A DNA stretch of 64,000 bases. Origin: a virus. Shown here in pieces: positions 1-64,000 of this stretch. The position numbers were made by a program, and so were the translations under genes. The stretch is taken from IMG/VR virus record IMGVR_UViG_3300045972_000132, positions 1 through 64,000 of that record, one strand, 5' to 3'. Under the pieces are notes generated by a model. That model made no database searches. It saw only the letters and a program-made list of their open reading frames with translations, and was not told the origin of the DNA. Position 1 is the first letter of the stretch; every line of letters begins with the position of its first letter.

Positions 1-452
1 GGGTGGGTCCGTATTTGTCCGGGGGGTGGGGGGCAATTTGTCCGGGGGGTACCCTTGACCTGGGGATTTCTATACAGGTAGTCAAGCTTTTCAAAAAGCT
101 GCGAGAAGTCCCAATCAGTTGCGATGATACCCCCTCTCGCATCATACTTATTATTAGTTTGAAGCATCCTCTTTTCAATTAGGTTCGCCTTTGCCCTTCG
201 GATAGTTTTTTCGTCACAGCTCATCTGCTCGGACAGATAAATGTTTGTCACACAGGGACGGTCGTCAACATGAAACATAAAGCTGGTTATTTGAACAATA
301 ATATTTAGTTCAACGCAGCTAATTCCAAGACTTGCTTGATGTTTTAATAATATAGATGGATTGCATGCAAATCCACCCATTTTAGAAAAAAGGGACGCGA
401 GTGTCGTATTTTCGGACTTTACCAGCTTCATCATTTTTAATTCTCCATTCAT
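1..452 (-). CDS. Replication-initiator-like HTH protein, N-terminal part (gene runs off the window)
   Basis: Reading the minus strand from the ATG at 452 gives about 150 codons with no stop before the window edge, so the C-terminus is missing. The start overlaps the stop of the upstream gene (TAATG), which indicates translational coupling. Residues about 35-110 look like a winged-helix/HTH domain of the type found in phage and plasmid replication proteins, including a segment ending in EKTIRRAKANLIEK. The last visible residues are rich in Pro and Gly (CPPPPGQI) and are encoded by G-rich direct repeats. An initiator with binding sites inside its own gene, as in lambda O, would fit. The assignment rests on fold-like pattern and repeats only; a transcriptional regulator is the alternative. 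Confidence 0.5.
   Translation of the reverse strand, partial: MNGELKMMKLVKSENTTLASLFSKMGGFACNPSILLKHQASLGISCVELNIIVQITSFMFHVDDRPCVTNIYLSEQMSCDEKTIRRAKANLIEKRMLQTNNKYDARGGIIATDWDFSQLFEKLDYLYRNPQVKGTPRTNCPPPPGQIRTH
13..50. repeat. Direct repeats (iteron-like) inside the initiator-like gene
   Basis: The 15-mer ATTTGTCCGGGGGGT occurs exactly at 13-27 and 36-50, a period of 23 bp. The GGGT at 1-4 fits the end of a third copy at the same period, cut by the window edge. The period is not a multiple of three, so this is a DNA-level repeat and not a simple protein repeat. Short direct repeats in an initiator gene suggest a replication origin. Confidence 0.55.
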
Positions 453-889
453 TAGGGAATCCACGATACGTCTGGACCGGCCCAGTAGGGTACCTGATAA
501 CCAGATCCCGTCAAGCACGCATAAATTTCATCGATCTTCTGCACACTTACAGCACTAAGGCTGATACCAATTAGAGCCTTCTTCTCCACTTCGACCCTCG
601 CACAACCCTTACATATTAATTTGGAATGCCATCCACCAGGACCAAATAAAATCATAGCCTGATTAGCAAGCGTCTTGAAGCATTGGCATGTGTAGTTACT
701 GGTGGTGACGCTAGCACCAGCCTCAATAATTTCTCTATTTACGACTTCGACCGGTATTGTTAGGGAAGATGCGTGGACCAGGTTTGCATGTTTATTGCAA
801 CAGGACCCTATAGTGAACGTATCATTTCCAGCACTGACAATATCAAGTCCTCTTTTAGGCGGTCGGCGCTTAGTTGGCTTATCGTGCAT
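452..889 (-). CDS. Hypothetical protein with cysteine pairs
   Basis: The ORF codes for 145 residues of unrecognised family. It carries cysteine pairs (CC near residue 30, CxC near 69, CKGC near 95) that could bind a metal. The ATG at 889 has a plausible ribosome site (GAGGG) just upstream. It overlaps the end of the VWA gene by 82 bp, which is long for a phage overlap, so a later non-ATG start cannot be excluded. Its stop overlaps the ATG of the initiator-like gene. It is the penultimate gene of the minus-strand operon. Confidence 0.55.
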   Translation of the reverse strand: MHDKPTKRRPPKRGLDIVSAGNDTFTIGSCCNKHANLVHASSLTIPVEVVNREIIEAGASVTTSNYTCQCFKTLANQAMILFGPGGWHSKLICKGCARVEVEKKALIGISLSAVSVQKIDEIYACLTGSGYQVPYWAGPDVSWIP

Positions 890-2409
890 ACACCCTCAAA
901 TGTTTTCTTCACCTTCTCAACGTCATCAGACGTTGGGATAATCGCTGCATGTACCACTATTCTTGAGTTCGTTAACTTTCGTATGTTGGCTCTCAGGTCT
1001 TCTATTACGATCTTCGGATCAACGTCCTTACCATCTAGATTCGTGAAGTTTGGACACCCGTCACTTAGAATCAAAAGTGCCCTTTTCTTAAAAGGCCCGC
1101 TCTTGAACTGAGTCCCCACGTAATCCACCGCCGAATGAAGCGGCGTACTGTGGAAAGAAGTGTTGGCAGCAATTCCAGATTTGTATTTCTCTATTAAAAG
1201 CTCTCCGCTGTTTCCAGAAGTGAACCCCAGCACAGATATATCAACTCCAGATTCTTTTGCCGCTGTTAATATCTCTTGTGCAGCCGAGTATGCGGTCTTG
1301 AAGGGGGTACCTATCATACTCCTAGACTTGTCGAGAAGCACTACTAGCTCAAAGCCCGCCTTCTTTGTCTCGGACAGAAATGGACTTTCCTGGGTAAATC
1401 CAAGTCTATTGCCTATGACTCTCTGAATATCTACCGTGACTCCAGAGTCGTCATACCTTCGGTTGGCTTTCTGTTTAACTGACCGAAAAATTTGTACCAA
1501 CCGAGGATCGGCTACAACCTCCTCCGGATCCCCCTCTGGATGCATTATTATGGTTTTATACCCAGTTAGGGCGGCGATTCCATTTTCCTTATTCGCTGAC
1601 TCCAAGCTATCGAAGGCTTCATCGACCGATTCCTTGTAAGCCTCTTCGATTTCCTCGTTTACTTGCTCATCAAAAGCATGACTCTCCATTAGTTTGGAAT
1701 CAGCAGAGTCAGCCGCCGAATCCATGCTTTTGGTAGGATATTCTAGATCATTATGTACTAAGTCCAGAACCTCAGACGCCAGCAGTTTCTGAACGTTTAC
1801 ATATACAGTGTTCTCGGCTATCCACTTGGATACGATTCGTTTAAATCGTCTAGTGGTTCCTAGAATGCTTCCGTGAGTAAACTCGTTGTCTGCATTCTCG
1901 TAGGCAGATATGACTTCATCACAGAAGACCTTATCGAGCACTACCGCCATGAGCCTATCCTGCACTCGTCCAGCACTACCTGGATATCTCAGGCCCCACT
2001 GGTGCAGCACTCTAGCGTCCTCGATAGATGCGATTAGCCTATAGAGGGCTACCGCAATTTGTTGATCCTTCAAGGGGATCTTCACAGTCTTGCTGGTCGA
2101 TAGCTTCTTGGAAACAACTCCTACAATTTTATGCAGGAATACTAGGTCTGTCTTGAATACTAGATGAGCTAAAACATGATCCAGCCGATCAAACAGCTTC
2201 TCGGTGGAATACTTGCCATTTAATTCGTCTGACTTCAAATAAATCGAATAGAAGTCCGTGTAGAGGGGTCTTGAATTCAGAACCTCCTCATCGTCATCAG
2301 AACGCAAAGAAATTCCGATAGGCTTACCAATAGCCTCGGAATATAGATTTATGGTTTTGAATACAACTTCACCATAGCCAGTAGGCTTGATGAATTTTGT
2401 ATTTCCCAC
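808..2409 (-). CDS. VWA-domain protein, CobT-like partner of the AAA+ ATPase
   Basis: The protein has 533 residues. The C-terminal third (about 352-520) is a von Willebrand factor A domain with a MIDAS motif DKSRS (D360, S362, S364), a central hydrophobic strand before it, and a later LILSDG strand. The N-terminal 300 residues are mostly helical with an acidic linker near 225-275, as in CobT-like proteins. The GTG start is chosen because it overlaps the TAG of the upstream ATPase gene (TAGTG) and follows AAGGGGG. MoxR/CobS ATPases act with VWA proteins to remodel or load metal into targets. Such pairs are known in large phages, but their phage target is not known. The gene is not evidence for cobalamin synthesis. 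Confidence 0.8.
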   Translation of the reverse strand: MGNTKFIKPTGYGEVVFKTINLYSEAIGKPIGISLRSDDDEEVLNSRPLYTDFYSIYLKSDELNGKYSTEKLFDRLDHVLAHLVFKTDLVFLHKIVGVVSKKLSTSKTVKIPLKDQQIAVALYRLIASIEDARVLHQWGLRYPGSAGRVQDRLMAVVLDKVFCDEVISAYENADNEFTHGSILGTTRRFKRIVSKWIAENTVYVNVQKLLASEVLDLVHNDLEYPTKSMDSAADSADSKLMESHAFDEQVNEEIEEAYKESVDEAFDSLESANKENGIAALTGYKTIIMHPEGDPEEVVADPRLVQIFRSVKQKANRRYDDSGVTVDIQRVIGNRLGFTQESPFLSETKKAGFELVVLLDKSRSMIGTPFKTAYSAAQEILTAAKESGVDISVLGFTSGNSGELLIEKYKSGIAANTSFHSTPLHSAVDYVGTQFKSGPFKKRALLILSDGCPNFTNLDGKDVDPKIVIEDLRANIRKLTNSRIVVHAAIIPTSDDVEKVKKTFEGVCTISQLSADRLKEDLILSVLEMIRSL

Positions 2410-3251
2410 TAAGCCCCCTTAAATCGCGCCGAACACCTAGTCATAAACAGGGTTCTATCGTTCTCCGATTCGAATTTTCCAGAAATCAAGCTGATTGACT
2501 CCTTGAGTCCAAGCATCGGGTAGATCTCTACCCACTGGCAAAGGTCTCTAGTGCTTAACTTATATTGGAGTGCATTGCCATTCCTAAGGTCGGATGAAAC
2601 CACTAGAATTCCTTCAAGGAATGCCTTCTCAGCAGTCGGGTAAAGAGTCTTCAGAATGTGCATTTCTTCTTTATCAGAGGGATACGATACTTCCTTAAAT
2701 AGGAAGCGGCTCTTAAAGTCTTCATTAAGGGAGTACACGCCACCATATGCAGAGCTATTCATGGTTCCAGTTACCCATAGCTTGCACCCCGGCTTCAGCT
2801 TAAAGATTCTCTTGCACTCAGGGACACTGATAGCCCTTCGGAAGTCACTAATTCCGTTGAGCATCTTCTGGATTTGAGGAGGTAGAGCATTCACTTCTTC
2901 CAAGCATAGGATCGCTGTTCCGGTTTCATTAGCTACCTCGATAGCGTTCGTCAGGTCCCCTAGGACGAATGGAGTCAGGTTTCCCTCAATGATGAAAGTT
3001 CCTGTGAGGGTGGACCGACGAGTATCTTCCGAGCACTCTGAGACAATCAAAGGTATCTTGTTATCCTTGGCAAAAGACTGAATCGAGAGCGTCTTGGAGA
3101 CACCCTTTGGCCCATGAAGAATCAAGTTCTTCGGCACAGCCTCGGATAAAATTTTGCCAAACAGCTTATGGAGATCCCGCGTGTCTACAAACTTTGGTGT
3201 GTCGTGAACCAGAAAGGCTTCGCTAGGTAGTGCTCGCACTTCGACAGTCAT
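2409..3251 (-). CDS. MoxR/CobS-type AAA+ ATPase
   Basis: The protein has 280 residues. Walker A is GPKGVSKT (47-54) and Walker B is AILCLEE (113-119). A sensor-1-like TGTMN lies near 165 and a candidate arginine finger sits in the SRF segment (R182). This layout matches the CobS/MoxR group of AAA+ ATPases. It is directly coupled to the VWA gene downstream, so the two very probably form one ATPase/adaptor machine in the cytoplasm. The length is typical of CobS-like proteins, and no truncation is seen. The family call is firm; the substrate is unknown. Confidence 0.85.
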   Translation of the reverse strand: MTVEVRALPSEAFLVHDTPKFVDTRDLHKLFGKILSEAVPKNLILHGPKGVSKTLSIQSFAKDNKIPLIVSECSEDTRRSTLTGTFIIEGNLTPFVLGDLTNAIEVANETGTAILCLEEVNALPPQIQKMLNGISDFRRAISVPECKRIFKLKPGCKLWVTGTMNSSAYGGVYSLNEDFKSRFLFKEVSYPSDKEEMHILKTLYPTAEKAFLEGILVVSSDLRNGNALQYKLSTRDLCQWVEIYPMLGLKESISLISGKFESENDRTLFMTRCSARFKGA

Positions 3252-3715
3252 TATGTCTCCTCAATCAAATCCTTTAACGCACCAAGTGGTTTTACTCGCA
3301 ATGTCTTCTTTTCAACCCTAATGGCATCTACTTCTGCGCTGGTAAGCTTTCCAGTTTTTACTAGGAAGTCTATTTTGGAAGGGCTTGGAGTAGTCTTTAC
3401 CGTTACATCCATACCAGATTCAATAGGAATTCCCTTTTCAATCAACAAGCTTCTGAACAACTCCGCATTAGGGGCGTTGTCTTTGGAGCTAGTCAGAGAA
3501 ATATTTACTAAATTGGTCTGAACCTGACCACTTTTTACTTCATCAATGATCAGGTCACGAAGGGCTTCTTGGCGAGACTTCACCCTGGACTGTACACGAG
3601 ACAGAGCCGCCCGTACAAGGCTTTTCTCAGCTAGGTCCATGTCATCTATAGGATAGGCAAATAAATAGTTACCAAATACATCCTCTAGATATGCAAGAAG
3701 CTCATCGGATTCCAT
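3251..3715 (-). CDS. Hypothetical protein upstream of the AAA+ ATPase
   Basis: This 154-residue protein is predicted mainly helical in its first half (residues 10-65, rich in Lys, Arg and Glu). It has no motif I recognise, no signal peptide and no membrane segment. It lies between the KH-domain gene and the AAA+ gene in the same minus-strand operon, with its stop touching the ATPase start. That position suggests a link with the ATPase/VWA pair, for example as an adaptor, but nothing in the sequence proves this. Confidence 0.6.
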   Translation of the reverse strand: MESDELLAYLEDVFGNYLFAYPIDDMDLAEKSLVRAALSRVQSRVKSRQEALRDLIIDEVKSGQVQTNLVNISLTSSKDNAPNAELFRSLLIEKGIPIESGMDVTVKTTPSPSKIDFLVKTGKLTSAEVDAIRVEKKTLRVKPLGALKDLIEET

Positions 3716-3716
3716 T

Positions 3717-4004
3717 CTACTTGGCCTTCCGGGGGTCGATGATCTCGATTACCATTCTGCGGCCCCTCGCGGAGGCAATTTTTGAGAATAGCTCCCTAAG
3801 GGTCTTGAGCGTACTTCCCTGCTTGCCGAGAATCTTGGAAACATCGGATGGATCCGTCTTTATGGTGAGAAGGCTGGTTGGCGTATCAGCCCCGTTCTCG
3901 GTTACTTCGACATCATCTGGATTGTCTACTAGACCAATGCAGACCTCTTGAAGAAGTTCCTGTAGGGGCAGCGGCTCAATTGATTCACTTGATTTCTCGT
4001 TCAT
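3717..4004 (-). CDS. KH-domain RNA-binding protein, KhpA-like
   Basis: The protein has 95 residues. The second half matches a type II KH domain: an ILGKQGSTLKTLRELF segment carrying the GxxG loop (GKQG) between two helices, then a strand with RRMVIEI. This is the layout of bacterial KhpA (YlqC), a small RNA chaperone. The N-terminal 45 residues are acidic. GGAG lies about 9 bases upstream of the ATG, which overlaps the end of the Cys-rich gene by 20 bp. A role in binding phage or host RNA is inferred from the fold. Confidence 0.78.
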   Translation of the reverse strand: MNEKSSESIEPLPLQELLQEVCIGLVDNPDDVEVTENGADTPTSLLTIKTDPSDVSKILGKQGSTLKTLRELFSKIASARGRRMVIEIIDPRKAK

Positions 4005-4230
4005 TTTTCTTTACTCCCAATTGCTTCAGTTTTAGTTTTACTTGTGTTGCCTTAGTTAGCATGTCGCAGAAAAAATTATGTGGACATTCTGCACAAGCGT
4101 TGTTAAGCATCTCTTGACACTTATTCACCTTTAAGATGATGAGTCTATCATTAAAGGTTTCTGTATCCTTGATGAACCCCTCGGCTTCTGCTTGAGCGAT
4201 CAGAGCTTCAATTTGACTATTTACGCTCAT
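3985..4230 (-). CDS. Small protein with clustered cysteines
   Basis: The protein has 81 residues. Four cysteines occur in one stretch (C-x7-C-x2-C-x5-C, with a His after the third), suggesting a small metal-binding site. The rest is charged and helical, with a Lys-rich C-terminus. It overlaps its neighbours on both sides (14 bp upstream, 20 bp downstream), so it is part of one coupled operon. I do not recognise the family. Confidence 0.6.
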   Translation of the reverse strand: MSVNSQIEALIAQAEAEGFIKDTETFNDRLIILKVNKCQEMLNNACAECPHNFFCDMLTKATQVKLKLKQLGVKKNEREIK

Positions 4231-4771
4231 ATGGATATCCGTGATGGCCTGTCGGTATTAAGACGAAATCCTGACTACTAGTGACTGACATTGTAGATGA
4301 GCTAAATCCTTGAAACTGTGGGGCTTCGGTTAAAGTCATGGAGGGTGGGTAGACAGTTGTCTGTGTATTTATCATAGGATCTGGACTAGACACTTCATGT
4401 ACTTTCCAGAACCCCGCTATGCGCTCAGTTTCTGATGGCGACACATATTTATGATCAGAGGGATTTTGTAGAATAAGACCCTTTGTATATGCCTCCTTCA
4501 GCTTCTTCTCGGCTTCAAGTCGGTCGTGAACCCTTAGTAGATTTAGATATCCCGCTAGATCAGCCAGAGTATCTTCGTCAGGGCCTTCGGTTCCTGATGT
4601 CTTGATTCGACTCAGCTTGTCATCAATTCGTACAAGAAGCTGCTCCCGAGTACTTGCTTTTGAAAAAATACGAATTGGTTCTAGGGCAGAATTTCCGTAC
4701 TTTTTATTTTTAGCTAGAAGTAGTTCCTTAGTCTCATCACAAACTTTTACAATCATTTCCTGAACACCCAT
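4217..4771 (-). CDS. Nmad1 (DUF1599)-like protein
   Basis: The protein has 184 residues. Residues 1-90 resemble the nucleotide-modification-associated domain 1 family: an AKNKKYGNSALEP segment, then a region with RIDDKLSRI and a helix ending in DLAGYLNLL. These phage proteins are found near base-modification genes and resemble MazG-type all-helical nucleotide hydrolases. The C-terminal 80 residues are Ser/Thr/Pro-rich and have no match I know. AAGGAG lies at a good distance before the ATG. It is the first gene of the leftward operon, driven by the promoter at 4804-4833. Confidence 0.65.
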   Translation of the reverse strand: MGVQEMIVKVCDETKELLLAKNKKYGNSALEPIRIFSKASTREQLLVRIDDKLSRIKTSGTEGPDEDTLADLAGYLNLLRVHDRLEAEKKLKEAYTKGLILQNPSDHKYVSPSETERIAGFWKVHEVSSPDPMINTQTTVYPPSMTLTEAPQFQGFSSSTMSVTSSQDFVLIPTGHHGYPYERK

Positions 4772-4803
4772 TGCGTTCTCCTTTTATCGTAAATTTCCCA
4801 TGT

Positions 4804-4833
4804 ATCATAAGCCACTAGACCTATTCAGGTCAA
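4804..4833 (-). promoter_or_regulatory. Leftward promoter with inverted repeat
   Basis: On the minus strand, TTGACC (4828-4833), an 18-bp spacer and TATGAT (4804-4809) form a sigma-70 promoter for the operon that starts at 4771. GACCT-ATTC-AGGTC (4818-4831) is a perfect 5-bp inverted repeat that overlaps the -35 box, a possible operator. Confidence 0.65.
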
Positions 4834-4836
4834 GCC

Positions 4837-4864
4837 TTGACATCAAAACTGGCGTACTTATATT
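4837..4864 (+). promoter_or_regulatory. Rightward promoter of the Hsp20-like gene
   Basis: TTGACA (4837-4842), a 16-bp spacer and TATATT (4859-4864) match the sigma-70 consensus at 6/6 and 5/6. The -35 box starts only 3 bp from the -35 box of the leftward promoter, so the two are back to back and may be controlled together. Confidence 0.75.
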
Positions 4865-4899
4865 ACATGCAGAAGTTAAACAATCAACCGGAGCAACCC

Positions 4900-5247
4900 A
4901 TGTTACCCATCCTACAAAATGAAGGATTTCTTTTTGATACTGTTTTTGATTACATCAGCGGCTTAAACGCAACCAGAGTGGGCGATAAAAGCCTAGAACT
5001 TGTAGTGCCAGGATATAAAATTGATAAAGTAGAACTAGATGGTAGGGTTCTACGGGTCGGAGGCAAGCTAGAATCCGCATTGAAGGATTCTGGTAGAAAG
5101 GCGACTTTTGAATGGTCTACTAAGCTATGGTTCACTCCGAACCCTGACGCGGTAACCGCTGAATCTGCAAGCGGAGTTTTACTAATTCATCTAGAGGGTT
5201 TCGAGACCCAAAAGAAGCCAAAACAAGTACAAGTAAAGATTAGCTAG
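4900..5247 (+). CDS. Hsp20/alpha-crystallin-like small heat-shock protein
   Basis: The protein has 115 residues. The pattern of short strands matches an alpha-crystallin domain: LELVVPGYKIDKVELDG, then LRVGGKL, then a late strand GVLLIHLEG that resembles the A-x-x-x-G-V-L-x-I motif of Hsp20. Small heat-shock proteins hold unfolded proteins, and phage copies occur in T4-like cyanophages. The ATG at 4900 is chosen because GGAG lies 7 bases upstream and the promoter -10 box lies at 4859-4864, so earlier in-frame starts would lie at or before the transcription start. The gene converges on the small zinc-finger gene and overlaps its end by 8 bp. Confidence 0.7.
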   Translation: MLPILQNEGFLFDTVFDYISGLNATRVGDKSLELVVPGYKIDKVELDGRVLRVGGKLESALKDSGRKATFEWSTKLWFTPNPDAVTAESASGVLLIHLEGFETQKKPKQVQVKIS

Positions 5248-5530
5248 TACGACGCCAGAGAGTTAAATCAAGTGTGTTAACGGTGTCCTTTAGGTCGGAG
5301 TAAGTCGGCCTAAAGGACTCGTTAGCTAGTCGCACCATCCAAGGTTCGTCTTTGATTGATGCAGACAACTGATATAATCGGTCACGTACTTTTCGGATAG
5401 TATCTTCAAGCTCTACTACTCTATCAATCGACTTTATGCAGTCCGAGCAGGACCAAAGCTTTACTACTCCAGTAGAGTAGACACACCCTTTTGACAAATC
5501 TTTGTCATTTTGACATACGTGGCAGATCAT
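5240..5530 (-). CDS. Small putative zinc-finger protein
   Basis: The protein has 96 residues. CxxC at residues 3-6 and a second CxxC near 28-31, with another Cys at 16, suggest a zinc knuckle at the N-terminus. A helical, charged segment follows (about 37-70). The ATG overlaps the stop of the CCA-adding enzyme gene (ATGA), so it is the last gene of that operon. I do not recognise the family. Binding to nucleic acid or protein is a guess based only on the cysteines. Confidence 0.6.
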   Translation of the reverse strand: MICHVCQNDKDLSKGCVYSTGVVKLWSCSDCIKSIDRVVELEDTIRKVRDRLYQLSASIKDEPWMVRLANESFRPTYSDLKDTVNTLDLTLWRRTS

Positions 5531-6882
5531 TTAGTTCCCTTGTAGTTTAGTTTTATGTAGCCCAACAGGGCCTCCTTCTCGTTCGGTACTTCACCGTCCA
5601 CTACGGCTGCGGTAGCCATGGTCTTAATGGCTCCAATTTCTTTTCCAGTAACTCCGAATTCCGCAGAAATAGTGTGGCCGTCCAGCGCCAGCTTAGAAGT
5701 ATTGAATCCAGAAACTTCCTTGAAGGATGCCAGTTTGGCACGGATTCCGTCCATTACCTCCCTAGCATGTTCCCCGTCCTTGTGAGCATAATAATCTGCT
5801 TCCCGAAGATCGACTGCTTCTCCGGTATACTCACCCAACCGAGCACTAAATCTACGCAGAGCCTTAGTACCAAAATCTTCACCGGGGCACAGATGCTCCG
5901 TTACCATGGTGGAAATTTTCTTGACGGTTTCCTCTGCGGCCTTCAGGCCGCGCAAAATTTCTGCGGCCATCTTCCCACCAACCTCGTCATGCTTGTAATA
6001 ATGGTGAACCCCATCATCCCCGACGCTCATCGTCGCAGGCTTTGCAATATCGTGCAGCAACGCAGCTAGCCTGACATCGACCGAGAAGCCTCTCTCAACC
6101 GCGTAAGATACCGCCAGAAATACATGCTCATCCAGCGTCAGGTAGTGATGGGGATTAACTTGGTCATAGCGGACGCTCTTGGCAAATTCAGGGATGATTT
6201 CCTGAATCTTCCCAGAAACCACCATCATCCTCAGAGCGTACAGGATATCAGCCGACTCCTTAGCTGACAGCATCTTAATCAGTTCCGCATATACCCGTTC
6301 ACGGGCTACAGACTCCAAGCTGACGCCGAACATGGCTACCACAGCCAGAGGGTCAATCCACATCCGCTTAGTTGCGGCGAATCTAAACGCCCTCAGAATT
6401 CGCAGAGGATCCTCTTCAAACCGGTCCTTGGCAACCCCTACAGTTCTCAGGCAGGAGTCCGCAATATCACTACGACCATTAAATGGATCGATGTACTTGC
6501 CTGTCAGCAGTTCACATGCAATCGCGTTGCATGTAAAGTCACGACGGGCCAAGTCTTCTTCGATTTTAATGGACGGGTCCGTTAGGATTTCAAAATCTTT
6601 ATGACCAACCCCTGTGGATCTTTCGAATCTGGGCAAAGCAACGTCAACAATATCACCCTCAAACTCAGCTTTAATTATTCCAAATGACTGCCCCACGAGG
6701 TCGAACTTCCCCGGCAGAATCCTCATTACTTCCTTCATGGGGACACCACAAACTACGATGTCGAGATCGTCGGATTTAATTCCTAGAATACGGTCACGGA
6801 CAGAACCGCCTACTTCATAGACGGTCCCACCCATTTCCGCGATTTCAATTGCAAACTTTAGTACGGCCTTGTTTTTGGTCAC
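5527..6882 (-). CDS. cca: CCA-adding tRNA nucleotidyltransferase with HD domain
   Basis: The protein has 451 residues and belongs to the class II nucleotidyltransferases. Visible motifs are GGSVRDRILG (25-34), the catalytic DLD (39-41), RRDFTCNA (113-120), IDPFNGRSD (131-139) and EDPLRILRAFRFAA (157-170). The second half carries an HD phosphohydrolase motif ALLHDIAKP (274-282). The enzyme adds or repairs the CCA tail of tRNAs. The GTG start overlaps the stop of the RlaP-like gene by four bases. Its pairing with a second nucleotidyltransferase suggests tRNA or RNA repair during infection. Confidence 0.93.
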   Translation of the reverse strand: MTKNKAVLKFAIEIAEMGGTVYEVGGSVRDRILGIKSDDLDIVVCGVPMKEVMRILPGKFDLVGQSFGIIKAEFEGDIVDVALPRFERSTGVGHKDFEILTDPSIKIEEDLARRDFTCNAIACELLTGKYIDPFNGRSDIADSCLRTVGVAKDRFEEDPLRILRAFRFAATKRMWIDPLAVVAMFGVSLESVARERVYAELIKMLSAKESADILYALRMMVVSGKIQEIIPEFAKSVRYDQVNPHHYLTLDEHVFLAVSYAVERGFSVDVRLAALLHDIAKPATMSVGDDGVHHYYKHDEVGGKMAAEILRGLKAAEETVKKISTMVTEHLCPGEDFGTKALRRFSARLGEYTGEAVDLREADYYAHKDGEHAREVMDGIRAKLASFKEVSGFNTSKLALDGHTISAEFGVTGKEIGAIKTMATAAVVDGEVPNEKEALLGYIKLNYKGTK

Positions 6883-7952
6883 GTTTCTCTCCCATTCATT
6901 TTACTGATCACTAGGGTACAAAGCGTATCCAGAAACTCCATGTCAACGCTTGCCGGAAGCTTAGTCGTCTTCACAGCTTGTGTAACCTTATAGTCGAGAT
7001 CATCCGCCAGCGCAATGATTTCCTCATACGAATAACGACCATTGCGGATCTCAAGAAGTTCCTTTGCATCTGGACGCTTTACTTGCAAAGTTCCTGTCTC
7101 TAGAATTTCGACACACATTTTCATGAGTCGAACTAGATGCATTGCGTGCTTGGTATCATACCCAGAGCGAGCTTCAAGCTCAGAACGAACCTTGTTTCGG
7201 TTCTTCTTCCAATCCTCATATGAGGCAAATTCCTTCAACGCAGCCTTGAAGGCTCGCTCTTTCCTGAGAATATCAATTAAGGAAGAGTCCATTCCAACGC
7301 ACTTGGCGGCGGCTACCTCTAGATCCTGAGAAGCAGCCTCGCTCAATGCGGCGCGGAATTTTAACTTTACCGAGAGTCTATCTGCATCCGACAGGCTCTC
7401 TAGATCTGGGTCCCACTCCTTGATTTTATCTTCCACAAGCGCAAACATTGCGTCCCTTTGATCCTTAGGAATCAAGGGTACTTCGGCTAGGCCAAATTCA
7501 GCCCTAGTGGGATGACTTGTAGGTGGACTCTTCAGCCATTTATAGTGACCCTTAAGTCTTGCAAGCTGAGATCTAGCATAACCAGTAAAGGTGTGCTGGA
7601 CTTTCTTGCTAAGAAATCGCTGTCGGTTATCTAAGATCAACATGAACGCTGGATGACAGTCTAAATAGTCCGACTTGTCTAGGAACATTAGCTCCAGAAC
7701 GTTCGGGTTGGCACCGGAGGCCAGCCGGAAGTACTTCCTGATATCATACATAACAACATCATATGGCTTAGAGCACTGATAATCCTCAGTAACCCCGGCA
7801 AATGACAAATATCTACTTGTAGGTTGAACGAAAATGCCTCTAAAATCTTCATCAGAAGATTCGATGTTGGTCCCGTATGAGTGAGAGCCGCCTCTCCCAA
7901 GCGCAAGAACTCTCCCCGGACTTTTGATTTCATCTAGAATTTTAGAGGTCAT
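6879..7952 (-). CDS. RlaP-type nucleotidyltransferase (pol beta superfamily, RNA-repair family)
   Basis: The protein has 357 residues. The N-terminus has the minimal nucleotidyltransferase signature GSHSYGT (22-28) followed by SDEDFRG (33-39), which carries the metal-binding acidic pair. The layout and length fit the RlaP family (predicted nucleotidyltransferases, PF10127), common in large phages and linked to RNA repair. Substrate and reaction are not established for this protein. It sits directly before the CCA enzyme with a four-base overlap, so the two are co-expressed. Confidence 0.8.
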   Translation of the reverse strand: MTSKILDEIKSPGRVLALGRGGSHSYGTNIESSDEDFRGIFVQPTSRYLSFAGVTEDYQCSKPYDVVMYDIRKYFRLASGANPNVLELMFLDKSDYLDCHPAFMLILDNRQRFLSKKVQHTFTGYARSQLARLKGHYKWLKSPPTSHPTRAEFGLAEVPLIPKDQRDAMFALVEDKIKEWDPDLESLSDADRLSVKLKFRAALSEAASQDLEVAAAKCVGMDSSLIDILRKERAFKAALKEFASYEDWKKNRNKVRSELEARSGYDTKHAMHLVRLMKMCVEILETGTLQVKRPDAKELLEIRNGRYSYEEIIALADDLDYKVTQAVKTTKLPASVDMEFLDTLCTLVISKMNGRET

Positions 7953-7968
7953 TTTGTTGATCGCTTTC

Positions 7969-8175
7969 TTAAAGTGCGTGATGACTCAAATAGCAAGCAC
8001 CAGCACCACAGTAATTAACCCTGCATGGTTTACCGATATTACTTACGGTTCTGCACTCTACCGCACATGGTTTTCCACAGACAGGACAAAACAGGGATCC
8101 GTGAGTTTTACAAAACCTATCAACGGCCTGTTCCTTGCATTTCCCGTCTACCTTAATAAACTCACATTCACTCAT
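7969..8175 (-). CDS. Small cysteine-rich protein
   Basis: The protein has 68 residues and 9 cysteines, including FCPVCGKPC and CGAGAC, so one or two zinc sites are likely. The ATG at 8175 is chosen over an upstream in-frame start because it overlaps the end of the preceding gene by 8 bp, as is usual here. I do not recognise the family. Confidence 0.6.
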   Translation of the reverse strand: MSECEFIKVDGKCKEQAVDRFCKTHGSLFCPVCGKPCAVECRTVSNIGKPCRVNYCGAGACYLSHHAL

Positions 8176-8428
8176 TGGTAGGGTTTTCCTTGCGGTAATC
8201 GAATTCCAACTTAGCCAGACGCGCAGCCTCACCACGGTCTAGGATCACCTGAACCGTAATCCCGATGTGCTCCCGGTTTCCAGTACCGCGATCTACCCAC
8301 TTGAACTTCTTTCCTGAATACTTCTTCAGGTTTGCTAACTGCTCATCTGCCGACCAACGGTTGTCCCACTTGAACGACGTTCCGGCAGTATCACGATTGG
8401 TTTCGAAAAGCACAATAGTTTCACTCAT
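8168..8428 (-). CDS. Hypothetical small protein, first gene of the second leftward operon
   Basis: The protein has 86 residues. The ATG at 8428 is chosen because AAGGAG lies 6 bases upstream and a good promoter lies at 8457-8485; an in-frame start at 8485 would fall inside the -35 box. The protein is basic in the middle (KKYSGKKFKWVDRG). It shows no recognised domain, signal peptide or membrane segment. It heads the operon that contains the Cys-rich, RlaP and CCA genes. Confidence 0.65.
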   Translation of the reverse strand: MSETIVLFETNRDTAGTSFKWDNRWSADEQLANLKKYSGKKFKWVDRGTGNREHIGITVQVILDRGEAARLAKLEFDYRKENPTNE

Positions 8429-8456
8429 TTTTCGCTCCTTGGTTAAGGTTTCCGTG

Positions 8457-8485
8457 AATCTACCCCAGCTTGACTCAGTAGTCAA
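8457..8485 (-). promoter_or_regulatory. Leftward promoter with perfect inverted repeat at the -35 box
   Basis: On the minus strand, TTGACT (8480-8485), a 17-bp spacer and TAGATT (8457-8462) form a promoter with transcription expected near 8450. TTGACT-CAGT-AGTCAA (8470-8485) is a perfect 6-bp inverted repeat over the -35 box. The other leftward promoter also has a palindrome over its -35 box, so a shared repressor is possible. Confidence 0.7.
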
Positions 8486-8508
8486 TGGATTTCTAATCCT
8501 GCTTGCGC

Positions 8509-8514
8509 TATACT
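8509..8514 (+). promoter_or_regulatory. -10 box of the exonuclease gene
   Basis: TATACT ends 7 bases before the ATG at 8522. No ribosome-binding site is visible. The expected transcription start falls on or next to the A of the ATG, so the mRNA is probably leaderless. No strong -35 box was found. Confidence 0.5.
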
Positions 8515-8521
8515 GCCACTC

Positions 8522-9076
8522 ATGAACAATAAAGAACAGATCTATGTGTCGTGCGACGTAGAGACCAACGGACCAATTCCCGGCGAGTTCTCGATGCTTT
8601 CCTTTGGTGCCGCAGCCTTTTCCGAATCTGGGCAGCTAGTAGGCACCTTTGAAAGAAACCTAGAGACTCTCCCCGGTGCTGGAGAAAATCCAGATACCAT
8701 GGCTTGGTGGCAAACTCAAGCTAAGGCTTGGGAAGAATGTCGTAAGGACCCTCAGGACCCTAAGAAGGCTATGGAAGAATTTTCAAAATGGGTAAAGTCC
8801 TTCAATAAAACCCCTATCTTTGTAGCCTTCCCAGCAGGATTTGATTTTACATTCCTATACTGGTATTTAATTAAATTTACTGGTTACAGTCCCTTCTCCT
8901 TCTCGGCCCTAGACATTAAATCATACGCTGCCGCCAAACTTGGAGTAGACTATAAGTCTGTAAACAAGAAGCTTTTAAAAAAGCACTGGCCGGTAGTAAC
9001 AGTACATTCCCATGTGGCCCTTGAGGACGCAATCGAGCAGGGTCAAATCGCGGTTCAGATGCTAGGATTAAAATAA
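8522..9076 (+). CDS. DEDDh-type 3'-5' exonuclease
   Basis: The protein has 184 residues. Exonuclease motif I is CDVETNGP (D12, E14), the second acidic residue is in AGFDFTF (D108), and the third motif is HVALEDA (H164, D169), giving the DEDDh set. It is a stand-alone nuclease domain without polymerase, and could act on RNA or DNA; the RNase T/Rv2179c-like group is the closest I can suggest. It starts the rightward half of the window. Its start codon appears to coincide with the transcription start. Confidence 0.8.
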   Translation: MNNKEQIYVSCDVETNGPIPGEFSMLSFGAAAFSESGQLVGTFERNLETLPGAGENPDTMAWWQTQAKAWEECRKDPQDPKKAMEEFSKWVKSFNKTPIFVAFPAGFDFTFLYWYLIKFTGYSPFSFSALDIKSYAAAKLGVDYKSVNKKLLKKHWPVVTVHSHVALEDAIEQGQIAVQMLGLK

Positions 9077-9109
9077 TGTTGTATAGTTAGGTTGCTAACC
9101 GCGCGATTA

Positions 9110-9118
9110 TGCTATAAT
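9110..9118 (+). promoter_or_regulatory. Extended -10 promoter
   Basis: TGCTATAAT (9110-9118) is a perfect extended -10 element. Its upstream flank has the inverted repeat GTTAG-GTTG-CTAAC (9086-9099). It probably drives the genes from 9162 onward. Confidence 0.75.
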
Positions 9119-9161
9119 TTCAACTATTCTTAAGTTTGTTTCCCCTAAGGAGCTTAAACAC

Positions 9162-9728
9162 ATGTCCAAGAACCCCCAACAAATCCTGCAAGAGTCCCGC
9201 CGTCTAGCAGGTCTTTCTCCGATGTACGAGGCCGCTGGCGAGGCTTATGACTTTGCAAAGGTAGCTTCTAAGGAATATACCGGCGCACCCGTCCCCCAAA
9301 AGGATGGCGTTGAACTCAAGGCTGGTGGAGGCGAAACCTCTCCTTCTGCTGGTGGTTCTAAGGCTGGCCCAAAGCAAACCACCAAGACTGCCGCAGCCAA
9401 GCCCGCCGCAAAAGACGGCGTTGAACTTGATCAGGGTAATTTCTCCCCAGACGCCAAGGCTGTTAAGGCTGGCGGTGCAACTGGTGCAACTGCCGGTGCA
9501 ATGGCGAACTCAGCCCCCGCAAAGCCTGCTGCAAAAGACGGCGTTGAACTTAAGGCTGGTGGTGACTCAAAGGTTGCCAAGGCTGGCGGCGCGGTTCCCG
9601 GTGACGCTAACCGTGAAGATGACGGTCTAGAGGCCGAACCCGATGCCAAGTCGGAAGATGTAGAAGTTCTATATCGTGAGGCTCGCAATGCTCGCATGTA
9701 CGAACTTGTTCAAATGTTTTCAGCCTAA
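9162..9728 (+). CDS. Ala/Gly/Lys-rich protein with KDGVEL repeats
   Basis: The protein has 188 residues of low complexity. The segment KDGVEL occurs three times (near residues 47, 84 and 126), twice as KPAAKDGVELKAGG or a close variant. An N-terminal helix (about 5-20) and an acidic C-terminal helix flank the flexible centre. AAGGAG precedes the ATG at a good distance. No family is recognised. A virion or internal head protein is possible given the nearby late genes, but is not shown. Confidence 0.65.
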   Translation: MSKNPQQILQESRRLAGLSPMYEAAGEAYDFAKVASKEYTGAPVPQKDGVELKAGGGETSPSAGGSKAGPKQTTKTAAAKPAAKDGVELDQGNFSPDAKAVKAGGATGATAGAMANSAPAKPAAKDGVELKAGGDSKVAKAGGAVPGDANREDDGLEAEPDAKSEDVEVLYREARNARMYELVQMFSA

Positions 9729-9753
9729 TTAGAGGCTAACAGGGGAGACTCCG

Positions 9754-10260
9754 GTGGCTACCTCGGTGCAGAAGGCACATAATGCCTTGTTGTTAAAAGC
9801 ACTGCTTGCTAGGGCCATGCGGAGTCTTTCTGTTTACATTGCGGACATTAAAGCATCCTTAGAATATCTCCAAGGGGACCTTGAGGACTCTCAACAGTCC
9901 GCAGTTGGCCCCCTCGTCAATTTTATAAAGTCTACAGAAGGATTCATCACTACTCTGGAAGAGAAATCAGGAAAAGAATTCCTAGACAGCAAACCCTCAT
10001 TTGATCCTAAGAAGTCTAATGCTAGTCAATTACAAAGACGGGTCTCCAAGACACTTCGTAAACTATCAAGCTGGGCCAATAAGACAGCCGAAACCTTGAA
10101 AGCATACAGCCAAGTAAACCAAGGATTTAAATCTCTATCCAATGATGCCTACCAGACAGCAATGGCGTTTGACGACATGTTACTACCTGAATCTAAAGAA
10201 GAAGCTCAAGAGAATTTGCTTTTAGAAGAATACAGAAAGTTAGCGGGTCTATTATGCTAA
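9754..10260 (+). CDS. Hypothetical helical protein
   Basis: The protein has 168 residues. It starts at a GTG preceded by AGGGGAG at a spacing of about 6 bases. It is predicted almost wholly helical, with no signal peptide. The C-terminal EEYRKLAGL resembles the ESRRLAGL near the N-terminus of the previous protein, which may be chance or a shared interaction motif. Its last codons overlap the start of the lipoprotein gene by 7 bp. Confidence 0.65.
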   Translation: MATSVQKAHNALLLKALLARAMRSLSVYIADIKASLEYLQGDLEDSQQSAVGPLVNFIKSTEGFITTLEEKSGKEFLDSKPSFDPKKSNASQLQRRVSKTLRKLSSWANKTAETLKAYSQVNQGFKSLSNDAYQTAMAFDDMLLPESKEEAQENLLLEEYRKLAGLLC

Positions 10261-10718
10261 AATCCATTACTTCCCTAGTTGTATTATTTAGCTTTACAGC
10301 CTGTGCAACAGCACAACCCCTTACAATAACTTTAATACCTAGATCAGATTGGGTGGAGGTAGCGAAACTACCTCCTACCCCAATGGAAGACGTTCTAGTC
10401 TCTCCCTCTAGCACTGCCGTAGGTTTATCGGCTGGAGAGAAGGCACCCTTTGGTGGTGTTCTACTTCCCGAAGACAAACTATCTAGATCTCTAGCATACA
10501 AGGCTAGATATGACGAGTTAAGAGTCAATTACACAGAAGATCGCAAAATATGGACCTCTCACCGTGAGCTATATGAGGATCAATTAAAAGCCTGTGAGAA
10601 GAAATTTAAAGAGCTACAGCCTGGATGGTTTGACCAACATAAGCTAGAATTAGGAATCCTAGGTGGAATCGTCCTAGGAATCGCAGCCACTGCTGCCGCA
10701 GCCAAGGTTACTAAATAA
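10254..10718 (+). CDS. Candidate unimolecular spanin (lipobox plus C-terminal membrane helix)
   Basis: The protein has 154 residues. An N-terminal signal with a hydrophobic core ends in FTAC (Cys17), a lipobox-like site for an outer-membrane lipoprotein. A charged helix follows (about 73-121), then a hydrophobic segment at about 131-150 (GILGGIVLGIAATAAAA) that would sit in the inner membrane. This is the topology of u-spanins such as T1 gp11, which join inner and outer membranes at lysis. Phe at lipobox position -3 is less usual. No holin or endolysin gene is recognised nearby. A general structural lipoprotein is the alternative. Confidence 0.5.
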   Translation: MLKSITSLVVLFSFTACATAQPLTITLIPRSDWVEVAKLPPTPMEDVLVSPSSTAVGLSAGEKAPFGGVLLPEDKLSRSLAYKARYDELRVNYTEDRKIWTSHRELYEDQLKACEKKFKELQPGWFDQHKLELGILGGIVLGIAATAAAAKVTK

Positions 10719-10729
10719 GGAGTCGAGAA

Positions 10730-12436
10730 ATGACTAGAGCACTGAATGCATTAACCATCAACAGAATCGGTCAGGCTCTAGCCTTGTTCGAAGACCAGAA
10801 TATTTCTCACAAGGTTCTACACAAGAACCCTGACGGCACTACCTCCAGAGAGGAAATTCACTATGCTCCAGCATCCGCCGAGGCCCCCAAGGAAGCTGCC
10901 AAGCCAGATGGTATTAACTCAGGCGCAAAGCCACCAAGTGAGACTCCTGCCACTGTTGAACCCAAGGCACCTAAGAAGAAGCGCAGTGGTATTCATCAAA
11001 TTGCTCGTGCGATTGGTCAGGCCGCAGGAGCAGGTTTAGCTAAACACACTGTAGCTTGGGCAAAGCAAGGTGCCAATGAAAGAATGATCCGCAAGAAGCT
11101 CCGTGCGTCTGGTCGTTCCATGGACCCTAAAGACATCAAGGCTCACGCAAAGCAGATATCCCAGGATTGGGCCGCTGATATCGGTCATCACGGTGCGTCT
11201 AAGATCATGCACGCTCTTAACCCCGGTGCTGGTGGAGCCTTTAGATCTAGAAAAGCAAAGGAATCCTCTACTCCAGATGCAGGCCAAGTAGACTTTAATA
11301 AGCTTGGAAAGCCTGTCTCCGCAGCAGCTTCTGAGGCTCCCGCAGCCAAGGCTCCAAAGGCTCCAAAGGAACCCTCTGAACGCGCCGCCGCTTTTGCCGA
11401 CAAGGTTAAGTCGGAAACCCCAGGTACAGCCGCAAAACCAAAGTTTACAGATCCTGAGATTCCAGCTAAGAAGCAAAAATTCACTGATCCCGAGGTTCCT
11501 GCAAAGAAACCGGTTAAAACTGCTACTTCTTCAGCAACCGCGACCCCTGCTCCAGCCGCTGCTACTTCTTCAGCAACTGCCGCCCCCGTCCCTTCGGATG
11601 CTCACGCAGCCGCCGCCGCCTCACATTCCGCTGCCGCTGATGCCCACACTGCTGCTGCCCACTCTGCCGCAGCAGCGGCCCCTGCTGCACCCACTGCTAC
11701 ACCAGAGAAACCAGTATATTCCACCAGCACCTCTACAGCACCAGCTTCTGTTAAATCTAAACTAGGCGCTTCTGCTTTGGGCGCAGTCAAAAAAGCTGGC
11801 TCTGCCATTGGGGCTACGGCAAGGAAGGCTGCTGGAGTAATTGGTTCCGGTGCTAAAGCGGCAGGAAATTTAGTTAAATCAGTAGGCGGCGATACTGCAA
11901 GCGCCTTTAAGTCTGTAGGAAAGGGAATTGCTAGCGGTGCTGCAAAAGTTGCCAGTGCCCCTGGTAAGGCGGTCTCAAAGATATCTGCTGCTAAGGATCG
12001 TTTAGGTACCAAGGTTGATGCTGGCGTTGAAAAAGTAGGTCAAAAAATAGACCGCGCAAAGGCGGGTGCAGGTGCGTTAGCTTCCAAGGCTAAAGCTGGT
12101 GTTGGAGCCTTTGCAGCCAAAAAGGTTGGTCAAGCAAAACAAGCCGCCTCCGATATGAGACAATCATTTGGTAATAAGGAAAAGGCCGGACCCCATCCCG
12201 CTGATATTGCAATAGCAAAGGCTAAATTTAGTAATGCGACTCAAGATCACGTTGCCTTTGGCGCTCCACACAGCCCACAAACGTCTAAGGCAATTTCCGC
12301 CCTAGCTAAGAGCAGCCCTGCTAAGGGAAATGCAGGTCTAGCTAAGAGGCGTCAAGCTGCGTTAGATCGTTCCAATACACCTCTACACATGAGGCGTGCT
12401 GGTGTTAATGGTGGAAGGGTCAACGGCGGTAAGTAG
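10730..12436 (+). CDS. Large Ala/Lys-rich low-complexity protein
   Basis: The protein has 568 residues. It has a conserved-looking N-terminal 30 residues, a Pro/Ala/Lys-rich linker, an extreme Ala/His tract near residues 285-325, and a long amphipathic region (350-480) of repeated KxxGxxxGxxA-type helices reminiscent of histone H1-like or LEA-like proteins. The C-terminus is Arg-rich. AAGGAG precedes the ATG. No catalytic motif is visible. DNA binding in the capsid or membrane association would both fit the composition; neither is shown. Confidence 0.6.
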   Translation: MTRALNALTINRIGQALALFEDQNISHKVLHKNPDGTTSREEIHYAPASAEAPKEAAKPDGINSGAKPPSETPATVEPKAPKKKRSGIHQIARAIGQAAGAGLAKHTVAWAKQGANERMIRKKLRASGRSMDPKDIKAHAKQISQDWAADIGHHGASKIMHALNPGAGGAFRSRKAKESSTPDAGQVDFNKLGKPVSAAASEAPAAKAPKAPKEPSERAAAFADKVKSETPGTAAKPKFTDPEIPAKKQKFTDPEVPAKKPVKTATSSATATPAPAAATSSATAAPVPSDAHAAAAASHSAAADAHTAAAHSAAAAAPAAPTATPEKPVYSTSTSTAPASVKSKLGASALGAVKKAGSAIGATARKAAGVIGSGAKAAGNLVKSVGGDTASAFKSVGKGIASGAAKVASAPGKAVSKISAAKDRLGTKVDAGVEKVGQKIDRAKAGAGALASKAKAGVGAFAAKKVGQAKQAASDMRQSFGNKEKAGPHPADIAIAKAKFSNATQDHVAFGAPHSPQTSKAISALAKSSPAKGNAGLAKRRQAALDRSNTPLHMRRAGVNGGRVNGGK

Positions 12437-12512
12437 TTGACTTCTGATCTACTTCCGGTGTAAGCTTCTCACATGATTACTTACGACCAGCCTATACCTT
12501 AATGCAGAACCT

Positions 12513-12884
12513 GTGCCGCCCCTGCGGCACTACTGCATTACGCGCATGGATCTCCCTCTAGGGAATCAATATGCCCAACTTCTCCACGCCGCTGGAGAAT
12601 CGTTCTACCTCTACAGACCAATAGATGAAGATATTTCAGGCACTTACGCAGTGTCCCTATGGGCACGCGATGAGTCCCATCTTGCCCAAATAGAGCAGGC
12701 ATTACTCCAAAACAATATCAAACACGCTGCAATACGGGAACCTGATCTGGGTAACTCGCTTTGCGCTATTGGTATTTGTCCAACCAGAGATATCAAGCTT
12801 ATCAAGAAACTTCTAAGGGGTCTCCCCTTAGCTGGCAGTCAAACCATGTCAAAAGGAGAACAAAATGGACTACAACGAACGTAA
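12513..12884 (+). CDS. Pth2-like peptidyl-tRNA hydrolase family protein
   Basis: The protein has 123 residues from a GTG. The segments TRMDLPLGNQYAQLLHAAGE and IREPDLGNSLCAIGIC, followed by a short Lys-rich helix and LPLAG, match the order of conserved parts in Pth2-type proteins. The GTG is chosen because the conserved ITRMDLP strand begins just after it; an ATG 11 codons later would remove part of it, and no clear ribosome site is present for either. Pth2 frees tRNA from stalled peptidyl-tRNA. Key lysines of cellular Pth2 are not obvious, so activity is uncertain. Confidence 0.55.
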   Translation: MPPLRHYCITRMDLPLGNQYAQLLHAAGESFYLYRPIDEDISGTYAVSLWARDESHLAQIEQALLQNNIKHAAIREPDLGNSLCAIGICPTRDIKLIKKLLRGLPLAGSQTMSKGEQNGLQRT

Positions 12885-13308
12885 GAAGATCTGGGTAAAT
12901 ATTGATCAATTAAAACAAGAAATCCAGACTTACCACAAGATTTATGACAACTCCAAACCGGATCTTCAAAGTTGGACAGAGTACTGGAAATACTGGCACG
13001 ATTTCCACGCTAAGTACAAATCCAACAACTTATCCACGGAAGGGTTCACGAAATCACTATCCTTGGAAACTCTATTATATGTGGCAGTTTCACACATGAG
13101 AGGTCACATACACATGCATAGAGTAGGGCCATTTACTAAAAAGGTAGAGGGAGAACTAGATTCACGCAACTACTACTTCGTGGTATCCTCGCTCGCAGAT
13201 CAATTCAAGCTCTTTGAGCATCTTCTTAGAGCCTTAGGATTTACGGAGCCAAAAAGTGAAGGAAACCAAACTCAGCATCTTCCAGAACCCATGGTTGCAG
13301 CCGTTTGA
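12865..13308 (+). CDS. Hypothetical protein
   Basis: The protein has 147 residues, with many Tyr, Trp and His residues in the first half (SWTEYWKYWHDFHAKY) and a predicted helical fold. AAGGAG lies upstream of the ATG, and it overlaps the Pth2-like gene by 20 bp. Its end overlaps the macro-domain gene by 53 bp. I do not recognise the family; the coupling suggests co-expression with the macro-domain protein. Confidence 0.6.
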   Translation: MDYNERKKIWVNIDQLKQEIQTYHKIYDNSKPDLQSWTEYWKYWHDFHAKYKSNNLSTEGFTKSLSLETLLYVAVSHMRGHIHMHRVGPFTKKVEGELDSRNYYFVVSSLADQFKLFEHLLRALGFTEPKSEGNQTQHLPEPMVAAV

Positions 13309-13762
13309 TGCTATATGTATTCCCACTAACGGAATTATAAGCTCTACCACTGGCAGGGCCATTATGGGTAAGGGTGTTGCTCTACAGGCTAAGAATCGTT
13401 GGCCTGAAATCGACCAAGAGCTTGCTAATGCTATTGAAAAATTTGGAAATGTGCCATGTTTTCTTGGTACCGTTGATCTAGGGGACCGGTTGAGTCCGGA
13501 CCCCTACGGGATCGGGTATCAAGTGTGGTCGTTTCCCACGAAGAATCACTGGAGAGATCCTAGCTCACTAGACCTAATAGGTAAGTCCTGCAAGATTCTA
13601 GTTGAAAAAATAGACAAGTGGAATCAACAGAATCCCAAGGTCGGTATTACCAGCGTCGGAATGCCGAGACCAGGAGTGGGCCTCGGCGGACTTGATTGGC
13701 TTCAAGTCAGATATGTAATATCTAAGATTCTAGATGACAGATTTACTATCTGTACCCTCTAA
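13256..13762 (+). CDS. Macro-domain protein (ADP-ribose binding)
   Basis: The protein has 168 residues. Macro-domain features are DAICIPTNG (strand and start of the binding loop), GRAIMGKGVALQAK (the Gly-rich loop) and a later VGMPRPGVGLGGLDW loop. It starts at GTG with GGAG 7 bases upstream. Macro domains bind or remove ADP-ribose, as DarG does on DNA in the DarTG system. In a phage this could undo ADP-ribosylation by a host toxin or handle NAD breakdown products. The fold call is good; the target is unknown. Confidence 0.75.
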   Translation: MKETKLSIFQNPWLQPFDAICIPTNGIISSTTGRAIMGKGVALQAKNRWPEIDQELANAIEKFGNVPCFLGTVDLGDRLSPDPYGIGYQVWSFPTKNHWRDPSSLDLIGKSCKILVEKIDKWNQQNPKVGITSVGMPRPGVGLGGLDWLQVRYVISKILDDRFTICTL

Positions 13763-14490
13763 TCAAAAGGGAACTTCTTTTTCTGATATCCACCAAATCC
13801 CTTTGCGGCGAAGTCCTTCTCCTTATCGTCCTCGATCTTATCGTGGTGTTTCCTTAGGGCGTCCGGATCGTTATCTACATCATAATTTGCTTTTCTAGCG
13901 GCGTGTACTGCATCCTTGTACGCCTTAGTAGTCTTTGCTGGACTATTATTACCCTTTCCCGCACCCTTGGCGTCTTCCTTGCGCTTCTTCTCCTCTGCTT
14001 CCTTATCTTCATATTCCTTTGGGAAGTCAGTGACCTTTACAGAAGAAGGCTCTACCTTTGGCTTGTCTTTAACAAGGTCGTACTTATTTCCACCATACTT
14101 CTTCTCCAACTCGGCGTCCTTGGCGCTCTGTGCAGCCCCCGCCTTTCCCTTGAACTCTCCAGAATTAACTCTGGCGTGGGTCTTTTGACCTAACTTGGTT
14201 AACTTTGCCTTAACACTAGGGTTCTTAACATGCAGAACCGCCCCAAGAGCTTGTCTAGCTGCCTTCTTATGAGCCGCCTCTGCATCGTCTGGGTATGAAT
14301 GTGCTACAGCCTTAGCCCATTTATGAGAACCTATAGCTTGTGCAATCGCCTCTCTTGGATTTTTAGGAGGCCCACCGTGTAGTGAGCGAACCTGTGCGGC
14401 CTTATCTTCCGCTGCACTCTCCTCCATGGCTTTCTCTAGCGCGCTAAATACTCCATGGACGTAACTTGCACATTCAAATAAGGTAGGCAT
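13759..14490 (-). CDS. Lysine-rich hypothetical protein
   Basis: The protein has 243 residues and is strongly charged, especially from residue 95 onward (Lys, Glu and Asp runs). The first 90 residues are helical with some hydrophobic positions. It is the only minus-strand gene among the late genes and converges on the macro-domain gene with a 4-bp overlap. GGAG lies 9 bases before the ATG. Composition suggests a flexible, possibly nucleic-acid-binding or virion-internal protein; the family is not recognised. Confidence 0.6.
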   Translation of the reverse strand: MPTLFECASYVHGVFSALEKAMEESAAEDKAAQVRSLHGGPPKNPREAIAQAIGSHKWAKAVAHSYPDDAEAAHKKAARQALGAVLHVKNPSVKAKLTKLGQKTHARVNSGEFKGKAGAAQSAKDAELEKKYGGNKYDLVKDKPKVEPSSVKVTDFPKEYEDKEAEEKKRKEDAKGAGKGNNSPAKTTKAYKDAVHAARKANYDVDNDPDALRKHHDKIEDDKEKDFAAKGFGGYQKKKFPFD

Positions 14491-14527
14491 CAGAGAGGCT
14501 CCAATTTTTAAATAAAAGGGTAAAAAG

Positions 14528-14556
14528 CTGAAATTTCAGAGAATTTATGCTATTGT
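14528..14556 (+). promoter_or_regulatory. Extended -10 promoter of the terminase genes with a palindrome
   Basis: TGCTATTGT (14548-14556) is an extended -10 element 40 bases before the first terminase gene. CTGAAATTTCAG (14528-14539) is a perfect 12-bp palindrome in the -35 region and could be an operator. Confidence 0.55.
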
Positions 14557-14596
14557 AGCTCAACCAGTTTAAATTGCCCAGCCCGAGTGTATTTTA

Positions 14597-15346
14597 ATGA
14601 CCGATGATGACAAACCAAAGAAGTTCTTCCCCAGAGAACCCGGTTCAACTGGGGCCTTTCACCGCATAAAGTCCCTTCGTTGCTTCAAGGACATGAGGGA
14701 AAAACTTGTAGATGGTTGGTCCCTTGGGAAGGTTGCGGAGTTTATCCAAGAGGACAATGGAGAGTCTACAGATATTTCCAAAGAGTCTCTTATCGCTATT
14801 CTCCATAAATATAAAAAGACCATCCCGGCGGGAGAAATTGCCAGCAAAACACTACCCCCGGCAGTCGTGGATGCTATGAAGGAAGCCACAGAAGCCTTTG
14901 ATGAGCTTCAAGCCTTGGAAGAACTTTTCAAGCTCCAGAGATCTAGAATCTCAATCGATAACACCATTGAAAAGAACATCAAAAAGCTTATGCCTACCCT
15001 GACTCAGGATATTAGGGTAGCTACCGAGATAGCCCTTGCAATCAGCAAACTCAAGAATGAAAAGGGTCTGACTCCGAGACATCTAGGAACCATTACCCAT
15101 GATGTCCAAGGCGAGGTATCCCATACGGAAATTATAAATCCAATGGTTACCAAGGTTCTGGAGAACGCCCAATCCCGTCGTAAGGTACTTGGCGTAATGC
15201 AGAGACTCTTGGTTTCTGCCGAAAAACTGGGAGATACAGCAGCCGATACTATTATTGATATAACCCCCGCCACCCCTGCCGAACCAGACGATATCTCAGA
15301 TATTGTTGATTCCATTGAGGTTCCTACTGAACCTGCAAAAGAGTAA
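14597..15346 (+). CDS. Probable small terminase subunit
   Basis: The protein has 249 residues, directly followed by the large terminase with 3 bases between them. Residues about 25-75 could form a helix-turn-helix (DGWSLGKVAEFIQ and SKESLIAILHKY), and a helical oligomer region follows (100-175), the layout expected of small terminases that recognise packaging DNA. The acidic, Pro-rich C-terminus fits a flexible tail. The call depends mainly on position and layout. Confidence 0.65.
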   Translation: MTDDDKPKKFFPREPGSTGAFHRIKSLRCFKDMREKLVDGWSLGKVAEFIQEDNGESTDISKESLIAILHKYKKTIPAGEIASKTLPPAVVDAMKEATEAFDELQALEELFKLQRSRISIDNTIEKNIKKLMPTLTQDIRVATEIALAISKLKNEKGLTPRHLGTITHDVQGEVSHTEIINPMVTKVLENAQSRRKVLGVMQRLLVSAEKLGDTAADTIIDITPATPAEPDDISDIVDSIEVPTEPAKE

Positions 15347-15349
15347 AAG

Positions 15350-17380
15350 ATGCCGATAAAGTACGAAAAGGGCAGGTATCGTAGTTTTCAATCCGAAGCT
15401 GAGGTTAGAAAACTGTTAAAAGACGATCTTGCCAGGTTAACACCAGACGAGCGAGCGGTTGTAGAGCAGATGATTGCTGAAATGCAGCAAAATCCTACCG
15501 GATTGAGTGAATCGCTTGGGAAACTAGCCTCATCCGAATACAAGTCTAACCCCGTTGATCTGAAGACTTTCATTTACGATGAAGAGTACCTAGGTGCTAC
15601 CTGTGACGTTCTATACCCTAAACTGTTTACCTGCCTCAATGACGTATTCAATGGGGGCTACCAAGAAGCAATTTTTACCGGCAGCACCGGTTGGGGAAAA
15701 AGCTTCAGCGCCAGTATCGGTATTTGCTACCTGCTGTATCAGTTATCTCTTCTCAAGAACCCTCAACGTTCCTTCGGCCTAGGTGCAGGTTCTACTATCG
15801 ACATCGTGGTTTTCTCGGTAACTGCCGAACTAGCTAGAAAGGTAGCCTTTGATAACGTTGTTTCTAAGATTCAAGCTAGCCCATATTTCAAGAAGAACTT
15901 CCCTTTCGATGAAACCAAGACCGAGTTAAGGTTCCCTAATAAGATTCAAGTATCTCCCAAGGCAACCACCGACAACTCAGCCCTAGGTCTAAACGTTATT
16001 GCTGCACTCATGGATGAGGTGGACTTCATGGGTCAAAAACGCTCCAAGAAGTCTGTATCCTTGGACGTAGACACTGCCGAATCCATCTACAATACCATCA
16101 AGCGTCGTATGAAGAACCGCTTCGCCAAGCAGGGAAAATTACCTGGAATCTTCTTTATCGTGTCTTCTAAGAACACTACGGACTCATTCACGGCAAGGCT
16201 CATCAAGAATTCCATGAGTGACTCTACCGTCTACTGTGCTGATTACGCCACCTGGGATGTAAAAGCAGAAAACAACTTCACAGGTGGGTGGTTTACCGTC
16301 CTAGTAGGTAATGAACAGATTGAATCCAAGATCCTAACTCCAGAGGAAACCGAAAAGTACAAAAAGGATCCTCCCGAGGGTTGCATCATTATTGATGTTC
16401 CCGAGGACTACCGGGTAGACTTCATCAAGGATCTCGATGGCTCCATCAGAGATACGGCAGGTATCGCTACGGTTTCTATCTCTCCATTTATCCAAAAAAG
16501 AGATTCTATCGCCTCAGCTACTTCAACCGCTCGTCAAATATACGGACCTGGGTTCATTCACCCCTTTACATCCATCGAACATGATTTTGGTAAAGGCGGG
16601 AAGATAATTTGGGATCGGATCTGCCAAGAGGTTCAAGAGAAGGACTTCCTAGGGAGATATAGCACCAGTTTCAAGCCCCTCCGAAACCCCTCTGCCTATC
16701 GCTTCGTACATATTGACCCCTCCCTTTCAGGAGACTCTACCGGTATTTGCATGGCTCATATCGCTAGCTATACCCAAGTAGTCCGGAGGTCTGGTGACGG
16801 TACCGAATATACCGAGCGTGCCCCTATTTACGTTATTGACTTCATGCTCCGCATCAACCCTCCTACGGGAGGGGAAATCGTTCTAGGGGATGTCCGTCAG
16901 TTCATTTATGATTTCTCAGCCCATGGATTTACTGTCGCCAGTATTACCTCTGATACTTATCAGTCCGCCGATACCATTCAGACCCTAGTTAGTCGCGGAT
17001 ATAATGCTACAACGGTATCCGTAGATAGGACCATGGAACCCTACAACGTTCTAAAGACAGCACTGTATGAAAATCGCATACTGATGTATGATTATGAACC
17101 CTTAAAGAGTGAATTGATTGCCCTTCAGAAAGATTTAATTAAAATGAAGGTGGACCACCCTCCGCGTGGCCGAAAAGACGTAGCGGATGCCGTTGCAGGC
17201 TGTCTATTCGCTCTTTCTCAAAATACTTCTGCTGATCCCCTGCCTATTATAAAAACCAACACAACTGTAAATACTTCAGGAAACTATTCAAGTGATCCAA
17301 GTACTGGACAGCAAGGCTGGCAAGATATCATGCCTTCATTTATAATGGGGGGTAATCCGTGGGGTTCTGGGGACGAGTAA
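15350..17380 (+). CDS. terL: Terminase large subunit
   Basis: The protein has 676 residues. The N-terminal packaging ATPase has Walker A GSTGWGKS (111-118) and Walker B ending in LMDE (220-223). The RNase H-like nuclease has HIDPSLSGDSTG (454-465, D456), SDTYQSAD (534-541, D535) and KDVADAVAG (609-617, D610 and D613). It cuts concatemeric DNA and pumps it through the portal. The N-terminal 65 residues and the Ser/Asn-rich last 55 residues are extensions. Order (small subunit, large subunit, portal) is standard. Confidence 0.96.
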   Translation: MPIKYEKGRYRSFQSEAEVRKLLKDDLARLTPDERAVVEQMIAEMQQNPTGLSESLGKLASSEYKSNPVDLKTFIYDEEYLGATCDVLYPKLFTCLNDVFNGGYQEAIFTGSTGWGKSFSASIGICYLLYQLSLLKNPQRSFGLGAGSTIDIVVFSVTAELARKVAFDNVVSKIQASPYFKKNFPFDETKTELRFPNKIQVSPKATTDNSALGLNVIAALMDEVDFMGQKRSKKSVSLDVDTAESIYNTIKRRMKNRFAKQGKLPGIFFIVSSKNTTDSFTARLIKNSMSDSTVYCADYATWDVKAENNFTGGWFTVLVGNEQIESKILTPEETEKYKKDPPEGCIIIDVPEDYRVDFIKDLDGSIRDTAGIATVSISPFIQKRDSIASATSTARQIYGPGFIHPFTSIEHDFGKGGKIIWDRICQEVQEKDFLGRYSTSFKPLRNPSAYRFVHIDPSLSGDSTGICMAHIASYTQVVRRSGDGTEYTERAPIYVIDFMLRINPPTGGEIVLGDVRQFIYDFSAHGFTVASITSDTYQSADTIQTLVSRGYNATTVSVDRTMEPYNVLKTALYENRILMYDYEPLKSELIALQKDLIKMKVDHPPRGRKDVADAVAGCLFALSQNTSADPLPIIKTNTTVNTSGNYSSDPSTGQQGWQDIMPSFIMGGNPWGSGDE

Positions 17381-17426
17381 ATCTGTGGTAATATTGACAC
17401 AAACATTTTTAAATTAAGGACAGCCA

Positions 17427-19232
17427 GTGGGATTTATAAATAGTGTTGCCGGTCCTCTGCGTAAAGTTTTTGCCACAGATCGCAACAAACAGAACGCCGA
17501 AATCGCCAAGGGCGCTATTTACGAGCCTAACCATCCAGGTGGGCTTATGGCCGCCTTTGATGGTAACGTTTATTCTGACTATCTAAGAGTAGACACAGAT
17601 CTTCTAGCTAAATACATGGACTATCAAGGCATGGACGACTATGCCGAGCTATCCAGTGCTCTGGATGTGTATGCGGACGATGCCACTCAAATTGACCAGG
17701 AACAGAAGAAAATCCTATGGGTCTCTTCTAAGGATGACAACGCCAAGATCGTTCTAAACGACCTCTATCATAAGACTCTACGAGTAGATGAAGAAGCTTG
17801 GGAAGTTGCTAGAAACTGCTGCAAATATGGGAATGATTTTGAGGAGATCCTAGTAGCGGAGAATGGTGTTGTTGGACTCAACTTCCTACCTACGCAAACC
17901 GTTAGAAGAATAGAAGGCCCCCACGGGGATGTAATTGGCTTCCTACAGGACTTCACTGGAAAGACCGGGTATTCACCTGAGGAATTCAAGAAGCTCCTAT
18001 CAGAGAGAATGCGTAAAAATCGGGGTGAACAAGCCACGATGGACCAATCCCTCGTGGCCTTAGAAGATTGGGAAGTTGCCCACTTTAGATTAAGGGGCAA
18101 GAACCGTTCCTCACCCTATGGTACCAGCGTTCTAGACAGTGCTCGTTTTATCTGGAAGCGCCTTATGCTTCTTGAAGATGCAGCGATGGTATTCAGAATC
18201 CAACGCGCTCCTGAAAGATACGCTTTCTATGTCGATGTTGGTGATATGCCTCCCAAGGAAGCCATCGCCCACTTGAATCAAGTTCGCGCAATGCATAAGA
18301 AACGCAAGATGATCGACCCTAGCACCGGAAAGTTAAATCTTCGCTGGGAAGCTATTTCCCCTGAAGAAGACATCTATATTCCAGTTAGAAAAGGAATTCA
18401 AGGTGCCCGTGTAGAAGTCCTACAAAGCCCAGCTTGGCAACAAACTGACGATCTTGAGTACTTCCTAGACAAGATGTTCGCGGCTGTAAAGGTTCCTAAG
18501 GCATACCTAGGTAAAGAAGGCGGCGTAGCCAAAGCCGTTCTATCAAGTGAAGACGTAAGATTTGCTAGAACCATCCTACGGGTCCAAAACGCCCTTAAGT
18601 CAGGATACAAGCAAGTCGGCAGGGTCCACTTGGCTGCGCTAGGTATCGACCCTAACGAAACCGACTTTGATCTAAACATGACGGTACCCTCCGCAATCTT
18701 TGAACTAGCTCAACTTGAGGTCAAGAATGCAAGGGCTGATTATTCTGCTAGAATGAAAGCAGATGTATCTCAATATTGGATTCTCTCCAAGATTCACGGC
18801 ATGACTGACACGGAGATTGAAAACATCTTCATTCAGAAGAAAGAAGATTTTGATCGTGACTCGGCTATGCAGATGGAACAAATGCAGGCCCAGCAACAAG
18901 CTGCTACGGCAGGAATGCCTCCACAACCCGGTGCTCCCGGTGCTCCTGGGGCACCACAAGCCGCTCCTGCCGCTCCTCCTGGCATAATTAGTGGCCCGCA
19001 GGCTCTCGCAATGGCTAATCAATTAGCCCCAGCCCAAGAATGGCGTCAGAAGAAGTCCCTTAGACTTGGCCGTGGAATTACAGAACAAGAATTATTCAAA
19101 GGTAACAGAGAGCATGAAAAACGGGCCGAAGAATCCTTTGCCAAACTTTTGAAGTCAGATCTACAGATGCAACATCGGCTCACTGAAATGCAGAGCCTCC
19201 TTCATGAATTAAGAACCGCCTCTAGGAGATAA
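17427..19232 (+). CDS. Portal protein
   Basis: The protein has 601 residues. It follows the large terminase and resembles T4 gp20-type portals: a segment with PYGTSVLDSARFIWKRLMLL, then RAPERYAFYVDVGDMP, and a clip/stem-like region followed by an Asp-rich helix. It forms the dodecameric ring for DNA entry and exit. The GTG start follows AAGGAC. The C-terminal part has a Pro/Gly/Ala-rich linker (about 495-530). Length is within the family range. Confidence 0.92.
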   Translation: MGFINSVAGPLRKVFATDRNKQNAEIAKGAIYEPNHPGGLMAAFDGNVYSDYLRVDTDLLAKYMDYQGMDDYAELSSALDVYADDATQIDQEQKKILWVSSKDDNAKIVLNDLYHKTLRVDEEAWEVARNCCKYGNDFEEILVAENGVVGLNFLPTQTVRRIEGPHGDVIGFLQDFTGKTGYSPEEFKKLLSERMRKNRGEQATMDQSLVALEDWEVAHFRLRGKNRSSPYGTSVLDSARFIWKRLMLLEDAAMVFRIQRAPERYAFYVDVGDMPPKEAIAHLNQVRAMHKKRKMIDPSTGKLNLRWEAISPEEDIYIPVRKGIQGARVEVLQSPAWQQTDDLEYFLDKMFAAVKVPKAYLGKEGGVAKAVLSSEDVRFARTILRVQNALKSGYKQVGRVHLAALGIDPNETDFDLNMTVPSAIFELAQLEVKNARADYSARMKADVSQYWILSKIHGMTDTEIENIFIQKKEDFDRDSAMQMEQMQAQQQAATAGMPPQPGAPGAPGAPQAAPAAPPGIISGPQALAMANQLAPAQEWRQKKSLRLGRGITEQELFKGNREHEKRAEESFAKLLKSDLQMQHRLTEMQSLLHELRTASRR

Positions 19233-19236
19233 CAAA

Positions 19237-20127
19237 ATGGATTCAAAACTAATAGCCACCAACTCAATCTCCACTCTAGTGGAAGGTTCGTTCGAAGCGT
19301 TCTCCGAAGTAATTCGCCAGACGCTTATTCAGGAATCCCAGAGACTATTCGGAAACGAAACCGACAAGCTCAAGATTATTGGAACATTTAAAAACCATGT
19401 AATCGTTGTGAACGAGAACGCCAAGTTCGCAAAGGTAATGTTCGAAACTACGGATGATGGGCAAATCATCATAACCGGTCTGGAAGATCTAAAGATTCCA
19501 GTATATGAGGATCGTGAGGTTCTATTAAAAGAACAGGCCCTAGTTGCAGTAGACAGTATCCTAGCTGGAAATATTAGCGAGGGTAGAAGCATTATCAAGG
19601 ATCTAGTACGTCTTTCTCCCGGCGATACCTCATTTGCCAATACCTTAAAGGTTCAAACCAGTATGGGAGGGTTAGACTCCATCAGTGAATCCTTAGATCG
19701 ATCAGTTGAATTAGGGGCTGATGAGTACATGGACACGTATCAGGCCAAATACCAAGATTTACAGATGTCATCCGAGACTTTCGACATTAACTCCATGAAA
19801 CCAGTAATAGAATCCAATCTACTAACGGTAATTGAAAAATTGGACCTTTTAAAGAACAAAACCGATGACTTAGTTGCAAAGTTGGAAAAAGTGTCCGAAA
19901 ATAGCGCAGATTCCTCCAAAAAGGAATTTCTGGAGTTTATGAAAACCTTCGCATCAGACTTAGTTGAATCCAAGACCGCTGTAGTTTACTCAATGAGTAA
20001 TGTCGTTGATGTTAAGGCTCTTGGTCAACTGTACGATTTAGCGTCGGAACGTTTTAAAAAGCAAGAGCACATCTTTAACCAACTATCTGACGCTTCCGAG
20101 GTTTCGGATTCAGCGTTAACCCAATAG
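19237..20127 (+). CDS. Hypothetical head-module protein
   Basis: The protein has 296 residues. It lies four bases after the portal gene and ahead of the acidic prohead gene. The N-terminal half is mixed alpha/beta and the C-terminal half (about 170-270) is helical with coiled-coil-like heptads. There is no match I recognise. A prohead core or portal-associated role is inferred from position alone. Confidence 0.65.
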   Translation: MDSKLIATNSISTLVEGSFEAFSEVIRQTLIQESQRLFGNETDKLKIIGTFKNHVIVVNENAKFAKVMFETTDDGQIIITGLEDLKIPVYEDREVLLKEQALVAVDSILAGNISEGRSIIKDLVRLSPGDTSFANTLKVQTSMGGLDSISESLDRSVELGADEYMDTYQAKYQDLQMSSETFDINSMKPVIESNLLTVIEKLDLLKNKTDDLVAKLEKVSENSADSSKKEFLEFMKTFASDLVESKTAVVYSMSNVVDVKALGQLYDLASERFKKQEHIFNQLSDASEVSDSALTQ

Positions 20128-20137
20128 GAGCTACACA

Positions 20138-21106
20138 ATGGCCCGTAAACCTGTATTTATCACTTCACTGAAGGACGACCTTATCAAGATGGGTCTAATG
20201 GAAGCCGACGCATCCCCTATGGATGTCCAACCTGCCGACGCAGAGCCAGACGAGGAAGATCCAAAAGCTCAGAAGGCATCTGAGGGAGATCCCCATGAAA
20301 ACGCCAAGAAGTCTAAGGCTGAAAAGGAAGGCGAGGAAGGCGAGGAAGGCGATGACGCCCCTAAGGAAGAGTCCAAGAACAGCTTCCGCAAGAAGCTCGG
20401 CAAGAAAGGTTCTGAGAAGCCCATGCACGTTAAGTTCGGCAGGAAGCACGAATCTACTGAGACCGCCGCTGAAAGAATCAATACGATTCTAGAATCAGCC
20501 GATGCGGAGCTAGCCCAGCAGGAACTAACGGTTGCCGACGCAATTCGTGGTTTCGCTCAAATCTCCCTCGTTGCCGATAAGCTCTCTGAGCGTCTAGCCG
20601 AAGTAGCCCTAGAGCTACAGAATGAGAGTCTAGCTGACTTCTCCGCAGCTTATGACCAGCTTGCCGAAGAGGCTGCTGACTCTGCTGAATCTCTAATGAC
20701 CCTCTCAGAAAGCTCTGAGGATCTAGACGAGACCCTGATCGAGTCCGACTTTGCTCAGATGACCGAAGCCCTTGTTGAAGGTCTAGAAGTTTATGCAGAC
20801 CTCGTTGAAGAAGACGAGTCTGATGAAGAGACCAAGGATGACAAGAAGGACGACGAGGAAACTGGCGAAGAAGTAGAAGGTGACAAAGAAGAACCTAAGG
20901 AAGAGTCCGACGCCCGTTCCGAGTGGCTACGCCTCCGCGAATTACGCGGCCAGGATCTAGCCGAGGAAGAAGAGGGTGAAAACAAGGTCCACATCGACAT
21001 CGACTCACACAAGAGCGACGATGAAGAGGATAAAGAAGACGACAAGGACGACGAAATGGGCGACGAAGACAAGGATGATGAAGGGGAGAAAGAAGAGGGA
21101 AAATAG
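20138..21106 (+). CDS. Acidic prohead/core-like protein (zero-frame product)
   Basis: The protein has 322 residues and is very acidic, with runs of Glu, Asp and Lys at 30-85 and 225-322. A helical centre lies at about 110-220. Acidic small proteins sit between portal and protease in T4-like head operons (gp67, gp68), so a prohead core role is likely. The last two sense codons and the base before them form the heptamer G GGA AAA right before the TAG, and the -1 frame stays open beyond it (see the extended product). Confidence 0.7.
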   Translation: MARKPVFITSLKDDLIKMGLMEADASPMDVQPADAEPDEEDPKAQKASEGDPHENAKKSKAEKEGEEGEEGDDAPKEESKNSFRKKLGKKGSEKPMHVKFGRKHESTETAAERINTILESADAELAQQELTVADAIRGFAQISLVADKLSERLAEVALELQNESLADFSAAYDQLAEEAADSAESLMTLSESSEDLDETLIESDFAQMTEALVEGLEVYADLVEEDESDEETKDDKKDDEETGEEVEGDKEEPKEESDARSEWLRLRELRGQDLAEEEEGENKVHIDIDSHKSDDEEDKEDDKDDEMGDEDKDDEGEKEEGK

Positions 21107-21321
21107 TCCCCCGGAATCACCTCTCGCTTCTAGTAGATCCGGCTACTGGCAAACATTTTACACAAAGAACACGTAGAGGTTCTTACAGCAGTGGAAGAAA
21201 GGAAACAGTCGGAGCGGATCGCGCTTTTCTCCGACCGTTTTCTAACCCTTCCAGAAAAGTTAAGAAAGCGTTATCCTCACTAGGTAGAACACCTAACAAA
21301 TTTAAGAAATGGCGGATATAA
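20138..21321 (+). CDS. Putative -1 frameshift product of the acidic prohead gene
   Basis: A shift at GGGAAAA (21097-21103) into the -1 frame bypasses the TAG at 21104-21106 and adds about 72 codons up to the TAA at 21319-21321. The added part is very basic (for example RKVKKALSSLGRTPNKFKKW), the reverse of the acidic body. The -1 frame is open from a TGA at 21079 onward and holds no ATG, GTG or TTG before the extension, so independent initiation is unlikely. AAGGGGAG (21081-21088) lies at the distance of the stimulatory Shine-Dalgarno in dnaX-type sites. A sequencing error in the G/A run is the alternative. Confidence 0.6.
21097..21103 (+). promoter_or_regulatory. Slippery heptamer of the acidic prohead gene
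   Basis: G GGA AAA in zero-frame phase follows the X XXY YYZ rule for -1 slippage. A 7-bp hairpin (CTAGTAG at 21130-21136 with CTACTGG at 21143-21149, one G-T pair) lies 26 bases downstream. That is farther than usual, so the upstream Shine-Dalgarno-like AAGGGGAG is the more likely stimulator. Confidence 0.6.
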
Positions 21322-23078
21322 AAATGTCAAAAAAGGTAAATCTAAAACCAATCAATCTGGAAGAGAACACTCTTGCTACCCAGACCACAGCTAGAGATCT
21401 TACCGAAGTTGTTGCGGTTGGTTCCCTAGAGGTAATTACCGAAAGTTCTGTAGACGGGAAGCCTAAGAAGTTTAGGGTTCGCGGCCACTTCGGAAATTGT
21501 GATGAGGCTACTGCCAATAAGCGTGTTTACCCAAAGACACTCTGGGAACGCGAAATTACTCGTCTAACCGCCCCCATGACGGAAAAGACCCTATATGGTG
21601 AGTTAGATCATCCTCAGGACGGTCGCACGATGCTTGCCCGTGTAAGTCACGTTATTACTGGAATGAAGATCGAAAACGGCAAAGTTATTGGCGAGGCTGA
21701 AATCGTCCCCACCACTGCTGGTAAGAATCTTCAGGCCCTTTTGGAGTCTGGCTGCAAAGTCGGTATCTCTTCTAGAGGGTTCGGCAGCACTAAACCCGGC
21801 CCCAAGGGAGAAGATATCGTTCAAGAAGACTACAAGCTCGTTACCTTCGACTTCGTAGCTGATCCTGCTGCTGGTGCCTTCCCTAACGTATTCATCGAGT
21901 CCCTAGGGCACTCGGTAGGCTCCAAGCAATTAACCCTAGACCAGTTAAAAGAAGCTAACCCTACCTTGGTTGCAGAGATTGTAAAACAAGCAGTTGAGTC
22001 TAAGGAAGCTGAAATTCGCAAGACCCTAACCGAGTCAGTGGTAACGGAAGCCTCCGCTGCTGTCCAAAACGCCAAGGACGCCCTCAGAGACGAGTTCGCC
22101 CAAGAGCTATCCATTGTCATTGCTGAGTGCAAGTCTGAATTAAGGGAAGAGGTTAAGCAGGAACTAATGTCGGATCCGGAGATTGGTGCAGCAAAGACCA
22201 CCTTGGAATCCATCAAAATGCTCCTAGCCCCCTATATTCTCCCTCAGGACGTTTCCACCGTTGTGGAGTCCAAGAAGGCTGAAATCGCAGCCCTGACTGA
22301 ATCCGCTGATGAGACTGTAACTGAATATGAAGCCAAGCTAGACGATGCGAATAGCCAGATTCAAGCAATGGCCGAAACTCTCCGCACTGTCGGTTACAAG
22401 TATTATCTAGAAACCCTAATCTCCCAGTATCCAGAAGCCGAGCTAATCCGAAAGATGGTTGGATCTGTCGATGATTACGACTCTTCTGATGAGATTAAGC
22501 TGAAGGTCGAAGCCCTAATGGCAGATCTAGATCAGAAGCAGCAAGATCAAGAGTCCAAGGCGCAAGCTAAGGCTCAGTCAAAGATTGATCAAGAAACTAA
22601 AGCAGCACTTGCTGAAGCTGCCCAAGCCAAGAAAGAACACGCAGAAGTATTCGCCAAGCTTGAAAAGGCTGCGGGTCTTCTAGAAGGCATGTCAGATAAG
22701 GTTTCCGGTCTTGAGAAGCAATTACAGGACGCTGAATCACAGGCCAAAAAGTCCCAAATCAAGTTTTATGCTGAACAGAAGTTGACAAAACACCCAAAGG
22801 CTTCCAAAATCCGTGAAGTCTTAGAAACCGTTGAATTCAATACAGTTTCTGAAGTAGATAAGTTTTTTGAAAAATTCCAAGGGCAAGTTTCAGCAGCACC
22901 CACTGAGACCTTGGAGGAAACCAGAGCAAGAGTTCGTGCAAAGGTCAGTGGTGGTAGGACGGTAACACCGTTGGACGAAGAGACAGTATCTCGGGAGAGA
23001 ACTTCACCTCTAGCCAACTTAATAGGAATCAGTCCTAGCGAGTTTAGGAATTTAGCTAAACTTGATGGGAACAAATAA
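21309..23078 (+). CDS. Prohead protease fused to a scaffold-like coiled-coil
   Basis: The protein has 589 residues. Residues 30-200 match a gp21-type prohead protease: GELDHP (H101), VSHVITGMK, GISSRGFGS (nucleophile S154 or S155) and a strand FDFVADPAAGAFP with the third catalytic candidate (D181 or D185). From about 205 to 540 the protein is long, charged and helical with heptads, as expected for a scaffold core. In T4 the protease (gp21) and scaffold (gp22) are separate genes, so this looks like a fusion. The ATG at 21309 is used; a second ATG at 21324 is possible. Confidence 0.85.
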   Translation: MADIKMSKKVNLKPINLEENTLATQTTARDLTEVVAVGSLEVITESSVDGKPKKFRVRGHFGNCDEATANKRVYPKTLWEREITRLTAPMTEKTLYGELDHPQDGRTMLARVSHVITGMKIENGKVIGEAEIVPTTAGKNLQALLESGCKVGISSRGFGSTKPGPKGEDIVQEDYKLVTFDFVADPAAGAFPNVFIESLGHSVGSKQLTLDQLKEANPTLVAEIVKQAVESKEAEIRKTLTESVVTEASAAVQNAKDALRDEFAQELSIVIAECKSELREEVKQELMSDPEIGAAKTTLESIKMLLAPYILPQDVSTVVESKKAEIAALTESADETVTEYEAKLDDANSQIQAMAETLRTVGYKYYLETLISQYPEAELIRKMVGSVDDYDSSDEIKLKVEALMADLDQKQQDQESKAQAKAQSKIDQETKAALAEAAQAKKEHAEVFAKLEKAAGLLEGMSDKVSGLEKQLQDAESQAKKSQIKFYAEQKLTKHPKASKIREVLETVEFNTVSEVDKFFEKFQGQVSAAPTETLEETRARVRAKVSGGRTVTPLDEETVSRERTSPLANLIGISPSEFRNLAKLDGNK

Positions 23079-23111
23079 CCCGGTTAGTAAAATAACCAAA
23101 CGGAGAACACA

Positions 23112-24632
23112 ATGAGCAAGCCTTCCCTTAACGGCATCGATGCCCGTAAGACTCTGATGGACGAGTCTTACCTCGGTGCAATCACCAACAAGTGGTCAGA
23201 GTACCTAGAAGGTATTCCTAGCCGCTCAGACAGCGACCGCTATCTACGCGGCTGCACTGCAATCCTCATGGAGAATCAGTCGGAGTACCTCCAGGGCCTA
23301 GACGAAGACACCCGCCAGAGCAACGTCGGTAGCTTCACTAAGTTCATTTTCCCAATTCTCCGCAGAGTATTCCCCAACTTGATCGCCAACGAAATCGTTA
23401 GCGTTCAACCTATGACTGCTCCTACCGGCGCGGTCTTCTACCTAGATTACGTCTACGGTAGCTCCAAGGGTCAAGTTGTCGGCGGAACCACTACCTTCCC
23501 AGACGGATTCGACAAGGACTACTCAGGCGAATACGTTAACGGCGAGCAGCTAGGTGGCGGCGTAGGCGACGGTGCAAAGTGGGGCGGCGCAGGCGGGGCT
23601 CTAACCGGTACCCTCGGCTGGCTCCCAGTTCGTGACCCCGCAGATGCCTCAGGTCTATTCAGCGTCACGTTCTCCGAACTAGACTCCTCAGGTAACGTTG
23701 TCCAGACTGCCGTTGCAGCTTCTGGCGGCGCAAGCTTCACCTTCACCCCCGCTGGCGGCTCTACCGCAGGTTCTATCGCGCTAACTACTGGCGTTATCAC
23801 CGGCTTCAAGTTCCAGAACGCGGTTGCTCTAAACAACACGGTTCGCGCATACTACTACTACAACGGTGAAGCTTCCTCATCCGGCGTAGCTCAAGTACAG
23901 CTAAACGTCCGTCAGTCACCAGTTCAGGCAGTTCCTCGCCGCCTCAAGGCCCTATGGTCCTCTGAAGCAGCAGAAGATCTACGCGCACTACACGGCGTAG
24001 ACGCTGAGGCTGAAATGGTTGCCATGATCGCCCAGGAAATCGCGCTAGAAATCGACCGCGAAGTCATCCAGGACCTTCTCAAGAACTCCAACGGAACCAC
24101 GGCTCAGTTCGACCGTACTCCTCCCGCCGGTATTCCTGAAATCCAGCACCTCCGTGCAATGGTTACCCAGATTGCAACGGTATCCAACCTCATCCACAAG
24201 AAGACCCTCCGCGCTCCAGCAAACTGGATCGTAACTTCCCCCGAAGTTTCGGCTCTCTTGGCTCAGTTAACCACTCACGGTGACTTCCGCCCAATGTGGT
24301 CTAGCGACACCAGCACCCCATACGGCGCAGCGGACGCTCCTCGTCCCCTACAACGTAACGGCCAGTTCGGCGTTTACAAGTGTGGAACGCTGATGAACAA
24401 GTGGACGATCTACGAGGATCCATACTTCACCCGTAACCAGATGCTAGTCGGCCTAAAGGGCGACGGCTTCCTGAACGCCGGTTATGTATGGGCACCCTAT
24501 GTTCCACTCCAGGTAACTCCTACGTTCCTAGACCCAGCGGATATGACCATGCGTAAGGGTCTCCGTACTCGTTACGCGAAGAAATTACTCCGTTCAGAAT
24601 TCTACGGAAACGTCACCATCAGCAACGTGTAG
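23112..24632 (+). CDS. Major capsid protein, T4 gp23-like
   Basis: The protein has 506 residues. Position after the protease/scaffold gene, the segment TKFIFPILRRVFPNLIANEI, then VQPMTAPTGAVFYLDYVYG, and the late ILRTPANWI-like stretch (LRAPANWIVTSPEVSALL) are typical of gp23-type HK97-fold capsid proteins. A Gly-rich variable insert lies at about 140-260. The codon choice is noticeably more biased than in neighbouring genes, as expected for the most expressed phage gene. GGAG precedes the ATG, and a strong terminator follows the stop. Confidence 0.94.
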   Translation: MSKPSLNGIDARKTLMDESYLGAITNKWSEYLEGIPSRSDSDRYLRGCTAILMENQSEYLQGLDEDTRQSNVGSFTKFIFPILRRVFPNLIANEIVSVQPMTAPTGAVFYLDYVYGSSKGQVVGGTTTFPDGFDKDYSGEYVNGEQLGGGVGDGAKWGGAGGALTGTLGWLPVRDPADASGLFSVTFSELDSSGNVVQTAVAASGGASFTFTPAGGSTAGSIALTTGVITGFKFQNAVALNNTVRAYYYYNGEASSSGVAQVQLNVRQSPVQAVPRRLKALWSSEAAEDLRALHGVDAEAEMVAMIAQEIALEIDREVIQDLLKNSNGTTAQFDRTPPAGIPEIQHLRAMVTQIATVSNLIHKKTLRAPANWIVTSPEVSALLAQLTTHGDFRPMWSSDTSTPYGAADAPRPLQRNGQFGVYKCGTLMNKWTIYEDPYFTRNQMLVGLKGDGFLNAGYVWAPYVPLQVTPTFLDPADMTMRKGLRTRYAKKLLRSEFYGNVTISNV

Positions 24633-24661
24633 TTTAATACCTACATTAACTAGTCCTAACT

Positions 24662-24689
24662 AGGCCACTCTGAAAAGGGTGGCCTTTTT
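24662..24689 (+). terminator. Rho-independent terminator after the capsid gene
   Basis: A 10-bp stem (AGGCCACTCT at 24662-24671 with AGGGTGGCCT at 24676-24685, one G-T pair) with a GAAA tetraloop is followed by TTTTTATTT. It is a textbook intrinsic terminator 30 bases after the capsid stop codon. Confidence 0.93.
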
Positions 24690-24700
24690 ATTTGTGTCAC

Positions 24701-24750
24701 TTGCTTTCAACACATTCTATGCTATCCTTAGTTATAAGAGTATGTATAAC
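24701..24750 (+). promoter_or_regulatory. Promoter and inverted repeat of the LAGLIDADG gene
   Basis: TTGCTT (24701-24706), a 16-bp spacer and the extended -10 TGCTATCCT (24720-24728) form a promoter. GTTATA (24731-24736) and TATAAC (24745-24750) are a perfect inverted repeat around the expected transcription start, a possible operator. Confidence 0.6.
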
Positions 24751-24766
24751 TAATAAAAGGATATAA

Positions 24767-25810
24767 ATGACAATCAAAGGAACCAAGCACAATAAAAAAA
24801 GAATATATCTATCTGAGGAAGTAAAAAATAGCATGGTAATGCAATACAGGGACGCTATGGATAAAGGAGTAATGCTGACACAGAAAATGCTCGCGGATAA
24901 ATATGGCATAACCCAAGTAGCCTTTAGTCAGATTTTAAAAAAACACGGAGTCAAAGCCAGGAGTCTAATTGAAGCCAACCCTGCGTCTTTTGATGTAGAG
25001 GCCGCCATAAAGTACTACTTCAGCGATCCTAAGATATCCTTATCAGACGTAGGTAAAAAATTTGGAGTCTGTGGGGATGTTATACGTATGAAGTTAGTGA
25101 AGCGAGGTATTCCCACTAAGCAGATGTCTGCTTACGCAAAGTATTCTTTTAACAGAAACTTCTTTAGCACCATTACACCAGAAAGCGCCTATTGGGCTGG
25201 TTTTCTAGCAGCAGATGGCAATATAGATACACCTGGACTTGCAGTTAGGATAGGAATTCATCCCAAGGATATCGAACTATTAAATAATTTTAAACTGTGT
25301 ACAGGGGTGGAGGTCCCGATTCAATCCAAAATAAACAATGGTAACCATCCTTTTGTATCTTTAGTAGTCAGCAGTAAGGATTGGGTGATAGACCTAGAGA
25401 AGAACTTTAATGTCGTCCCAAACAAATCACTGATTCTAAAACCCCCAAATATTACAGATCTAGATCTCAAATGGCACTTTATACGTGGTGTGTTTGACGG
25501 AGACGGTTCAGTAGGTAAATCAGGAACCATGATAAATTTCATATCCGCATCCCCCGCATTCTTCAATTGGATTCTTGAAAATTGCGGAAAGGAACCGGGC
25601 CACATTCAAATTTGTATGAAACAGAAAAAGACAAGTTTCGATTTTTATGAGGCTGCACAGTCTGCATTTTACTCTGGCGACTCCGCAAGAGAAATTTCAT
25701 CTAAGATGTACAAGAACTCCACCCCCACTACTCGACTAGATCGTAAATTTAGACGCTTAATTACTCACCCAGACTCCCCTCTTCGCCAGATGTTTTCAGA
25801 TGAAGTCTAG
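24767..25810 (+). CDS. Free-standing LAGLIDADG homing endonuclease
   Basis: The protein has 347 residues. It carries two LAGLIDADG helices, WAGFLAADGN (143-152) and FIRGVFDGDG (238-247), so it should act as a monomer with two active-site acids. The first 120 residues hold two helix-turn-helix-like DNA-binding segments (about 35-62 and 88-114). The gene has its own promoter after the capsid terminator. It is more AT-rich than its neighbours and uses other codons, which fits recent insertion. No intron is needed, since the capsid gene is intact. Confidence 0.9.
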   Translation: MTIKGTKHNKKRIYLSEEVKNSMVMQYRDAMDKGVMLTQKMLADKYGITQVAFSQILKKHGVKARSLIEANPASFDVEAAIKYYFSDPKISLSDVGKKFGVCGDVIRMKLVKRGIPTKQMSAYAKYSFNRNFFSTITPESAYWAGFLAADGNIDTPGLAVRIGIHPKDIELLNNFKLCTGVEVPIQSKINNGNHPFVSLVVSSKDWVIDLEKNFNVVPNKSLILKPPNITDLDLKWHFIRGVFDGDGSVGKSGTMINFISASPAFFNWILENCGKEPGHIQICMKQKKTSFDFYEAAQSAFYSGDSAREISSKMYKNSTPTTRLDRKFRRLITHPDSPLRQMFSDEV

Positions 25811-25831
25811 ATGACTGTTTCCAAGGGTCTA

Positions 25832-25860
25832 TTGACACCAAGGCAATTAAGTAATATCAT
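25832..25860 (+). promoter_or_regulatory. Strong promoter next to the start codon of the nuclease-fusion gene
   Basis: TTGACA (25832-25837), a 17-bp spacer and TATCAT (25855-25860) match the consensus at 6/6 and 5/6. The ATG at 25866 is only 6 bases beyond the -10 box, so the transcript is probably leaderless. Confidence 0.75.
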
Positions 25861-25865
25861 GTGAC

Positions 25866-27485
25866 ATGACCAACTTCCATGAGTGGATTAAGACAATACC
25901 TAGTGCCTTTGATGAAATTAATTTCATCGACCTACATGACACCGTTAGTGTTGAAAAATATTCAAAACCTCAAGGTAAGCAGTTCTCTAAAATTACCTTG
26001 TATTCCAGTGAATGGGAAAGCAACCCTGAAGTCTGCAAGAGCTTCATCGGGTCCAAGCTAGGTCTTTTTGATACCAAGCTAGGTGCCAGAAAGTGCGAAC
26101 TAAAGACGGTAGATAAATTAACCGGTAGAGCCTTCCTAGATAAAAATCATATTCAGGGCGCTAGCAACCTTGCCCTACAATACTTTGGGCTATTTTTTAA
26201 AGATGAACTTGTGGCCCTAGCCTCCCTCGGCAGGCACACTCGTAATATCGCTAAGAACCGTATAGTTCTAGACCGTCTATGTTTCAAAGGTGGGGTCCAC
26301 ATCACAGGTGGCTTTGGAAAACTACTGAAGGCGTGCATCAAGTGGGCGAGTGATATGAAGTATGATGAGCTAATTACCTTTAGTGACAACCGAGTCTCTA
26401 GCGGGAACGTATATGAGGTCCTTGGCTTCACGCCCGAGGTCCGATATAACCCAGACTATTTTTATGTTGATTCCTCTGGTGCGGCTTATTCCAAGCAAAG
26501 CCAGAAGAAAGACATAACTGATTGTCCTGAGTCCCTTACTGAGTTTGAATGGGCCTCCTATAGGGGACTCAAACGCATCTATGATCTAGGGAAAATACGC
26601 TGGGTCCTGAATATCAACCCCTCCAACCAAACCTGGCAGAACAAGAATTCGGAAAAATGCGCCAAAATGCACCAATCGGGCGTATTCAAGCACTCGCACA
26701 TTAGGGGTTATTTCTATTCAGGAAAGAACAACGCATCCATCTACTATGGCAGTTCTTATGAGCTACGATGTCTATCCCTTCTTGAATGCGATTCCAGAGT
26801 AGCTTCATTTCGTAGGGCGGATGCTTTTAAATCCGACAGTGGTAATTGGAGAAACCCGGACCTACTAGTAACATTCAATGATGGTTGCTCCTCTATATTT
26901 GAAGTAAAACCTGAAGCTCTACTTACAAATCCGGCTGTTATAGATCAGATCTCCGACTCGGAGAAGTACAGCAAAGCGCACGGGTACGGCTTTAAGATAT
27001 GGACCGAAAAGGATAGTGAGCTTCTAGCGGATAAAGATATCATCAAGTGGGCGGTAGATTTCTTAAAGGAAACCAACAACGACACCAAGTGGGCAGAGCA
27101 CAAGAAGCTGGCTAGAATAGCCACGGCAGCTAGATACAATGAAAAACATCCCGACATAGTTCTCGATATATTCTGTTCATTCTGTAATGAGTCTCACAAG
27201 GTCCGAAAGAAGTCATACGACGCTAATATTGCTAAAAACAAAACCTATATATGTGAAAAACACGGCGGACATATCGCGGGAAGTAAACCCAAGCTAGCCC
27301 TTCGGAAGGAAAACCCATTCGCAGTCGAACTAAAGAAGCAGTGCATTACATGTACGTTTGTAAAACCCTTCGAAGACTTTCACAAGGTCTCTCGCTCTAG
27401 GGATGGCCTGGATCGGTACTGTAAGGTGTGTGCTCTAGCTCGGCAAAACGAACGTAGAAAGGCTCGAAAATTGTGCTATACTTAA
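25866..27485 (+). CDS. GNAT (Mom-like) domain fused to a PD-(D/E)XK nuclease and zinc fingers
   Basis: The protein has 539 residues in three parts. Residues 85-205 resemble the Mom-like GNAT fold that accompanies some phage homing-type nucleases: FLDKNHIQGASN, a LVALASLGRH strand, and SDNRVSSGNVYEVLGF. Residues 280-385 look like a TnsA/PD-(D/E)XK nuclease: GSSYELRCL (E299), PDLLV (D332) and EVKP (E346, K348). The C-terminus has a Cys-based finger (C437, C440, C463) and a CxxC...CxxC finger (C493, C496, C519, C522) of the kind next to HNH domains. A selfish mobile nuclease is most likely; whether the GNAT part is active is unknown. Confidence 0.65.
   Translation: MTNFHEWIKTIPSAFDEINFIDLHDTVSVEKYSKPQGKQFSKITLYSSEWESNPEVCKSFIGSKLGLFDTKLGARKCELKTVDKLTGRAFLDKNHIQGASNLALQYFGLFFKDELVALASLGRHTRNIAKNRIVLDRLCFKGGVHITGGFGKLLKACIKWASDMKYDELITFSDNRVSSGNVYEVLGFTPEVRYNPDYFYVDSSGAAYSKQSQKKDITDCPESLTEFEWASYRGLKRIYDLGKIRWVLNINPSNQTWQNKNSEKCAKMHQSGVFKHSHIRGYFYSGKNNASIYYGSSYELRCLSLLECDSRVASFRRADAFKSDSGNWRNPDLLVTFNDGCSSIFEVKPEALLTNPAVIDQISDSEKYSKAHGYGFKIWTEKDSELLADKDIIKWAVDFLKETNNDTKWAEHKKLARIATAARYNEKHPDIVLDIFCSFCNESHKVRKKSYDANIAKNKTYICEKHGGHIAGSKPKLALRKENPFAVELKKQCITCTFVKPFEDFHKVSRSRDGLDRYCKVCALARQNERRKARKLCYT
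27474..27482 (+). promoter_or_regulatory. Extended -10 promoter at the end of the nuclease-fusion gene
   Basis: TGCTATACT (27474-27482) lies over the last codons of the nuclease gene. It can restore expression of the structural genes from 27521 on. The flanking TACTT-AACCG-AAGTA (27479-27493) is a shorter inverted repeat than the late boxes. Confidence 0.6.
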
Positions 27486-27520
27486 CCGAAGTATTTAAAT
27501 AACCCAGAAAAGGATAATTT

Positions 27521-27769
27521 ATGAAAAAGGTAGCCTACACTCTGAAGCCCGGTGCAACCCACGCAGTCTTTAAAGGCAAGCAAGTCCTCCCCGGCCAGTT
27601 TCTAGAAGACGATATTCTAAAGTTCAACCCCGCCTTCATGAAAGTTGAATTCGATGTCCAAGAGGCTGTAAATGAGGTTCTCCCCGCCAGCACTAGTACC
27701 TTGCTGACCGAAACCCCCGATAATGCTACTATTACCGAGGAAGGGAACAAGAAAAAGAAGAAGTTCTAA
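27521..27769 (+). CDS. Small hypothetical protein of the neck module
   Basis: The protein has 82 residues with a short beta-rich N-terminal part and a Thr/Ser-rich linker ending in a Lys run. AAAAGG precedes the ATG by about 8 bases. I do not recognise it; its place between capsid and connector genes suggests a virion protein. Confidence 0.6.
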   Translation: MKKVAYTLKPGATHAVFKGKQVLPGQFLEDDILKFNPAFMKVEFDVQEAVNEVLPASTSTLLTETPDNATITEEGNKKKKKF

Positions 27770-27790
27770 TAGTTCCTCAAGGGGTGCCCG

Positions 27791-28531
27791 ATGGAAGCCA
27801 CTTTAACCAATGCTGAAGAAACTCAACAGTGGATTCTTCGTAAACTAGGTGCCCCCTTTTTAAAAGTAGAGCTTTCCCAAGAAAACCTAGACGACTGTCT
27901 AGAAGACGCCATGCGCTGGTTTTCTTCCAAGAAAGGGTACTATACAAAGGTACCTATGATGGTTTCCGCAGGGGTACAGAAATACACCCTTCCAGACTCA
28001 GTTGACACTGTAACCGACATCACGTTCACTACGACGAATCACGACTACGCTTATCTAGTTGACCCCCTGAATCTTATTAATGGTCAAATCCCTACAGCAA
28101 TGTTTGGTTACGGTGGTTCCTCTGGGGGAGAATCAGGTGGCTTCCTCTCTACATACGTCCAATTTACACAATATCTTGGAATGGCACGCAGAATCCTAAA
28201 TTCAGAACTAGATTGGGTACAGGTTAATAGGGATTTGCTGATTATTCCTGTACCTAAAGATTCCGGAACGGCCATGCTAGACGTAAAGATGCACGCCTTC
28301 ACTATTGAACAGTTAAAAGAACGTGATCACGATTTAGTAAAAAGAATGGCCCTAGCCAATGCTAAGGAATTCGTCGGTAGACTTCGTAAGAGATACGCCA
28401 CTGTCCCCGGTGCCCAAGGAAATGTCACCAGTGACGGTGGAGAAATGATGCAAGAGGCTAATGCAGACAAGGAGAAGCTTGAGCAAGAAGTATTTGATTC
28501 TGGCTTCCCCCTCGGATTCTACATTGGGTAG
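27791..28531 (+). CDS. Probable head-tail connector/neck protein
   Basis: The protein has 246 residues. The N-terminal segment with LDDCLEDAMRWFSSKKG, followed by a KYTLPDSVDTVTDITF strand, recalls the neck/adaptor proteins that attach below the portal in T4-like phages. The middle has a Gly-rich loop, and the C-terminus a helix rich in Arg and Lys (about 180-205). Position after the capsid gene supports a connector role. The exact equivalent (gp13 type) is not certain. Confidence 0.6.
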   Translation: MEATLTNAEETQQWILRKLGAPFLKVELSQENLDDCLEDAMRWFSSKKGYYTKVPMMVSAGVQKYTLPDSVDTVTDITFTTTNHDYAYLVDPLNLINGQIPTAMFGYGGSSGGESGGFLSTYVQFTQYLGMARRILNSELDWVQVNRDLLIIPVPKDSGTAMLDVKMHAFTIEQLKERDHDLVKRMALANAKEFVGRLRKRYATVPGAQGNVTSDGGEMMQEANADKEKLEQEVFDSGFPLGFYIG

Positions 28532-28539
28532 GATTATAA

Positions 28540-29022
28540 ATGCCATATAAAGATAAAGAACGCGACAAGGCGTGTCAAAAAGCTTATAAGAAAGCCCACT
28601 CAGTAGAATTGCGAGAATGGAATCGCGTTTGGGCTTCTGAAAAAAGGAAGAACGATCCAAATTTTAGAAATAGGGAGCTTGCGGCCTCCAGAAAATATAA
28701 GGACGCCAATAAGGATGTTTGTAACTCTAAAAGCAGAAAGTATAGAAAGGATAATCTAATGTACTTCCGTGAGGAACATTTAAAGAGATTATACGGAATC
28801 ACCTGCGCCGATTATGATCGTATGTTATTAGAGCAAAATGGCGTCTGTGCTATCTGCGGAACCACTGAGCCTGGGCACAAAAAGAACTATTTTTGCGTTG
28901 ATCATTGCCATGCTACCGGGAAAGTACGAAAACTTTTATGCTCGGCCTGCAACGTTGGACTTTCCCGCTTCAAAGATAATCCGGAACTTTTAAGAAAAGC
29001 GGCACTATATCTTGAAGGATAG
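28540..29022 (+). CDS. Endonuclease VII-like HNH homing-type endonuclease
   Basis: The protein has 160 residues. The C-terminal half matches recombination endonuclease VII: LKRLYGITCADYDRML, C103 and C106 with C134 and C137 for zinc, and the catalytic DHCH (121-124). The N-terminal 75 residues are very basic and repeat-like (RKYKD/RKYRK), probably for DNA binding. It lies between two structural genes with 8- and 13-base gaps, breaking the connector cluster. Its small size and position point to a mobile endonuclease rather than the phage's own resolvase. Confidence 0.82.
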   Translation: MPYKDKERDKACQKAYKKAHSVELREWNRVWASEKRKNDPNFRNRELAASRKYKDANKDVCNSKSRKYRKDNLMYFREEHLKRLYGITCADYDRMLLEQNGVCAICGTTEPGHKKNYFCVDHCHATGKVRKLLCSACNVGLSRFKDNPELLRKAALYLEG

Positions 29023-29035
29023 GGTAATACACTAA

Positions 29036-29620
29036 ATGGCAAAGAAAATCATACCCATCAAGCCTCCCTATGCAGGTAAAATCAGACCAATCACGGCTGA
29101 AGAATTCCGCATGGAAAACTCTACTGTTGGAGAGAAGTTCCTGTTCGATCTAATCGGCTCCGAACATGCCAAATTCTCGGGAACCACAATTGAATTTTAT
29201 AATATGGACCGTGAGAGAACCCAAGTGGACCCTCTCTATGGAGAGGCTGTTGAAAAAGTATGGGTAGGCCCATACAAGTTAATAGGCCACATTGAGTGGC
29301 CTGACCCGAGACCTGAAAATAGAGAAGAAGGCTATCGAACTACTCATATTGCCTCTGCTTGGATTGCTAGAACTGAATTTGAACAGGCCCACCTCGAATG
29401 GCCCTCTAGAGGCGATATTGTTCGTGTCTGGAGTATTCCTTTCTTCGATGCCGCCGCAGTAGATGATGAATCAACCCCTAATGCTGGTTACTACTTTAAC
29501 ATTGTGAACGTTCAAGATGATGGACACATGTTTACCAATGCAGACTTTGCCGGGTTTAAGTTAGAACTCCGCAGGTACTCAGAATTCGTCCCTGAACGCA
29601 GAATATTTCCTCCAGAGTAG
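29036..29620 (+). CDS. Structural protein of the neck region, family unknown
   Basis: The protein has 194 residues, mixed alpha/beta, with many Trp, Pro and acidic residues. A segment VWVGPYKLIGHIEWPDPRP and a later strand GYYFNIVNVQDDGHMF suggest a beta-rich fold. It starts 13 bases after the HNH gene. Its place between connector and tail genes suggests a neck (gp14-like) role, without a sequence motif to prove it. Confidence 0.6.
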   Translation: MAKKIIPIKPPYAGKIRPITAEEFRMENSTVGEKFLFDLIGSEHAKFSGTTIEFYNMDRERTQVDPLYGEAVEKVWVGPYKLIGHIEWPDPRPENREEGYRTTHIASAWIARTEFEQAHLEWPSRGDIVRVWSIPFFDAAAVDDESTPNAGYYFNIVNVQDDGHMFTNADFAGFKLELRRYSEFVPERRIFPPE

Positions 29621-29622
29621 AC

Positions 29623-30423
29623 ATGTTTGGAATCAAACAAGATAACGAGAAACTCCTTAAGAAGTTTCACAAGGAAAAGGGTGATCGCCTCAAGAGCGCC
29701 ATGCTTTTTTATGGATATCAGAGTGCTGATCGCTATTTAGAACTAATTAAGGAAAAGCTTCCGGCAACTGCCGATCTCAAAGACTATAGAAACGCACTGG
29801 AGAAGTTCTCAGACGGTCTAGGGGCCTATGGTGTCCGTCTAGTCCCTCTTAGAGGTAAATCCCAAAAGATAGAAGGTAAAAGCTCTATCATCTACATACG
29901 TCCAAAACCTGGGAAAAAGATTAGGAAGAAAGACCTGAAGATACTAGAGAAGTTTGGACCTTGGACTCTAGAAACGATACCTTTCATGCCCTCTCAGAAA
30001 GAGGCTGTAATTCTAATTAAGAAGGTAGGTTCAAAGATCGTTACGCAGGTTTACAAAAAAAACAAGGCGGATCTAGGGTCCTACCAGCGAAAACTCAGTA
30101 GCGTTCAAGGCCCCAAGCCTACCGACAAAACTGTTAAAGGGAAGGTAACCACCGACATGACTGAGTTTGGCATGGCGGTAGAGTTTGGTCGAAATGGACA
30201 AAAACCATTCCCCCACTGGAGACCCGCCTTGCGTGCCCTAGCTGGTCAATACGAACAAAATCAGATAACCTCTATGGATGAATTTAATAAAACCATGTCT
30301 GACCCTAAATATTCAGATTGGGAGCATTATCAGCCGGGAAATGCTAAGATAGCAACCACAGAAGAAATTGAGTCCTACAAGAAGTTCATGGACTCGCTAA
30401 GAAGTCTGGTAAAGGGAATCTAA
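29623..30423 (+). CDS. Probable neck/tail completion protein (HK97 gp10-like tail end)
   Basis: The protein has 266 residues. A basic N-terminal helical part is followed by a segment VEFGRNGQKPFPHWRPALRAL (about 191-211), which resembles the C-terminal consensus of HK97 gp10-type connector proteins. The start lies two bases after the previous stop, and its TAA overlaps the next ATG (TAAATG). The family is inferred from this one motif and from position. Confidence 0.5.
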   Translation: MFGIKQDNEKLLKKFHKEKGDRLKSAMLFYGYQSADRYLELIKEKLPATADLKDYRNALEKFSDGLGAYGVRLVPLRGKSQKIEGKSSIIYIRPKPGKKIRKKDLKILEKFGPWTLETIPFMPSQKEAVILIKKVGSKIVTQVYKKNKADLGSYQRKLSSVQGPKPTDKTVKGKVTTDMTEFGMAVEFGRNGQKPFPHWRPALRALAGQYEQNQITSMDEFNKTMSDPKYSDWEHYQPGNAKIATTEEIESYKKFMDSLRSLVKGI

Positions 30424-31233
30424 ATGGCTGATGTAAGTCCAATAGTTGCAGGGACTGCCCCTGGCGGAAGAGTTGGAATTACCGACTTCGATAGAGGTGT
30501 AGTCGAGACCCTTGGTGGAATTATTGTTCAAGATAATATCAATGCTACTGGATATTATCTAAAGAACATTCCAGGTATTAACAACTACACCGACACTACA
30601 GCATCTGGTGGCGTTCAGGCTGTTCCTGGTTTTGCGGGAGTACCTATTGTGTTCTCCTTCCCCGAAGATACCTTCGCCAAGTACAAACTCCCCATGGTTA
30701 TGATTAGGCGGGACTCTATTGAACCCGCAGTAAATCGCTGGCATCCAGGAGCACAGCAATATGTAGCCCCTAAAAGTGGAGCCAAGCAAATATCTGTAAA
30801 CATAGGAACCTCAGATACACCTAAGTTTGTTTCAGGTTATACTAGTTACCAAGAAATGCAGCAAGCCGTCCCCTACGACTTTACCTATACGGTTCGTATT
30901 ATTTCTAAATTTAGAGGACAAACCGGTACTACAAACCATACTAATGCCTTACTTGAGTATGTAATAGGTATATACCAACCCTATTGCAGAGTTCTAGTGA
31001 AGGATTCCTTAGGATATTTAAGATCTTATGAAGCCTTTCAAGACTCAATAGGTACCTCAGATGAAGGTTTTGAAATCGCGGATAGAGTTCTAGGTTTCGA
31101 TATTACAGTCAGGGTTGAAGGGGAGCTAGACATAAATACCACTTCTACCTATGAGGCAGTAACTAGTAACCCTGTAATAAATTTAGATCCTCAGGCGACT
31201 TCCGTAATTGAGGTCGTAAACGCAACGCTCTAA
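30424..31233 (+). CDS. Probable tail terminator/completion protein
   Basis: The protein has 269 residues and is beta-rich, with a central strand region FTYTVRIISKFRGQTG and a helix LLEYVIGIYQPYCRVLV. Such a layout and position, directly before the sheath gene, fit tail terminator or neck proteins of myoviruses. The last 30 residues are extended and Thr/Asn-rich. No signature makes the call certain. Confidence 0.55.
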   Translation: MADVSPIVAGTAPGGRVGITDFDRGVVETLGGIIVQDNINATGYYLKNIPGINNYTDTTASGGVQAVPGFAGVPIVFSFPEDTFAKYKLPMVMIRRDSIEPAVNRWHPGAQQYVAPKSGAKQISVNIGTSDTPKFVSGYTSYQEMQQAVPYDFTYTVRIISKFRGQTGTTNHTNALLEYVIGIYQPYCRVLVKDSLGYLRSYEAFQDSIGTSDEGFEIADRVLGFDITVRVEGELDINTTSTYEAVTSNPVINLDPQATSVIEVVNATL

Positions 31234-31280
31234 CTTTTTAAAAATTAATCCCTTGATCTAATTACACAATCTAAATTATC

Positions 31281-31289
31281 TGGTAAGAT
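31281..31289 (+). promoter_or_regulatory. Extended -10 promoter of the sheath gene
   Basis: TGGTAAGAT is an extended -10 element with one mismatch in the hexamer. Transcription would start near 31296, about 48 bases before the sheath ATG. Confidence 0.5.
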
Positions 31290-31309
31290 CAACCATCATA
31301 GATAGCAAA

Positions 31310-31326
31310 AGTCGGTTAAGCCGACT
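31310..31326 (+). promoter_or_regulatory. Hairpin in the leader of the sheath mRNA
   Basis: AGTCGG and CCGACT form a perfect 6-bp stem with a 5-base loop, just ahead of the ribosome site CGGAGG. No T-run follows, so an mRNA-stabilising or translation-tuning role is likelier than termination. Confidence 0.5.
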
Positions 31327-31343
31327 ATTCTCGGAGGCTAATA

Positions 31344-33962
31344 ATGTCAGCTAATCAACTTTCGGCAGGGGTCTTTATTGAAGAAGTCCCCTCTTCAGTC
31401 CAGACAATCACCTCAGCCTCTACGAGCAACTTCGGTGTTGTCGGATTTACTCCATCAGGCCGTACCAATAAGGCTACTCTAGTTAGAAGCTGGAATGAGT
31501 TCTATAACACCTTCGGCGGTCTTTCAAAGAACTCTTATACCGGCTATGTATTGGCTGCATTCTTCAACAATGGCGGGCAGACCGCATACGTTGTTCGCGT
31601 AACCCCTTCGGATTCTGCCTCTGCAACTGGTGGAATCCAGAGTCAAACCTTAAATCAGCCCCTACTAGCTACTTACCCAGATGGAGCTACTACTACATTT
31701 ACTGCTACTGCCGCAGCCTCTCTCTTAAAGGATAACGGCGGTTTATCACCGATAATCCCCGGTTCAGTTAGTCTAAAGTGGAGAGGTGCGGGTGTTGCAC
31801 TAACCGCACAAGCCCTCTATAAGCGCGACGGAGTTACTCTAGTTCCAGCTACTGCTGCTCTAAACTACATCGAATTTAGAGTCAACCCGGCCAGCATTCC
31901 AGCACTGGATCCAACTCTGATGGCTGTCGTCCCTACTGCGACCACCACCAAGTTCTACTGGACCGTAACTGGCTCCGTTGCAAAATTTATTACCCTAACC
32001 CCTCCCACGGTAGGAAACTCTGTAACCACTACCACTACCGCAGACGGCACCGTAATCTTCGACTTCAAGACCGGTATCGGCTCCCTAAACTCCACCCTAG
32101 CAACTACTGCCGTCGCCCCCACGATGGACTTTACTCCAGCTAGTGTAACTAGAACCATCGTTGATGACTCACTGGGTGGTCTATATTCCACGCTTCTTCC
32201 TAGCGCCGCTGGTCCTAACTTGTTAAGTGCGGGAACTATTGGTTACGCAGACGGTTCTTACAGCTTTACCACTGTATCTGCTGACGCCACTGTTAAACCA
32301 CACATCAACGGCCCAATCCTAGCGTCCTATAAGATCAAGGACTTCTCAATCTCCCCCACTGGTGCAGGCGTCTGGGGAAATAGCATCCAGACCAGCATTT
32401 ACCCAACTGATCCACTTCAGTCTTCCACTACCGCTCCTACTTCATTTACCTTTAAGGTTTCTCTTAAGAATACCGATGGCTCGTTCACCACTAAGGAAGT
32501 TTTCGAAGGTCTGTCTTTCTCCGACCCTACCAGCAGCACCTACTTCCCTGCGGTAACCAACGAGCAATCATCCTTCGTTACAGTTAGTACCACTAACGTT
32601 GGGAACGAAGCCCCTGGACAATTAATTGGTGCTACCTACTCCTATGCGGTTGGCGGCGGTGATAGCTTGGCTCTAAGCTATACTGCACTTCCCTTCTTCT
32701 TCGGAGCTAACGTAGGTGGTGGAATTCAGAAACGCTCAGTCGTAGTCTCCTATACCGATACTGCCGGTGTCGCTAGGTCCTTTACGGATGACGGTCAGAA
32801 TGGATTTACTAACAACTCAGTCACCGTAAACCCTGGCTTAGACACCACTACTCCTTCACTAAACGTCTGCTCATATACTGGAACCTCTGGAAACAGCTTC
32901 ATTCTAGCTGCTGCCCCAAAGGCAGGCTCCCTAGTTACTGTCAGCTACCGTTTAGCAGCAACTGAATCCGCCCACACTGAAATGCTGGGCGATACGACCT
33001 TGGGTTATACTGCGGGTTCTGATGGTACCTTTACCTCAGGTACTTATGGTGCTAGCCAGATGACTACACTGTCCGCTCCAATCGGAAGCACCTACGGTGG
33101 TATCTATGCGTTTAACAAGATTGATGACATCATCAACATTGCAGTTCCTGACTTAACGGGTGACGTTACCGCTACTCAGGATCTTCTTGCCTACGCAGAT
33201 TCCCGCGCACTACTTCCAAAAGGTGGCGATAGATTCGTACTCTTAGCTCCTCCTAAGGGTTCTACCGCAGCAGTAGCAGGTGATTGGCTACAATACAAGG
33301 TAGCCACGCGCAGCAAGTTTGCAGCTATTTACTGGCCTTGGGTCAAGGTATCCGATCCTCTGGCCGCATCAGTAGGAACTGGTACTAGAAACATCATTAT
33401 TCCTAACTGCGGAAGTGTTGCTGGTGCCTACGCTAGAACCGATAGCACCAAGAACGTTGGTAAGGCCGCAGCCGGAACCGTCGATGGTCAGCTAAAGGGA
33501 ATTACCGATCTAGAGTTCCAAGTAACTCGGGATGATACTGATTTAGTTTACCCAAAGCTAATCAATCCTCTTGTTAACTGGACCCAAACCGGCGGCATGG
33601 TTATCTGGGGAGCTAGAACCTTCTCCAGCGAAGCCATTTGGCGCTACGTTCAGGCTCGCAGACTATTCATGTACTGCGAATACTCTGTTTGGTCTAGCAC
33701 CCACTGGATCGTATTTGAAAACAACGGTCCTGCCCTATGGAATCGCATCAAGGGTCAATTGAATGGATTCCTAACCAGCCTATTTAACGCTGGCTACTTC
33801 GCAGGAGCAAGAGCCTCACAAGCCTTCTATGTCATCTGCGATGAGTCTAATAACACTCCTACTACGATTGCACAGGGTAAGGTCATTATTGATGTAGGTA
33901 TTGCCCCCAACAAGCCCGCCGAATTCGTTACGTTCCGCTTCAGCAGCATCACCAGCACCTAA
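31344..33962 (+). CDS. Tail sheath protein
   Basis: The protein has 872 residues. The N-terminus has the classic sheath start (AGVFIEEVPSSVQTI, then SNFGVVGFTPSG) and FNNGGQTAYVVRV. The C-terminal domain has LEFQVTRDDTDLVYPKLINP-like and VQARRLFMYCEYSVW segments, ending near FRFSSITST. It is longer than T4 gp18 (659) because of an extra beta-rich, Ser/Thr-rich middle (about 110-580). Sheath subunits contract to drive the tube through the envelope. Ribosome site CGGAGG precedes the ATG. Confidence 0.94.
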   Translation: MSANQLSAGVFIEEVPSSVQTITSASTSNFGVVGFTPSGRTNKATLVRSWNEFYNTFGGLSKNSYTGYVLAAFFNNGGQTAYVVRVTPSDSASATGGIQSQTLNQPLLATYPDGATTTFTATAAASLLKDNGGLSPIIPGSVSLKWRGAGVALTAQALYKRDGVTLVPATAALNYIEFRVNPASIPALDPTLMAVVPTATTTKFYWTVTGSVAKFITLTPPTVGNSVTTTTTADGTVIFDFKTGIGSLNSTLATTAVAPTMDFTPASVTRTIVDDSLGGLYSTLLPSAAGPNLLSAGTIGYADGSYSFTTVSADATVKPHINGPILASYKIKDFSISPTGAGVWGNSIQTSIYPTDPLQSSTTAPTSFTFKVSLKNTDGSFTTKEVFEGLSFSDPTSSTYFPAVTNEQSSFVTVSTTNVGNEAPGQLIGATYSYAVGGGDSLALSYTALPFFFGANVGGGIQKRSVVVSYTDTAGVARSFTDDGQNGFTNNSVTVNPGLDTTTPSLNVCSYTGTSGNSFILAAAPKAGSLVTVSYRLAATESAHTEMLGDTTLGYTAGSDGTFTSGTYGASQMTTLSAPIGSTYGGIYAFNKIDDIINIAVPDLTGDVTATQDLLAYADSRALLPKGGDRFVLLAPPKGSTAAVAGDWLQYKVATRSKFAAIYWPWVKVSDPLAASVGTGTRNIIIPNCGSVAGAYARTDSTKNVGKAAAGTVDGQLKGITDLEFQVTRDDTDLVYPKLINPLVNWTQTGGMVIWGARTFSSEAIWRYVQARRLFMYCEYSVWSSTHWIVFENNGPALWNRIKGQLNGFLTSLFNAGYFAGARASQAFYVICDESNNTPTTIAQGKVIIDVGIAPNKPAEFVTFRFSSITST

Positions 33963-33979
33963 TTTTAAAATGTTCTAAG

Positions 33980-34017
33980 TTGTACAAACCACTTAATAAT
34001 ATTAGGATACCTAATAT
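33980..34017 (+). promoter_or_regulatory. Promoter with a long inverted repeat
   Basis: TTGTAC (33980-33985), a 17-bp spacer and TAGGAT (34003-34008) form a promoter for the gene at 34042. ATATTAGG-ATA-CCTAATAT (33999-34017) is a perfect 8-bp inverted repeat over the -10 region, so it may be an operator or a leader hairpin. Confidence 0.6.
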
Positions 34018-34041
34018 AGTTTCCTCAAGGAGAATAAACCC

Positions 34042-34695
34042 ATGGCAACATTCGTAATCACTAACGCTTCAGCTTCACAAGTCTATCTGAGGGACCTATA
34101 CGTCACCTTAGGCGCAGCGGGCCAAAAAAGCCAGCTTGTTGGACCCATCGACACGGTAACTACCGTTCGTCCAGTTGATGACTTCAATAAGATGCAAGAT
34201 CTTATGGCTAAGGTTGCTGCCGGAACTGTATCTGTAGCCATTACTCCAGACTCCAGTGAAGTTGGAAATGACCTTCTAGTTCCTCCAAGCTCTGTAACTG
34301 GTAACGATACTGCCCCCGTTGCCGCTGCTACGATTTTTGCAGCCGTCCCTACGGTAGTTCGTTTTCCAATCACTGCCGGTGCAGCATCGGCTTCAGATAC
34401 TGCCGTAATTGCCCTGAACGCAATTCCTTACAAGTTCCGCGTCCTAGACGCCTACGTTAAGGTAACTACCGCCTCAGGCGCTAACAACGTCACCGTTCAG
34501 ACCCGCGCCGCTGGTGCAGGTACTGCAATTATGACGGTTGTTTCCACTGCCGCTCTAGGTCTAGTCCGCGAAACCTCAACCGCAGTCGTTAGCCCGCTAG
34601 TAGTCCCCTCTGCTGCGGATGGTATCTTTATCCGTAACTCAGCTTCTGCCGCTTGGGCCGGTGAAATTATCCTCACCATCCGCAAGGAAGTCTAA
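34042..34695 (+). CDS. Beta-rich structural protein, unknown family
   Basis: The protein has 217 residues, rich in Ala, Val and Thr, and predicted all beta. AAGGAG lies upstream of the ATG. It lies between sheath and tube genes and has its own promoter, so high late expression is likely. The C-terminal 110 residues look like a jelly-roll-type domain. A decoration or tail-associated protein would fit; the family is not recognised. Confidence 0.6.
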   Translation: MATFVITNASASQVYLRDLYVTLGAAGQKSQLVGPIDTVTTVRPVDDFNKMQDLMAKVAAGTVSVAITPDSSEVGNDLLVPPSSVTGNDTAPVAAATIFAAVPTVVRFPITAGAASASDTAVIALNAIPYKFRVLDAYVKVTTASGANNVTVQTRAAGAGTAIMTVVSTAALGLVRETSTAVVSPLVVPSAADGIFIRNSASAAWAGEIILTIRKEV

Positions 34696-34706
34696 GAATT
34701 AGTAGT

Positions 34707-34728
34707 TACGTTATAAGTGAAGTATAAT
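34707..34728 (+). promoter_or_regulatory. Tube-gene promoter with late-box operator (copy 1)
   Basis: TACGTTA-TAAG-TGAAGTA (34707-34724) is an imperfect copy of the late inverted repeat, running into TATAAT (34723-34728). The right arm is intact and the left arm has two changes. No good -35 box is visible at 17 bp. Confidence 0.6.
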
Positions 34729-34739
34729 GTTGTTCATGG

Positions 34740-34780
34740 GTAAGGGTTGTCAGGTCAGACTAGGATCTGACAGCCCTTAC
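34740..34780 (+). promoter_or_regulatory. Strong hairpin at the 5' end of the tube mRNA
   Basis: A 14-bp stem (34740-34753 with 34767-34780, one G-T pair) with a 13-base loop begins about 5 bases after the expected transcription start. TTTTT and the ribosome site GGAGG follow at once. It could protect the 5' end, attenuate transcription, or stop read-through from upstream. Confidence 0.8.
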
Positions 34781-34796
34781 ATTTTTGGAGGTTAAG

Positions 34797-35408
34797 ATGG
34801 CAAGAAGCGCACGAAGTGTAAAGACGGATTATCTGCATAACATGCGATTCCATGTCAGCTTAGGAACCGACGAAGACCTTTTAAATGCTGCCAATTCAGC
34901 AGCAGGTACTGCCGCTGTTAACGCAAAAGCTGGCTTTAGCTTTGTCGGCCTACCTCAGATGACTGTAGAGAACGTGGAGTATAAGGAAGGAATCTGGGTC
35001 TACTCTAGAAAATACCCAGGAAACCCCTCTTTCAATACAGTTACAATGCAACGCGGAGTGGCAAGAGGCGATTCGTCGTTCTTAAATTGGATTCTAAGAG
35101 TAGCAGAAGGCTCTGGCGAGTACCGTCAAGATATCATAATCAGTCAGCTATCTAGAGATAACAACCTATTCTTACGCAAAGACGGTACTGTTGAATCTAA
35201 TAATCTTTTAGTTAACAACATCATAGATACAACTGTAGGTCGTCAGATTACGCTTCATGAGGCGTTTCCAATTAGCCACAAACTTGGCTCCGACTTAGAT
35301 GCCAAGTCCTCGGACGTTTCTATTATGGAAATTGAATTTGCCTTCGAGTACATCAGTGTTAAGCAAGGAACCATCCCCGACAAGGGAGATCTGGCTCAAC
35401 CTGCTTAA
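34797..35408 (+). CDS. Tail tube protein
   Basis: The protein has 203 residues. It matches the gp19-type tube family: FSFVGLPQMTVENVEYKEG, then SRKYPGNPSFNTVTMQRG and a segment with SFLNWI. The ATG at 34797 is used because an earlier in-frame TTG overlaps the ribosome site GGAGG. Tube subunits stack as hexameric rings around which the sheath contracts. Its own promoter and leader hairpin suggest strong late expression. Confidence 0.93.
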   Translation: MARSARSVKTDYLHNMRFHVSLGTDEDLLNAANSAAGTAAVNAKAGFSFVGLPQMTVENVEYKEGIWVYSRKYPGNPSFNTVTMQRGVARGDSSFLNWILRVAEGSGEYRQDIIISQLSRDNNLFLRKDGTVESNNLLVNNIIDTTVGRQITLHEAFPISHKLGSDLDAKSSDVSIMEIEFAFEYISVKQGTIPDKGDLAQPA

Positions 35409-35430
35409 TTTATAAATATTGGAATGAATC

Positions 35431-36165
35431 GTGGCTAGAAAAACTCTTGGTGATGTTCTACAGAACCATGCTTTCTGGCTTATGGACCTTGCCCCAATTG
35501 GAGCAGGTAGTATTCCCTTATTTGCACCTCTTGGTGGCTTCAGTAGCATAACCGCACCCGAAATCCAAGTAGAGACCGAAGAAATAACAGAGGGAAACTG
35601 GTACTACAAGACCCCTATTGTTAAGCGTGCTCAAGTAAGTCCGATTACGCTGAAGAAGGGGTCTACTTGGCAAAACGCCGATTTCTATCGTTGGATCAAC
35701 AGCGCCATTAGAGGCAATACTGTATTCGAGAGTGGATCCTTCGCTGCGGGGCAGTCCCTTATAGACTCCTTTGGCGGCCCTACCTACCGTCGAAATTTAC
35801 TTCTAATCCAGTTCCTTCGTAGTTCACCTATTAATTTAGGTGATGTTACCAGCGGCGTACAGCAGGCTGCCGCCATTGGGGTTCTTGCCGGGGCCGGAAT
35901 TGCTGCGGGGGCTATTAGTGGCGGTGCAGCATCTGCTGTAGCCTCCGGAGTCGCATCCGGAGTTTCTCTGGGAATTGATAAAACCATAGGCGGCGAACTT
36001 CCTCTTCTAGCTCTTAGGATTCCAGCCAAGGCTTGGGTCCTTTATGAATGCATCCCCACCAGATACAAAGCCTCTGGCGACTTTGATGCCATGTCTGCTA
36101 GTGTCTCTATTCAAGAACTTGAAATCAAACCCTCATATATTGAAGAAATTTCACTATTCAGTTAG
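35431..36165 (+). CDS. Second tail-tube-like protein with a hydrophobic Gly/Ala insert
   Basis: The protein has 244 residues from a GTG. It resembles the tube protein in the first 110 residues (VETEEITEGNWYYKTP, TLKKGSTWQNADFYRWI) and in the C-terminal strand with SVSIQELEI. Residues about 144-181 are an unusual run of Ala, Gly, Val and Ser that could form a membrane-inserting hairpin or a flexible plug. Possible roles are the tube initiator (gp54-like) or a tube tip protein next to the baseplate. Confidence 0.75.
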   Translation: MARKTLGDVLQNHAFWLMDLAPIGAGSIPLFAPLGGFSSITAPEIQVETEEITEGNWYYKTPIVKRAQVSPITLKKGSTWQNADFYRWINSAIRGNTVFESGSFAAGQSLIDSFGGPTYRRNLLLIQFLRSSPINLGDVTSGVQQAAAIGVLAGAGIAAGAISGGAASAVASGVASGVSLGIDKTIGGELPLLALRIPAKAWVLYECIPTRYKASGDFDAMSASVSIQELEIKPSYIEEISLFS

Positions 36166-36174
36166 GATCTCTAG

Positions 36175-36429
36175 ATGATTCCCTTTCCAAATTACATTGA
36201 TGTAGAGGAATTGATTCAATCCAACCAAGCTGTTGAAATGACCCTTTCCGGAAATGTCGGAAACTTCATGGTTCCACTTGGTTCAGAAGTTCTACGTCCC
36301 CCTATTGCTCCTTGGTCGGCAGGTAGAAGTGGTCCTATGGCGAAAATCTATTCAGTCCTTGCTAATCGTGAGCGTAGGAAGCATTTAGGTAAGCAAGCCT
36401 CAAAGCTTTACATGCCTGAGGAAAGCTAA
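36175..36429 (+). CDS. Small hypothetical tail-module protein
   Basis: The protein has 84 residues with a basic C-terminal helix (RERRKHLGKQASKLY). It lies ten bases after the tube-like gene, and its stop overlaps the next ATG (TAATG). No family is recognised. Confidence 0.6.
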   Translation: MIPFPNYIDVEELIQSNQAVEMTLSGNVGNFMVPLGSEVLRPPIAPWSAGRSGPMAKIYSVLANRERRKHLGKQASKLYMPEES

Positions 36430-36695
36430 TGATTCTAGAAAGCTTAATCTCCATTGGAGACCTTCTTCAAGAGGTTAGTAAAAACAATCCGACTACTACT
36501 ACACAAGTTGGAACCTACACCATTAATACCTTCTCCAAGGTAACAATCACTACTGCGGTCAAGGGCAAGACAGCTAAGGTATCTACGACCTTTAAGTTGA
36601 ATCCTCGTACTTCTGACGGGTTTGATCTTGATGGTGCAGATAGTTATCTGAGTAAGAGTCGTAAAGCCAAGGTCCAAGTCGGCGCTGAATTGTAA
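36429..36695 (+). CDS. Small hypothetical tail-module protein
   Basis: The protein has 88 residues, beta-rich, with Thr/Lys-rich strands in the middle and a basic end. Its start is coupled to the previous gene. No family is recognised. It is the last gene before the late-box promoter at 36697. Confidence 0.6.
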   Translation: MILESLISIGDLLQEVSKNNPTTTTQVGTYTINTFSKVTITTAVKGKTAKVSTTFKLNPRTSDGFDLDGADSYLSKSRKAKVQVGAEL

Positions 36696-36696
36696 T

Positions 36697-36725
36697 TTGT
36701 ACTTACTTCACTTTTGAAGTATAAT
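36697..36725 (+). promoter_or_regulatory. Promoter with the best late-box palindrome (copy 2)
   Basis: TTGTAC (36697-36702), a 17-bp spacer and TATAAT (36720-36725) form the promoter. The spacer and first -10 bases hold TACTTCACTTTTGAAGTA (36704-36721), a perfect palindrome of 7-bp arms around CTTT. The ATG at 36732 lies 6 bases after the -10 box, so the transcript is leaderless. It drives the gene for a predicted DNA-binding protein. Confidence 0.75.
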
Positions 36726-36731
36726 GATTGA

Positions 36732-37238
36732 ATGGTAAATTCAATCGAGTGGGAAAAATCGGTTCTAGAGCAGCACTCCGTATGTGCTAACTGCGGTGAT
36801 AGTAAGAATTTAATTGTGCGGCCTCTAGTGGCACCACTAAACGGGGGGCAATCAAGAGCTTCCAACGCCTCGGTTCTCTGCCGTGGCTGCGAGATCAACT
36901 CCTTCTTATCCAATACAGAAACCCAAGAAAAACAGCTAGTGAACTTTTGGCTCTCCGCATCACTCTATGAGTGGCTCAAGACAAACGCCGAGAAGTCTTC
37001 AATGGGTTCCTTGATTCGATATATGATCTCCCGCTACACTGGTTCCCCTAGTGCCTTCGAAGACCTTGCTCTTTGGGTAGATGTCCAATCTGAAGTAAAG
37101 GTAAACATCTGGGTTCCACAGAAGGAATATCTGGAATTCAAGACCCTAATTGAGGAGCGCGGCAGTACTGTCACCGACGCTCTCAAGTCCCTCTTACTAA
37201 TTTTCAAAAACGAACAAACCGAGGCCCACCATGACTAA
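36732..37238 (+). CDS. Zinc-finger protein with two ribbon-helix-helix-like units, putative regulator
   Basis: The protein has 168 residues. C18, C21, C50 and C53 form a CxxC...CxxC site like that of HNH nucleases, but the catalytic His positions appear replaced (IVRPLVAPLNGG), so it is probably a degenerate HNH. Residues 68-102 (VNFWLSASLYEWLK and a SLIRYMISRY helix) and 121-159 (VKVNIWVPQKEYLEFK and a DALKSLLLIF helix) each look like a ribbon-helix-helix unit. Two such units in one chain could bind an inverted repeat. Its own promoter holds the best late-box palindrome. It may be the regulator of the late boxes; a mere remnant of a mobile HNH gene is the alternative. Confidence 0.5.
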   Translation: MVNSIEWEKSVLEQHSVCANCGDSKNLIVRPLVAPLNGGQSRASNASVLCRGCEINSFLSNTETQEKQLVNFWLSASLYEWLKTNAEKSSMGSLIRYMISRYTGSPSAFEDLALWVDVQSEVKVNIWVPQKEYLEFKTLIEERGSTVTDALKSLLLIFKNEQTEAHHD

Positions 37239-38010
37239 TGCAGTTGACATTGCAGTACGAGCAATTGATGACATGAAGTCTTCTACCGGGCTATTTAAAC
37301 TCCCTGGTGGATACTTGGATGAAAAGGGCATCTTACACGATGAGATTCAAATCAGAGAAATGACCGGTGCTGAGGAGGACATCCTAGCTGGTAAGACGGA
37401 TTCTATCACTCTGAAGCTAAACGCTATTATGGCTGGATGTCTAGTGAGGATCGGTTCCATCACAGATCCTGGTGAAATTGCCAAGGTTATCAATCTTTTG
37501 CCCTCAGGGGATCGTATTTATCTTCTAGTTCTGATTCGTATGGTTACACTAGGGGACGACTTTGCCTTCGATGAGAAATGCCCTGAGTGTGGCGACAAGG
37601 CTACCTACAATATTTTTCTAAGCAGCTTGGAAGTTACACCAATGAAGGACAAGAACAAGCGCGAGTTTGAATTCACTGCACCTTCTGGGAAGAAAATCAT
37701 CATAAAGACCCTCCTGGGAAAAGATGAGGGCTTGGCATCTAAATACGGTGAAGAGTATCCAAATGACGTTGTAAGCGCCATCATGCTTGCTAGAGTGGTC
37801 TCAATTGACGGTGTTCCTGCCACCGTAGAGTCCCTTAAAAAATTGGGCTGGAAGGATCGGTCCTTTGCCCGCAAGTCCATTGAATCAATTGATGGAGGGG
37901 TCGAGCTTGGGGTTACGAATGAATGCAAGAAGTGCAATTTTGAATTCACCAAGGACTTACAGATTGGAAGCCAAAGTTTTTTCTTCCCTTCGGAGACCCT
38001 GAACTCCTAG
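37231..38010 (+). CDS. Tail assembly chaperone, short form
   Basis: The protein has 259 residues. It precedes the tape measure gene and ends shortly after a slippery site. A zinc-like site is present (C117, C120, C232, C235). The family resembles the T4 gp26-type baseplate assembly proteins in the same place of other phages. It overlaps the RHH gene by 8 bp. It would bind the tape measure protein during tail assembly together with the frameshifted long form. Confidence 0.75.
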   Translation: MTNAVDIAVRAIDDMKSSTGLFKLPGGYLDEKGILHDEIQIREMTGAEEDILAGKTDSITLKLNAIMAGCLVRIGSITDPGEIAKVINLLPSGDRIYLLVLIRMVTLGDDFAFDEKCPECGDKATYNIFLSSLEVTPMKDKNKREFEFTAPSGKKIIIKTLLGKDEGLASKYGEEYPNDVVSAIMLARVVSIDGVPATVESLKKLGWKDRSFARKSIESIDGGVELGVTNECKKCNFEFTKDLQIGSQSFFFPSETLNS

Positions 38011-38153
38011 AGGCTCAGTATTTTAGCTTCCTTGAGTACTGGCACATAAGTTACACGGAGTTTTTAAATATCCCGTGTAGTCTCCGATTTAGATTGCTAA
38101 CTAGAAAGGACGAACTGGAACGTAGGCGTCAAGAAGCATATAATAGGAAGTAA
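37231..38153 (+). CDS. Tail assembly chaperone, -1 frameshift long form (G-T type)
   Basis: A shift at TTTTTTC (37977-37983) joins the first 251 residues to 56 residues read in the -1 frame, ending at the TAA at 38151-38153, 18 bases before the tape measure ATG. The extension (FGDPELLEAQYFSFLEYWHI then a basic helix RKDELERRRQEAYNRK) has the look of T-domain chaperone tails. The -1 frame is open throughout and fills the otherwise empty stretch 38011-38153. This is the standard layout of the lambda G/GT pair and its myovirus equivalents. Confidence 0.85.
37977..37983 (+). promoter_or_regulatory. Slippery heptamer of the tail assembly chaperone
   Basis: T TTT TTC in zero-frame phase (AGT TTT TTC) is a perfect X XXY YYZ -1 slippage site, 24 bases before the zero-frame TAG. 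No strong downstream hairpin is visible; only a 4-bp GGAG/CTCC pairing is close by. Confidence 0.85.
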
Positions 38154-38171
38154 TTCTAAAATGGAGTCTTG

Positions 38172-40313
38172 ATGGCACTTCCAGGGCTAGGTCTAGCATA
38201 TTTATTCGTTGGTAAGGACGCTGGTCTTGGTAAAGCCCAAGACGAGGCTACCAGCGGTTTCGAAAAACTTGGAAAGTATGTATCTGGGGTTGCCTCCAGA
38301 ATGGGTGAACTTGCGACCAATACTGGTCAGCTAATGACTGCCTTCGAAGCTCGTAATTTTGATGCAAAGAATTCTATTTACGGTGTCTTTGCAGGAATGG
38401 GCCAAACAGCCGCTTCGTCCGCTAAGGCTAGCGATCAACTAATCAGCATGGCTCGCAAACTGAACACGATGGATAAAGTTCCCGAAATGGCGGAAGCCTT
38501 TAGAGAGCTTACTAATATAAAATTCAATGGTGGCGGCGCAAAAGACGTAAACTCTATGGTTGAGCAGCTTACTCGCCTATCTGGGGTCACGGGGGCATCA
38601 ATCACGGGTTTATCTAGGTCACTTGTCGCGCTAACAAACCAGAAAGTATCTGCCGGGGGTATCACAGATATTCTTGATTCCGTTATTAGTATGGGTAAAG
38701 AGTTTGGTACTGGAGACACTGCGGTTAAGAATCTGGAGCGCATAGTCGCCGCTGTTAGAGATGCTACTCAGAAAACCGGATCAGATCCACAAAAGTTTAT
38801 AAAAGAAACCTCCGGTCTTGCATCCATCATCGACACATTTTCCCCCGGTAAAGGAGCAGACGCCGCTATTGGGATTATGAGCAAAACTCAATCAGAATAC
38901 GATACTTTTCAAAAAATGTTTACTGGGGATGCTACTCAATTAGACAAGAGTACTGTATTAGGTGCGCTCTTATTGGGTAGCGCGGACAAAGGATTCGGAC
39001 TATTTAAGAGTTCTCCTCTGAAATGGATTCAAGAGGTAACTAAGGGTCTAAGGGATCTCGGTCCCGCAAGTACTGTATTCAAAAAATTTAAAAAGGATTT
39101 AACTACAAGTGGTCAAGGTGATTTGTGGAGAGTAATTGAAAGTGAATTAGAACAGGCAGGAAATATTGAAAAAGCTATAAAAGCTAGTGAGAACGCAAAA
39201 GGCGCTTCAGGTAAAATGGCTGCGGAACATAGAAACAAGTACAAGCCTGACGAACAGATAGCCTTAAATACGGATTCTGCATGGACTAAATTTAGAGGCA
39301 TGTTTGGTGACAAGCAATCTAAATATGTTAAAGATTCCACCAAGGTATTCAATGATTTTTTTAAAACCCTTCAGGAGGGTGCTAAAACCAATCCAGACTT
39401 AAAAACCTTATCAGATACAGTATCTAATCTAGATAAATTCGGTATGAAGGGATTTTTTGGAGAGTCTACTAGGTCAAAATTTGGTGCCTTGGGTCAGGTT
39501 CTGGATAAATTAGGCCCAAGCTTAGACTCCCTGTCTAAGTATGGTTTCAAACTAGAGAACTTATTCAGCCCATCCGGATTACTCCAAACAGGGTTACAGG
39601 CCCTCGCCGGGGACTTTGCTGCTAACTTTATGGAGTCCGGCAGCTTCTCTAAAGCCATGTCAGCAACCATAGAAGATGTTAAGAAATTCTACGCCAAAGT
39701 TAAATACTATGGCAAGAAGGTCTGGGGCTTCCTAAAAACTTATTGGGACGCTCACGGAGAGGAAATAAAGAAGGAGATCAGCGAAATATGGAAAGAACTC
39801 AGCGAGACCTTCGGACCCACAGTTTCCGGATGGGGAGAATCCTTCAAGAAAACATTGAATGAATTCTGGAAAGAATACAGACCGGCATTCGTAAAACTAG
39901 GTACCGCGATAGGTGAGGGAATTCAAGAGGGTCTAAAAAAGATGCTTCCCAAATGGATGCAAAAGGAAGTAAGTGCCTCTGGTGGTGGTGGGGACATAGT
40001 TCCCCTATTCGATATCAACGATTACCTGAAACGAAAGCACGAATCCGAAGGCCCCCTGCTCCCACCATCACCAACAAAACACGAAGACGCTGCATCTACT
40101 GCGAGTACTATGGCTGCTTTGAAAAAAGCACAGTCGAACCCCATCTTTGACTTTCCTAGTGGTCCGTCGTCCAATGCAAACTCCTCTTCTGTATCTGTAG
40201 TGGATAAATTGGACAAACTAATTGATTCTAATAATGCTCTCGCTAACGCCTTCAAGACTTGGCTTCCACCATCTAAAAGACCCGTGTCCTCCGCAGGATC
40301 TCCGAGTAAATAA
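38172..40313 (+). CDS. Tail tape measure protein
   Basis: The protein has 713 residues. It follows the chaperone pair and precedes baseplate hub genes. It is long and mostly helical with repeated Gly/Ala/Ser/Lys-rich segments, a hydrophobic patch at about 455-490 and a Trp-rich helical segment (510-590, KKVWGFLKTYWDAHG, IWKELSETF). The ATG at 38172 is used, with GGAG 5 bases upstream; an in-frame TTG three bases earlier is less likely. At about 0.15 nm per residue the tail would be near 105 nm. Pro/Ser-rich C-terminal linker follows. Confidence 0.85.
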   Translation: MALPGLGLAYLFVGKDAGLGKAQDEATSGFEKLGKYVSGVASRMGELATNTGQLMTAFEARNFDAKNSIYGVFAGMGQTAASSAKASDQLISMARKLNTMDKVPEMAEAFRELTNIKFNGGGAKDVNSMVEQLTRLSGVTGASITGLSRSLVALTNQKVSAGGITDILDSVISMGKEFGTGDTAVKNLERIVAAVRDATQKTGSDPQKFIKETSGLASIIDTFSPGKGADAAIGIMSKTQSEYDTFQKMFTGDATQLDKSTVLGALLLGSADKGFGLFKSSPLKWIQEVTKGLRDLGPASTVFKKFKKDLTTSGQGDLWRVIESELEQAGNIEKAIKASENAKGASGKMAAEHRNKYKPDEQIALNTDSAWTKFRGMFGDKQSKYVKDSTKVFNDFFKTLQEGAKTNPDLKTLSDTVSNLDKFGMKGFFGESTRSKFGALGQVLDKLGPSLDSLSKYGFKLENLFSPSGLLQTGLQALAGDFAANFMESGSFSKAMSATIEDVKKFYAKVKYYGKKVWGFLKTYWDAHGEEIKKEISEIWKELSETFGPTVSGWGESFKKTLNEFWKEYRPAFVKLGTAIGEGIQEGLKKMLPKWMQKEVSASGGGGDIVPLFDINDYLKRKHESEGPLLPPSPTKHEDAASTASTMAALKKAQSNPIFDFPSGPSSNANSSSVSVVDKLDKLIDSNNALANAFKTWLPPSKRPVSSAGSPSK

Positions 40314-40630
40314 TGTCTACTAATATATCCAAGAACAGCCGTCTTACCTTTTCAGATCTGCTAGACACTGATCAAGTAGAGTTTTGGGATCTACCCAACT
40401 ATCCTAGAATCCCCACTTCAGCCGGGGACATTCTTTACATGGTTCTAGTGAACGATAGACTAGACTTATTAGCCCATAAGTATTATGGTGACTCTAACCT
40501 CTGGTGGGTAATTGCGGTCGCTAACTCACTGGACTGCCTTCCGATTGATCTCGTCGCTGGCAGTCAAATTCTAATCCCTTCCCCACAGATAGCGCTTAAC
40601 AAGGTAATGAAAGATACTGGCACAAACTAA
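40313..40630 (+). CDS. LysM-like baseplate wedge protein, gp53-type
   Basis: The protein has 105 residues. DRLDLLAHKYYGDSNLWWVI and GSQILIPSP form a LysM-like motif as in gp53 and other small baseplate proteins that lie next to the hub. Its ATG overlaps the stop of the tape measure gene (TAATG), and its stop overlaps the next ATG. In T4, gp53 is a wedge protein; here the position next to the hub is also compatible with a hub cap. Confidence 0.7.
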   Translation: MSTNISKNSRLTFSDLLDTDQVEFWDLPNYPRIPTSAGDILYMVLVNDRLDLLAHKYYGDSNLWWVIAVANSLDCLPIDLVAGSQILIPSPQIALNKVMKDTGTN

Positions 40631-42048
40631 TGCCTACTTATGATTTCTTCTCACCCATGATGTCTACCGCAATCGTTGCCAAGGATGGAACGGTAGTTCC
40701 ACTTTGGACTAATACTCATGGAGATAACGTAGAGAATCCAAACGCAGCTAGTATTAAACGGATAGCCGGAATCACAAGTATCCCCTATGTGACTAGCATT
40801 AGAATCACAGTTGGTTTAGCCTGTCTACCGATCATCACTATTACCTTAACACCTCCCTATGAGGATGCAATTAAATTATTAGATAGTGAGTTTCTAGATT
40901 GGAGTTCCTGCGCGATTCGTACCCAAGTCGGATATACAGGCAAAGATACTATTCTATCCCCAGTTTTTACAGGATTCATGCTTCAACCTGCTATTACATT
41001 TGGATCCCAAATCTCCATCACTTTAAACGCTCAAGGTCCCTTTAGTGTTTTTTCTAACGAGAAGAGTGTAATATTTCCCGGAACACATAGTTCTAAGGAA
41101 ATTTTAGAGCAGGCATTGCGGGGAAAGAAGGACCATCCCAGACCAGCAGTAGGCCCTGATAATGTTATTATAAATTTGTCCGTTGATTGGTCTGAGGTAG
41201 ACAAGGATCCTCAAGTCAAAAAGATTTGGGAAGACCCTAAGACGAATACACATTACGCAGACATGACAGATTGGGATATAATTGACCGTCTGTGCAGAGA
41301 ATGCAGATCTTGGTTTATGATAAACAACTCCAAGTTAGTCGTCGTTCCCAATAAAAACTTCGAATCTGAAAAGCCCGCAAGAGTATTCCATGTTTATGGA
41401 GCGCCTAACGGGACCTTTGGGGATATGGAGTACCCTGCATTTCACGTTACTTCAAATTACACAGGAAACCTATTACCGGGGACTCTAGATTCCCTTCGCG
41501 CAGAAGTAATCTCGTATACAGATAAAACTATAACTAGCTACCCGATAACAGCAAAATCCATAAAAGCATCTCTTGTAGGCGATAAGGAAATTACATTCAA
41601 GGACCCTAATATTTCATCCGCCAAGGCTGATCTTCAAATAAAGGATCCTGGTTCTACTCTACCCAACTTTATTAATACTCACGGCAGTAAGCCTGAATCA
41701 TTAAAACTAGTGGAATCCAGACTAGAGCAAATAACTTCAAAACAAGGACCAACCTGCACGGTAGACACCATCGGAATCCCTGATTTATTTCCAGGTGAAA
41801 TAGTAGAACTCAGAGGCTGTAGTCTACGACTCAATGGAGCCTACATAGTTCAGGAGTTTACCCACAACTTCAACTCATCTGGTTTTACAACTTCTTTGAC
41901 CCTAAACACAGCAGCGTTGAAAGTATCTAAAGAGTCCGCCGAACCTACCGCAAATACAAATGATTCGAAGGCGAAGTCTTCAGAAGATACCGGTAAGCCT
42001 AAACCAAAAGGCAGCAAGACTAAGCAAGCTAAACCTTCTACTAAGTAA
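40630..42048 (+). CDS. Baseplate hub protein, gp27/gpD-like
   Basis: The protein has 472 residues. It has the hub-domain pattern: two beta-barrel-like parts around residues 45-140 and 300-430, with segments SIRITVGLACLPIITITLTPP, VFTGFMLQPAITFG and a late INTHG/VRLEQITSKQGP-like part. It sits between the LysM-like gene and the spike gene, as gpD-like hubs do. The hub joins the tube to the spike. The C-terminal 40 residues are Lys/Ser-rich and probably flexible. Confidence 0.75.
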   Translation: MPTYDFFSPMMSTAIVAKDGTVVPLWTNTHGDNVENPNAASIKRIAGITSIPYVTSIRITVGLACLPIITITLTPPYEDAIKLLDSEFLDWSSCAIRTQVGYTGKDTILSPVFTGFMLQPAITFGSQISITLNAQGPFSVFSNEKSVIFPGTHSSKEILEQALRGKKDHPRPAVGPDNVIINLSVDWSEVDKDPQVKKIWEDPKTNTHYADMTDWDIIDRLCRECRSWFMINNSKLVVVPNKNFESEKPARVFHVYGAPNGTFGDMEYPAFHVTSNYTGNLLPGTLDSLRAEVISYTDKTITSYPITAKSIKASLVGDKEITFKDPNISSAKADLQIKDPGSTLPNFINTHGSKPESLKLVESRLEQITSKQGPTCTVDTIGIPDLFPGEIVELRGCSLRLNGAYIVQEFTHNFNSSGFTTSLTLNTAALKVSKESAEPTANTNDSKAKSSEDTGKPKPKGSKTKQAKPSTK

Positions 42049-42056
42049 GAATAATC

Positions 42057-43028
42057 ATGTACCTAGAAATTGAAGACTTACAGCAGCGCGTAAACAGCTT
42101 AGAGAAGAAGTGGCCTGACTTTCTAAGAGACATCAATCACTTTGGACTAGAATGGTTCCGCAAGTACTACGGTCTTTATCGTGCAATTATAAAGTCCAAT
42201 GAAGATCCTGAGAAAAGAGGGCGGGTTCAAATTCTATGTGCAGAAGCGGGACACAAGGATGAAGTTTACCCTAGGGATTGGGTAGATCCTATTCTACCTA
42301 CCGCAGGCCCCTCCAGAGGAAGCTTCGTAGCTCCTCAAGTAGGGGATTGGATCTGGGTAACATTCGCTCAAGGTAATCCCGCTTGGCCGGTGGGATACAT
42401 TGGTTCCTATTTCGGTGGCAAAGAAATGCCCCCTGAGTTTGCCTATACAAACAAAAAACCAGAAACCCAAGGAATTATTACTAGAGGTGGGCATACTCTA
42501 GTAATGTCCGACACCCCCGGTGAAGAAAAGGTAACCCTCTCGTGGCACCAGCCGGATGCATGGCCCACCAATCCCCAAGAGACCCCTGATCGTACCAAGG
42601 GTAAGTCTTCCAGTATGGTATTTAAACCAGACGGGTCAATTGAAACTACTTCATCTGATAAGGCCAAAATTACCCTAGATAGCCCCAATCAAGTCATCAC
42701 AGTTGCCGATTCCAATGGAAATACGGTGACTCTAGACAAGAACGGCATTACAGTGAAGGATAAGAGCGGTAATAACATTAAAATCATAGGTGGGGATGTT
42801 ACTGTCCAAATGTCAGGGGACTTCAATGTCACTGATGGCAACAACTCCAATCTAAAGACCCAGAATGTCAATTTAGGACTTTCTCCTACATATTCTGCGG
42901 TTCTTGGAGAGTTATTCATGACTCTCTTCAACGCACATGTTCATCCGCACCCCTTGGGGCCTACCGCAATTACTCCAACCCAAATGACTCCCGCCGCCTT
43001 ATCCAGTACTGTAAAATTATCTAAATAA
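42057..43028 (+). CDS. Baseplate spike protein, gp5/gpV-like
   Basis: The protein has 323 residues. Residues 40-135 form an OB-fold domain (YGLYRAIIKSNEDPEKRGRV, VGDWIWVTFAQGNPAWPVGYIG). Residues about 140-275 form repeated short strands with Asp/Gly/Asn turns, a triple-stranded beta-helix (ITVADSNGNTVTLDKNGITV type). There is a late HVHPHP motif near residue 293, typical of the metal-binding tip of spike proteins. There is no lysozyme domain, unlike T4 gp5. It pierces the outer membrane at contraction. Confidence 0.88.
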   Translation: MYLEIEDLQQRVNSLEKKWPDFLRDINHFGLEWFRKYYGLYRAIIKSNEDPEKRGRVQILCAEAGHKDEVYPRDWVDPILPTAGPSRGSFVAPQVGDWIWVTFAQGNPAWPVGYIGSYFGGKEMPPEFAYTNKKPETQGIITRGGHTLVMSDTPGEEKVTLSWHQPDAWPTNPQETPDRTKGKSSSMVFKPDGSIETTSSDKAKITLDSPNQVITVADSNGNTVTLDKNGITVKDKSGNNIKIIGGDVTVQMSGDFNVTDGNNSNLKTQNVNLGLSPTYSAVLGELFMTLFNAHVHPHPLGPTAITPTQMTPAALSSTVKLSK

Positions 43029-43032
43029 AGGT

Positions 43033-43084
43033 TACGTCAAATTTGAAGTAAACCCCTGCATTATAGCCATATTTGTGCTATAAC
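43033..43084 (+). promoter_or_regulatory. Late box (copy 3) and extended -10 promoter of the wedge genes
   Basis: TACGTCA-AATT-TGAAGTA (43033-43050) is a late inverted repeat with one change in the left arm. An extended -10 TGCTATAAC lies 26 bases downstream (43076-43084). In this copy the box is upstream of the -10 element rather than touching it, which could mean activation here and repression elsewhere. Confidence 0.6.
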
Positions 43085-43101
43085 CAATGATGAGGTTACG
43101 A

Positions 43102-43476
43102 ATGGACTATTCATTTAGGGGTCTTGGCTTTCCCTTTTCAATTAAAGAAGGTGCTTTTCCAGCACCTACTCAGGATGCCGACCTGATTGCACAGTCGATC
43201 ATGCAGATCATCGGTGTGACTCCCACCGAACGAGTCTTCGATCCCAACTACGGCTGCAACGTTATGGACATGGTATTTGAAAACAACGACTCTCTCCTAC
43301 AAGAAATTGCAAAAATAAATATCCAGAACGCAATCTCCAGATACGAACCTCGTGCGATTCTGCAAGACATTACCTTCTCTAAAAACTCTGATGGGAATGC
43401 GCTATACGTAAACATTATATTTACCGTAAAATATACAGGGGAAACAGGCACTGTTTCTCAGAAGCTTGGAGCCTAA
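43102..43476 (+). CDS. Baseplate wedge protein, gp25-like
   Basis: The protein has 124 residues. The N-terminus MDYSFRGLGFPFSI and the body with DLIAQSIMQIIGVTPTERVF, FDPNYGC and a late strand match gp25-like wedge proteins. The ATG at 43102 is chosen because GAGG lies 6 bases upstream; two earlier ATGs at 43087 and 43090 lie next to the -10 box. Gp25 is the most conserved wedge component and starts sheath assembly on the baseplate. Confidence 0.88.
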   Translation: MDYSFRGLGFPFSIKEGAFPAPTQDADLIAQSIMQIIGVTPTERVFDPNYGCNVMDMVFENNDSLLQEIAKINIQNAISRYEPRAILQDITFSKNSDGNALYVNIIFTVKYTGETGTVSQKLGA

Positions 43477-45669
43477 ATGCCCGTCAATACTTTAACTAGC
43501 GCCAAGTTCGGCGGATACGACTTCGATACTCTGACTGACGAGCTTAAGGCACGCCTTCAGGTAAACTTCGCAGCCCAGTTTAACGACTTCGCCCAATCCT
43601 CCATGGCAATGGTTCTTTTGGACCAATTTGCATACGGTTTGAACAATCTAGCCTTCTATCTAGACCAACGCGCCACCGATAACTATCTAGTTACAGCTAG
43701 AACAGTTGGGGCCATTACTAAGCTGGCTAGACAACTCGGGTATAAGATCGCCCCAGCCACCGCATCTACAGTAGACGTTGATATCTATCTAACTAGCCAG
43801 TACGCCTTCGATGTACCACTTGCCAGAGGAAGTCAGCTAAGAAGCACCAACGGTATTATTTTCGAAACCTCCCAAGCTCTTACCTTCCCTTCCGGAACTC
43901 TTCCCAACGTATCCAAGACAGTTTCCTGCTATCAGGGTCAAACCAATAGCCAAGTATTTACCTCTACTGGAACCCCTAATCAAAAATTCCAATTCAATGC
44001 CTTGGCCTCTAACTCCTTTATCGTTTCAGGATCAGTCATTGTAGATGTCGGAGGTAGTGCTTACACTGAAAGTAAATTCATTACCTTTGACCAAACCAAC
44101 CAATTTGAAATCGACTACCAAGCATCACCTCCTACGATCATGTTCGGTGATGGTAATGCAGGTAATATTCCTCCAGTAACCTCAGCCATAACTGTTACCT
44201 ACATTGTCTCTCAAGGCTCCTCCGGTCGAGTAACTCAAGGTTCCATCAATAGCCTAGTGACACCTCTAGTAGTCTCCGGTACCTCAATTGGAATGGTAAT
44301 CAACAACCCACTCAGTACAGTTGGTGGGGATGACCCTGAGAGTCTCTCAAGTATCCAAGCAAACGCCCCTAAGGTATTTGCTTCTAGGAATGTTGCGGTA
44401 ACCCAATCAGATTTTGAGGGCCTATCCAGTGCCTTCTCAGACCCAATCTTTGGTCGGGTGAGTGTCGCCAGGGCCGTGTCTACAAAATCCTCCGATACTG
44501 ATGTTGAGCTTCAGAGTGCTACCTCTACGATTACAACCCTAGTGAGTGCTCCTGCCACCACGGTGGATGCCTTGGTTGCGGCTGCTGCGGTGAATACCAC
44601 CGATGCTTCAGCACAAAATACTACGTTAGTTAGAAATCTAAACATCCTAGACTTAAAAACTACTGCCATTGGTACTGCCGCCACATCTGCTGCTACTGCC
44701 GCTGCGGATGTCAAAGCCAAGTCTATCCAGTTTGTAAATGATACTTCTTCTGCACAAACAGCCATCAATGCAATTACAAATTCTTCCTCAGGTAGTGCTT
44801 ACTCCCTGGTAAATGGATTCATCTCTTCCACTGGAGTATCTACCATAACTGCGGCTGACAAGGCCCTCTTACTGGGTTACTTGAGTACGATTCAATCTAC
44901 CATAGACTCTCTAGCCCCATCGTCTACTGCGATTAATGCTTCCGCTGCATCAATTTCAGCAGCCACCAATACAATCCTCGCCAGACTATCTGAAATCGGT
45001 ACCACCACTACCTCCGGTACAGTCTCAAACCTGATCAGCACTACCAACCAAGCTATCATGCTCGATGTGTCAGCCCTAAGTACCGCCCTAGGTAGCTGCC
45101 AAACTACTGTCGATGCTGCCTATACTGGAGTTCAAGCTCAACTAGCTAGCATCCTATCTCACTATAATGCTCTGTTCTCCATGGACGCACGTTCAAACAT
45201 TGTTACCGTACCGATTCTATCGAAGGACATCGACGGATTCTACGCAGCACCTTCCATGTCTCTAATTCTAGCCCTCCAGAGCTATCTAGACGCCCGTAAG
45301 GAAGTTACCCAAGGAGTTGTCGTTACTTCTGGATCTTCTTCCCTTGTATACACAGCCATTACTATCCGACTAGGCATTGATAAATCCTTCATTCAATCCG
45401 CCGTTGTCTCTGACGTTACTGCGAAGGTAGACACGGTTCTGAAGAATAGAAAATTCGGTCAGACACTGTACTTGAAGGAAATCTATGACACCATCTACAC
45501 GGTTGACGGAGTTAAGTTCGCCAACGTAAAGATCACCGGTATTTCTGGTTTCAACACCATTGACAATGCCTTGGACTCTGATGGAAACCTAGTTGTTAAG
45601 GATACCTACATTGTTACCAAGGACAGAACTAATTTCGTAGTAAACCCTGAAACCTACAAAGGACAGTAA
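43477..45669 (+). CDS. Baseplate wedge protein, gp6/J-like
   Basis: The protein has 730 residues. The N-terminal 330 residues contain baseplate J-type elements: MAMVLLDQFAYGLNNLAFYLDQ, the IMFGDGNAGNIPP strand and DDPESLSSIQANAPKVFASR followed by AVTQSDFEGL. A Ser/Thr/Ala-rich helical insertion (about 340-570) separates this from a conserved C-terminal domain (YTAITIRLGIDKSF...). It follows the gp25-like gene directly with no spacer. It forms the baseplate rim. The insertion is larger than in T4 gp6. Confidence 0.85.
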   Translation: MPVNTLTSAKFGGYDFDTLTDELKARLQVNFAAQFNDFAQSSMAMVLLDQFAYGLNNLAFYLDQRATDNYLVTARTVGAITKLARQLGYKIAPATASTVDVDIYLTSQYAFDVPLARGSQLRSTNGIIFETSQALTFPSGTLPNVSKTVSCYQGQTNSQVFTSTGTPNQKFQFNALASNSFIVSGSVIVDVGGSAYTESKFITFDQTNQFEIDYQASPPTIMFGDGNAGNIPPVTSAITVTYIVSQGSSGRVTQGSINSLVTPLVVSGTSIGMVINNPLSTVGGDDPESLSSIQANAPKVFASRNVAVTQSDFEGLSSAFSDPIFGRVSVARAVSTKSSDTDVELQSATSTITTLVSAPATTVDALVAAAAVNTTDASAQNTTLVRNLNILDLKTTAIGTAATSAATAAADVKAKSIQFVNDTSSAQTAINAITNSSSGSAYSLVNGFISSTGVSTITAADKALLLGYLSTIQSTIDSLAPSSTAINASAASISAATNTILARLSEIGTTTTSGTVSNLISTTNQAIMLDVSALSTALGSCQTTVDAAYTGVQAQLASILSHYNALFSMDARSNIVTVPILSKDIDGFYAAPSMSLILALQSYLDARKEVTQGVVVTSGSSSLVYTAITIRLGIDKSFIQSAVVSDVTAKVDTVLKNRKFGQTLYLKEIYDTIYTVDGVKFANVKITGISGFNTIDNALDSDGNLVVKDTYIVTKDRTNFVVNPETYKGQ

Positions 45670-45855
45670 ATGAGAGCACCTAAGATTAAAATAACCATGG
45701 AAGGTAAAGTGATTCGCACTGGCGAGATAATTGAGTGGACTGCGTGGGGCGAACCCGATTATTGGGGTAGATTTCAGAAAAAGTTCCACCCCTCAGATCT
45801 ACACGACATAAAAGTTAAAGGTGGCCCTGTGAGAAGGGCCGCAATGGAGGATTAA
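45670..45855 (+). CDS. Small basic hypothetical protein
   Basis: The protein has 61 residues, basic, with WTAWGEPDYWGRF in the middle. It begins right after the gp6-like stop, and its own stop overlaps the next ATG (TAATG). It has no recognised family; a baseplate accessory role is inferred from position. Confidence 0.55.
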   Translation: MRAPKIKITMEGKVIRTGEIIEWTAWGEPDYWGRFQKKFHPSDLHDIKVKGGPVRRAAMED

Positions 45856-46217
45856 TGCTTCTACCCACCAACGGTATCTCCATCGCACAAGGAGAAGACC
45901 AGACGCTTGAAATCACGGTAACTGATTCTGCTGGAAATACAGAAGACCTTACAGGAGCCAGGTTAGTCCTAAATGTCAAAGCAGATCCTAGTGATAAGAC
46001 TCCAGTTATTTTAAAGACCACAGACAACGTTCAGCAAGCACAGATCATCAAGGCCCTAGCAGGTTACGTTAGGTTCTACATAACTTCAGCAGATACGAGC
46101 AAACTAGAACCTGCTCGATATTTCTATGATGTCTGGGTCATCCTTTCATCAGGCAAAAGATATCCGGTAATCAAAACTTCCGTATTCCAAGTAACAGGTT
46201 CTACTTTTAGATTTTAG
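45855..46217 (+). CDS. Upper-baseplate/fibre-adaptor-like protein
   Basis: The protein has 120 residues. The pattern of strands (QTLEITVTDSAGNTEDLTGA, VLNVKADPSDKTPVIL, a late LEPARYFYDVWVILSSGK) resembles the Ig-like N-terminal domain of BppU-type adaptors that dock receptor-binding proteins to the baseplate. It directly precedes the spike genes, so an adaptor role is plausible. Confidence 0.6.
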   Translation: MLLPTNGISIAQGEDQTLEITVTDSAGNTEDLTGARLVLNVKADPSDKTPVILKTTDNVQQAQIIKALAGYVRFYITSADTSKLEPARYFYDVWVILSSGKRYPVIKTSVFQVTGSTFRF

Positions 46218-46225
46218 AGGATCAA

Positions 46226-49192
46226 ATGACTACATCAGCCAAAATGGGATGGCCCATCAGCAATCCTAGGGACAGCAGCTTCTACGACTCCTATATTGGC
46301 ACCGTTGCAGCCATTGATGCGTCTGCCGCCGCTTTGAAGGAAGACCGAAATCTTATCATTCAAGGTCTTTCTAATCTTGTTCTAGCACCGGCTAGCAACC
46401 CCTCCGTAAGTTGGTCTAGCAATATCCTGATCTTCTCCCCCAATGGGTTCGTCCTCACGATTCCTCCAGGGTCTGCTAACGTCCTAGATGGGCAGATGCT
46501 TGTCGTTAATGTAGTACGCTCCCCTACGGGAAATGTAACTCTAACTCCCTATGTTTCTAGTGTAATAAACCAGCAGGTTGAATCCGTAGTTCTAGCCAGA
46601 AGAAGCGGAAATACCCTTCTATCTAGAGCGGGATTCCAAATCCCCGCTTCAGGATCCGGTACCACCGTAGCATCCTTCGTATCGGTTCCGTATTCAACCT
46701 CGATGACAATTGATGCAGCCAACGGAACCTTGTTCCAAATAATTGCTACCAATGCAGTCAATTTTACAATCAACAACCCATCCACTTTCCAGTTCAACGG
46801 TCAGAGAATTTCAATCCAAATTCTCAACCAAACCAGCCCCTCTGCAAATCTGGGTACCATCACATGGGGTTCTCAATATACTTTCCAGAACGCCTATAAC
46901 AAGCCGAACGCGGCTGGAAAGATAACCACGGTTGACTTTGTGTTGGATCAATCCGCAAGTAAATGGCGGGAAGTCTCTAGAAGCGAAACCGCCGTTACTG
47001 TTACGTCCTCAGGTCATCTTTTTGATGTTACTGCCTTTGGTGCCGATCCTACTGGAATTTCAGACTCACAACCGGGGTTCGCTGCTGCCTTAACGGCAAT
47101 GGCGGCAGATACTCAAGCGGTCAACGGAGCCTCATGGGGTCCCGCAGGATATGCTACCTCTCCGATTGGACTTGCCAGCGGCGGTGAAATCTGGGTCCCT
47201 AGAGGGGTATATTTATTCAACAACCCTTTTCATATCGGTGCTTATGTAACTATCCGAGGTGAAAACTCCGTCCTAGTTGCTAAGGACTTCTCCACAGATA
47301 TTTTTGTATTTGATCAGATCTATCGTCAGCAAATATATAATCTACAGTTCCTTGGCGGTAGGTACCAAGTTACTGGCGTTAATGGTACCGATGATATTAG
47401 ATTCTCAAACTGTGTTTGGTGTCACCCCGGTACTGCCGGTATCTATAATCAGTCAAATACCACTAATCGATGGCATTTTGAAGATTGTGATTTTCTTGGT
47501 CAATTCTCTGTTGGCTCTGGACAGATGTGGTTGTCATCTGGTGCAGCAACGGATGGTCGAGGTGGCGTCGATACACTGGTTATGCGGCGCTGCATGTGTC
47601 TATCGTCACAGACTGTACCGTTCGTGTTTGGTCCAGGTGATTATCGTCTTAGCCAATGTTTCTTCGTACAAGGCGGTGTTGGAGCGTCTTGGTTTCAGCT
47701 ATATGGATCAAACCTTGTCATCACTGATAGTAAATTCACTGGTGAGTCCGGATCACCAAACTTGTTTGAACTTCGTCCACTAAACCGACCCGGTGATGGT
47801 TTTTATCCTCTTGATGGTAACAAGGGTAATATTCAACTAGTGGATAGCGTAATTTACTCACGCCAGTATATGTTCTATACTCTGCCTGAGAAGTTTGTGA
47901 CGCGCGGTCTGTCTGGTGTGCAGGATGCATTTTATTTTGATTCAGGCATTTCTGAATATCAACTAGCCAATACCAACATTGAGGATTGGGAAATAGACTT
48001 CTCTAGCGGTAGAAACTGGGTGATGGCGTATAATTATAATGCCTCATGGCCGGTGACAAACCAGCGTATTCATTCAGATGTCATGAATAGACTTCTTTAC
48101 AAAAACGGTCACAGAACAAACACGAATCAGAAGCCGACATCAGACCAGTTCCTTGGATATGCACGTTTAGGTCAATATCCGGTAGATGGTACTGCAATCT
48201 GGACCGGTGGTAACAATGGTATCTTCAACAACGTAACCCCAGTACGTCCGACTGACGCAGTTACTGGTCGTCAGGTATTTGAATTGACATCTACCGCTAA
48301 CGGCGGAAACTTCACATTTGGACCATACGCAGGTTTATGGAATACGCTAGCAGGTCCAGGGCAATATACACTCTCTATTCCGGTCGAGGTGGTGACGCGC
48401 AGCACGCTCACGGTTAGAGTTGTGGCAGGTACAGCTAGCAGAAATAACGAACTTTCTACTGGACGCCATGTAATTAATCTTCCCTTTAGCTGGACTACAC
48501 AGCCTAAGGTGTGGCACCCTAACACCATATATACACAGGGTGATATCGTAACAGTTGGTGGCGGCCCCTATGCTCCCGGCGCTTATGGTGTAACTCTGTA
48601 CTGCATTTCAACAGGCACAAGCGCCAGTACATATACGCCAACGGGCGCAGGATCGTTCGCCTCGCCATATATCGACGGATCTGCTCAGTGGGTTCGTTTT
48701 GACTACATGATGTATAATATCGGTGTCCCCGTCATGGCAAACGGTGACAAGGTACGTGTTGGGGATGCCCGTGTTTTCAAGGGTACTTATACTGGCGACG
48801 ATTGGCGTGTAGTGACAGTTGGCGCTGCGATTCCGACACGCGGTACTTGGACTGCCGGTGATATTGTGGAGAATGGACAGCCACAGTCTGGATTTCCTAT
48901 GGGCTGGGTATGTGCAACCTCCGGAACAATTGCCCCAGCTTGGACTACTAATACTGTTTATTATGCTGGCGACACTGTTCTAGCCAATGGTGCATATTGG
49001 ATCTGTACAAATCCAGACCTATCAGGACACACATCAGCATCGTCCGGTACCGGACCATCAAATTCACCTACCTACATATGGCCTGCGAACGATCTAGCTA
49101 TCGCCCCATTCTTCAATGATAATGGCGTTCAGTGGTGTTATTATAATGCCGGTGCAACTGCAACCTTCCTAGCCTACGGCTTAATCGGATAA
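46226..49192 (+). CDS. Tail spike with pectate-lyase-like beta-helix
   Basis: The protein has 988 residues. A phage-specific N-terminal part (1-260) is followed by FGADPTGISDSQPGFAAAL near 270, the start of many pectate-lyase-3/tail-spike beta-helices. The beta-helix with repeated short strands spans about 270-640. The C-terminal 250 residues are beta-rich and end in YGLIG, shared with the next spike. It probably degrades or binds host surface glycan. Codon use shifts near residue 360, which suggests recombination of the receptor-binding half. Confidence 0.85.
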   Translation: MTTSAKMGWPISNPRDSSFYDSYIGTVAAIDASAAALKEDRNLIIQGLSNLVLAPASNPSVSWSSNILIFSPNGFVLTIPPGSANVLDGQMLVVNVVRSPTGNVTLTPYVSSVINQQVESVVLARRSGNTLLSRAGFQIPASGSGTTVASFVSVPYSTSMTIDAANGTLFQIIATNAVNFTINNPSTFQFNGQRISIQILNQTSPSANLGTITWGSQYTFQNAYNKPNAAGKITTVDFVLDQSASKWREVSRSETAVTVTSSGHLFDVTAFGADPTGISDSQPGFAAALTAMAADTQAVNGASWGPAGYATSPIGLASGGEIWVPRGVYLFNNPFHIGAYVTIRGENSVLVAKDFSTDIFVFDQIYRQQIYNLQFLGGRYQVTGVNGTDDIRFSNCVWCHPGTAGIYNQSNTTNRWHFEDCDFLGQFSVGSGQMWLSSGAATDGRGGVDTLVMRRCMCLSSQTVPFVFGPGDYRLSQCFFVQGGVGASWFQLYGSNLVITDSKFTGESGSPNLFELRPLNRPGDGFYPLDGNKGNIQLVDSVIYSRQYMFYTLPEKFVTRGLSGVQDAFYFDSGISEYQLANTNIEDWEIDFSSGRNWVMAYNYNASWPVTNQRIHSDVMNRLLYKNGHRTNTNQKPTSDQFLGYARLGQYPVDGTAIWTGGNNGIFNNVTPVRPTDAVTGRQVFELTSTANGGNFTFGPYAGLWNTLAGPGQYTLSIPVEVVTRSTLTVRVVAGTASRNNELSTGRHVINLPFSWTTQPKVWHPNTIYTQGDIVTVGGGPYAPGAYGVTLYCISTGTSASTYTPTGAGSFASPYIDGSAQWVRFDYMMYNIGVPVMANGDKVRVGDARVFKGTYTGDDWRVVTVGAAIPTRGTWTAGDIVENGQPQSGFPMGWVCATSGTIAPAWTTNTVYYAGDTVLANGAYWICTNPDLSGHTSASSGTGPSNSPTYIWPANDLAIAPFFNDNGVQWCYYNAGATATFLAYGLIG

Positions 49193-49196
49193 ACTT

Positions 49197-51767
49197 ATGA
49201 CACTTATTGCACCTAGAACACCGGGACCGTTCAATCCAACCACTGCTGCCGCTGCATTGGCAGCGGGCGTAAAATGGCAATACCCAAGCGGTATGACTTC
49301 AAAATGGGTCAACGTTCTCGACTTCGGAGCCGATCCTACCGGTACTGTTGACTCGTTAGCTGCTTTTACTGCTGCAATAGCTGCCGTGGCTGCTACAGGT
49401 TCAGGGGGAGCACCTCATCAGGCTGGATATGCTACCGGTGAACCTTCTGCACCATTTGGTGTCTACAGCGTTCCGACTCTATATATTCCAGCAGGCTCTT
49501 ACATCTTTAGTGGTCCTTTCACAATTTCATCATACATGAGTGTAGTTGGAGATAATTGTTTTCTAATCCCTAAGGATTACAACACCGACTGCATGTTGAT
49601 TGACCAAACTAATCGCAAAAATATTTATGGAATCAAGTTCTTGGTTGGAAAAAATCAGATCAAAGTACTGGCGCATATGGACAACTTCTCCATCCGCCGC
49701 TGTTCATTTATTCACCCCGGATACTGTGGCTTAAATAACTCTGAGTGGTTTGGTGCCCCAGTTACCACAGATTCGCCTGGAAATCCGCCTGCAACTGCTA
49801 AGTTCAACGCAACCTTTAACGGAACCAACTTGACCGTAACCTCTATGATTTCGGGGACGATTCAAGTTCCAGGCGTCGGATTGAATGGTATGTCGGTTTA
49901 CGCAGCGTGGGATCCTTATGATTACGCAGCTAGTCAGGCAGGAGTAACGAACTTCAACTTCGTTTCCCAGACCTCCGGTACCCCCGGTGGTGCTGGAGTT
50001 TATGTAATCAACGCATCCCAACCCGTTGTAGGCCCATTCCATATTCAGGCATCTGTTCCGGCTGTAGGTACCCATGAGCTATGGATGGATGAGTGCGAGT
50101 TCCTTGGTCAGTACGGAGATACTTCAGGCAGCATGATGAACTGCTTCGGCAGCGATGTTACCTATTTGAACAATTGTCGAATTCACACATCGAAAGCAAT
50201 TCCGTTTATCTTAAACCACGGGGAATTTCGTATAACAAACAGCTTCTTCGTACAATCTGGTGGCGTTCAATCATGGTTCAAGGTTACGGATGGATTTCTA
50301 TCTATCAACAACTGCAAGATTACAGGCGAAACAGGTGCGGGGGCTATGTTTGAATATCACTCTTCCACAGGGGGTGATGGTGCCTATGCAATGGGGCCGG
50401 GGGTGGGGGGCATTCAGATCGTAGACTCTACAGTAGTATCAGCCCTCTTGAAGTTTTATAATCTTCCCACTTATCCTGTTAAAATCAAAGGCACCACTGG
50501 ATCCTATTACGGATTTTGGTTCGATACAGGTATTAATAATTTGCAACTTCAATCAGCGGATCTTGCTAGCTGGGATATAGATTGGGCTTATTCAAGCGCC
50601 ATTCCCCCTCTTGCGGCCCCCGCTGTAGTGGGCAATAATCTAGCCCTAGCAACTTCGGTATTCCATAGGGTTCCACACAAATCCGACAAACATTCCTACC
50701 CACTATCTACGGACTTTCTTGGTTATGTTAGACCGGGTGGCTACCCTCAGGATGCCACAGTTATCACAGCCGCGCAGGGTGGTGGAGGTGGTGCAGCAGG
50801 ATATACTTCAGTATATGCGACTGATTCCCGTTCAGGAACTTTTCTAATCAAGAACACTTCTACTACTGACGCATACGTGGCTACCTCCTTCTATGGAACG
50901 TCTATTCCACTTTCCATTGGTAAGGGGCAGTATACGCTGTCTCTACCCATCGAAATAGAAACCGATCACACTCTAATGTTCGGTATGTCCTACGGAGCAG
51001 TAAAACAATTCTACACAATCTCGAAGGGTCGGCATGTTCTAAATCTTCCATTTACGGTTGATTTCGACGTAATCCCCGGTGTTCCAGGTACGACTGTAGC
51101 AGTTGGAGATATGGTTGGCTTCAATAGCAATGTCACCAACAATAACTTCGTTACTGTAAACATGGTAACTACTGCCGGAACTATTGGCGATTGGGATACT
51201 AAATCATGGTTTGGTCCCGCACTTACCGGATCGTTTGATTTTCCCTTCCAGTGGACTGACGGCCACACTGCACAGCTTGTAAGCGTCGATGCTCACACTC
51301 TAGGGCTAAATTGCTATCGTATCCCTAGCGGCTGTAAGTTTAATTGGGGAGACTTTAGAATATTCCGAGGATATTACGATAGAGAAGAATGGGAGGTAAT
51401 ATCACAAGGAACTAGTATACCTGTAAAGGGCGTATGGCATGTCGGAGATAAGGTTGTCAATACTCTACCTACATCGGGGGGGCCAAGTGGTTGGGTATGT
51501 ACTACCTCTGGTATCCTAGCCCCTGCGTGGACTCAAAATACTGCCTACTCAGTCGGTGATTTCGTATCCGCAAACAGCGTAATTTGGTCCTGCATCAAAG
51601 CTGGAACCTCATTAGGATCTGGAACCGGCCCAACCAACTCGACTCAGATTTGGCCTACTGCAAATTATCAACAACATCCATACTTTAATGATAATGGTGT
51701 GTATTGGGTATATATTGCTGCTACAGGTACCCCGGCAGTCTTCTCACCCTATGGGCTAATAGGATAA
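49197..51767 (+). CDS. Second tail spike, paralogue with an inserted domain
   Basis: The protein has 856 residues. It aligns with the previous spike from FGADPTGTVDS (near 43) to the end: both have ISR/FSNC-type HPG strands, EFLGQ or DFLGQ, and the C-terminal GVW..VGDKV / PAWT.NT / YGLIG series. It has a short different N-terminus (FNPTTAAAALAAG) like that of the glycine-rich protein downstream. Residues about 183-290 are an extra beta-rich piece absent from the first spike. The pair likely broadens receptor range. Confidence 0.82.
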   Translation: MTLIAPRTPGPFNPTTAAAALAAGVKWQYPSGMTSKWVNVLDFGADPTGTVDSLAAFTAAIAAVAATGSGGAPHQAGYATGEPSAPFGVYSVPTLYIPAGSYIFSGPFTISSYMSVVGDNCFLIPKDYNTDCMLIDQTNRKNIYGIKFLVGKNQIKVLAHMDNFSIRRCSFIHPGYCGLNNSEWFGAPVTTDSPGNPPATAKFNATFNGTNLTVTSMISGTIQVPGVGLNGMSVYAAWDPYDYAASQAGVTNFNFVSQTSGTPGGAGVYVINASQPVVGPFHIQASVPAVGTHELWMDECEFLGQYGDTSGSMMNCFGSDVTYLNNCRIHTSKAIPFILNHGEFRITNSFFVQSGGVQSWFKVTDGFLSINNCKITGETGAGAMFEYHSSTGGDGAYAMGPGVGGIQIVDSTVVSALLKFYNLPTYPVKIKGTTGSYYGFWFDTGINNLQLQSADLASWDIDWAYSSAIPPLAAPAVVGNNLALATSVFHRVPHKSDKHSYPLSTDFLGYVRPGGYPQDATVITAAQGGGGGAAGYTSVYATDSRSGTFLIKNTSTTDAYVATSFYGTSIPLSIGKGQYTLSLPIEIETDHTLMFGMSYGAVKQFYTISKGRHVLNLPFTVDFDVIPGVPGTTVAVGDMVGFNSNVTNNNFVTVNMVTTAGTIGDWDTKSWFGPALTGSFDFPFQWTDGHTAQLVSVDAHTLGLNCYRIPSGCKFNWGDFRIFRGYYDREEWEVISQGTSIPVKGVWHVGDKVVNTLPTSGGPSGWVCTTSGILAPAWTQNTAYSVGDFVSANSVIWSCIKAGTSLGSGTGPTNSTQIWPTANYQQHPYFNDNGVYWVYIAATGTPAVFSPYGLIG

Positions 51768-51771
51768 TAAA

Positions 51772-53991
51772 ATGACACTAAAGTTCACAACATCCTCTTA
51801 CGATCCGACAGCCGCTGCTGCCGACCTTACGAAGGGAATCCTCTGGGAGCAAGAGTTTCCTATTGCCACAAAGGGTGACATGCGGGTAGGTACTGCCGCA
51901 AATAAAACAGTGAATCTAACAGTAGGTTCAGATGGTAAAATACTGGTAGCTGATAGTACCCAAACGGGAGGTATGCGTTGGGACACACTAGCGGCATTAG
52001 GGATCGCTACCACCGCAGCCACCGTTGCATTAAATCCCGGTTCTGCTCAGACCGGGGCCACAGTCCAACTTACTGGTGCATCCAACATCAGCACCCTCGA
52101 CTTAACATCTCTCGGAACCGGCGCTGTTCTTCGTCTTCACGGATCTAATACCGCATCTTGGATGATCCTTGGTGACGGTGCCATTGGTACGAATGCTAAC
52201 ACCCCTAATTCACCAGCATTCCAAGGTACAGGTAATGGGCTTGGCGCTGGCGGAGTTTTCTATGGTGGAACTAGCGGGTTAGGTGTTCGTGGTCAAGGAT
52301 ATGGCACGAACCAGGGTGTACTAGGTGTGGGTGGCGATGGTGCCGGTGTAAGTGGTGTTGGCGTTCACGGGCAAGGTGGAAATACTAGTCACGGTGTTAT
52401 TGGAATAGGTGGAGCTACTTCTGGACATGGTGTAGTTGGAACAGCAGGCGGTTCAGGCATCGGAGGAGTATTTACTGGAACAGTTACTAACCCTGGTGTC
52501 CAGGCAACTGGCGGTTCGTCTGGTGGAGTTGGTCTATATGCCGCAGGCGGCTCGGGTGGATCTGGATCAGCCTACGGTGCGGATATTGTGGGTGGTGCCT
52601 TGGGTCACGGACTTAGGGCAACCGCAACTGGCAACGGATACTATGGTGGTTTATTCTATGGCGGGCCTGGAACTGGCGGCGGTATCCAAGCTACTGGTGG
52701 CGGAACAGGCTCAGGTGGACAGTTCGTTGGTGGTGCTACAAATGGCGCAGGCGCAACTGGAACCGGTATCGGCGCGGGGTCGGGTCTTGTTGGAATATCA
52801 GGCAACACAGGCGTTGGACACGGCCTCCAAGGTATTGCTATGGATATTGGGCAAGGCGCAGACCTTTATGGCGGTCTAAATGGTGGATATGGCGCAGCCT
52901 CCACTGCGCGTGGGGGTAATTCAAACGGGTTTGTCGGCACTGGACATGGTGGTGGTGCTGGTGTTTATGGTATTGGCGGGGCCAATGGTCACGGTATTCA
53001 AGGTACAGGTCAGGGCACCGGCATGGGCGGTAACTTCGGTGGCGGCGCAGGTGTTTCAGGTAATGAGCATGGTATCTATGCCGTAGGTGGTTCTAATGCT
53101 GGATATGGCGCGTTTGCTCAGTCAAATACCAACTATAGTGCAGTTTATGGCCTATGCACAGGAGCAAGCACTGGGTCTGGTGTTCAAGGTATTAAGTGGA
53201 ATGGTGGCGGTGGCTGGGCTGGATATTTCCAAGCCACAACTGGAGCAGATGGTGGTATTAGATCAGAGACACAGGGCACATCAGGCATTGCTGGGTTTTT
53301 CTTTCAGTCAAATGCTTCTACTGGAACCGGGCAGGCTATTTATGCACAAGCTGACGGTGCAGGCCCAGGAATTGAAGTTTACGGTGGCACAACTGGCGTT
53401 GCCTCATACGGCATCTACGCCCACGGTAGATCCAACACCCCCGTAATCCTTGCACTCAATGCAAACGCAGGGGGTAACGCATGTGGTATTCGTGCCATCG
53501 GTGGCGGCGCGGCAGTAGGTGCCCAATTCCAAGGTAACTCCGTTCGTGGGCAGGTTTTGTTTGAGCCGTCCACTACTACACCAACGACACCGCTCGATGG
53601 TGAACTCTGGGTAGAAAATATCGGCGCTGGCGTTATGAGTTTCTGTGCTCACCTTAATAGCCAGAATAAGGTGCTTAGTCATGCATTTTGGACTCTAACA
53701 TACTCAGCCAGTATCACGCCTATTGCAGGACCGGATACTCAAAGCATCGTGCCAAATAACGGCACTGCATTTACAATCAATGCTCCTGCTCTTGCATTCT
53801 CTGGTGCAATTTTAAATATTCAAATTAAGAACACCTTTGGTACACTAGGTGCTCTTACGTTTGCAGCAGCTTATAAGACAGGTGCAGCTTGGACGCAACC
53901 CGCAAACGGATTCTCGCGTACCATTACCTTTATGTACAACGGTACCGACTGGATTGAAATCAGTAGAACAGCCGCTGACGTTTCCAATTAA
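51772..53991 (+). CDS. Glycine-rich repeat fibre/adhesin
   Basis: The protein has 739 residues. The N-terminus has YDPTAAAADLTKGILWE, shared with the spike before it, and probably attaches to the same adaptor. Residues about 140-590 are dense Gly repeats of a GVxGxGG/GxGGxFxG type, suggesting a long beta-solenoid or polyglycine-helix shaft as in phage adhesins. A C-terminal globular part follows (LDGELWVENIGAG, YNGTDWIEISR). Repeat number may vary by recombination. Receptor binding is inferred. Confidence 0.7.
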   Translation: MTLKFTTSSYDPTAAAADLTKGILWEQEFPIATKGDMRVGTAANKTVNLTVGSDGKILVADSTQTGGMRWDTLAALGIATTAATVALNPGSAQTGATVQLTGASNISTLDLTSLGTGAVLRLHGSNTASWMILGDGAIGTNANTPNSPAFQGTGNGLGAGGVFYGGTSGLGVRGQGYGTNQGVLGVGGDGAGVSGVGVHGQGGNTSHGVIGIGGATSGHGVVGTAGGSGIGGVFTGTVTNPGVQATGGSSGGVGLYAAGGSGGSGSAYGADIVGGALGHGLRATATGNGYYGGLFYGGPGTGGGIQATGGGTGSGGQFVGGATNGAGATGTGIGAGSGLVGISGNTGVGHGLQGIAMDIGQGADLYGGLNGGYGAASTARGGNSNGFVGTGHGGGAGVYGIGGANGHGIQGTGQGTGMGGNFGGGAGVSGNEHGIYAVGGSNAGYGAFAQSNTNYSAVYGLCTGASTGSGVQGIKWNGGGGWAGYFQATTGADGGIRSETQGTSGIAGFFFQSNASTGTGQAIYAQADGAGPGIEVYGGTTGVASYGIYAHGRSNTPVILALNANAGGNACGIRAIGGGAAVGAQFQGNSVRGQVLFEPSTTTPTTPLDGELWVENIGAGVMSFCAHLNSQNKVLSHAFWTLTYSASITPIAGPDTQSIVPNNGTAFTINAPALAFSGAILNIQIKNTFGTLGALTFAAAYKTGAAWTQPANGFSRTITFMYNGTDWIEISRTAADVSN

Positions 53992-53996
53992 TACTA

Positions 53997-54025
53997 GTGA
54001 CTTTACTTCACTTTTGATGTATACT
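53997..54025 (+). promoter_or_regulatory. Promoter with late box (copy 4)
   Basis: GTGACT (53997-54002), a 17-bp spacer and TATACT (54020-54025). The spacer holds TACTTCACTTTTGATGTA (54004-54021), one change from the best box. It drives the first copy of the duplicated cassette. Confidence 0.72.
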
Positions 54026-54050
54026 TTTCAAGTCAGGGGTTATTTAAAAA

Positions 54051-55112
54051 ATGGCATATACACTTGAAAAAACTTGGCAATACGCTCCCAATATTCCGCC
54101 TAGCGATATCTCATCTGTTACAGCACTACAGAAAAGCTATTTATGGTTTATTAAGGCAGCCTTAACGGGTCAGACTGGTGGCCTCTCGGCTGGTCTCTGG
54201 ACTTGTTATTATTCATGTGATGGTACTACAGCCGGAACTGCTGGGGACGGAATAGACCGGTGGACGGCATCCTACGACGCCACCAAGATTGTAAATGCTA
54301 ATGCGGGAAGTGCCCACTCTTGGATGGTGCTTCGTAGCCCCGCCAACTTTGTCAGAACCGGTGTCTACCTTTACATGATCATCGATGTCGTAGCCAGCAC
54401 CAACGCACTGACACTGACATTCTGTGTGGGTGCGCCCACGGCTGGGAGCACTACAGCCGCACCTACACAAGGTGCATCGGCTTGGCACCACACCGGGATC
54501 CAGTGGTCCGACGGTACACTTACCCAACATTTTCATTGCTCTCTCTCTTCAGAGGGTGCGTTCTTCCTGTTCAACAGTAAGGACACTACCTACTTTGTAA
54601 TGGGTGGACTAATTGTGTCCAAGCTCGCAGATACGCGCACGCTCGACACCGTACCAGTAGTCTCGTTCATCAGTTACGGGTCCTCATCCCCTGGTGCGTT
54701 CGGTATCCCCTCCGAGACGTACAGTACAATGGGCATCCAAGCCTATCGCCTTGCTGGAGTGTCCGGCTTTGGGTGGGGTAGTAGCTATGGTGGAGGCGAG
54801 CAGTCTGTTTGTGTTCTGTTATACAACATTCTAGACACGTTTACAGGTGGCCGACAACCGCTTGCGACCAACCTTTCTTACGCCCAGTTCTACGATTCGT
54901 TTGAGACTACATCGGGTACTGATTTGCCTGTGTATCTATTCTGCCCTGCCGGGCAGGCTGGAGGATGGACTATCAAAGGCCGCGTACCTGACCTTCGTAT
55001 TTGCAGCTCAAATGGTATCAATGTCGGGTCTGTTGCTCCTGGGCCTGCTGGACCTGTTACTACAATTTCAATGGGTGCAACTTGGTTCCCGACCGGTGCT
55101 GCGCTGGTATAG
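54051..55112 (+). CDS. Tail-tip/adhesin-like protein, cassette copy 1, gene A
   Basis: The protein has 353 residues, beta-rich, with TWQYAPNIPP at the N-terminus, WFIKAALTG, a HSWMVLRSP segment and a PGPAGPV collagen-like turn near the C-terminus. It is a paralogue of the gene at 55826, and each is followed by a related small gene. The region is richer in GC and CTG codons than the neighbours, which suggests transfer. It lies among receptor-binding genes. The function is inferred. Confidence 0.65.
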   Translation: MAYTLEKTWQYAPNIPPSDISSVTALQKSYLWFIKAALTGQTGGLSAGLWTCYYSCDGTTAGTAGDGIDRWTASYDATKIVNANAGSAHSWMVLRSPANFVRTGVYLYMIIDVVASTNALTLTFCVGAPTAGSTTAAPTQGASAWHHTGIQWSDGTLTQHFHCSLSSEGAFFLFNSKDTTYFVMGGLIVSKLADTRTLDTVPVVSFISYGSSSPGAFGIPSETYSTMGIQAYRLAGVSGFGWGSSYGGGEQSVCVLLYNILDTFTGGRQPLATNLSYAQFYDSFETTSGTDLPVYLFCPAGQAGGWTIKGRVPDLRICSSNGINVGSVAPGPAGPVTTISMGATWFPTGAALV

Positions 55113-55115
55113 CCG

Positions 55116-55556
55116 ATGGCCTACGTCAATCACAACCACGCAGAGGCCGCACCTACTGATGCCCAAGTACAGTCACGCTTCCCGTACTACCGCCAATTCA
55201 TTTTGGGCCGCGTAGGGCTTGGCAGTTTCAGCGGGGCTGTTTCTTATACTCCTCCCATACCCACTATTACAAATATATTACCTCCATCCCCTACCATTCT
55301 ACCTCCTAATTCTTCTATTCAGTTTGACGCCATTGCCCTTGGGGTTCTCAAGAAGACTATCATTATGGTTCAGATGGGTACCTCATACGAAGTCATCTTC
55401 GACGGAGACTCCTTCGCTCCTAATTATGTTGGTAGTGTTAAATCCACGATTTCCAATGGCTTTAGATTCACGGTCGCCCGAATAGGTGGTTGGCTATCTA
55501 CCTCTATATCTTTAAACATCTTTGCAATCGATGGATTTGCCCAAATAGCCCCGTAG
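55116..55556 (+). CDS. Small beta-rich protein, cassette copy 1, gene B
   Basis: The protein has 146 residues with a Pro-rich linker (PSPTILPP) and a C-terminal Ig-like domain (VIFDGDSFAPNYVGS, ISLNIFAIDGFAQIAP). It is paralogous to the protein at 56986, which shares the FDG...F and AID.YGQ/GFAQ landmarks. It lies 3 bases after gene A, so the two are one unit. Confidence 0.62.
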   Translation: MAYVNHNHAEAAPTDAQVQSRFPYYRQFILGRVGLGSFSGAVSYTPPIPTITNILPPSPTILPPNSSIQFDAIALGVLKKTIIMVQMGTSYEVIFDGDSFAPNYVGSVKSTISNGFRFTVARIGGWLSTSISLNIFAIDGFAQIAP

Positions 55557-55562
55557 GGAGAG

Positions 55563-55591
55563 GTGACTCTACTTCACTTTTGATGTATAGT
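55563..55591 (+). promoter_or_regulatory. Promoter with late box (copy 5)
   Basis: GTGACT (55563-55568), a 17-bp spacer and TATAGT (55586-55591). The spacer holds TACTTCACTTTTGATGTA (55570-55587), identical to copy 4. It drives the Cys-rich gene and the second cassette. The shared sequence supports duplication of promoter and genes together. Confidence 0.72.
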
Positions 55592-55627
55592 TATTCCAGC
55601 TAGATTCTTTATTAAAAGGAGCCGAAG

Positions 55628-55822
55628 ATGGCACTCAGCGCGAAATGCAGTGTATGTGGTAAAGACTTTGAGCAAACAAATCCAGGTGATGGATTGGTTT
55701 TCTTCGTTCTTAGGGATCAGCCAAACCCAGCCACACAATGGGAGCTACCTAGAACGTTTGCCTGCTATACTTGTATCCCTAATCTAAAAACGGCCCTTTT
55801 GGCGTTACTACCTAAGGCTTAA
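55628..55822 (+). CDS. Small zinc-ribbon-like protein
   Basis: The protein has 64 residues with CSVCGKDF at 8-15 and CYTC near 46-49, a probable zinc site. AAAAGGAG precedes the ATG. It lies between the two cassette copies and starts the second unit. No function is recognised. Confidence 0.6.
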   Translation: MALSAKCSVCGKDFEQTNPGDGLVFFVLRDQPNPATQWELPRTFACYTCIPNLKTALLALLPKA

Positions 55823-55825
55823 TCA

Positions 55826-56974
55826 ATGGCGACTACTTGGGAACGCACTTGGCAGACGCTGCCGAATAATACTCCCGTTACTCCTGCGGATTTCTATAAG
55901 TACGCCTTCTGGTTCTTCAAGGCGTTCCTAACGGGAACAGGAGGTACCGGCACCACTGGAGCAGGTAAGTGGTCTTTATATCAGGTATGTAACTCTGTTA
56001 CAGTATCTGCAACTAATCCAGTAGACCCTTATGCGACCTTCTCCGCAGGAGATTGGGTTCAGGGTACGATTGCTTACAACCTCGTAAATCCTGGTCTTAC
56101 CGGGGCTGGGCTTCCGGCTCACTCTTGGTATGTTTTAAAATCTCCAGCCATGGGTACTGGACCATACTACTTAATCTTTGATTATCTTGGTCTAGACTAT
56201 AGTTACTGTGGCATTTATATGACCAAGACTCCACCTACAGGTGGTACTACCACTGCCCGTCCTTCTTCTGTCATCGAAACGGGTTGGGCTGGTAACGCCG
56301 ACTCTAACTTTGGGTTAGGCGGGACCAACAACCAGTACGCCTCGTATCAGAGTTATAGCAATCAATTTTGTTACTATGGCACCCCTCAATTTATAAACGC
56401 TAGCCTCTCTACCAACGGCGACTTCTATTTCGCAATGTCCGTGCAAGGGTCAGCCACCTTTAGCAGCTTCTTCATGTTTCAAGAGCTTGCAGAATGCCAG
56501 CCCTCCGATACCTGTAGAGCCATTATGTTTCGTCATGTAAACGGGGCCGGAGTATTTGAAGATGTTAACGGATGTGGTATTGCTTCGCGCCAGCACTGCT
56601 TTAAAACACTTCGTGCGGACGGTACCACTTACGCTAACTCGGGCGGTATCGCCCTCATGGGTATTGCTCCCTACGGTTCCTCCAGTATCAATAATCAGTA
56701 TATGTGTGCCTATCAGTGGGATACCATTCTTGCGGGTTATGTAGATTGGCCCTACTACATCATGACAGGTGGCGCATACAACAACTATTCTCGTAAGGGT
56801 CGGCTCGTTGACTTAGTACTAACACAAACCAGTACTGATTATTATTCCGCCAATAGCGGCCTAGGGCATAAGCTGCCCATGGGTTCAGTGGAGCCGGTAA
56901 GTCCTCCGTATGCAAGTGTAGCTATTGGAGGGCAGTGGCTTCCTTGGATCTCTTCATCCGTTCCAGCAATGTAA
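55826..56974 (+). CDS. Tail-tip/adhesin-like protein, cassette copy 2, gene A
   Basis: The protein has 382 residues and is a paralogue of the gene at 54051: TWERTWQTLPN (as TLEKTWQYAPN), WFFKAFLTG (as WFIKAALTG), HSWYVLKSP (as HSWMVLRSP) and a similar C-terminus. It carries extra Tyr/Ser/Gln-rich strands in the middle. The similarity is at the landmark level, so the duplication is old or the copies diverged by selection. Confidence 0.65.
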   Translation: MATTWERTWQTLPNNTPVTPADFYKYAFWFFKAFLTGTGGTGTTGAGKWSLYQVCNSVTVSATNPVDPYATFSAGDWVQGTIAYNLVNPGLTGAGLPAHSWYVLKSPAMGTGPYYLIFDYLGLDYSYCGIYMTKTPPTGGTTTARPSSVIETGWAGNADSNFGLGGTNNQYASYQSYSNQFCYYGTPQFINASLSTNGDFYFAMSVQGSATFSSFFMFQELAECQPSDTCRAIMFRHVNGAGVFEDVNGCGIASRQHCFKTLRADGTTYANSGGIALMGIAPYGSSSINNQYMCAYQWDTILAGYVDWPYYIMTGGAYNNYSRKGRLVDLVLTQTSTDYYSANSGLGHKLPMGSVEPVSPPYASVAIGGQWLPWISSSVPAM

Positions 56975-56985
56975 GGTAAGTACTC

Positions 56986-57492
56986 ATGGGCGTTGTTCGT
57001 TACCAAAATCCTCTACCAAGCGTAGCTAGACAGACCAGATATGGTGTAACTAGCTACGCCAGCGTAAGACGCCCTACTATTTATCCGCCTACCCCCTCAA
57101 GGCAGGTTAGATACGGCCAAAAAAGCTTTGCCATCGGAAGTCGTCGCCAAGGCTTCGTACCGGGATTACCAGATCTACCTATCGCCCCCTCTGTTGTTAT
57201 TATTTCCCCTACAGTGGGAAACCCACTGGCTCCGTCAGACTTAATTAGGGTCAATGTAATTTACCCTAGAAGCCTTCGCAGATCTGTATTATTAGTAAAT
57301 TTTGCCGAACTAGGTTCAGATGAAGTTGTCTTCGACGGATACGTTTTCACAGTCAGATATTCACTTTCCATAGTTTCCGTTGGAACGAGCAATTCACTAT
57401 TCGTAATACAGCGTAAGGATGGCTGGCCTACAGGAGCCACCGTGTCACTAAGAGCTATCGCCATTGATACCTACGGCCAGGAGGCCGCATAA
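56986..57492 (+). CDS. Small beta-rich protein, cassette copy 2, gene B
   Basis: The protein has 168 residues. The first 60 are rich in Arg, Tyr and Pro with two copies of an RQxRYG motif. The rest is an Ig-like domain with VVFDGYVFTVRY and ATVSLRAIAIDTYGQEAA. It is related to the protein at 55116. Its end overlaps the ribosome site of the next gene. Confidence 0.62.
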   Translation: MGVVRYQNPLPSVARQTRYGVTSYASVRRPTIYPPTPSRQVRYGQKSFAIGSRRQGFVPGLPDLPIAPSVVIISPTVGNPLAPSDLIRVNVIYPRSLRRSVLLVNFAELGSDEVVFDGYVFTVRYSLSIVSVGTSNSLFVIQRKDGWPTGATVSLRAIAIDTYGQEAA

Positions 57493-57493
57493 T

Positions 57494-60400
57494 ATGCCTG
57501 TATTTACTTGGCCGGTTCTATCTCCTAGCTTGATTACGCCTACCTATGTAGACAGATCTGGTGTTTACCTCGGTATGGGTACTTTTGATACTGGATTCTT
57601 TAATTGGTCCAAATGGGCACAAATGACCCTCTGGGATCACTTGCCCATGCTATATAAGAATTCAGATGAAAATGGACTCTTGGAAGCCATGCTAGTTGGG
57701 CTTGGCGAAACTATGGAAGAGTTCCGATACAAGATATCAAAGCTAGATACCTTGAAGGATCCTCTTCTAGTCCCTACTAGTTCTGATGCTAACGAGGTCC
57801 ATCTAGTTCTAGGCCCTGTCGTAGACTCTCAACCAGTAATTGATCAATCTGGTCTAAATGGTTGGGTTAGCGCACTAGGTCTGTTCACGGCCCCCACAGC
57901 AAGGTTCACTAATGATGATGTCGGTAAGTACCTTAGGATCTCTGGAAGTGCCAATCCTCTGAACAATACCAAGGTTAAGATCTCCTCAATTATCTCAGGT
58001 ACCTCTGTATATACCTATCCAAAACTAGCTACTGATGCTGTGGTTCCTGGAATTCTTTCTTGGTCAGTATCTCCTTCCGTTGATCCTGCTGCGGACTACA
58101 CTACCGTTGAAATTCAAGCAGGCGATACCAGCAACATTCGTCTAGGTTGGACCTTGTGGGATGGGTTGTCTAAGAATGAAATCATAGGTAAAGACAGATT
58201 CCCAGTTGCTACTAATAACCATAACGTCTTGAGCCAAGAAGCTCTCGACGGAGTAGTTGCTCTTGGTAATGATGGGCGAACATACTTGTTCTCAAAAAAG
58301 ATTGTCTTCAAGACTTCTGACAAGGGCAAGCCACTTAGTATTCGTGGTTCCAGCATTGTGTCTAACAACAATACCTTGTGGTCGGTTGGATCCCTAGTTA
58401 GCTCTGCCAACACCCCTACAGCATTCAGTGGATATAGTGGAATATCTGTAATTGATGCCGCTACTTCTGGTAGGGAGGCTGGGGTCACTCATACTTATCC
58501 GACAGTGGACGCTAACCCTATTTACTTTGCTGTCCTAAACAGACCCTTTATTTATTTGAAAAAGGGAGCCAGACCGCTAGGTATCTTGGAAAACAGCGGA
58601 GCAGATCTCTCTATTATTTCCTATACTGACGGAACAATTTCAATCCCCGGCATGTCTTTCGATGCTGTTAAGCACGTTGGTAGAGTAATTCGTATTTGGG
58701 GAACCTATGGGGTATTTCCAACTACCGCTGCTCAATTCTTTGAAGCTAAGATTCTCTCTATTAGTGACGCTACACACGCTACCTTGGATCGAGCACTTCC
58801 GTTGGATCCAGGTGTGTCGTTGAACTGGGAAATAAGAAGCGCACCTACGACAGATACAGCAAATGCAAGCGATACGTCAGACGTAGCTAACATGTCCGCT
58901 GTGGACATGTATCCCCCTTCAATGGCGAGACTCCTAGCTCAAGAGTTTGGATCAGACATCTCGCTGGCAGAGCGGGAATCCCGACAGAGGGCTTGGATTG
59001 TAAATCTAATAAACTGGATTGATAAAAAAGGTACTGCGGAAGCCTATAGGATCATTGGAATTCTAAGCGGTTATCTAGTCCAAGCATCCCAGCTTTTCAG
59101 TGTCCGCTTGAGTTCAATTTACGGACAAATGCTTCCACCTAACTGTTTTTACGAACAGCCTGAATCAGTCAAGGGTCGTTTCGGAACTGATGGTGTCCTG
59201 ATACTAACCGGATCTACGATTCAATTCTACTCCCCCAGTGCGTCGTTTTATCAAATAGACATCGGTCGTTGTGTCCGATTAAGAAATTGTGCAAATCCAT
59301 TTAATGCTAAACGATATACCATTAGTAACGTCCTGGACACTCACACAGTTCAATTTCTCGCGTCTGATTATGTATCAGGTGTGCAGACATTCCCAGATAC
59401 TAGTACTAGCTGGGCACTGGTAGTCCTACTAACTGAAAACCCTCCTTCCGTTGCACCTTATGATGAAGTCAACTCTGATATTATGACTTCCTATGTGGGT
59501 TCGACCGCATTCTCTCCCGACATGTTCTCTTGGGATCCTAACTTTGCACCCATAATGCACGTTGGGAACGGCCCCACAGCGCCCGTTAAGATCAGTAACT
59601 CTACATTTCAAGTTACCTTGAAAGATATAACTGCTCTGGATTACTCAAGCACCTCTGGAACTATTTCCATCGGAAATACAGTTACTCAAGGATCTGCCTC
59701 TGGTACGGTAGTTTATGGGTCTAGCTCTGGTTCCGGAACCATCTGGGTCTACACTACTTCCTCAGCTCAATTCACCCCAGGTGCAGCCACCTTTACTGGA
59801 GGCAGTTTAACTATTACTTCTACCCCTATCTATACATCCGCTTCAGCGGGGGTTAGATCAGGAACTGCGGCAGTAATGGGGGATTCCCCAAATTGGACCC
59901 TAACTGACTCCGCAGGTAGTATTTTTCATATAATCAGCCGCTCGACAGTCATCGCTGGTACACCCAATACCTACACTGCATTAATCGAATCTACATCAGT
60001 CCCAGTTACAAATTCATCTGCCCTCTGGAAACTAACCTACGTTTGTCCAAGATTATCTGGCACAAATAGAGACTTTGCCCCAAGTGCAACCATGAAGCTT
60101 AACTACTCTTCCCAAGTAGCTCCTAATAATCCTGACATTACAGAAGAAGCATTCATAGACAGACTTGCAGCTGCAAAACCCGTTCATGTGACTTTCTATA
60201 AAAGTTCCCTAGGTAGACCCCTTCTAGGTGGTCCTACAACCTCCATCGGAGCGCCTAAATTCGGAGTTTCGGGTCTCTCTGGTATCGGTTCTAATAAATT
60301 CGGGGATCTAATTATCTCTGACACTGGATACATCAGGACTCTAGATACCAATGGAAACGTAAAGACCGTCAAGGGCATTACAGGCGGCGCTTGGACTCCA

Positions 60401-61264
60401 TATAAGAGCCGGGATCCAGTGACAGACTCCAACGGGAACATATTCTTCGCCAACTTACAGAATGTTCAAAAACTAGATCCGTTTGGAAACTTGACTGTGT
60501 TTGCGGGAAGTCCAAGCACTTCGACTGATACCGGATACATTGATGGTATCGGGACCATAGCTAGATTTACCAACATCGAGCACATGTGCATTGACTCCTC
60601 CGATAATATCTACGTAGCTGATACCGGCGCGTGGAACAACTCGGGCGCGTGGGGTGTACCGGGGTCTCTTATTAGAAAAATTGATAAATACGGCAATGTT
60701 ACCACTTTAAGTGGTGCCTCTACTGCGGCTTACGCAGGCACGGGAGTGTCCGGATCCGGAAACTTAGCACAATGGATGCATATAAAAGGATTGCAGTGGG
60801 TAGCAGGTACCAGCACTACGCCAGAATACCTGCTAGTAACGGACTACTTGGATAAATGCATCAGTAAATATACCTTCAGTACCTCCACGGCTACCCTGTT
60901 GCTTGGCACCCACGGAACCGGCTTTGGTTATTCTAACTTAAGTGGTGTGGTTGTTGGTCCAATTTCAAAAAATATGTATATACTGGCTGGAAACTCAGGG
61001 TTCAACTCCTCTGCAATTATTAAAATAACTTCAGCCTTAGTCGTTTCCATATATGCAGGAAATGTGTCTTCCTTGGGACACACGGATGCTGTAGGTGGAA
61101 GTGCTCTTTTTGGAAGTTTGACAGGACTTACAGTCGATCAAGATGAAACCCTGTATGTTTGCGGCCAAGATAGTATAATTAGAAGAATTGCGTACTCTCC
61201 TACGGTCGGAACGGTAACTACGATTGCCGGGGTGTATAATGTGGCAGGTTCTAACGATTACTAG
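57494..61264 (+). CDS. Baseplate protein (gpI-type) with C-terminal NHL-like beta-propeller
   Basis: The protein has 1256 residues. The ATG at 57494 follows GGAGG by 9 bases. The N-terminal part (WDHLPMLYKNSDENGLLEA and a helical region) and the segment WIVNLINWIDKKGTAEAYRI near 505-525 are typical of tail protein I-like baseplate components. Beta-rich domains follow, then from about residue 920 to the end repeated units of the kind SDSNGNIFFAN, DSSDNIYVADTG and VDQDETLYVCGQD mark an NHL-type propeller of about five or six blades. Propellers often bind protein or sugar, so this may be a receptor-binding tip. Confidence 0.75.
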   Translation: MPVFTWPVLSPSLITPTYVDRSGVYLGMGTFDTGFFNWSKWAQMTLWDHLPMLYKNSDENGLLEAMLVGLGETMEEFRYKISKLDTLKDPLLVPTSSDANEVHLVLGPVVDSQPVIDQSGLNGWVSALGLFTAPTARFTNDDVGKYLRISGSANPLNNTKVKISSIISGTSVYTYPKLATDAVVPGILSWSVSPSVDPAADYTTVEIQAGDTSNIRLGWTLWDGLSKNEIIGKDRFPVATNNHNVLSQEALDGVVALGNDGRTYLFSKKIVFKTSDKGKPLSIRGSSIVSNNNTLWSVGSLVSSANTPTAFSGYSGISVIDAATSGREAGVTHTYPTVDANPIYFAVLNRPFIYLKKGARPLGILENSGADLSIISYTDGTISIPGMSFDAVKHVGRVIRIWGTYGVFPTTAAQFFEAKILSISDATHATLDRALPLDPGVSLNWEIRSAPTTDTANASDTSDVANMSAVDMYPPSMARLLAQEFGSDISLAERESRQRAWIVNLINWIDKKGTAEAYRIIGILSGYLVQASQLFSVRLSSIYGQMLPPNCFYEQPESVKGRFGTDGVLILTGSTIQFYSPSASFYQIDIGRCVRLRNCANPFNAKRYTISNVLDTHTVQFLASDYVSGVQTFPDTSTSWALVVLLTENPPSVAPYDEVNSDIMTSYVGSTAFSPDMFSWDPNFAPIMHVGNGPTAPVKISNSTFQVTLKDITALDYSSTSGTISIGNTVTQGSASGTVVYGSSSGSGTIWVYTTSSAQFTPGAATFTGGSLTITSTPIYTSASAGVRSGTAAVMGDSPNWTLTDSAGSIFHIISRSTVIAGTPNTYTALIESTSVPVTNSSALWKLTYVCPRLSGTNRDFAPSATMKLNYSSQVAPNNPDITEEAFIDRLAAAKPVHVTFYKSSLGRPLLGGPTTSIGAPKFGVSGLSGIGSNKFGDLIISDTGYIRTLDTNGNVKTVKGITGGAWTPYKSRDPVTDSNGNIFFANLQNVQKLDPFGNLTVFAGSPSTSTDTGYIDGIGTIARFTNIEHMCIDSSDNIYVADTGAWNNSGAWGVPGSLIRKIDKYGNVTTLSGASTAAYAGTGVSGSGNLAQWMHIKGLQWVAGTSTTPEYLLVTDYLDKCISKYTFSTSTATLLLGTHGTGFGYSNLSGVVVGPISKNMYILAGNSGFNSSAIIKITSALVVSIYAGNVSSLGHTDAVGGSALFGSLTGLTVDQDETLYVCGQDSIIRRIAYSPTVGTVTTIAGVYNVAGSNDY

Positions 61265-61296
61265 TTTGTGGTACCATATTTAAAAAGAGGTTCCCC

Positions 61297-64000
61297 TTGG
61301 CCGCTATTCTTCTAAATACCTTCGCAACATCAGCGGTATCGGTTCAATACAAAGAGCCGTATCTAACTGATGCTATCAATAACAAGTTATCCGTCGTGGT
61401 TCCTACTGGAATCTACGAAGGGTTTGTCATGATCGGCAGTTCCGTCAACACGATACAACTTCTCACCGAAGTAGGGACCAATGGGACTGCATCTAGTCTA
61501 GCAATCGTCAGGGATGCCACTAACGGTAGAACCCTTACTGTCTCTAGTTCTAGCGTTATTACCTTCGATACTACCCCTGTAGGTAATGCCAACGATGTAG
61601 TATTCGTACTAGAAGCTTCCTATGCTGCTTCTGGAAACCGATCTGTTGTAGTAAACGCCTACTCTGCTTCAGATTGGGCCGCACTAACTAGTGCTCAAAA
61701 ACTTCCTCTTGTGGTCCTAGGAACTGCCAATACTCTAGTGGGTGGCACTCCATTTGTAAAACTTTCGGGTAGAACTGAAGCTTGGGATAGAACTTCAAAA
61801 TATGCCATCCCTATGGTTAACGTGGTTAAGAACTCGGGGTTTGAACTAGGACAAGCTAGTGCAACTTCAAACGTCCGTAGAATACCATTTTGGGATTATT
61901 CTTCAAGTGGAACCTCCTCATACCCTGCGGTTTCAACCACTTCGGCTACAGGTAATTATTCTCTAGTAGTTCACTCAAATCAATTAACCGGCTCCACCAA
62001 CTTTTCTGCTTCAATTTCCCAGAAGTTAAATATCCCAGTTGTAGCGGGAGATCTTTTACGACTTAAGTATTCTAAACGGACATTAATTGCTAGCACTTCT
62101 GGTGGTGCTGTTGGAATTGTCTACCTATATTTCGACAACGCTTCCGTCATCGTATCCACGTTTACCTTTTCATCCACAGATGCATCCTTTGTAACTACGG
62201 ATATATTTGGAGCGGTACCTGCCGGGGCTAAGTCTCTAACTTCCATTAGCATTGATTTAACTGGCTATGTGTTTCCGGCTTTTACCGGGGACGCAATCCT
62301 ATTCGACTCAGTTCAAGTTCTAATGCGCCCAAGTGTTGCTCAACGGGATCCAATTAACCAGACCCAAATTGGAATCCCCCAGTTCGCAAGCTCACTAACT
62401 TTGGATAATGGTTCTGGGATAACCTTCGGAACTGGAGCCACTAGATTATATTCAGATGGGACCAATCTTGTAATCGCTGATCCCGATGGAACCTCTAGTA
62501 CTCAACCTGCTATTGATGCTAAGGGTCAATTACTAGTTGCTAAGAATGCGGTAATCAATTCTAGTGCAGCGGCTGGAAACGGCCTCACGGTTAGTTCCGG
62601 GGCGACGGGAAATGGTATCGTTGCTTCTGGCGGTGCTACTTCAGGTGCCGGTGGTGTATTTACCGGTGGCCCTACCTCAGCAGGTGTTGCATCTACAGGT
62701 GGCTCTGGCGGCTCCGGTGTTCAAGGTACTGGTGGTACTGGCAATGCTGCGGGCATATCGGGTCAAGGTTCTGGTAACGGCTCTGGTGTTCAAGGCACAG
62801 GCGGTCCCACAGTCGGTGCCCATGGTTTAACTGGTACCGGTGGAGCCTCGGGTGGATACGGCTTAAACGCAGTCGGTACTGGTGGATTCTCCGGTTTAAA
62901 TGCAGTTGGTAGCGGAAGTGCGGCTGGTGCCACCTTCACTGGTGGAACCACCACTGGAGCGCCTGGATTAACCGCATCAGGCGGTCCCACTGGTGGTCCA
63001 GGAGCCACTTTTCAGGCGATTGGTTCTAATCCCGGCATTTCTGTTACCGGTGGAACTAGAGGTGGAGTATTTACAGGATACATCGGTATAGAGGCTACGG
63101 GTAGTGGCACGGGTAGTGGCGCTGTCCTCACGGGTGGAAATACTCTTGGTGGATACGGAGCCATCATAAATTCTGGAACCTCCGGTGGAACAGCGATTCT
63201 AGCTTCCGCTGCTATCTCTGGGACCAACACTGGCGATGGTATTCAAGCCTCTGGTGCCTACACAGGAGTTGGTGGTAGATTTACTGGTGGAAGTGCCGGT
63301 CAAGGTGTTATAGTTTCAGGAACTGCTGGTGGTACTTTCACAGGGTCATCAAGCTATGGAATTTCCGCTTCTGCTGGTGGAAGTGCGACCGGAGGATTAT
63401 TCAGTAGTGCTGCGGGAATTGGGGCATTTGGACAAGGTGGTTCATCGGGAGGCTTCACTGGAAAACAAGGTCTAATGGCTCAAGCGGGAGCTTCTCCTGC
63501 AAAGGGAGCATTGAATCTAGTCTCTCAATCCACTCCGATAAATCCGGATCAAGGGGACGTTTGGTATGATGGTACTAGCCTTGTAGTTAAGACTCCAGCC
63601 TCTCAAAACTATATTCTATCTACTCCTGCTAGTAATAGTTATTGGGGGCCTATAAATTCTGGTGTTGTCGATACTACAAGTCCCTCTTATGCATCAGTTT
63701 GTTCCACTTCTATATCCTTACTAGAGCCTAAAATTGTTCTTGTGATTCTTCAGCCCACTGCAAGCTTAGTTCATAGCATCTCACTCGGTGGTGCCACCTC
63801 TGCAACATTTAGAATCACCGCCGGTGGATTCGAAATAACATCGTGGACTCTAGGCTCTACGGAACCTATCCCTAAATCATACTCATTTATATGTTCAGGA
63901 TTGCCCTCTGGAACTAATACCGTCTCTTTTGACGTTAAAGGTCCGGGTGGCCCGCACATTATTGTAAGCAACATCACTATGTATGTTAAAGCTCTAGCTT
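61297..64000 (+). CDS. Second glycine-rich fibre, N-terminal and middle parts (runs off the window)
   Basis: A TTG start with AGAGG 6 bases upstream opens a frame of 901 codons with no stop to the window edge, so the C-terminus is missing. The N-terminal part (about 1-180) is beta-rich and probably an attachment domain. A second domain (180-345) resembles a carbohydrate-binding beta-sandwich. Residues about 420-735 are Gly repeats of the GxGGxFTGG/GVQGTGG type. Then comes a DQGDVWYDGTSLVV segment like that of the other glycine-rich fibre. The gene was recognised from its continuous frame only. Confidence 0.72.
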   Translation, partial: MAAILLNTFATSAVSVQYKEPYLTDAINNKLSVVVPTGIYEGFVMIGSSVNTIQLLTEVGTNGTASSLAIVRDATNGRTLTVSSSSVITFDTTPVGNANDVVFVLEASYAASGNRSVVVNAYSASDWAALTSAQKLPLVVLGTANTLVGGTPFVKLSGRTEAWDRTSKYAIPMVNVVKNSGFELGQASATSNVRRIPFWDYSSSGTSSYPAVSTTSATGNYSLVVHSNQLTGSTNFSASISQKLNIPVVAGDLLRLKYSKRTLIASTSGGAVGIVYLYFDNASVIVSTFTFSSTDASFVTTDIFGAVPAGAKSLTSISIDLTGYVFPAFTGDAILFDSVQVLMRPSVAQRDPINQTQIGIPQFASSLTLDNGSGITFGTGATRLYSDGTNLVIADPDGTSSTQPAIDAKGQLLVAKNAVINSSAAAGNGLTVSSGATGNGIVASGGATSGAGGVFTGGPTSAGVASTGGSGGSGVQGTGGTGNAAGISGQGSGNGSGVQGTGGPTVGAHGLTGTGGASGGYGLNAVGTGGFSGLNAVGSGSAAGATFTGGTTTGAPGLTASGGPTGGPGATFQAIGSNPGISVTGGTRGGVFTGYIGIEATGSGTGSGAVLTGGNTLGGYGAIINSGTSGGTAILASAAISGTNTGDGIQASGAYTGVGGRFTGGSAGQGVIVSGTAGGTFTGSSSYGISASAGGSATGGLFSSAAGIGAFGQGGSSGGFTGKQGLMAQAGASPAKGALNLVSQSTPINPDQGDVWYDGTSLVVKTPASQNYILSTPASNSYWGPINSGVVDTTSPSYASVCSTSISLLEPKIVLVILQPTASLVHSISLGGATSATFRITAGGFEITSWTLGSTEPIPKSYSFICSGLPSGTNTVSFDVKGPGGPHIIVSNITMYVKALA

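Follow-up and report, generated by a model that had tools for sequence, protein, structure and literature searches.

An 18-bp dyad before tail genes of an uncultured phage as the putative operator of a predicted RHH repressor

Five copies of an 18-bp dyad, TACTTCA-N4-TGAAGTA, lie between genes in an uncultured phage, and we consider it likely that they are the operators of an autoregulatory RHH repressor encoded from position 36732, whose site came, in this lineage, to stand at additional tail operons. The window, meaning the whole 64,000-bp stretch analysed here, is bases 1-64000 of a viral record with a full size of 99,407 bp (99.4 kb); it carries T4-like head and tail gene types (a gp23-like capsid, gp19-like tubes, a gp25-like wedge and a sheath) and belongs, judged by sequence, to a bacterial-type tailed phage. 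Operator-controlled tail operons with a phage regulator are little described in such phages, and a literature search for tail operons under operator control by a phage-encoded regulator in tailed phages of this type found none. Since protein and site are both defined and the clade offers natural operator variants, specificity and the growth of a regulon become directly testable.

Five boxes and the promoters around them

The five copies reported by the sequence-only reading, at 34707, 36704, 43033, 54004 and 55570, were confirmed on the + strand with 0-2 mismatches (none at 36704, one each at 43033, 54004 and 55570, two at 34707), and all of them fall between genes in a window of which 3.2% is intergenic; in the whole 99,407-bp record they are the only intergenic sites of this 0-2-mismatch type. 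The pattern is commoner than in shuffled sequence, with four sites of at most one mismatch in the window where a dinucleotide shuffle gives 0.025 on average (such sites arose in 5 of 200 shuffles), and it becomes far less distinctive at three or fewer mismatches, where eight sites stand against 3.3 expected. We also ran the matrix scan proposed at that stage over the whole record and its relatives, using a symmetrised matrix built from 13 relatives' boxes before homologs of the 36732 gene, window excluded, and the five window boxes came out as the top five of 99.4 kb, at 23.1, 22.1, 21.5, 21.5 and 14.5 bits, followed by a coding site at 12.8 bits. Peaks in shuffled sequence reach 12-18 bits; the box at 34707, which scores at this chance level, is a weak member that rests on its position and its -10, and the box at 43033 is a weak member too, lacking a good adjoining -10. 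An identical 20-mer is common to 54004 and 55570, with 36704 one base off, and because this near-identical stretch includes the four inter-arm bases, which symmetry does not demand, these three look like one promoter that has been copied.

Table 1. Boxes, promoter elements and the genes behind them.
Feature	Position	Strand	Basis or detail
Box 1, TACGTTATAAGTGAAGTA, weak, tail tube operon	34707..34724	+	pattern and matrix scans
-10 TATAAT, tube promoter	34723..34728	+	sequence
Tail tube gene, gp19-like, PF06841	34797..35408	+	probable start ATG 34797, GGAGG upstream
-35-like TTGTAC, 17 bp from -10, regulator promoter	36697..36702	+	sequence
Box 2, perfect dyad TACTTCACTTTTGAAGTA, regulator gene promoter	36704..36721	+	pattern and matrix scans, relatives
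-10 TATAAT, regulator promoter	36720..36725	+	sequence
Regulator gene, 168 aa	36732..37238	+	HNH-like residues 4-64, RHH1 67-104, RHH2 122-167
Box 3, TACGTCAAATTTGAAGTA, upstream of gp25-like wedge gene, without good adjoining -10	43033..43050	+	
Baseplate wedge gene, gp25-like	43087..43476	+	PF04965
Box 4, TACTTCACTTTTGATGTA, GTGACT -35, TATACT -10	54004..54021	+	pattern and matrix scans
353-aa gene behind box 4, without family match	54051..55112	+	
Box 5, TACTTCACTTTTGATGTA, GTGACT -35, TATAGT -10	55570..55587	+	pattern and matrix scans
64-aa gene behind box 5, first of unit extending into 1266-aa tail gene at 57464	55628..55822	+	

The promoter anatomy described earlier stands as well: four boxes adjoin a -10 (TATAAT, TATAAT, TATACT and TATAGT) at a 17-bp spacer, and three have a -35-like hexamer, TTGTAC at 36704 and GTGACT at 54004 and 55570. 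The window thus holds sigma70-type promoters, with -35 and -10 elements set 17 bp apart and a good -10 at four copies, the exception being 43033, where the adjoining hexamer is TAAACC and TGCTATAAC, some 29 bp downstream, makes a better extended -10. Across 28 promoters from the window and relatives, agreement with TTGAC is highest at a 17-bp spacer from the right-arm TA (2.71 of 5 vs 0.6-1.7 elsewhere); the -10 hexamer is good in the window only, the relatives keeping little beyond TA, and the C of the left-arm TAC, directly after the -35, is kept in 25 of 27 boxes. In 12 of the 28 the box is followed after 11-12 nt by a possible start codon, which fits leaderless mRNA, and the transcript of the 36732 gene is probably leaderless, with a predicted start at or next to its ATG. 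Hexamers resembling a -10 also stand about 6-7 nt before an ATG at 8486-8522 and at record position 69052-69097, which suggests that more transcripts may be leaderless. Downstream of box 1, the leader of the tube gene contains a very stable hairpin at 34740-34780 with a short T run (-30.7 kcal/mol for 34730-34800, z -6.1), which could be terminator-, attenuator- or stability-like, and that gene is itself the first of two paralogous gp19-like tube genes in tandem (34797-35408 and 35431-36165), paired in the relatives too.

The predicted regulator protein and the box in related phages

The AlphaFold model of the 36732 protein (mean pLDDT 89) has two strand-helix-helix units, E67-74/H76-85/H91-104 and E122-129/H130-142/H147-167, so that the predicted RHH unit occurs twice in one chain. 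Among 14 homologs, Pfam finds HNH in 12, ParG in 5 and RHH_5 in 3, and the zinc-site cysteines C18, C21, C50 and C53 are kept in all 14; the catalytic histidines of HNH endonucleases are not kept, the first position being R, C, H, I or K (H in 2 of 14) and the last E, R, N, D or A, and an active HNH nuclease was rejected on that ground. The protein is accordingly modelled as a predicted dead HNH zinc finger fused to two RHH units. PDB sequence matches, with weak E-values, are to HNH enzymes for the first part and to AvtR and ParG for the second, and fold matches, again with weak E-values, are to an F-plasmid relaxosome chain and VirC2. When 50,697 isolate phage records were searched by tblastn, the window protein had no match and a homolog matched in its HNH part only; the HNH-RHH-RHH fusion was not found in these records.

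No isolate phage gave a close DNA match to the window, and the exact box 20-mer occurs in no further contig of IMG/VR, so conservation was sought via proteins. Single-protein scans with the sheath and a gp6-like wedge yielded no relatives; a capsid alignment succeeded, showing capsid relatives to be abundant in IMG/VR at 39-71% identity. The relatives, which range from 45 to 64% GC, were gathered by capsid and sheath, their tail regions were fetched and the window genes were mapped onto them; a scan of genome contigs for a host returned a single distant capsid match, in a Neisseriaceae MAG. The sheath protein itself (31344-33962, 872 aa) has full-length kin in metagenomes only, and among the isolate-phage matches listed about its C-terminal third alone is covered.

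A homolog of the 36732 gene adjoins the hub gene (37231 in the window) in most related uncultured myophages, with an 18-bp dyad just before the homolog; a consensus scan of 38 records at two or fewer mismatches was mostly noise until it was combined with this position. Of 25 test loci, fetched later with a regulator alignment and none of them among the training loci, 21 have a site at p<0.05 and 18 one at p<=0.01 by the 13-box matrix relative to shuffled sequence, these loci being kin of the training loci and several near-duplicates, so that a combined p-value would be overstated; at two loci (L157 and L178) the best match lies outside the -35 register. A box stands at the regulator gene in 18 of 21 records vs 0-4 records at each of 15 other tail genes, a comparison whose matrix includes the training boxes. 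In the closest relative (G001) the second-best site lies before the gp25 gene, in the same place as the window's 43033, another (G019) has a weaker box before that gene, and two (G023 and G006) have one box before or near the 45855 unit; two more (G013 and G026) have the 36732 homolog without a recognisable box, and in G012 and G007 the box is weak. Conservation of the whole regulon is rejected, as the relatives' other tail genes are mostly without a box.

Because the box is kept at the regulator gene and found in 0-4 records elsewhere, the autoregulatory site seems ancestral and the wider regulon changeable; the gene's own promoter has a box in most relatives, and autoregulation, which may operate here, is common though not universal among RHH regulators. 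The earlier proposal of one operator at tube, regulator, wedge and receptor-binding genes is supported with a correction, the regulator site being widely kept and the others mostly lineage-specific, with the gp25 site shared by G001.

A proposed mechanism and its competitors

We infer binding by the 36732 protein with two chains per box, repression over activation, and spread by duplication. Two chains would probably bind one box, the RHH1 and RHH2 strands of each pairing into a ribbon that enters the major groove at one 7-bp arm, with the arm centres 11 bp apart, or one helical turn. Two dimers on one DNA face have been described for RelB (PMC2812701). An operator of the kind claimed by the sequence-only reading, read by the 36732 product, is the best-supported interpretation, given the box kept before the 36732 homolog in most relatives, the kept -35 register and the predicted RHH units; the simple dimer of that reading is the less likely reader, two single-chain RHH pairs being the more likely one. 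Within its sigma70-type promoter the box takes up the 17-bp spacer and overlaps the first two -10 bases, so that a bound protein should exclude RNA polymerase, which favours repression: the regulator would hold down its own mRNA, probably a leaderless one, by negative autoregulation and would, in this lineage, put the same brake on the tube and wedge operons and on two at the tail end, which the operator would have reached by promoter copying.

That same placement bears on whether the 36732 protein could instead be an activator, binding the spacer dyad or an upstream site and turning the tail genes on late, which we regard as unlikely. The window -35 hexamers are weak (TTGTAC, GTGACT, TAGTAG), the -10s of the relatives are poor, the box at 43033 closely precedes a possible extended -10 promoter, and RHH proteins can activate; one of them, AmrZ, is activator as well as repressor (PMC3325190). 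The dyad nevertheless overlies the spacer and reaches the -10, and the window -10s are so near consensus that their promoters should fire unaided. Promoters of MerR type have a spacer of 19-20 bp that holds the dyad, and the normal 17 bp found here disfavours an activator of that kind.

The protein and its box also vary together at strand residue 73, a predicted DNA contact: W goes mostly with TGA in the right arm, L with AGA in 8 of 9 cases (the remaining one GGA) and F with TGCAGTA in 4 of 5 (the exception, L118, has TGATATA). We have downgraded this covariation because the tree gives about two clade-level events of joint change, and it is suggestive, with shared descent a possible explanation. 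The joint change in two clades does weigh against a reading we think quite improbable, namely that some other factor, from host or phage, recognises the box and has the 36732 gene as just one of several targets: the 36732 protein is a putative reader, and the record encodes further DNA-binding candidates (HTH_36/DnaD-like and S24-peptidase-like proteins), but the product of the boxed gene is itself predicted to bind DNA, and a box conserved at one gene across phages of 45-64% GC is unlikely to reflect a host factor that they share.

Were the conserved sequence the core promoter of a phage late RNA polymerase or sigma factor, its symmetry accidental, the fixed register of -35 and TA and the coding-strand orientation of every copy would be expected; yet the left-arm C, for which a core promoter has no need, is kept in those 25 of 27 boxes, the arms are symmetrical across relatives, head-gene promoters are without the box and most relatives hold just one or two copies, all of which makes this very improbable. 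An RNA hairpin acting in processing or attenuation, for which a 7-bp stem and 4-base loop could form in transcripts reading through from upstream, is scarcely credible and was rejected, since arm pairing is 80.6% vs 79.2% in shuffled arms, the pair counts equal independence and the arms vary without compensatory changes.

Returning to repression by the 36732 protein, a broader and doubtful history can be sketched in which an HNH nuclease of homing type, its active site lost, was fused to a pair of RHH units and came to serve a large clade of uncultured myophages as dedicated repressor of the tail operons, its operators multiplying by promoter copying; replicating genomes might then dilute the repressor, so that tail synthesis would follow genome number.

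Comparison with known regulators, and other genes of the record

The closest functional parallel is SvtR, a viral RHH repressor of the archaeal virus SIRV1 that binds at its own promoter as well as at the promoter of a structural gene for the tail fibre, its site at gp30 lying about 80 nt from the promoter elements (PMC5569661); it differs in having one RHH per chain, archaeal promoters and no HNH part. AvtR of Acidianus filamentous virus 6 (PDB 4hv0) has two RHH units per chain, as predicted here, and is the only PDB sequence match to span both, at a marginal E of 0.003, but it comes from an archaeal virus, has a different binding site (ATnnTnnTAnnACnTT) and carries no further domain, whereas the 36732 protein has its HNH-like N-terminal domain. 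Convergence with SvtR and AvtR would point to more than one origin for RHH brakes on tail genes. Two further RHH repressors, P22 Arc and plasmid CopG, have operators within the promoter, and they differ in having one RHH per chain, in not being linked to tail operons and in giving no sequence match here. The F-plasmid relaxosome accessory protein and VirC2 share the tandem RHH in one chain, but they are conjugation proteins; the relaxosome chain 9f11_G, which we take to be probably TraY, matches in fold with a TM of 0.63 by target length over 93 columns, at a Foldseek E of 0.6 and low identity, and VirC2 matches more weakly. T4 I-TevI, a protein of endonuclease type that also has a zinc finger, represses itself, its operator overlapping the late promoter of its own gene (PMC2988022); it differs as a still active, intron-encoded GIY-YIG enzyme without RHH, known to regulate itself only.

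Outside the boxed operons, the record's small genes include Cpn10 (GroES), a C5 cytosine methylase, KhpA/B KH and S24-peptidase domains, and a DnaD-like protein is encoded at 3-518. On the - strand, 5527-7952 holds a tRNA nucleotidyltransferase beside a second nucleotidyltransferase gene, and the long tail-end gene at 61297-64005 has many Gly-coding GGTGG repeats in its 3' half.

Follow-up and report, generated by a model that had tools for sequence, protein, structure and literature searches.

The locus lies in a 99,407-base virus contig (G000) from a contractile-tailed phage, whose genes include those for portal, protease, capsid, sheath, tail tube, hub and baseplate wedge; the window analysed here is a 64,000-nucleotide part of this contig. 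A tail-tube paralogue and two small open reading frames (ORFs) on the 5' side and a gp26-like baseplate hub gene on the 3' side flank a gene that we call the RHH gene, for the ribbon-helix-helix (RHH) units of its product. The ORF (36732-37238) is real; homologues occupy the same locus in four other phage lineages. The features of the locus are:

36704-36721, no strand: 18-bp dyad TACTTCA-CTTT-TGAAGTA, the sole perfect copy and proposed operator, with 11 bp between the centres of its arms
36720-36725, plus strand: -10-like TATAAT, first two bases common to the box, ending 7 nt 5' of the ATG
36732-37238, plus strand: RHH gene, 168 aa, degenerate HNH finger and tandem RHH units, without a Shine-Dalgarno sequence
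36783-36890, plus strand: HNH-type finger CxxC...GG...N...CxxC without the catalytic His, residues 18-53
36930-37043, plus strand: RHH unit 1, residues 67-104
37095-37232, plus strand: RHH unit 2, residues 122-167; its loop carries the G-x-S/T motif as GST
37231-38010, plus strand: gp26-like baseplate hub gene, directly 3' of the RHH gene, an order kept in five of five phages

Several other genes of the contig deserve mention. Two endonuclease-type genes lie directly 3' of the capsid gene (24767-27485), one of them matching homing endonucleases and endonuclease VII-like proteins. On the minus strand, 808-3251 has a weak CobT-like VWA match and adjoins a CobS/AAA-like gene, and 5527-7952 holds two nucleotidyltransferase genes side by side, one of the tRNA nucleotidyltransferase type. 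A dUTPase ORF (L002:10470-11927, contig 73470-74927) contains an internal LAGLIDADG-like stretch that is likely an intein or a fused homing endonuclease. For the tail-tube ORF, ATG 34797 (MARS..., with GGAGG upstream) is a more probable start than the listed TTG 34785.

Homologues and domain architecture of the RHH protein

Used as a single query, the RHH protein has no relative among viral contigs or annotated phages, and alone it matches HNH endonuclease families only, weakly and over residues 6-58. Homologues were reached through the neighbouring hub and tail-tube genes and then through profiles. The hub gene led to L004/G001, where the ORF directly 5' of the hub is 39% identical to the RHH protein; a tail-tube profile led to L024/G002. 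Further profiles then brought in L069-L071 as well as L074, a short contig with a Candidatus Sulfotelmatobacter MAG named in its record. Four divergent phages carry a homologue (36-41% identity), each directly 5' of the baseplate-hub gene. L073, whose HNH finger retains HH, and L075, where a short stretch matches by chance and in a different frame, were rejected as full homologues. When 37 more genomes from the phylum of L074 were sampled, their matches spanned the HNH part only. The hub regions of SP-15 and BRock have no annotated gene at the position of the RHH gene, and that of LR756511 has no ORF of this type at the corresponding position. In G002, the terminase and portal ORFs (1134-4421 and 5179-9609; 1095 and 1476 aa) far exceed their orthologues in length and likely contain inteins.

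The zinc-binding CxxC pairs of the finger (C18-C21 and C50-C53) are invariant in all five homologues, which also keep its GG and N. The position of the catalytic histidine is occupied by VR, II, AR, VK or VV in these proteins, compared with [DHE]H in 22 of 22 HNH comparators, in agreement with the sequence-only reading that an HNH finger here seemed to have lost its catalytic histidines. A sequence profile matches the Gme HNH domain in the PDB (E 1.5e-3), and an AlphaFold2 model contains a bba-metal finger (strands 27-31 and 46-50, helix 51-62) whose surrounding N-terminus is aligned by VIA-align with the HNH domains of EcoKMcrA (6ghc, Z 6.4) and Gme HNH (4h9d, Z 5.8). The finger probably no longer cuts, and may act as a zinc-stabilised DNA-contact or dimerisation domain. 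Its HNH ancestor could equally well have been a selfish element or an ordinary HNH gene that became fused to RHH units.

The same model, built from the five homologues (mean pLDDT 79.8), predicts two beta-alpha-alpha units (strand 67-74, helices 76-85 and 91-104; strand 122-129, helices 130-142 and 147-167). Its top VIA-align match is F-plasmid TraY (Z 10.6 over 98 residues, rmsd 2.9 Å, model residues 66-164), and AvtR is matched at Z 6.3. Foldseek against the PDB alone returns nothing below E 1e-3, so the TraY match depends on the second look by VIA-align. Both units were already there in an earlier single-sequence model, which matched AvtR, TraY and single-chain Arc (1u9p), and structure matches in BFVD comprise archaeal-virus RHH proteins and phage HNH proteins. 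By sequence profile the best RHH match in the PDB is AvtR (E 1.1e-3), in register over both units, with ParG at 0.016; Pfam ParG matches three of the five family members (best E 0.0033). Pfam RHH_1 (PF01402) has no match at E ≤ 1 in four contigs, which is a profile miss rather than a structural defining feature. The RHH signature G-x-S/T/N between helix 1 and helix 2 (PMC2812701) is found in unit 2 as GST, GLS, GMT, GMT and GMT across the five homologues; the corresponding loop of unit 1 reads SMG, GMG or SIG, not G-x-S/T/N. Profile and model thereby bear out the earlier proposal of two RHH-like units, and two such units are what structure prediction gives for residues 60-165, the span for which that reading had called for it.

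Some matches were set aside. PDB 8g8i (E 9e-6 with one sequence, 4e-3 with five) bears a name that we take to be of the kind used for designed repeat proteins. Pfam Propep_M14 and zf-C4pol each match one member, the latter under its cut-off, and Iota-toxin rows in the single-sequence PDB search are at chance level.

An 18-bp dyad at tail promoters

The box, an 18-bp dyad of the form TACTTCA-N4-TGAAGTA, has five copies on the 99-kb contig, none of them outside the tail region. All copies lie between 34707 and 55587 and are wholly intergenic, compared with 3.8% of 18-mers. Besides the copy at the RHH gene, they are:

34707-34724, no strand: TACGTTATAAGTGAAGTA with TATAAT, 5' of tail-tube gene 34785
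43033-43050, no strand: TACGTCAAATTTGAAGTA, 5' of gp25-like baseplate-wedge gene 43087; kept at the G001 orthologue
54004-54021, no strand: TACTTCACTTTTGATGTA with TATACT, 5' of gene 54051
55570-55587, no strand: TACTTCACTTTTGATGTA with TATAGT, 5' of genes 55628 and 55826

With up to three mismatches allowed, the dyad pattern has 8 matches where 3.3 are expected. A strict 11-position motif has five matches on the contig and none in order-1 Markov sequence, a comparison that is circular there because the motif was defined on those same five sites. The 34707 box promoter is separated from the tail-tube gene by a 17-pair hairpin followed by ATTTTT (34740-34785), and G001 has a GC-rich hairpin at the equivalent position; the 17-pair hairpin may be the terminator of the sheath operon, or an attenuator.

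The four bases 3' of the box resemble TAAT (20 of 36 cells, null P 3e-4), so that the final TA of the box usually doubles as the first two bases of a -10 element. The quality of this element varies: of nine box sites, three have a poor match to it (2-3 of 6) and two an intermediate one (4 of 6). The -35 at box promoters is weak (best 2-4 of 6 matches to TTGACA). A Shine-Dalgarno sequence of at least 4 nt precedes none of the five RHH genes, compared with 22 of 33 structural genes. With TATAAT 7 nt from the predicted start, the layout fits the earlier description of the gene as leaderless. Only the 36704-36721 copy is symmetric at seven of seven arm positions, as had been noted of the RHH promoter, and an operator-like perfect dyad over the gene's own -10, with more copies at tail promoters, fits the autoregulation that this layout had been taken to suggest.

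The box in related phages

As an independent test, the motif derived from the five G000 copies alone (TACNTNANNNNTGANGTA) was applied to other genomes at a threshold of at least 10 of 11 positions. G001 (84 kb) has exactly two such sites, one 5' of the RHH orthologue (73440) and one 5' of the gp25 orthologue (80157). Two sites are no more than chance would give (Markov mean 1.0); what carries weight is where they lie. G002 has three, at 39488 (5' of the RHH orthologue), 61113 (5' of a 127-aa ORF) and 10577 (inside a head gene). Local shuffling gives P values of 6e-4, 7.5e-4 and 3e-4 for motif sites in the related phages. None of 41 comparator loci (37 hub relatives lacking the RHH gene and four other phage loci) has a site at this threshold, which is weak evidence, as the comparators are fragments of differing composition.

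The dyad is present 5' of the RHH gene in three phages (G000, G001 and G002), and its arms change in a partly symmetric way. In G002 (TACGTC/GACGTA) position 4 of the left arm is G and its right-arm partner has changed to match; in G001 position 6 is A, again matched by its partner. Such changes are as expected where a protein reads both arms. The RHH promoters of the other two phages lack the full dyad: in that of G005 (L069) a single TAACGTA half-site directly adjoins TATATT, and that of L074 has two direct GAAGTA half-sites. There is also no box in the tail-tube promoters of G001 and G002 or in the gp25 promoter of G002, indicating that the regulon is not constant. Phylogenetic footprinting supports a tie between box and RHH gene beyond a single genome.

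Two further sites in these phages stand on their own. The G002 copy at 61113-61142 lies 11 nt 5' of the ATG of the 127-aa ORF, which has no clear relative in G000 or G001. The site in the G002 head gene (10577-10594) is a perfect 18-bp box-like dyad within LVTSDL[TK]YL, which G005 has at the matching position; the two phages differ there by a compensatory G-C/T-A change. Coding conservation may partly account for this dyad, whose location in a head gene counts against the tail-promoter reading.

Proposed regulation and relation to known systems

We consider it quite likely that the RHH protein is a box-binding regulator, and probable that it is, specifically, an autoregulator of the tail-module promoters that represses more likely than it activates. 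The two RHH units of each chain would fold into one RHH pseudo-dimer, whose two-stranded sheet would read one arm of the box (TACNTNA). The sequence-only reading had suggested that two units in one chain could bind an inverted repeat; the two units per chain stand, and the binding of the whole repeat by one chain would have to be revised, since by analogy with TraY and AvtR a chain would read a single arm. For this reason the whole dyad would be filled by two chains, 11 bp or one helical turn apart. At the gene's own, apparently leaderless, promoter and at other tail promoters, the box covers the spacer and the first bases of the -10. RHH protein bound there would most likely block RNA polymerase, so that the gene would repress itself and expression of the tail genes would be capped.

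Granted a box-binding regulator, we lean towards repression, with activation or a dual action the less favoured, still appreciable, option: the position of the box over the -10 favours the former and the weak -35 leaves room for the latter. Taken as an explanation of the whole, an activator (or a dual regulator like AvtR) that binds the spacer of -35-less promoters, recruits or remodels RNA polymerase and so switches the tail genes on late is rather unlikely. No box promoter has a good -35, every box in the window sits 5' of tail-region genes, and AvtR goes from activation at low concentration to repression at high (PMC5569661). Against this, bases shared between an operator and a -10 mark the classic place of a repressor, RHH proteins commonly autorepress, and an activator on which its own promoter depended would have to be started in some other way. 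It is likewise doubtful, if conceivable, that an HNH nuclease became, through loss of catalysis and linkage to a single-chain RHH pseudo-dimer, a tail-module transcription factor that activates, or activates and then represses, -35-less late promoters and so times a tail regulon within the late programme.

It is improbable that another phage or host factor reads the box while the RHH protein acts elsewhere. The box does abut a -10 element, two of the five homologues have no full dyad at their own promoter, and the contigs are incomplete, so that a further factor could be overlooked; but neither a sigma region 2 domain nor a Pfam RHH_1 match turned up in the four contigs, and the dyad symmetry, 11-bp arm spacing, compensatory arms and conserved site before the RHH gene all implicate the RHH protein. 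The sigma region 4 matches include endonuclease-type ORFs; they are weak, at least two fall in endonuclease-type or intein-like ORFs, and we did not accept them as sigma factors. A selfish, homing-type HNH nuclease that also represses its own promoter would accord with the HNH homology, with the abundance of HNH and homing-type genes in the G000 genome and with I-TevI, which autorepresses its own late promoter (PMC2988022). This is very improbable given that the catalytic His is lost throughout the family and present in every comparator, and that five divergent phages carry the gene at a single fixed locus, where a mobile element would occur sporadically. Least credible is a tail-assembly or structural accessory protein that has retained a DNA-binding fold: its location, flanked in every homologue by tail-tube and hub genes, would suit such a role, but both domains are of DNA-binding types and its own promoter bears a cognate-looking operator.

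If the preferred reading of a box-binding autoregulator is correct, the RHH protein would represent a further transcription-factor family in myoviruses with no detected sigma factor and a clear example of a nuclease domain reused in regulation. A dedicated tail regulon would also bear on the balance between head and tail production in phages. With a candidate target site in hand, binding, stoichiometry and sign are directly testable.

Among known systems, single-chain Arc (1u9p) was matched by the first model, and the P22 Arc operator lies between -35 and -10 with a half-site spacing of 11 bp; natural Arc differs in being a homodimer of single RHH chains with no finger. HNH nucleases (Gme HNH 4h9d, EcoKMcrA 6ghc and cyanophage HNH proteins) share the CxxC...GG...N...CxxC layout and, in the model, the bba-metal fold, whereas all five members of the RHH-gene family lack the catalytic His and carry attached RHH units. 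I-TevI of phage T4 is comparable as a protein of mobile-endonuclease type acting as repressor at its own late promoter (PMC2988022), but it is an active, intron-borne GIY-YIG nuclease with no RHH. TraY has the RHH dimer fold within one polypeptide (PMC12117103); it differs in being a relaxosome protein at oriT, with no HNH finger and 9% identity. AvtR of Acidianus filamentous virus 6 (4hv0) resembles the RHH protein in being virus-encoded and in having two RHH units per chain, both covered by the profile match. It is a single-chain RHH regulator that acts on its own gene as a repressor and on a neighbouring gene in both directions, as activator and as repressor, with sites conserved among related viruses (PMC5569661). 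AvtR differs in coming from an archaeal virus, in having no HNH finger and in its binding consensus (ATnnTnnTAnnACnTT); it polymerises along about 100 nt.
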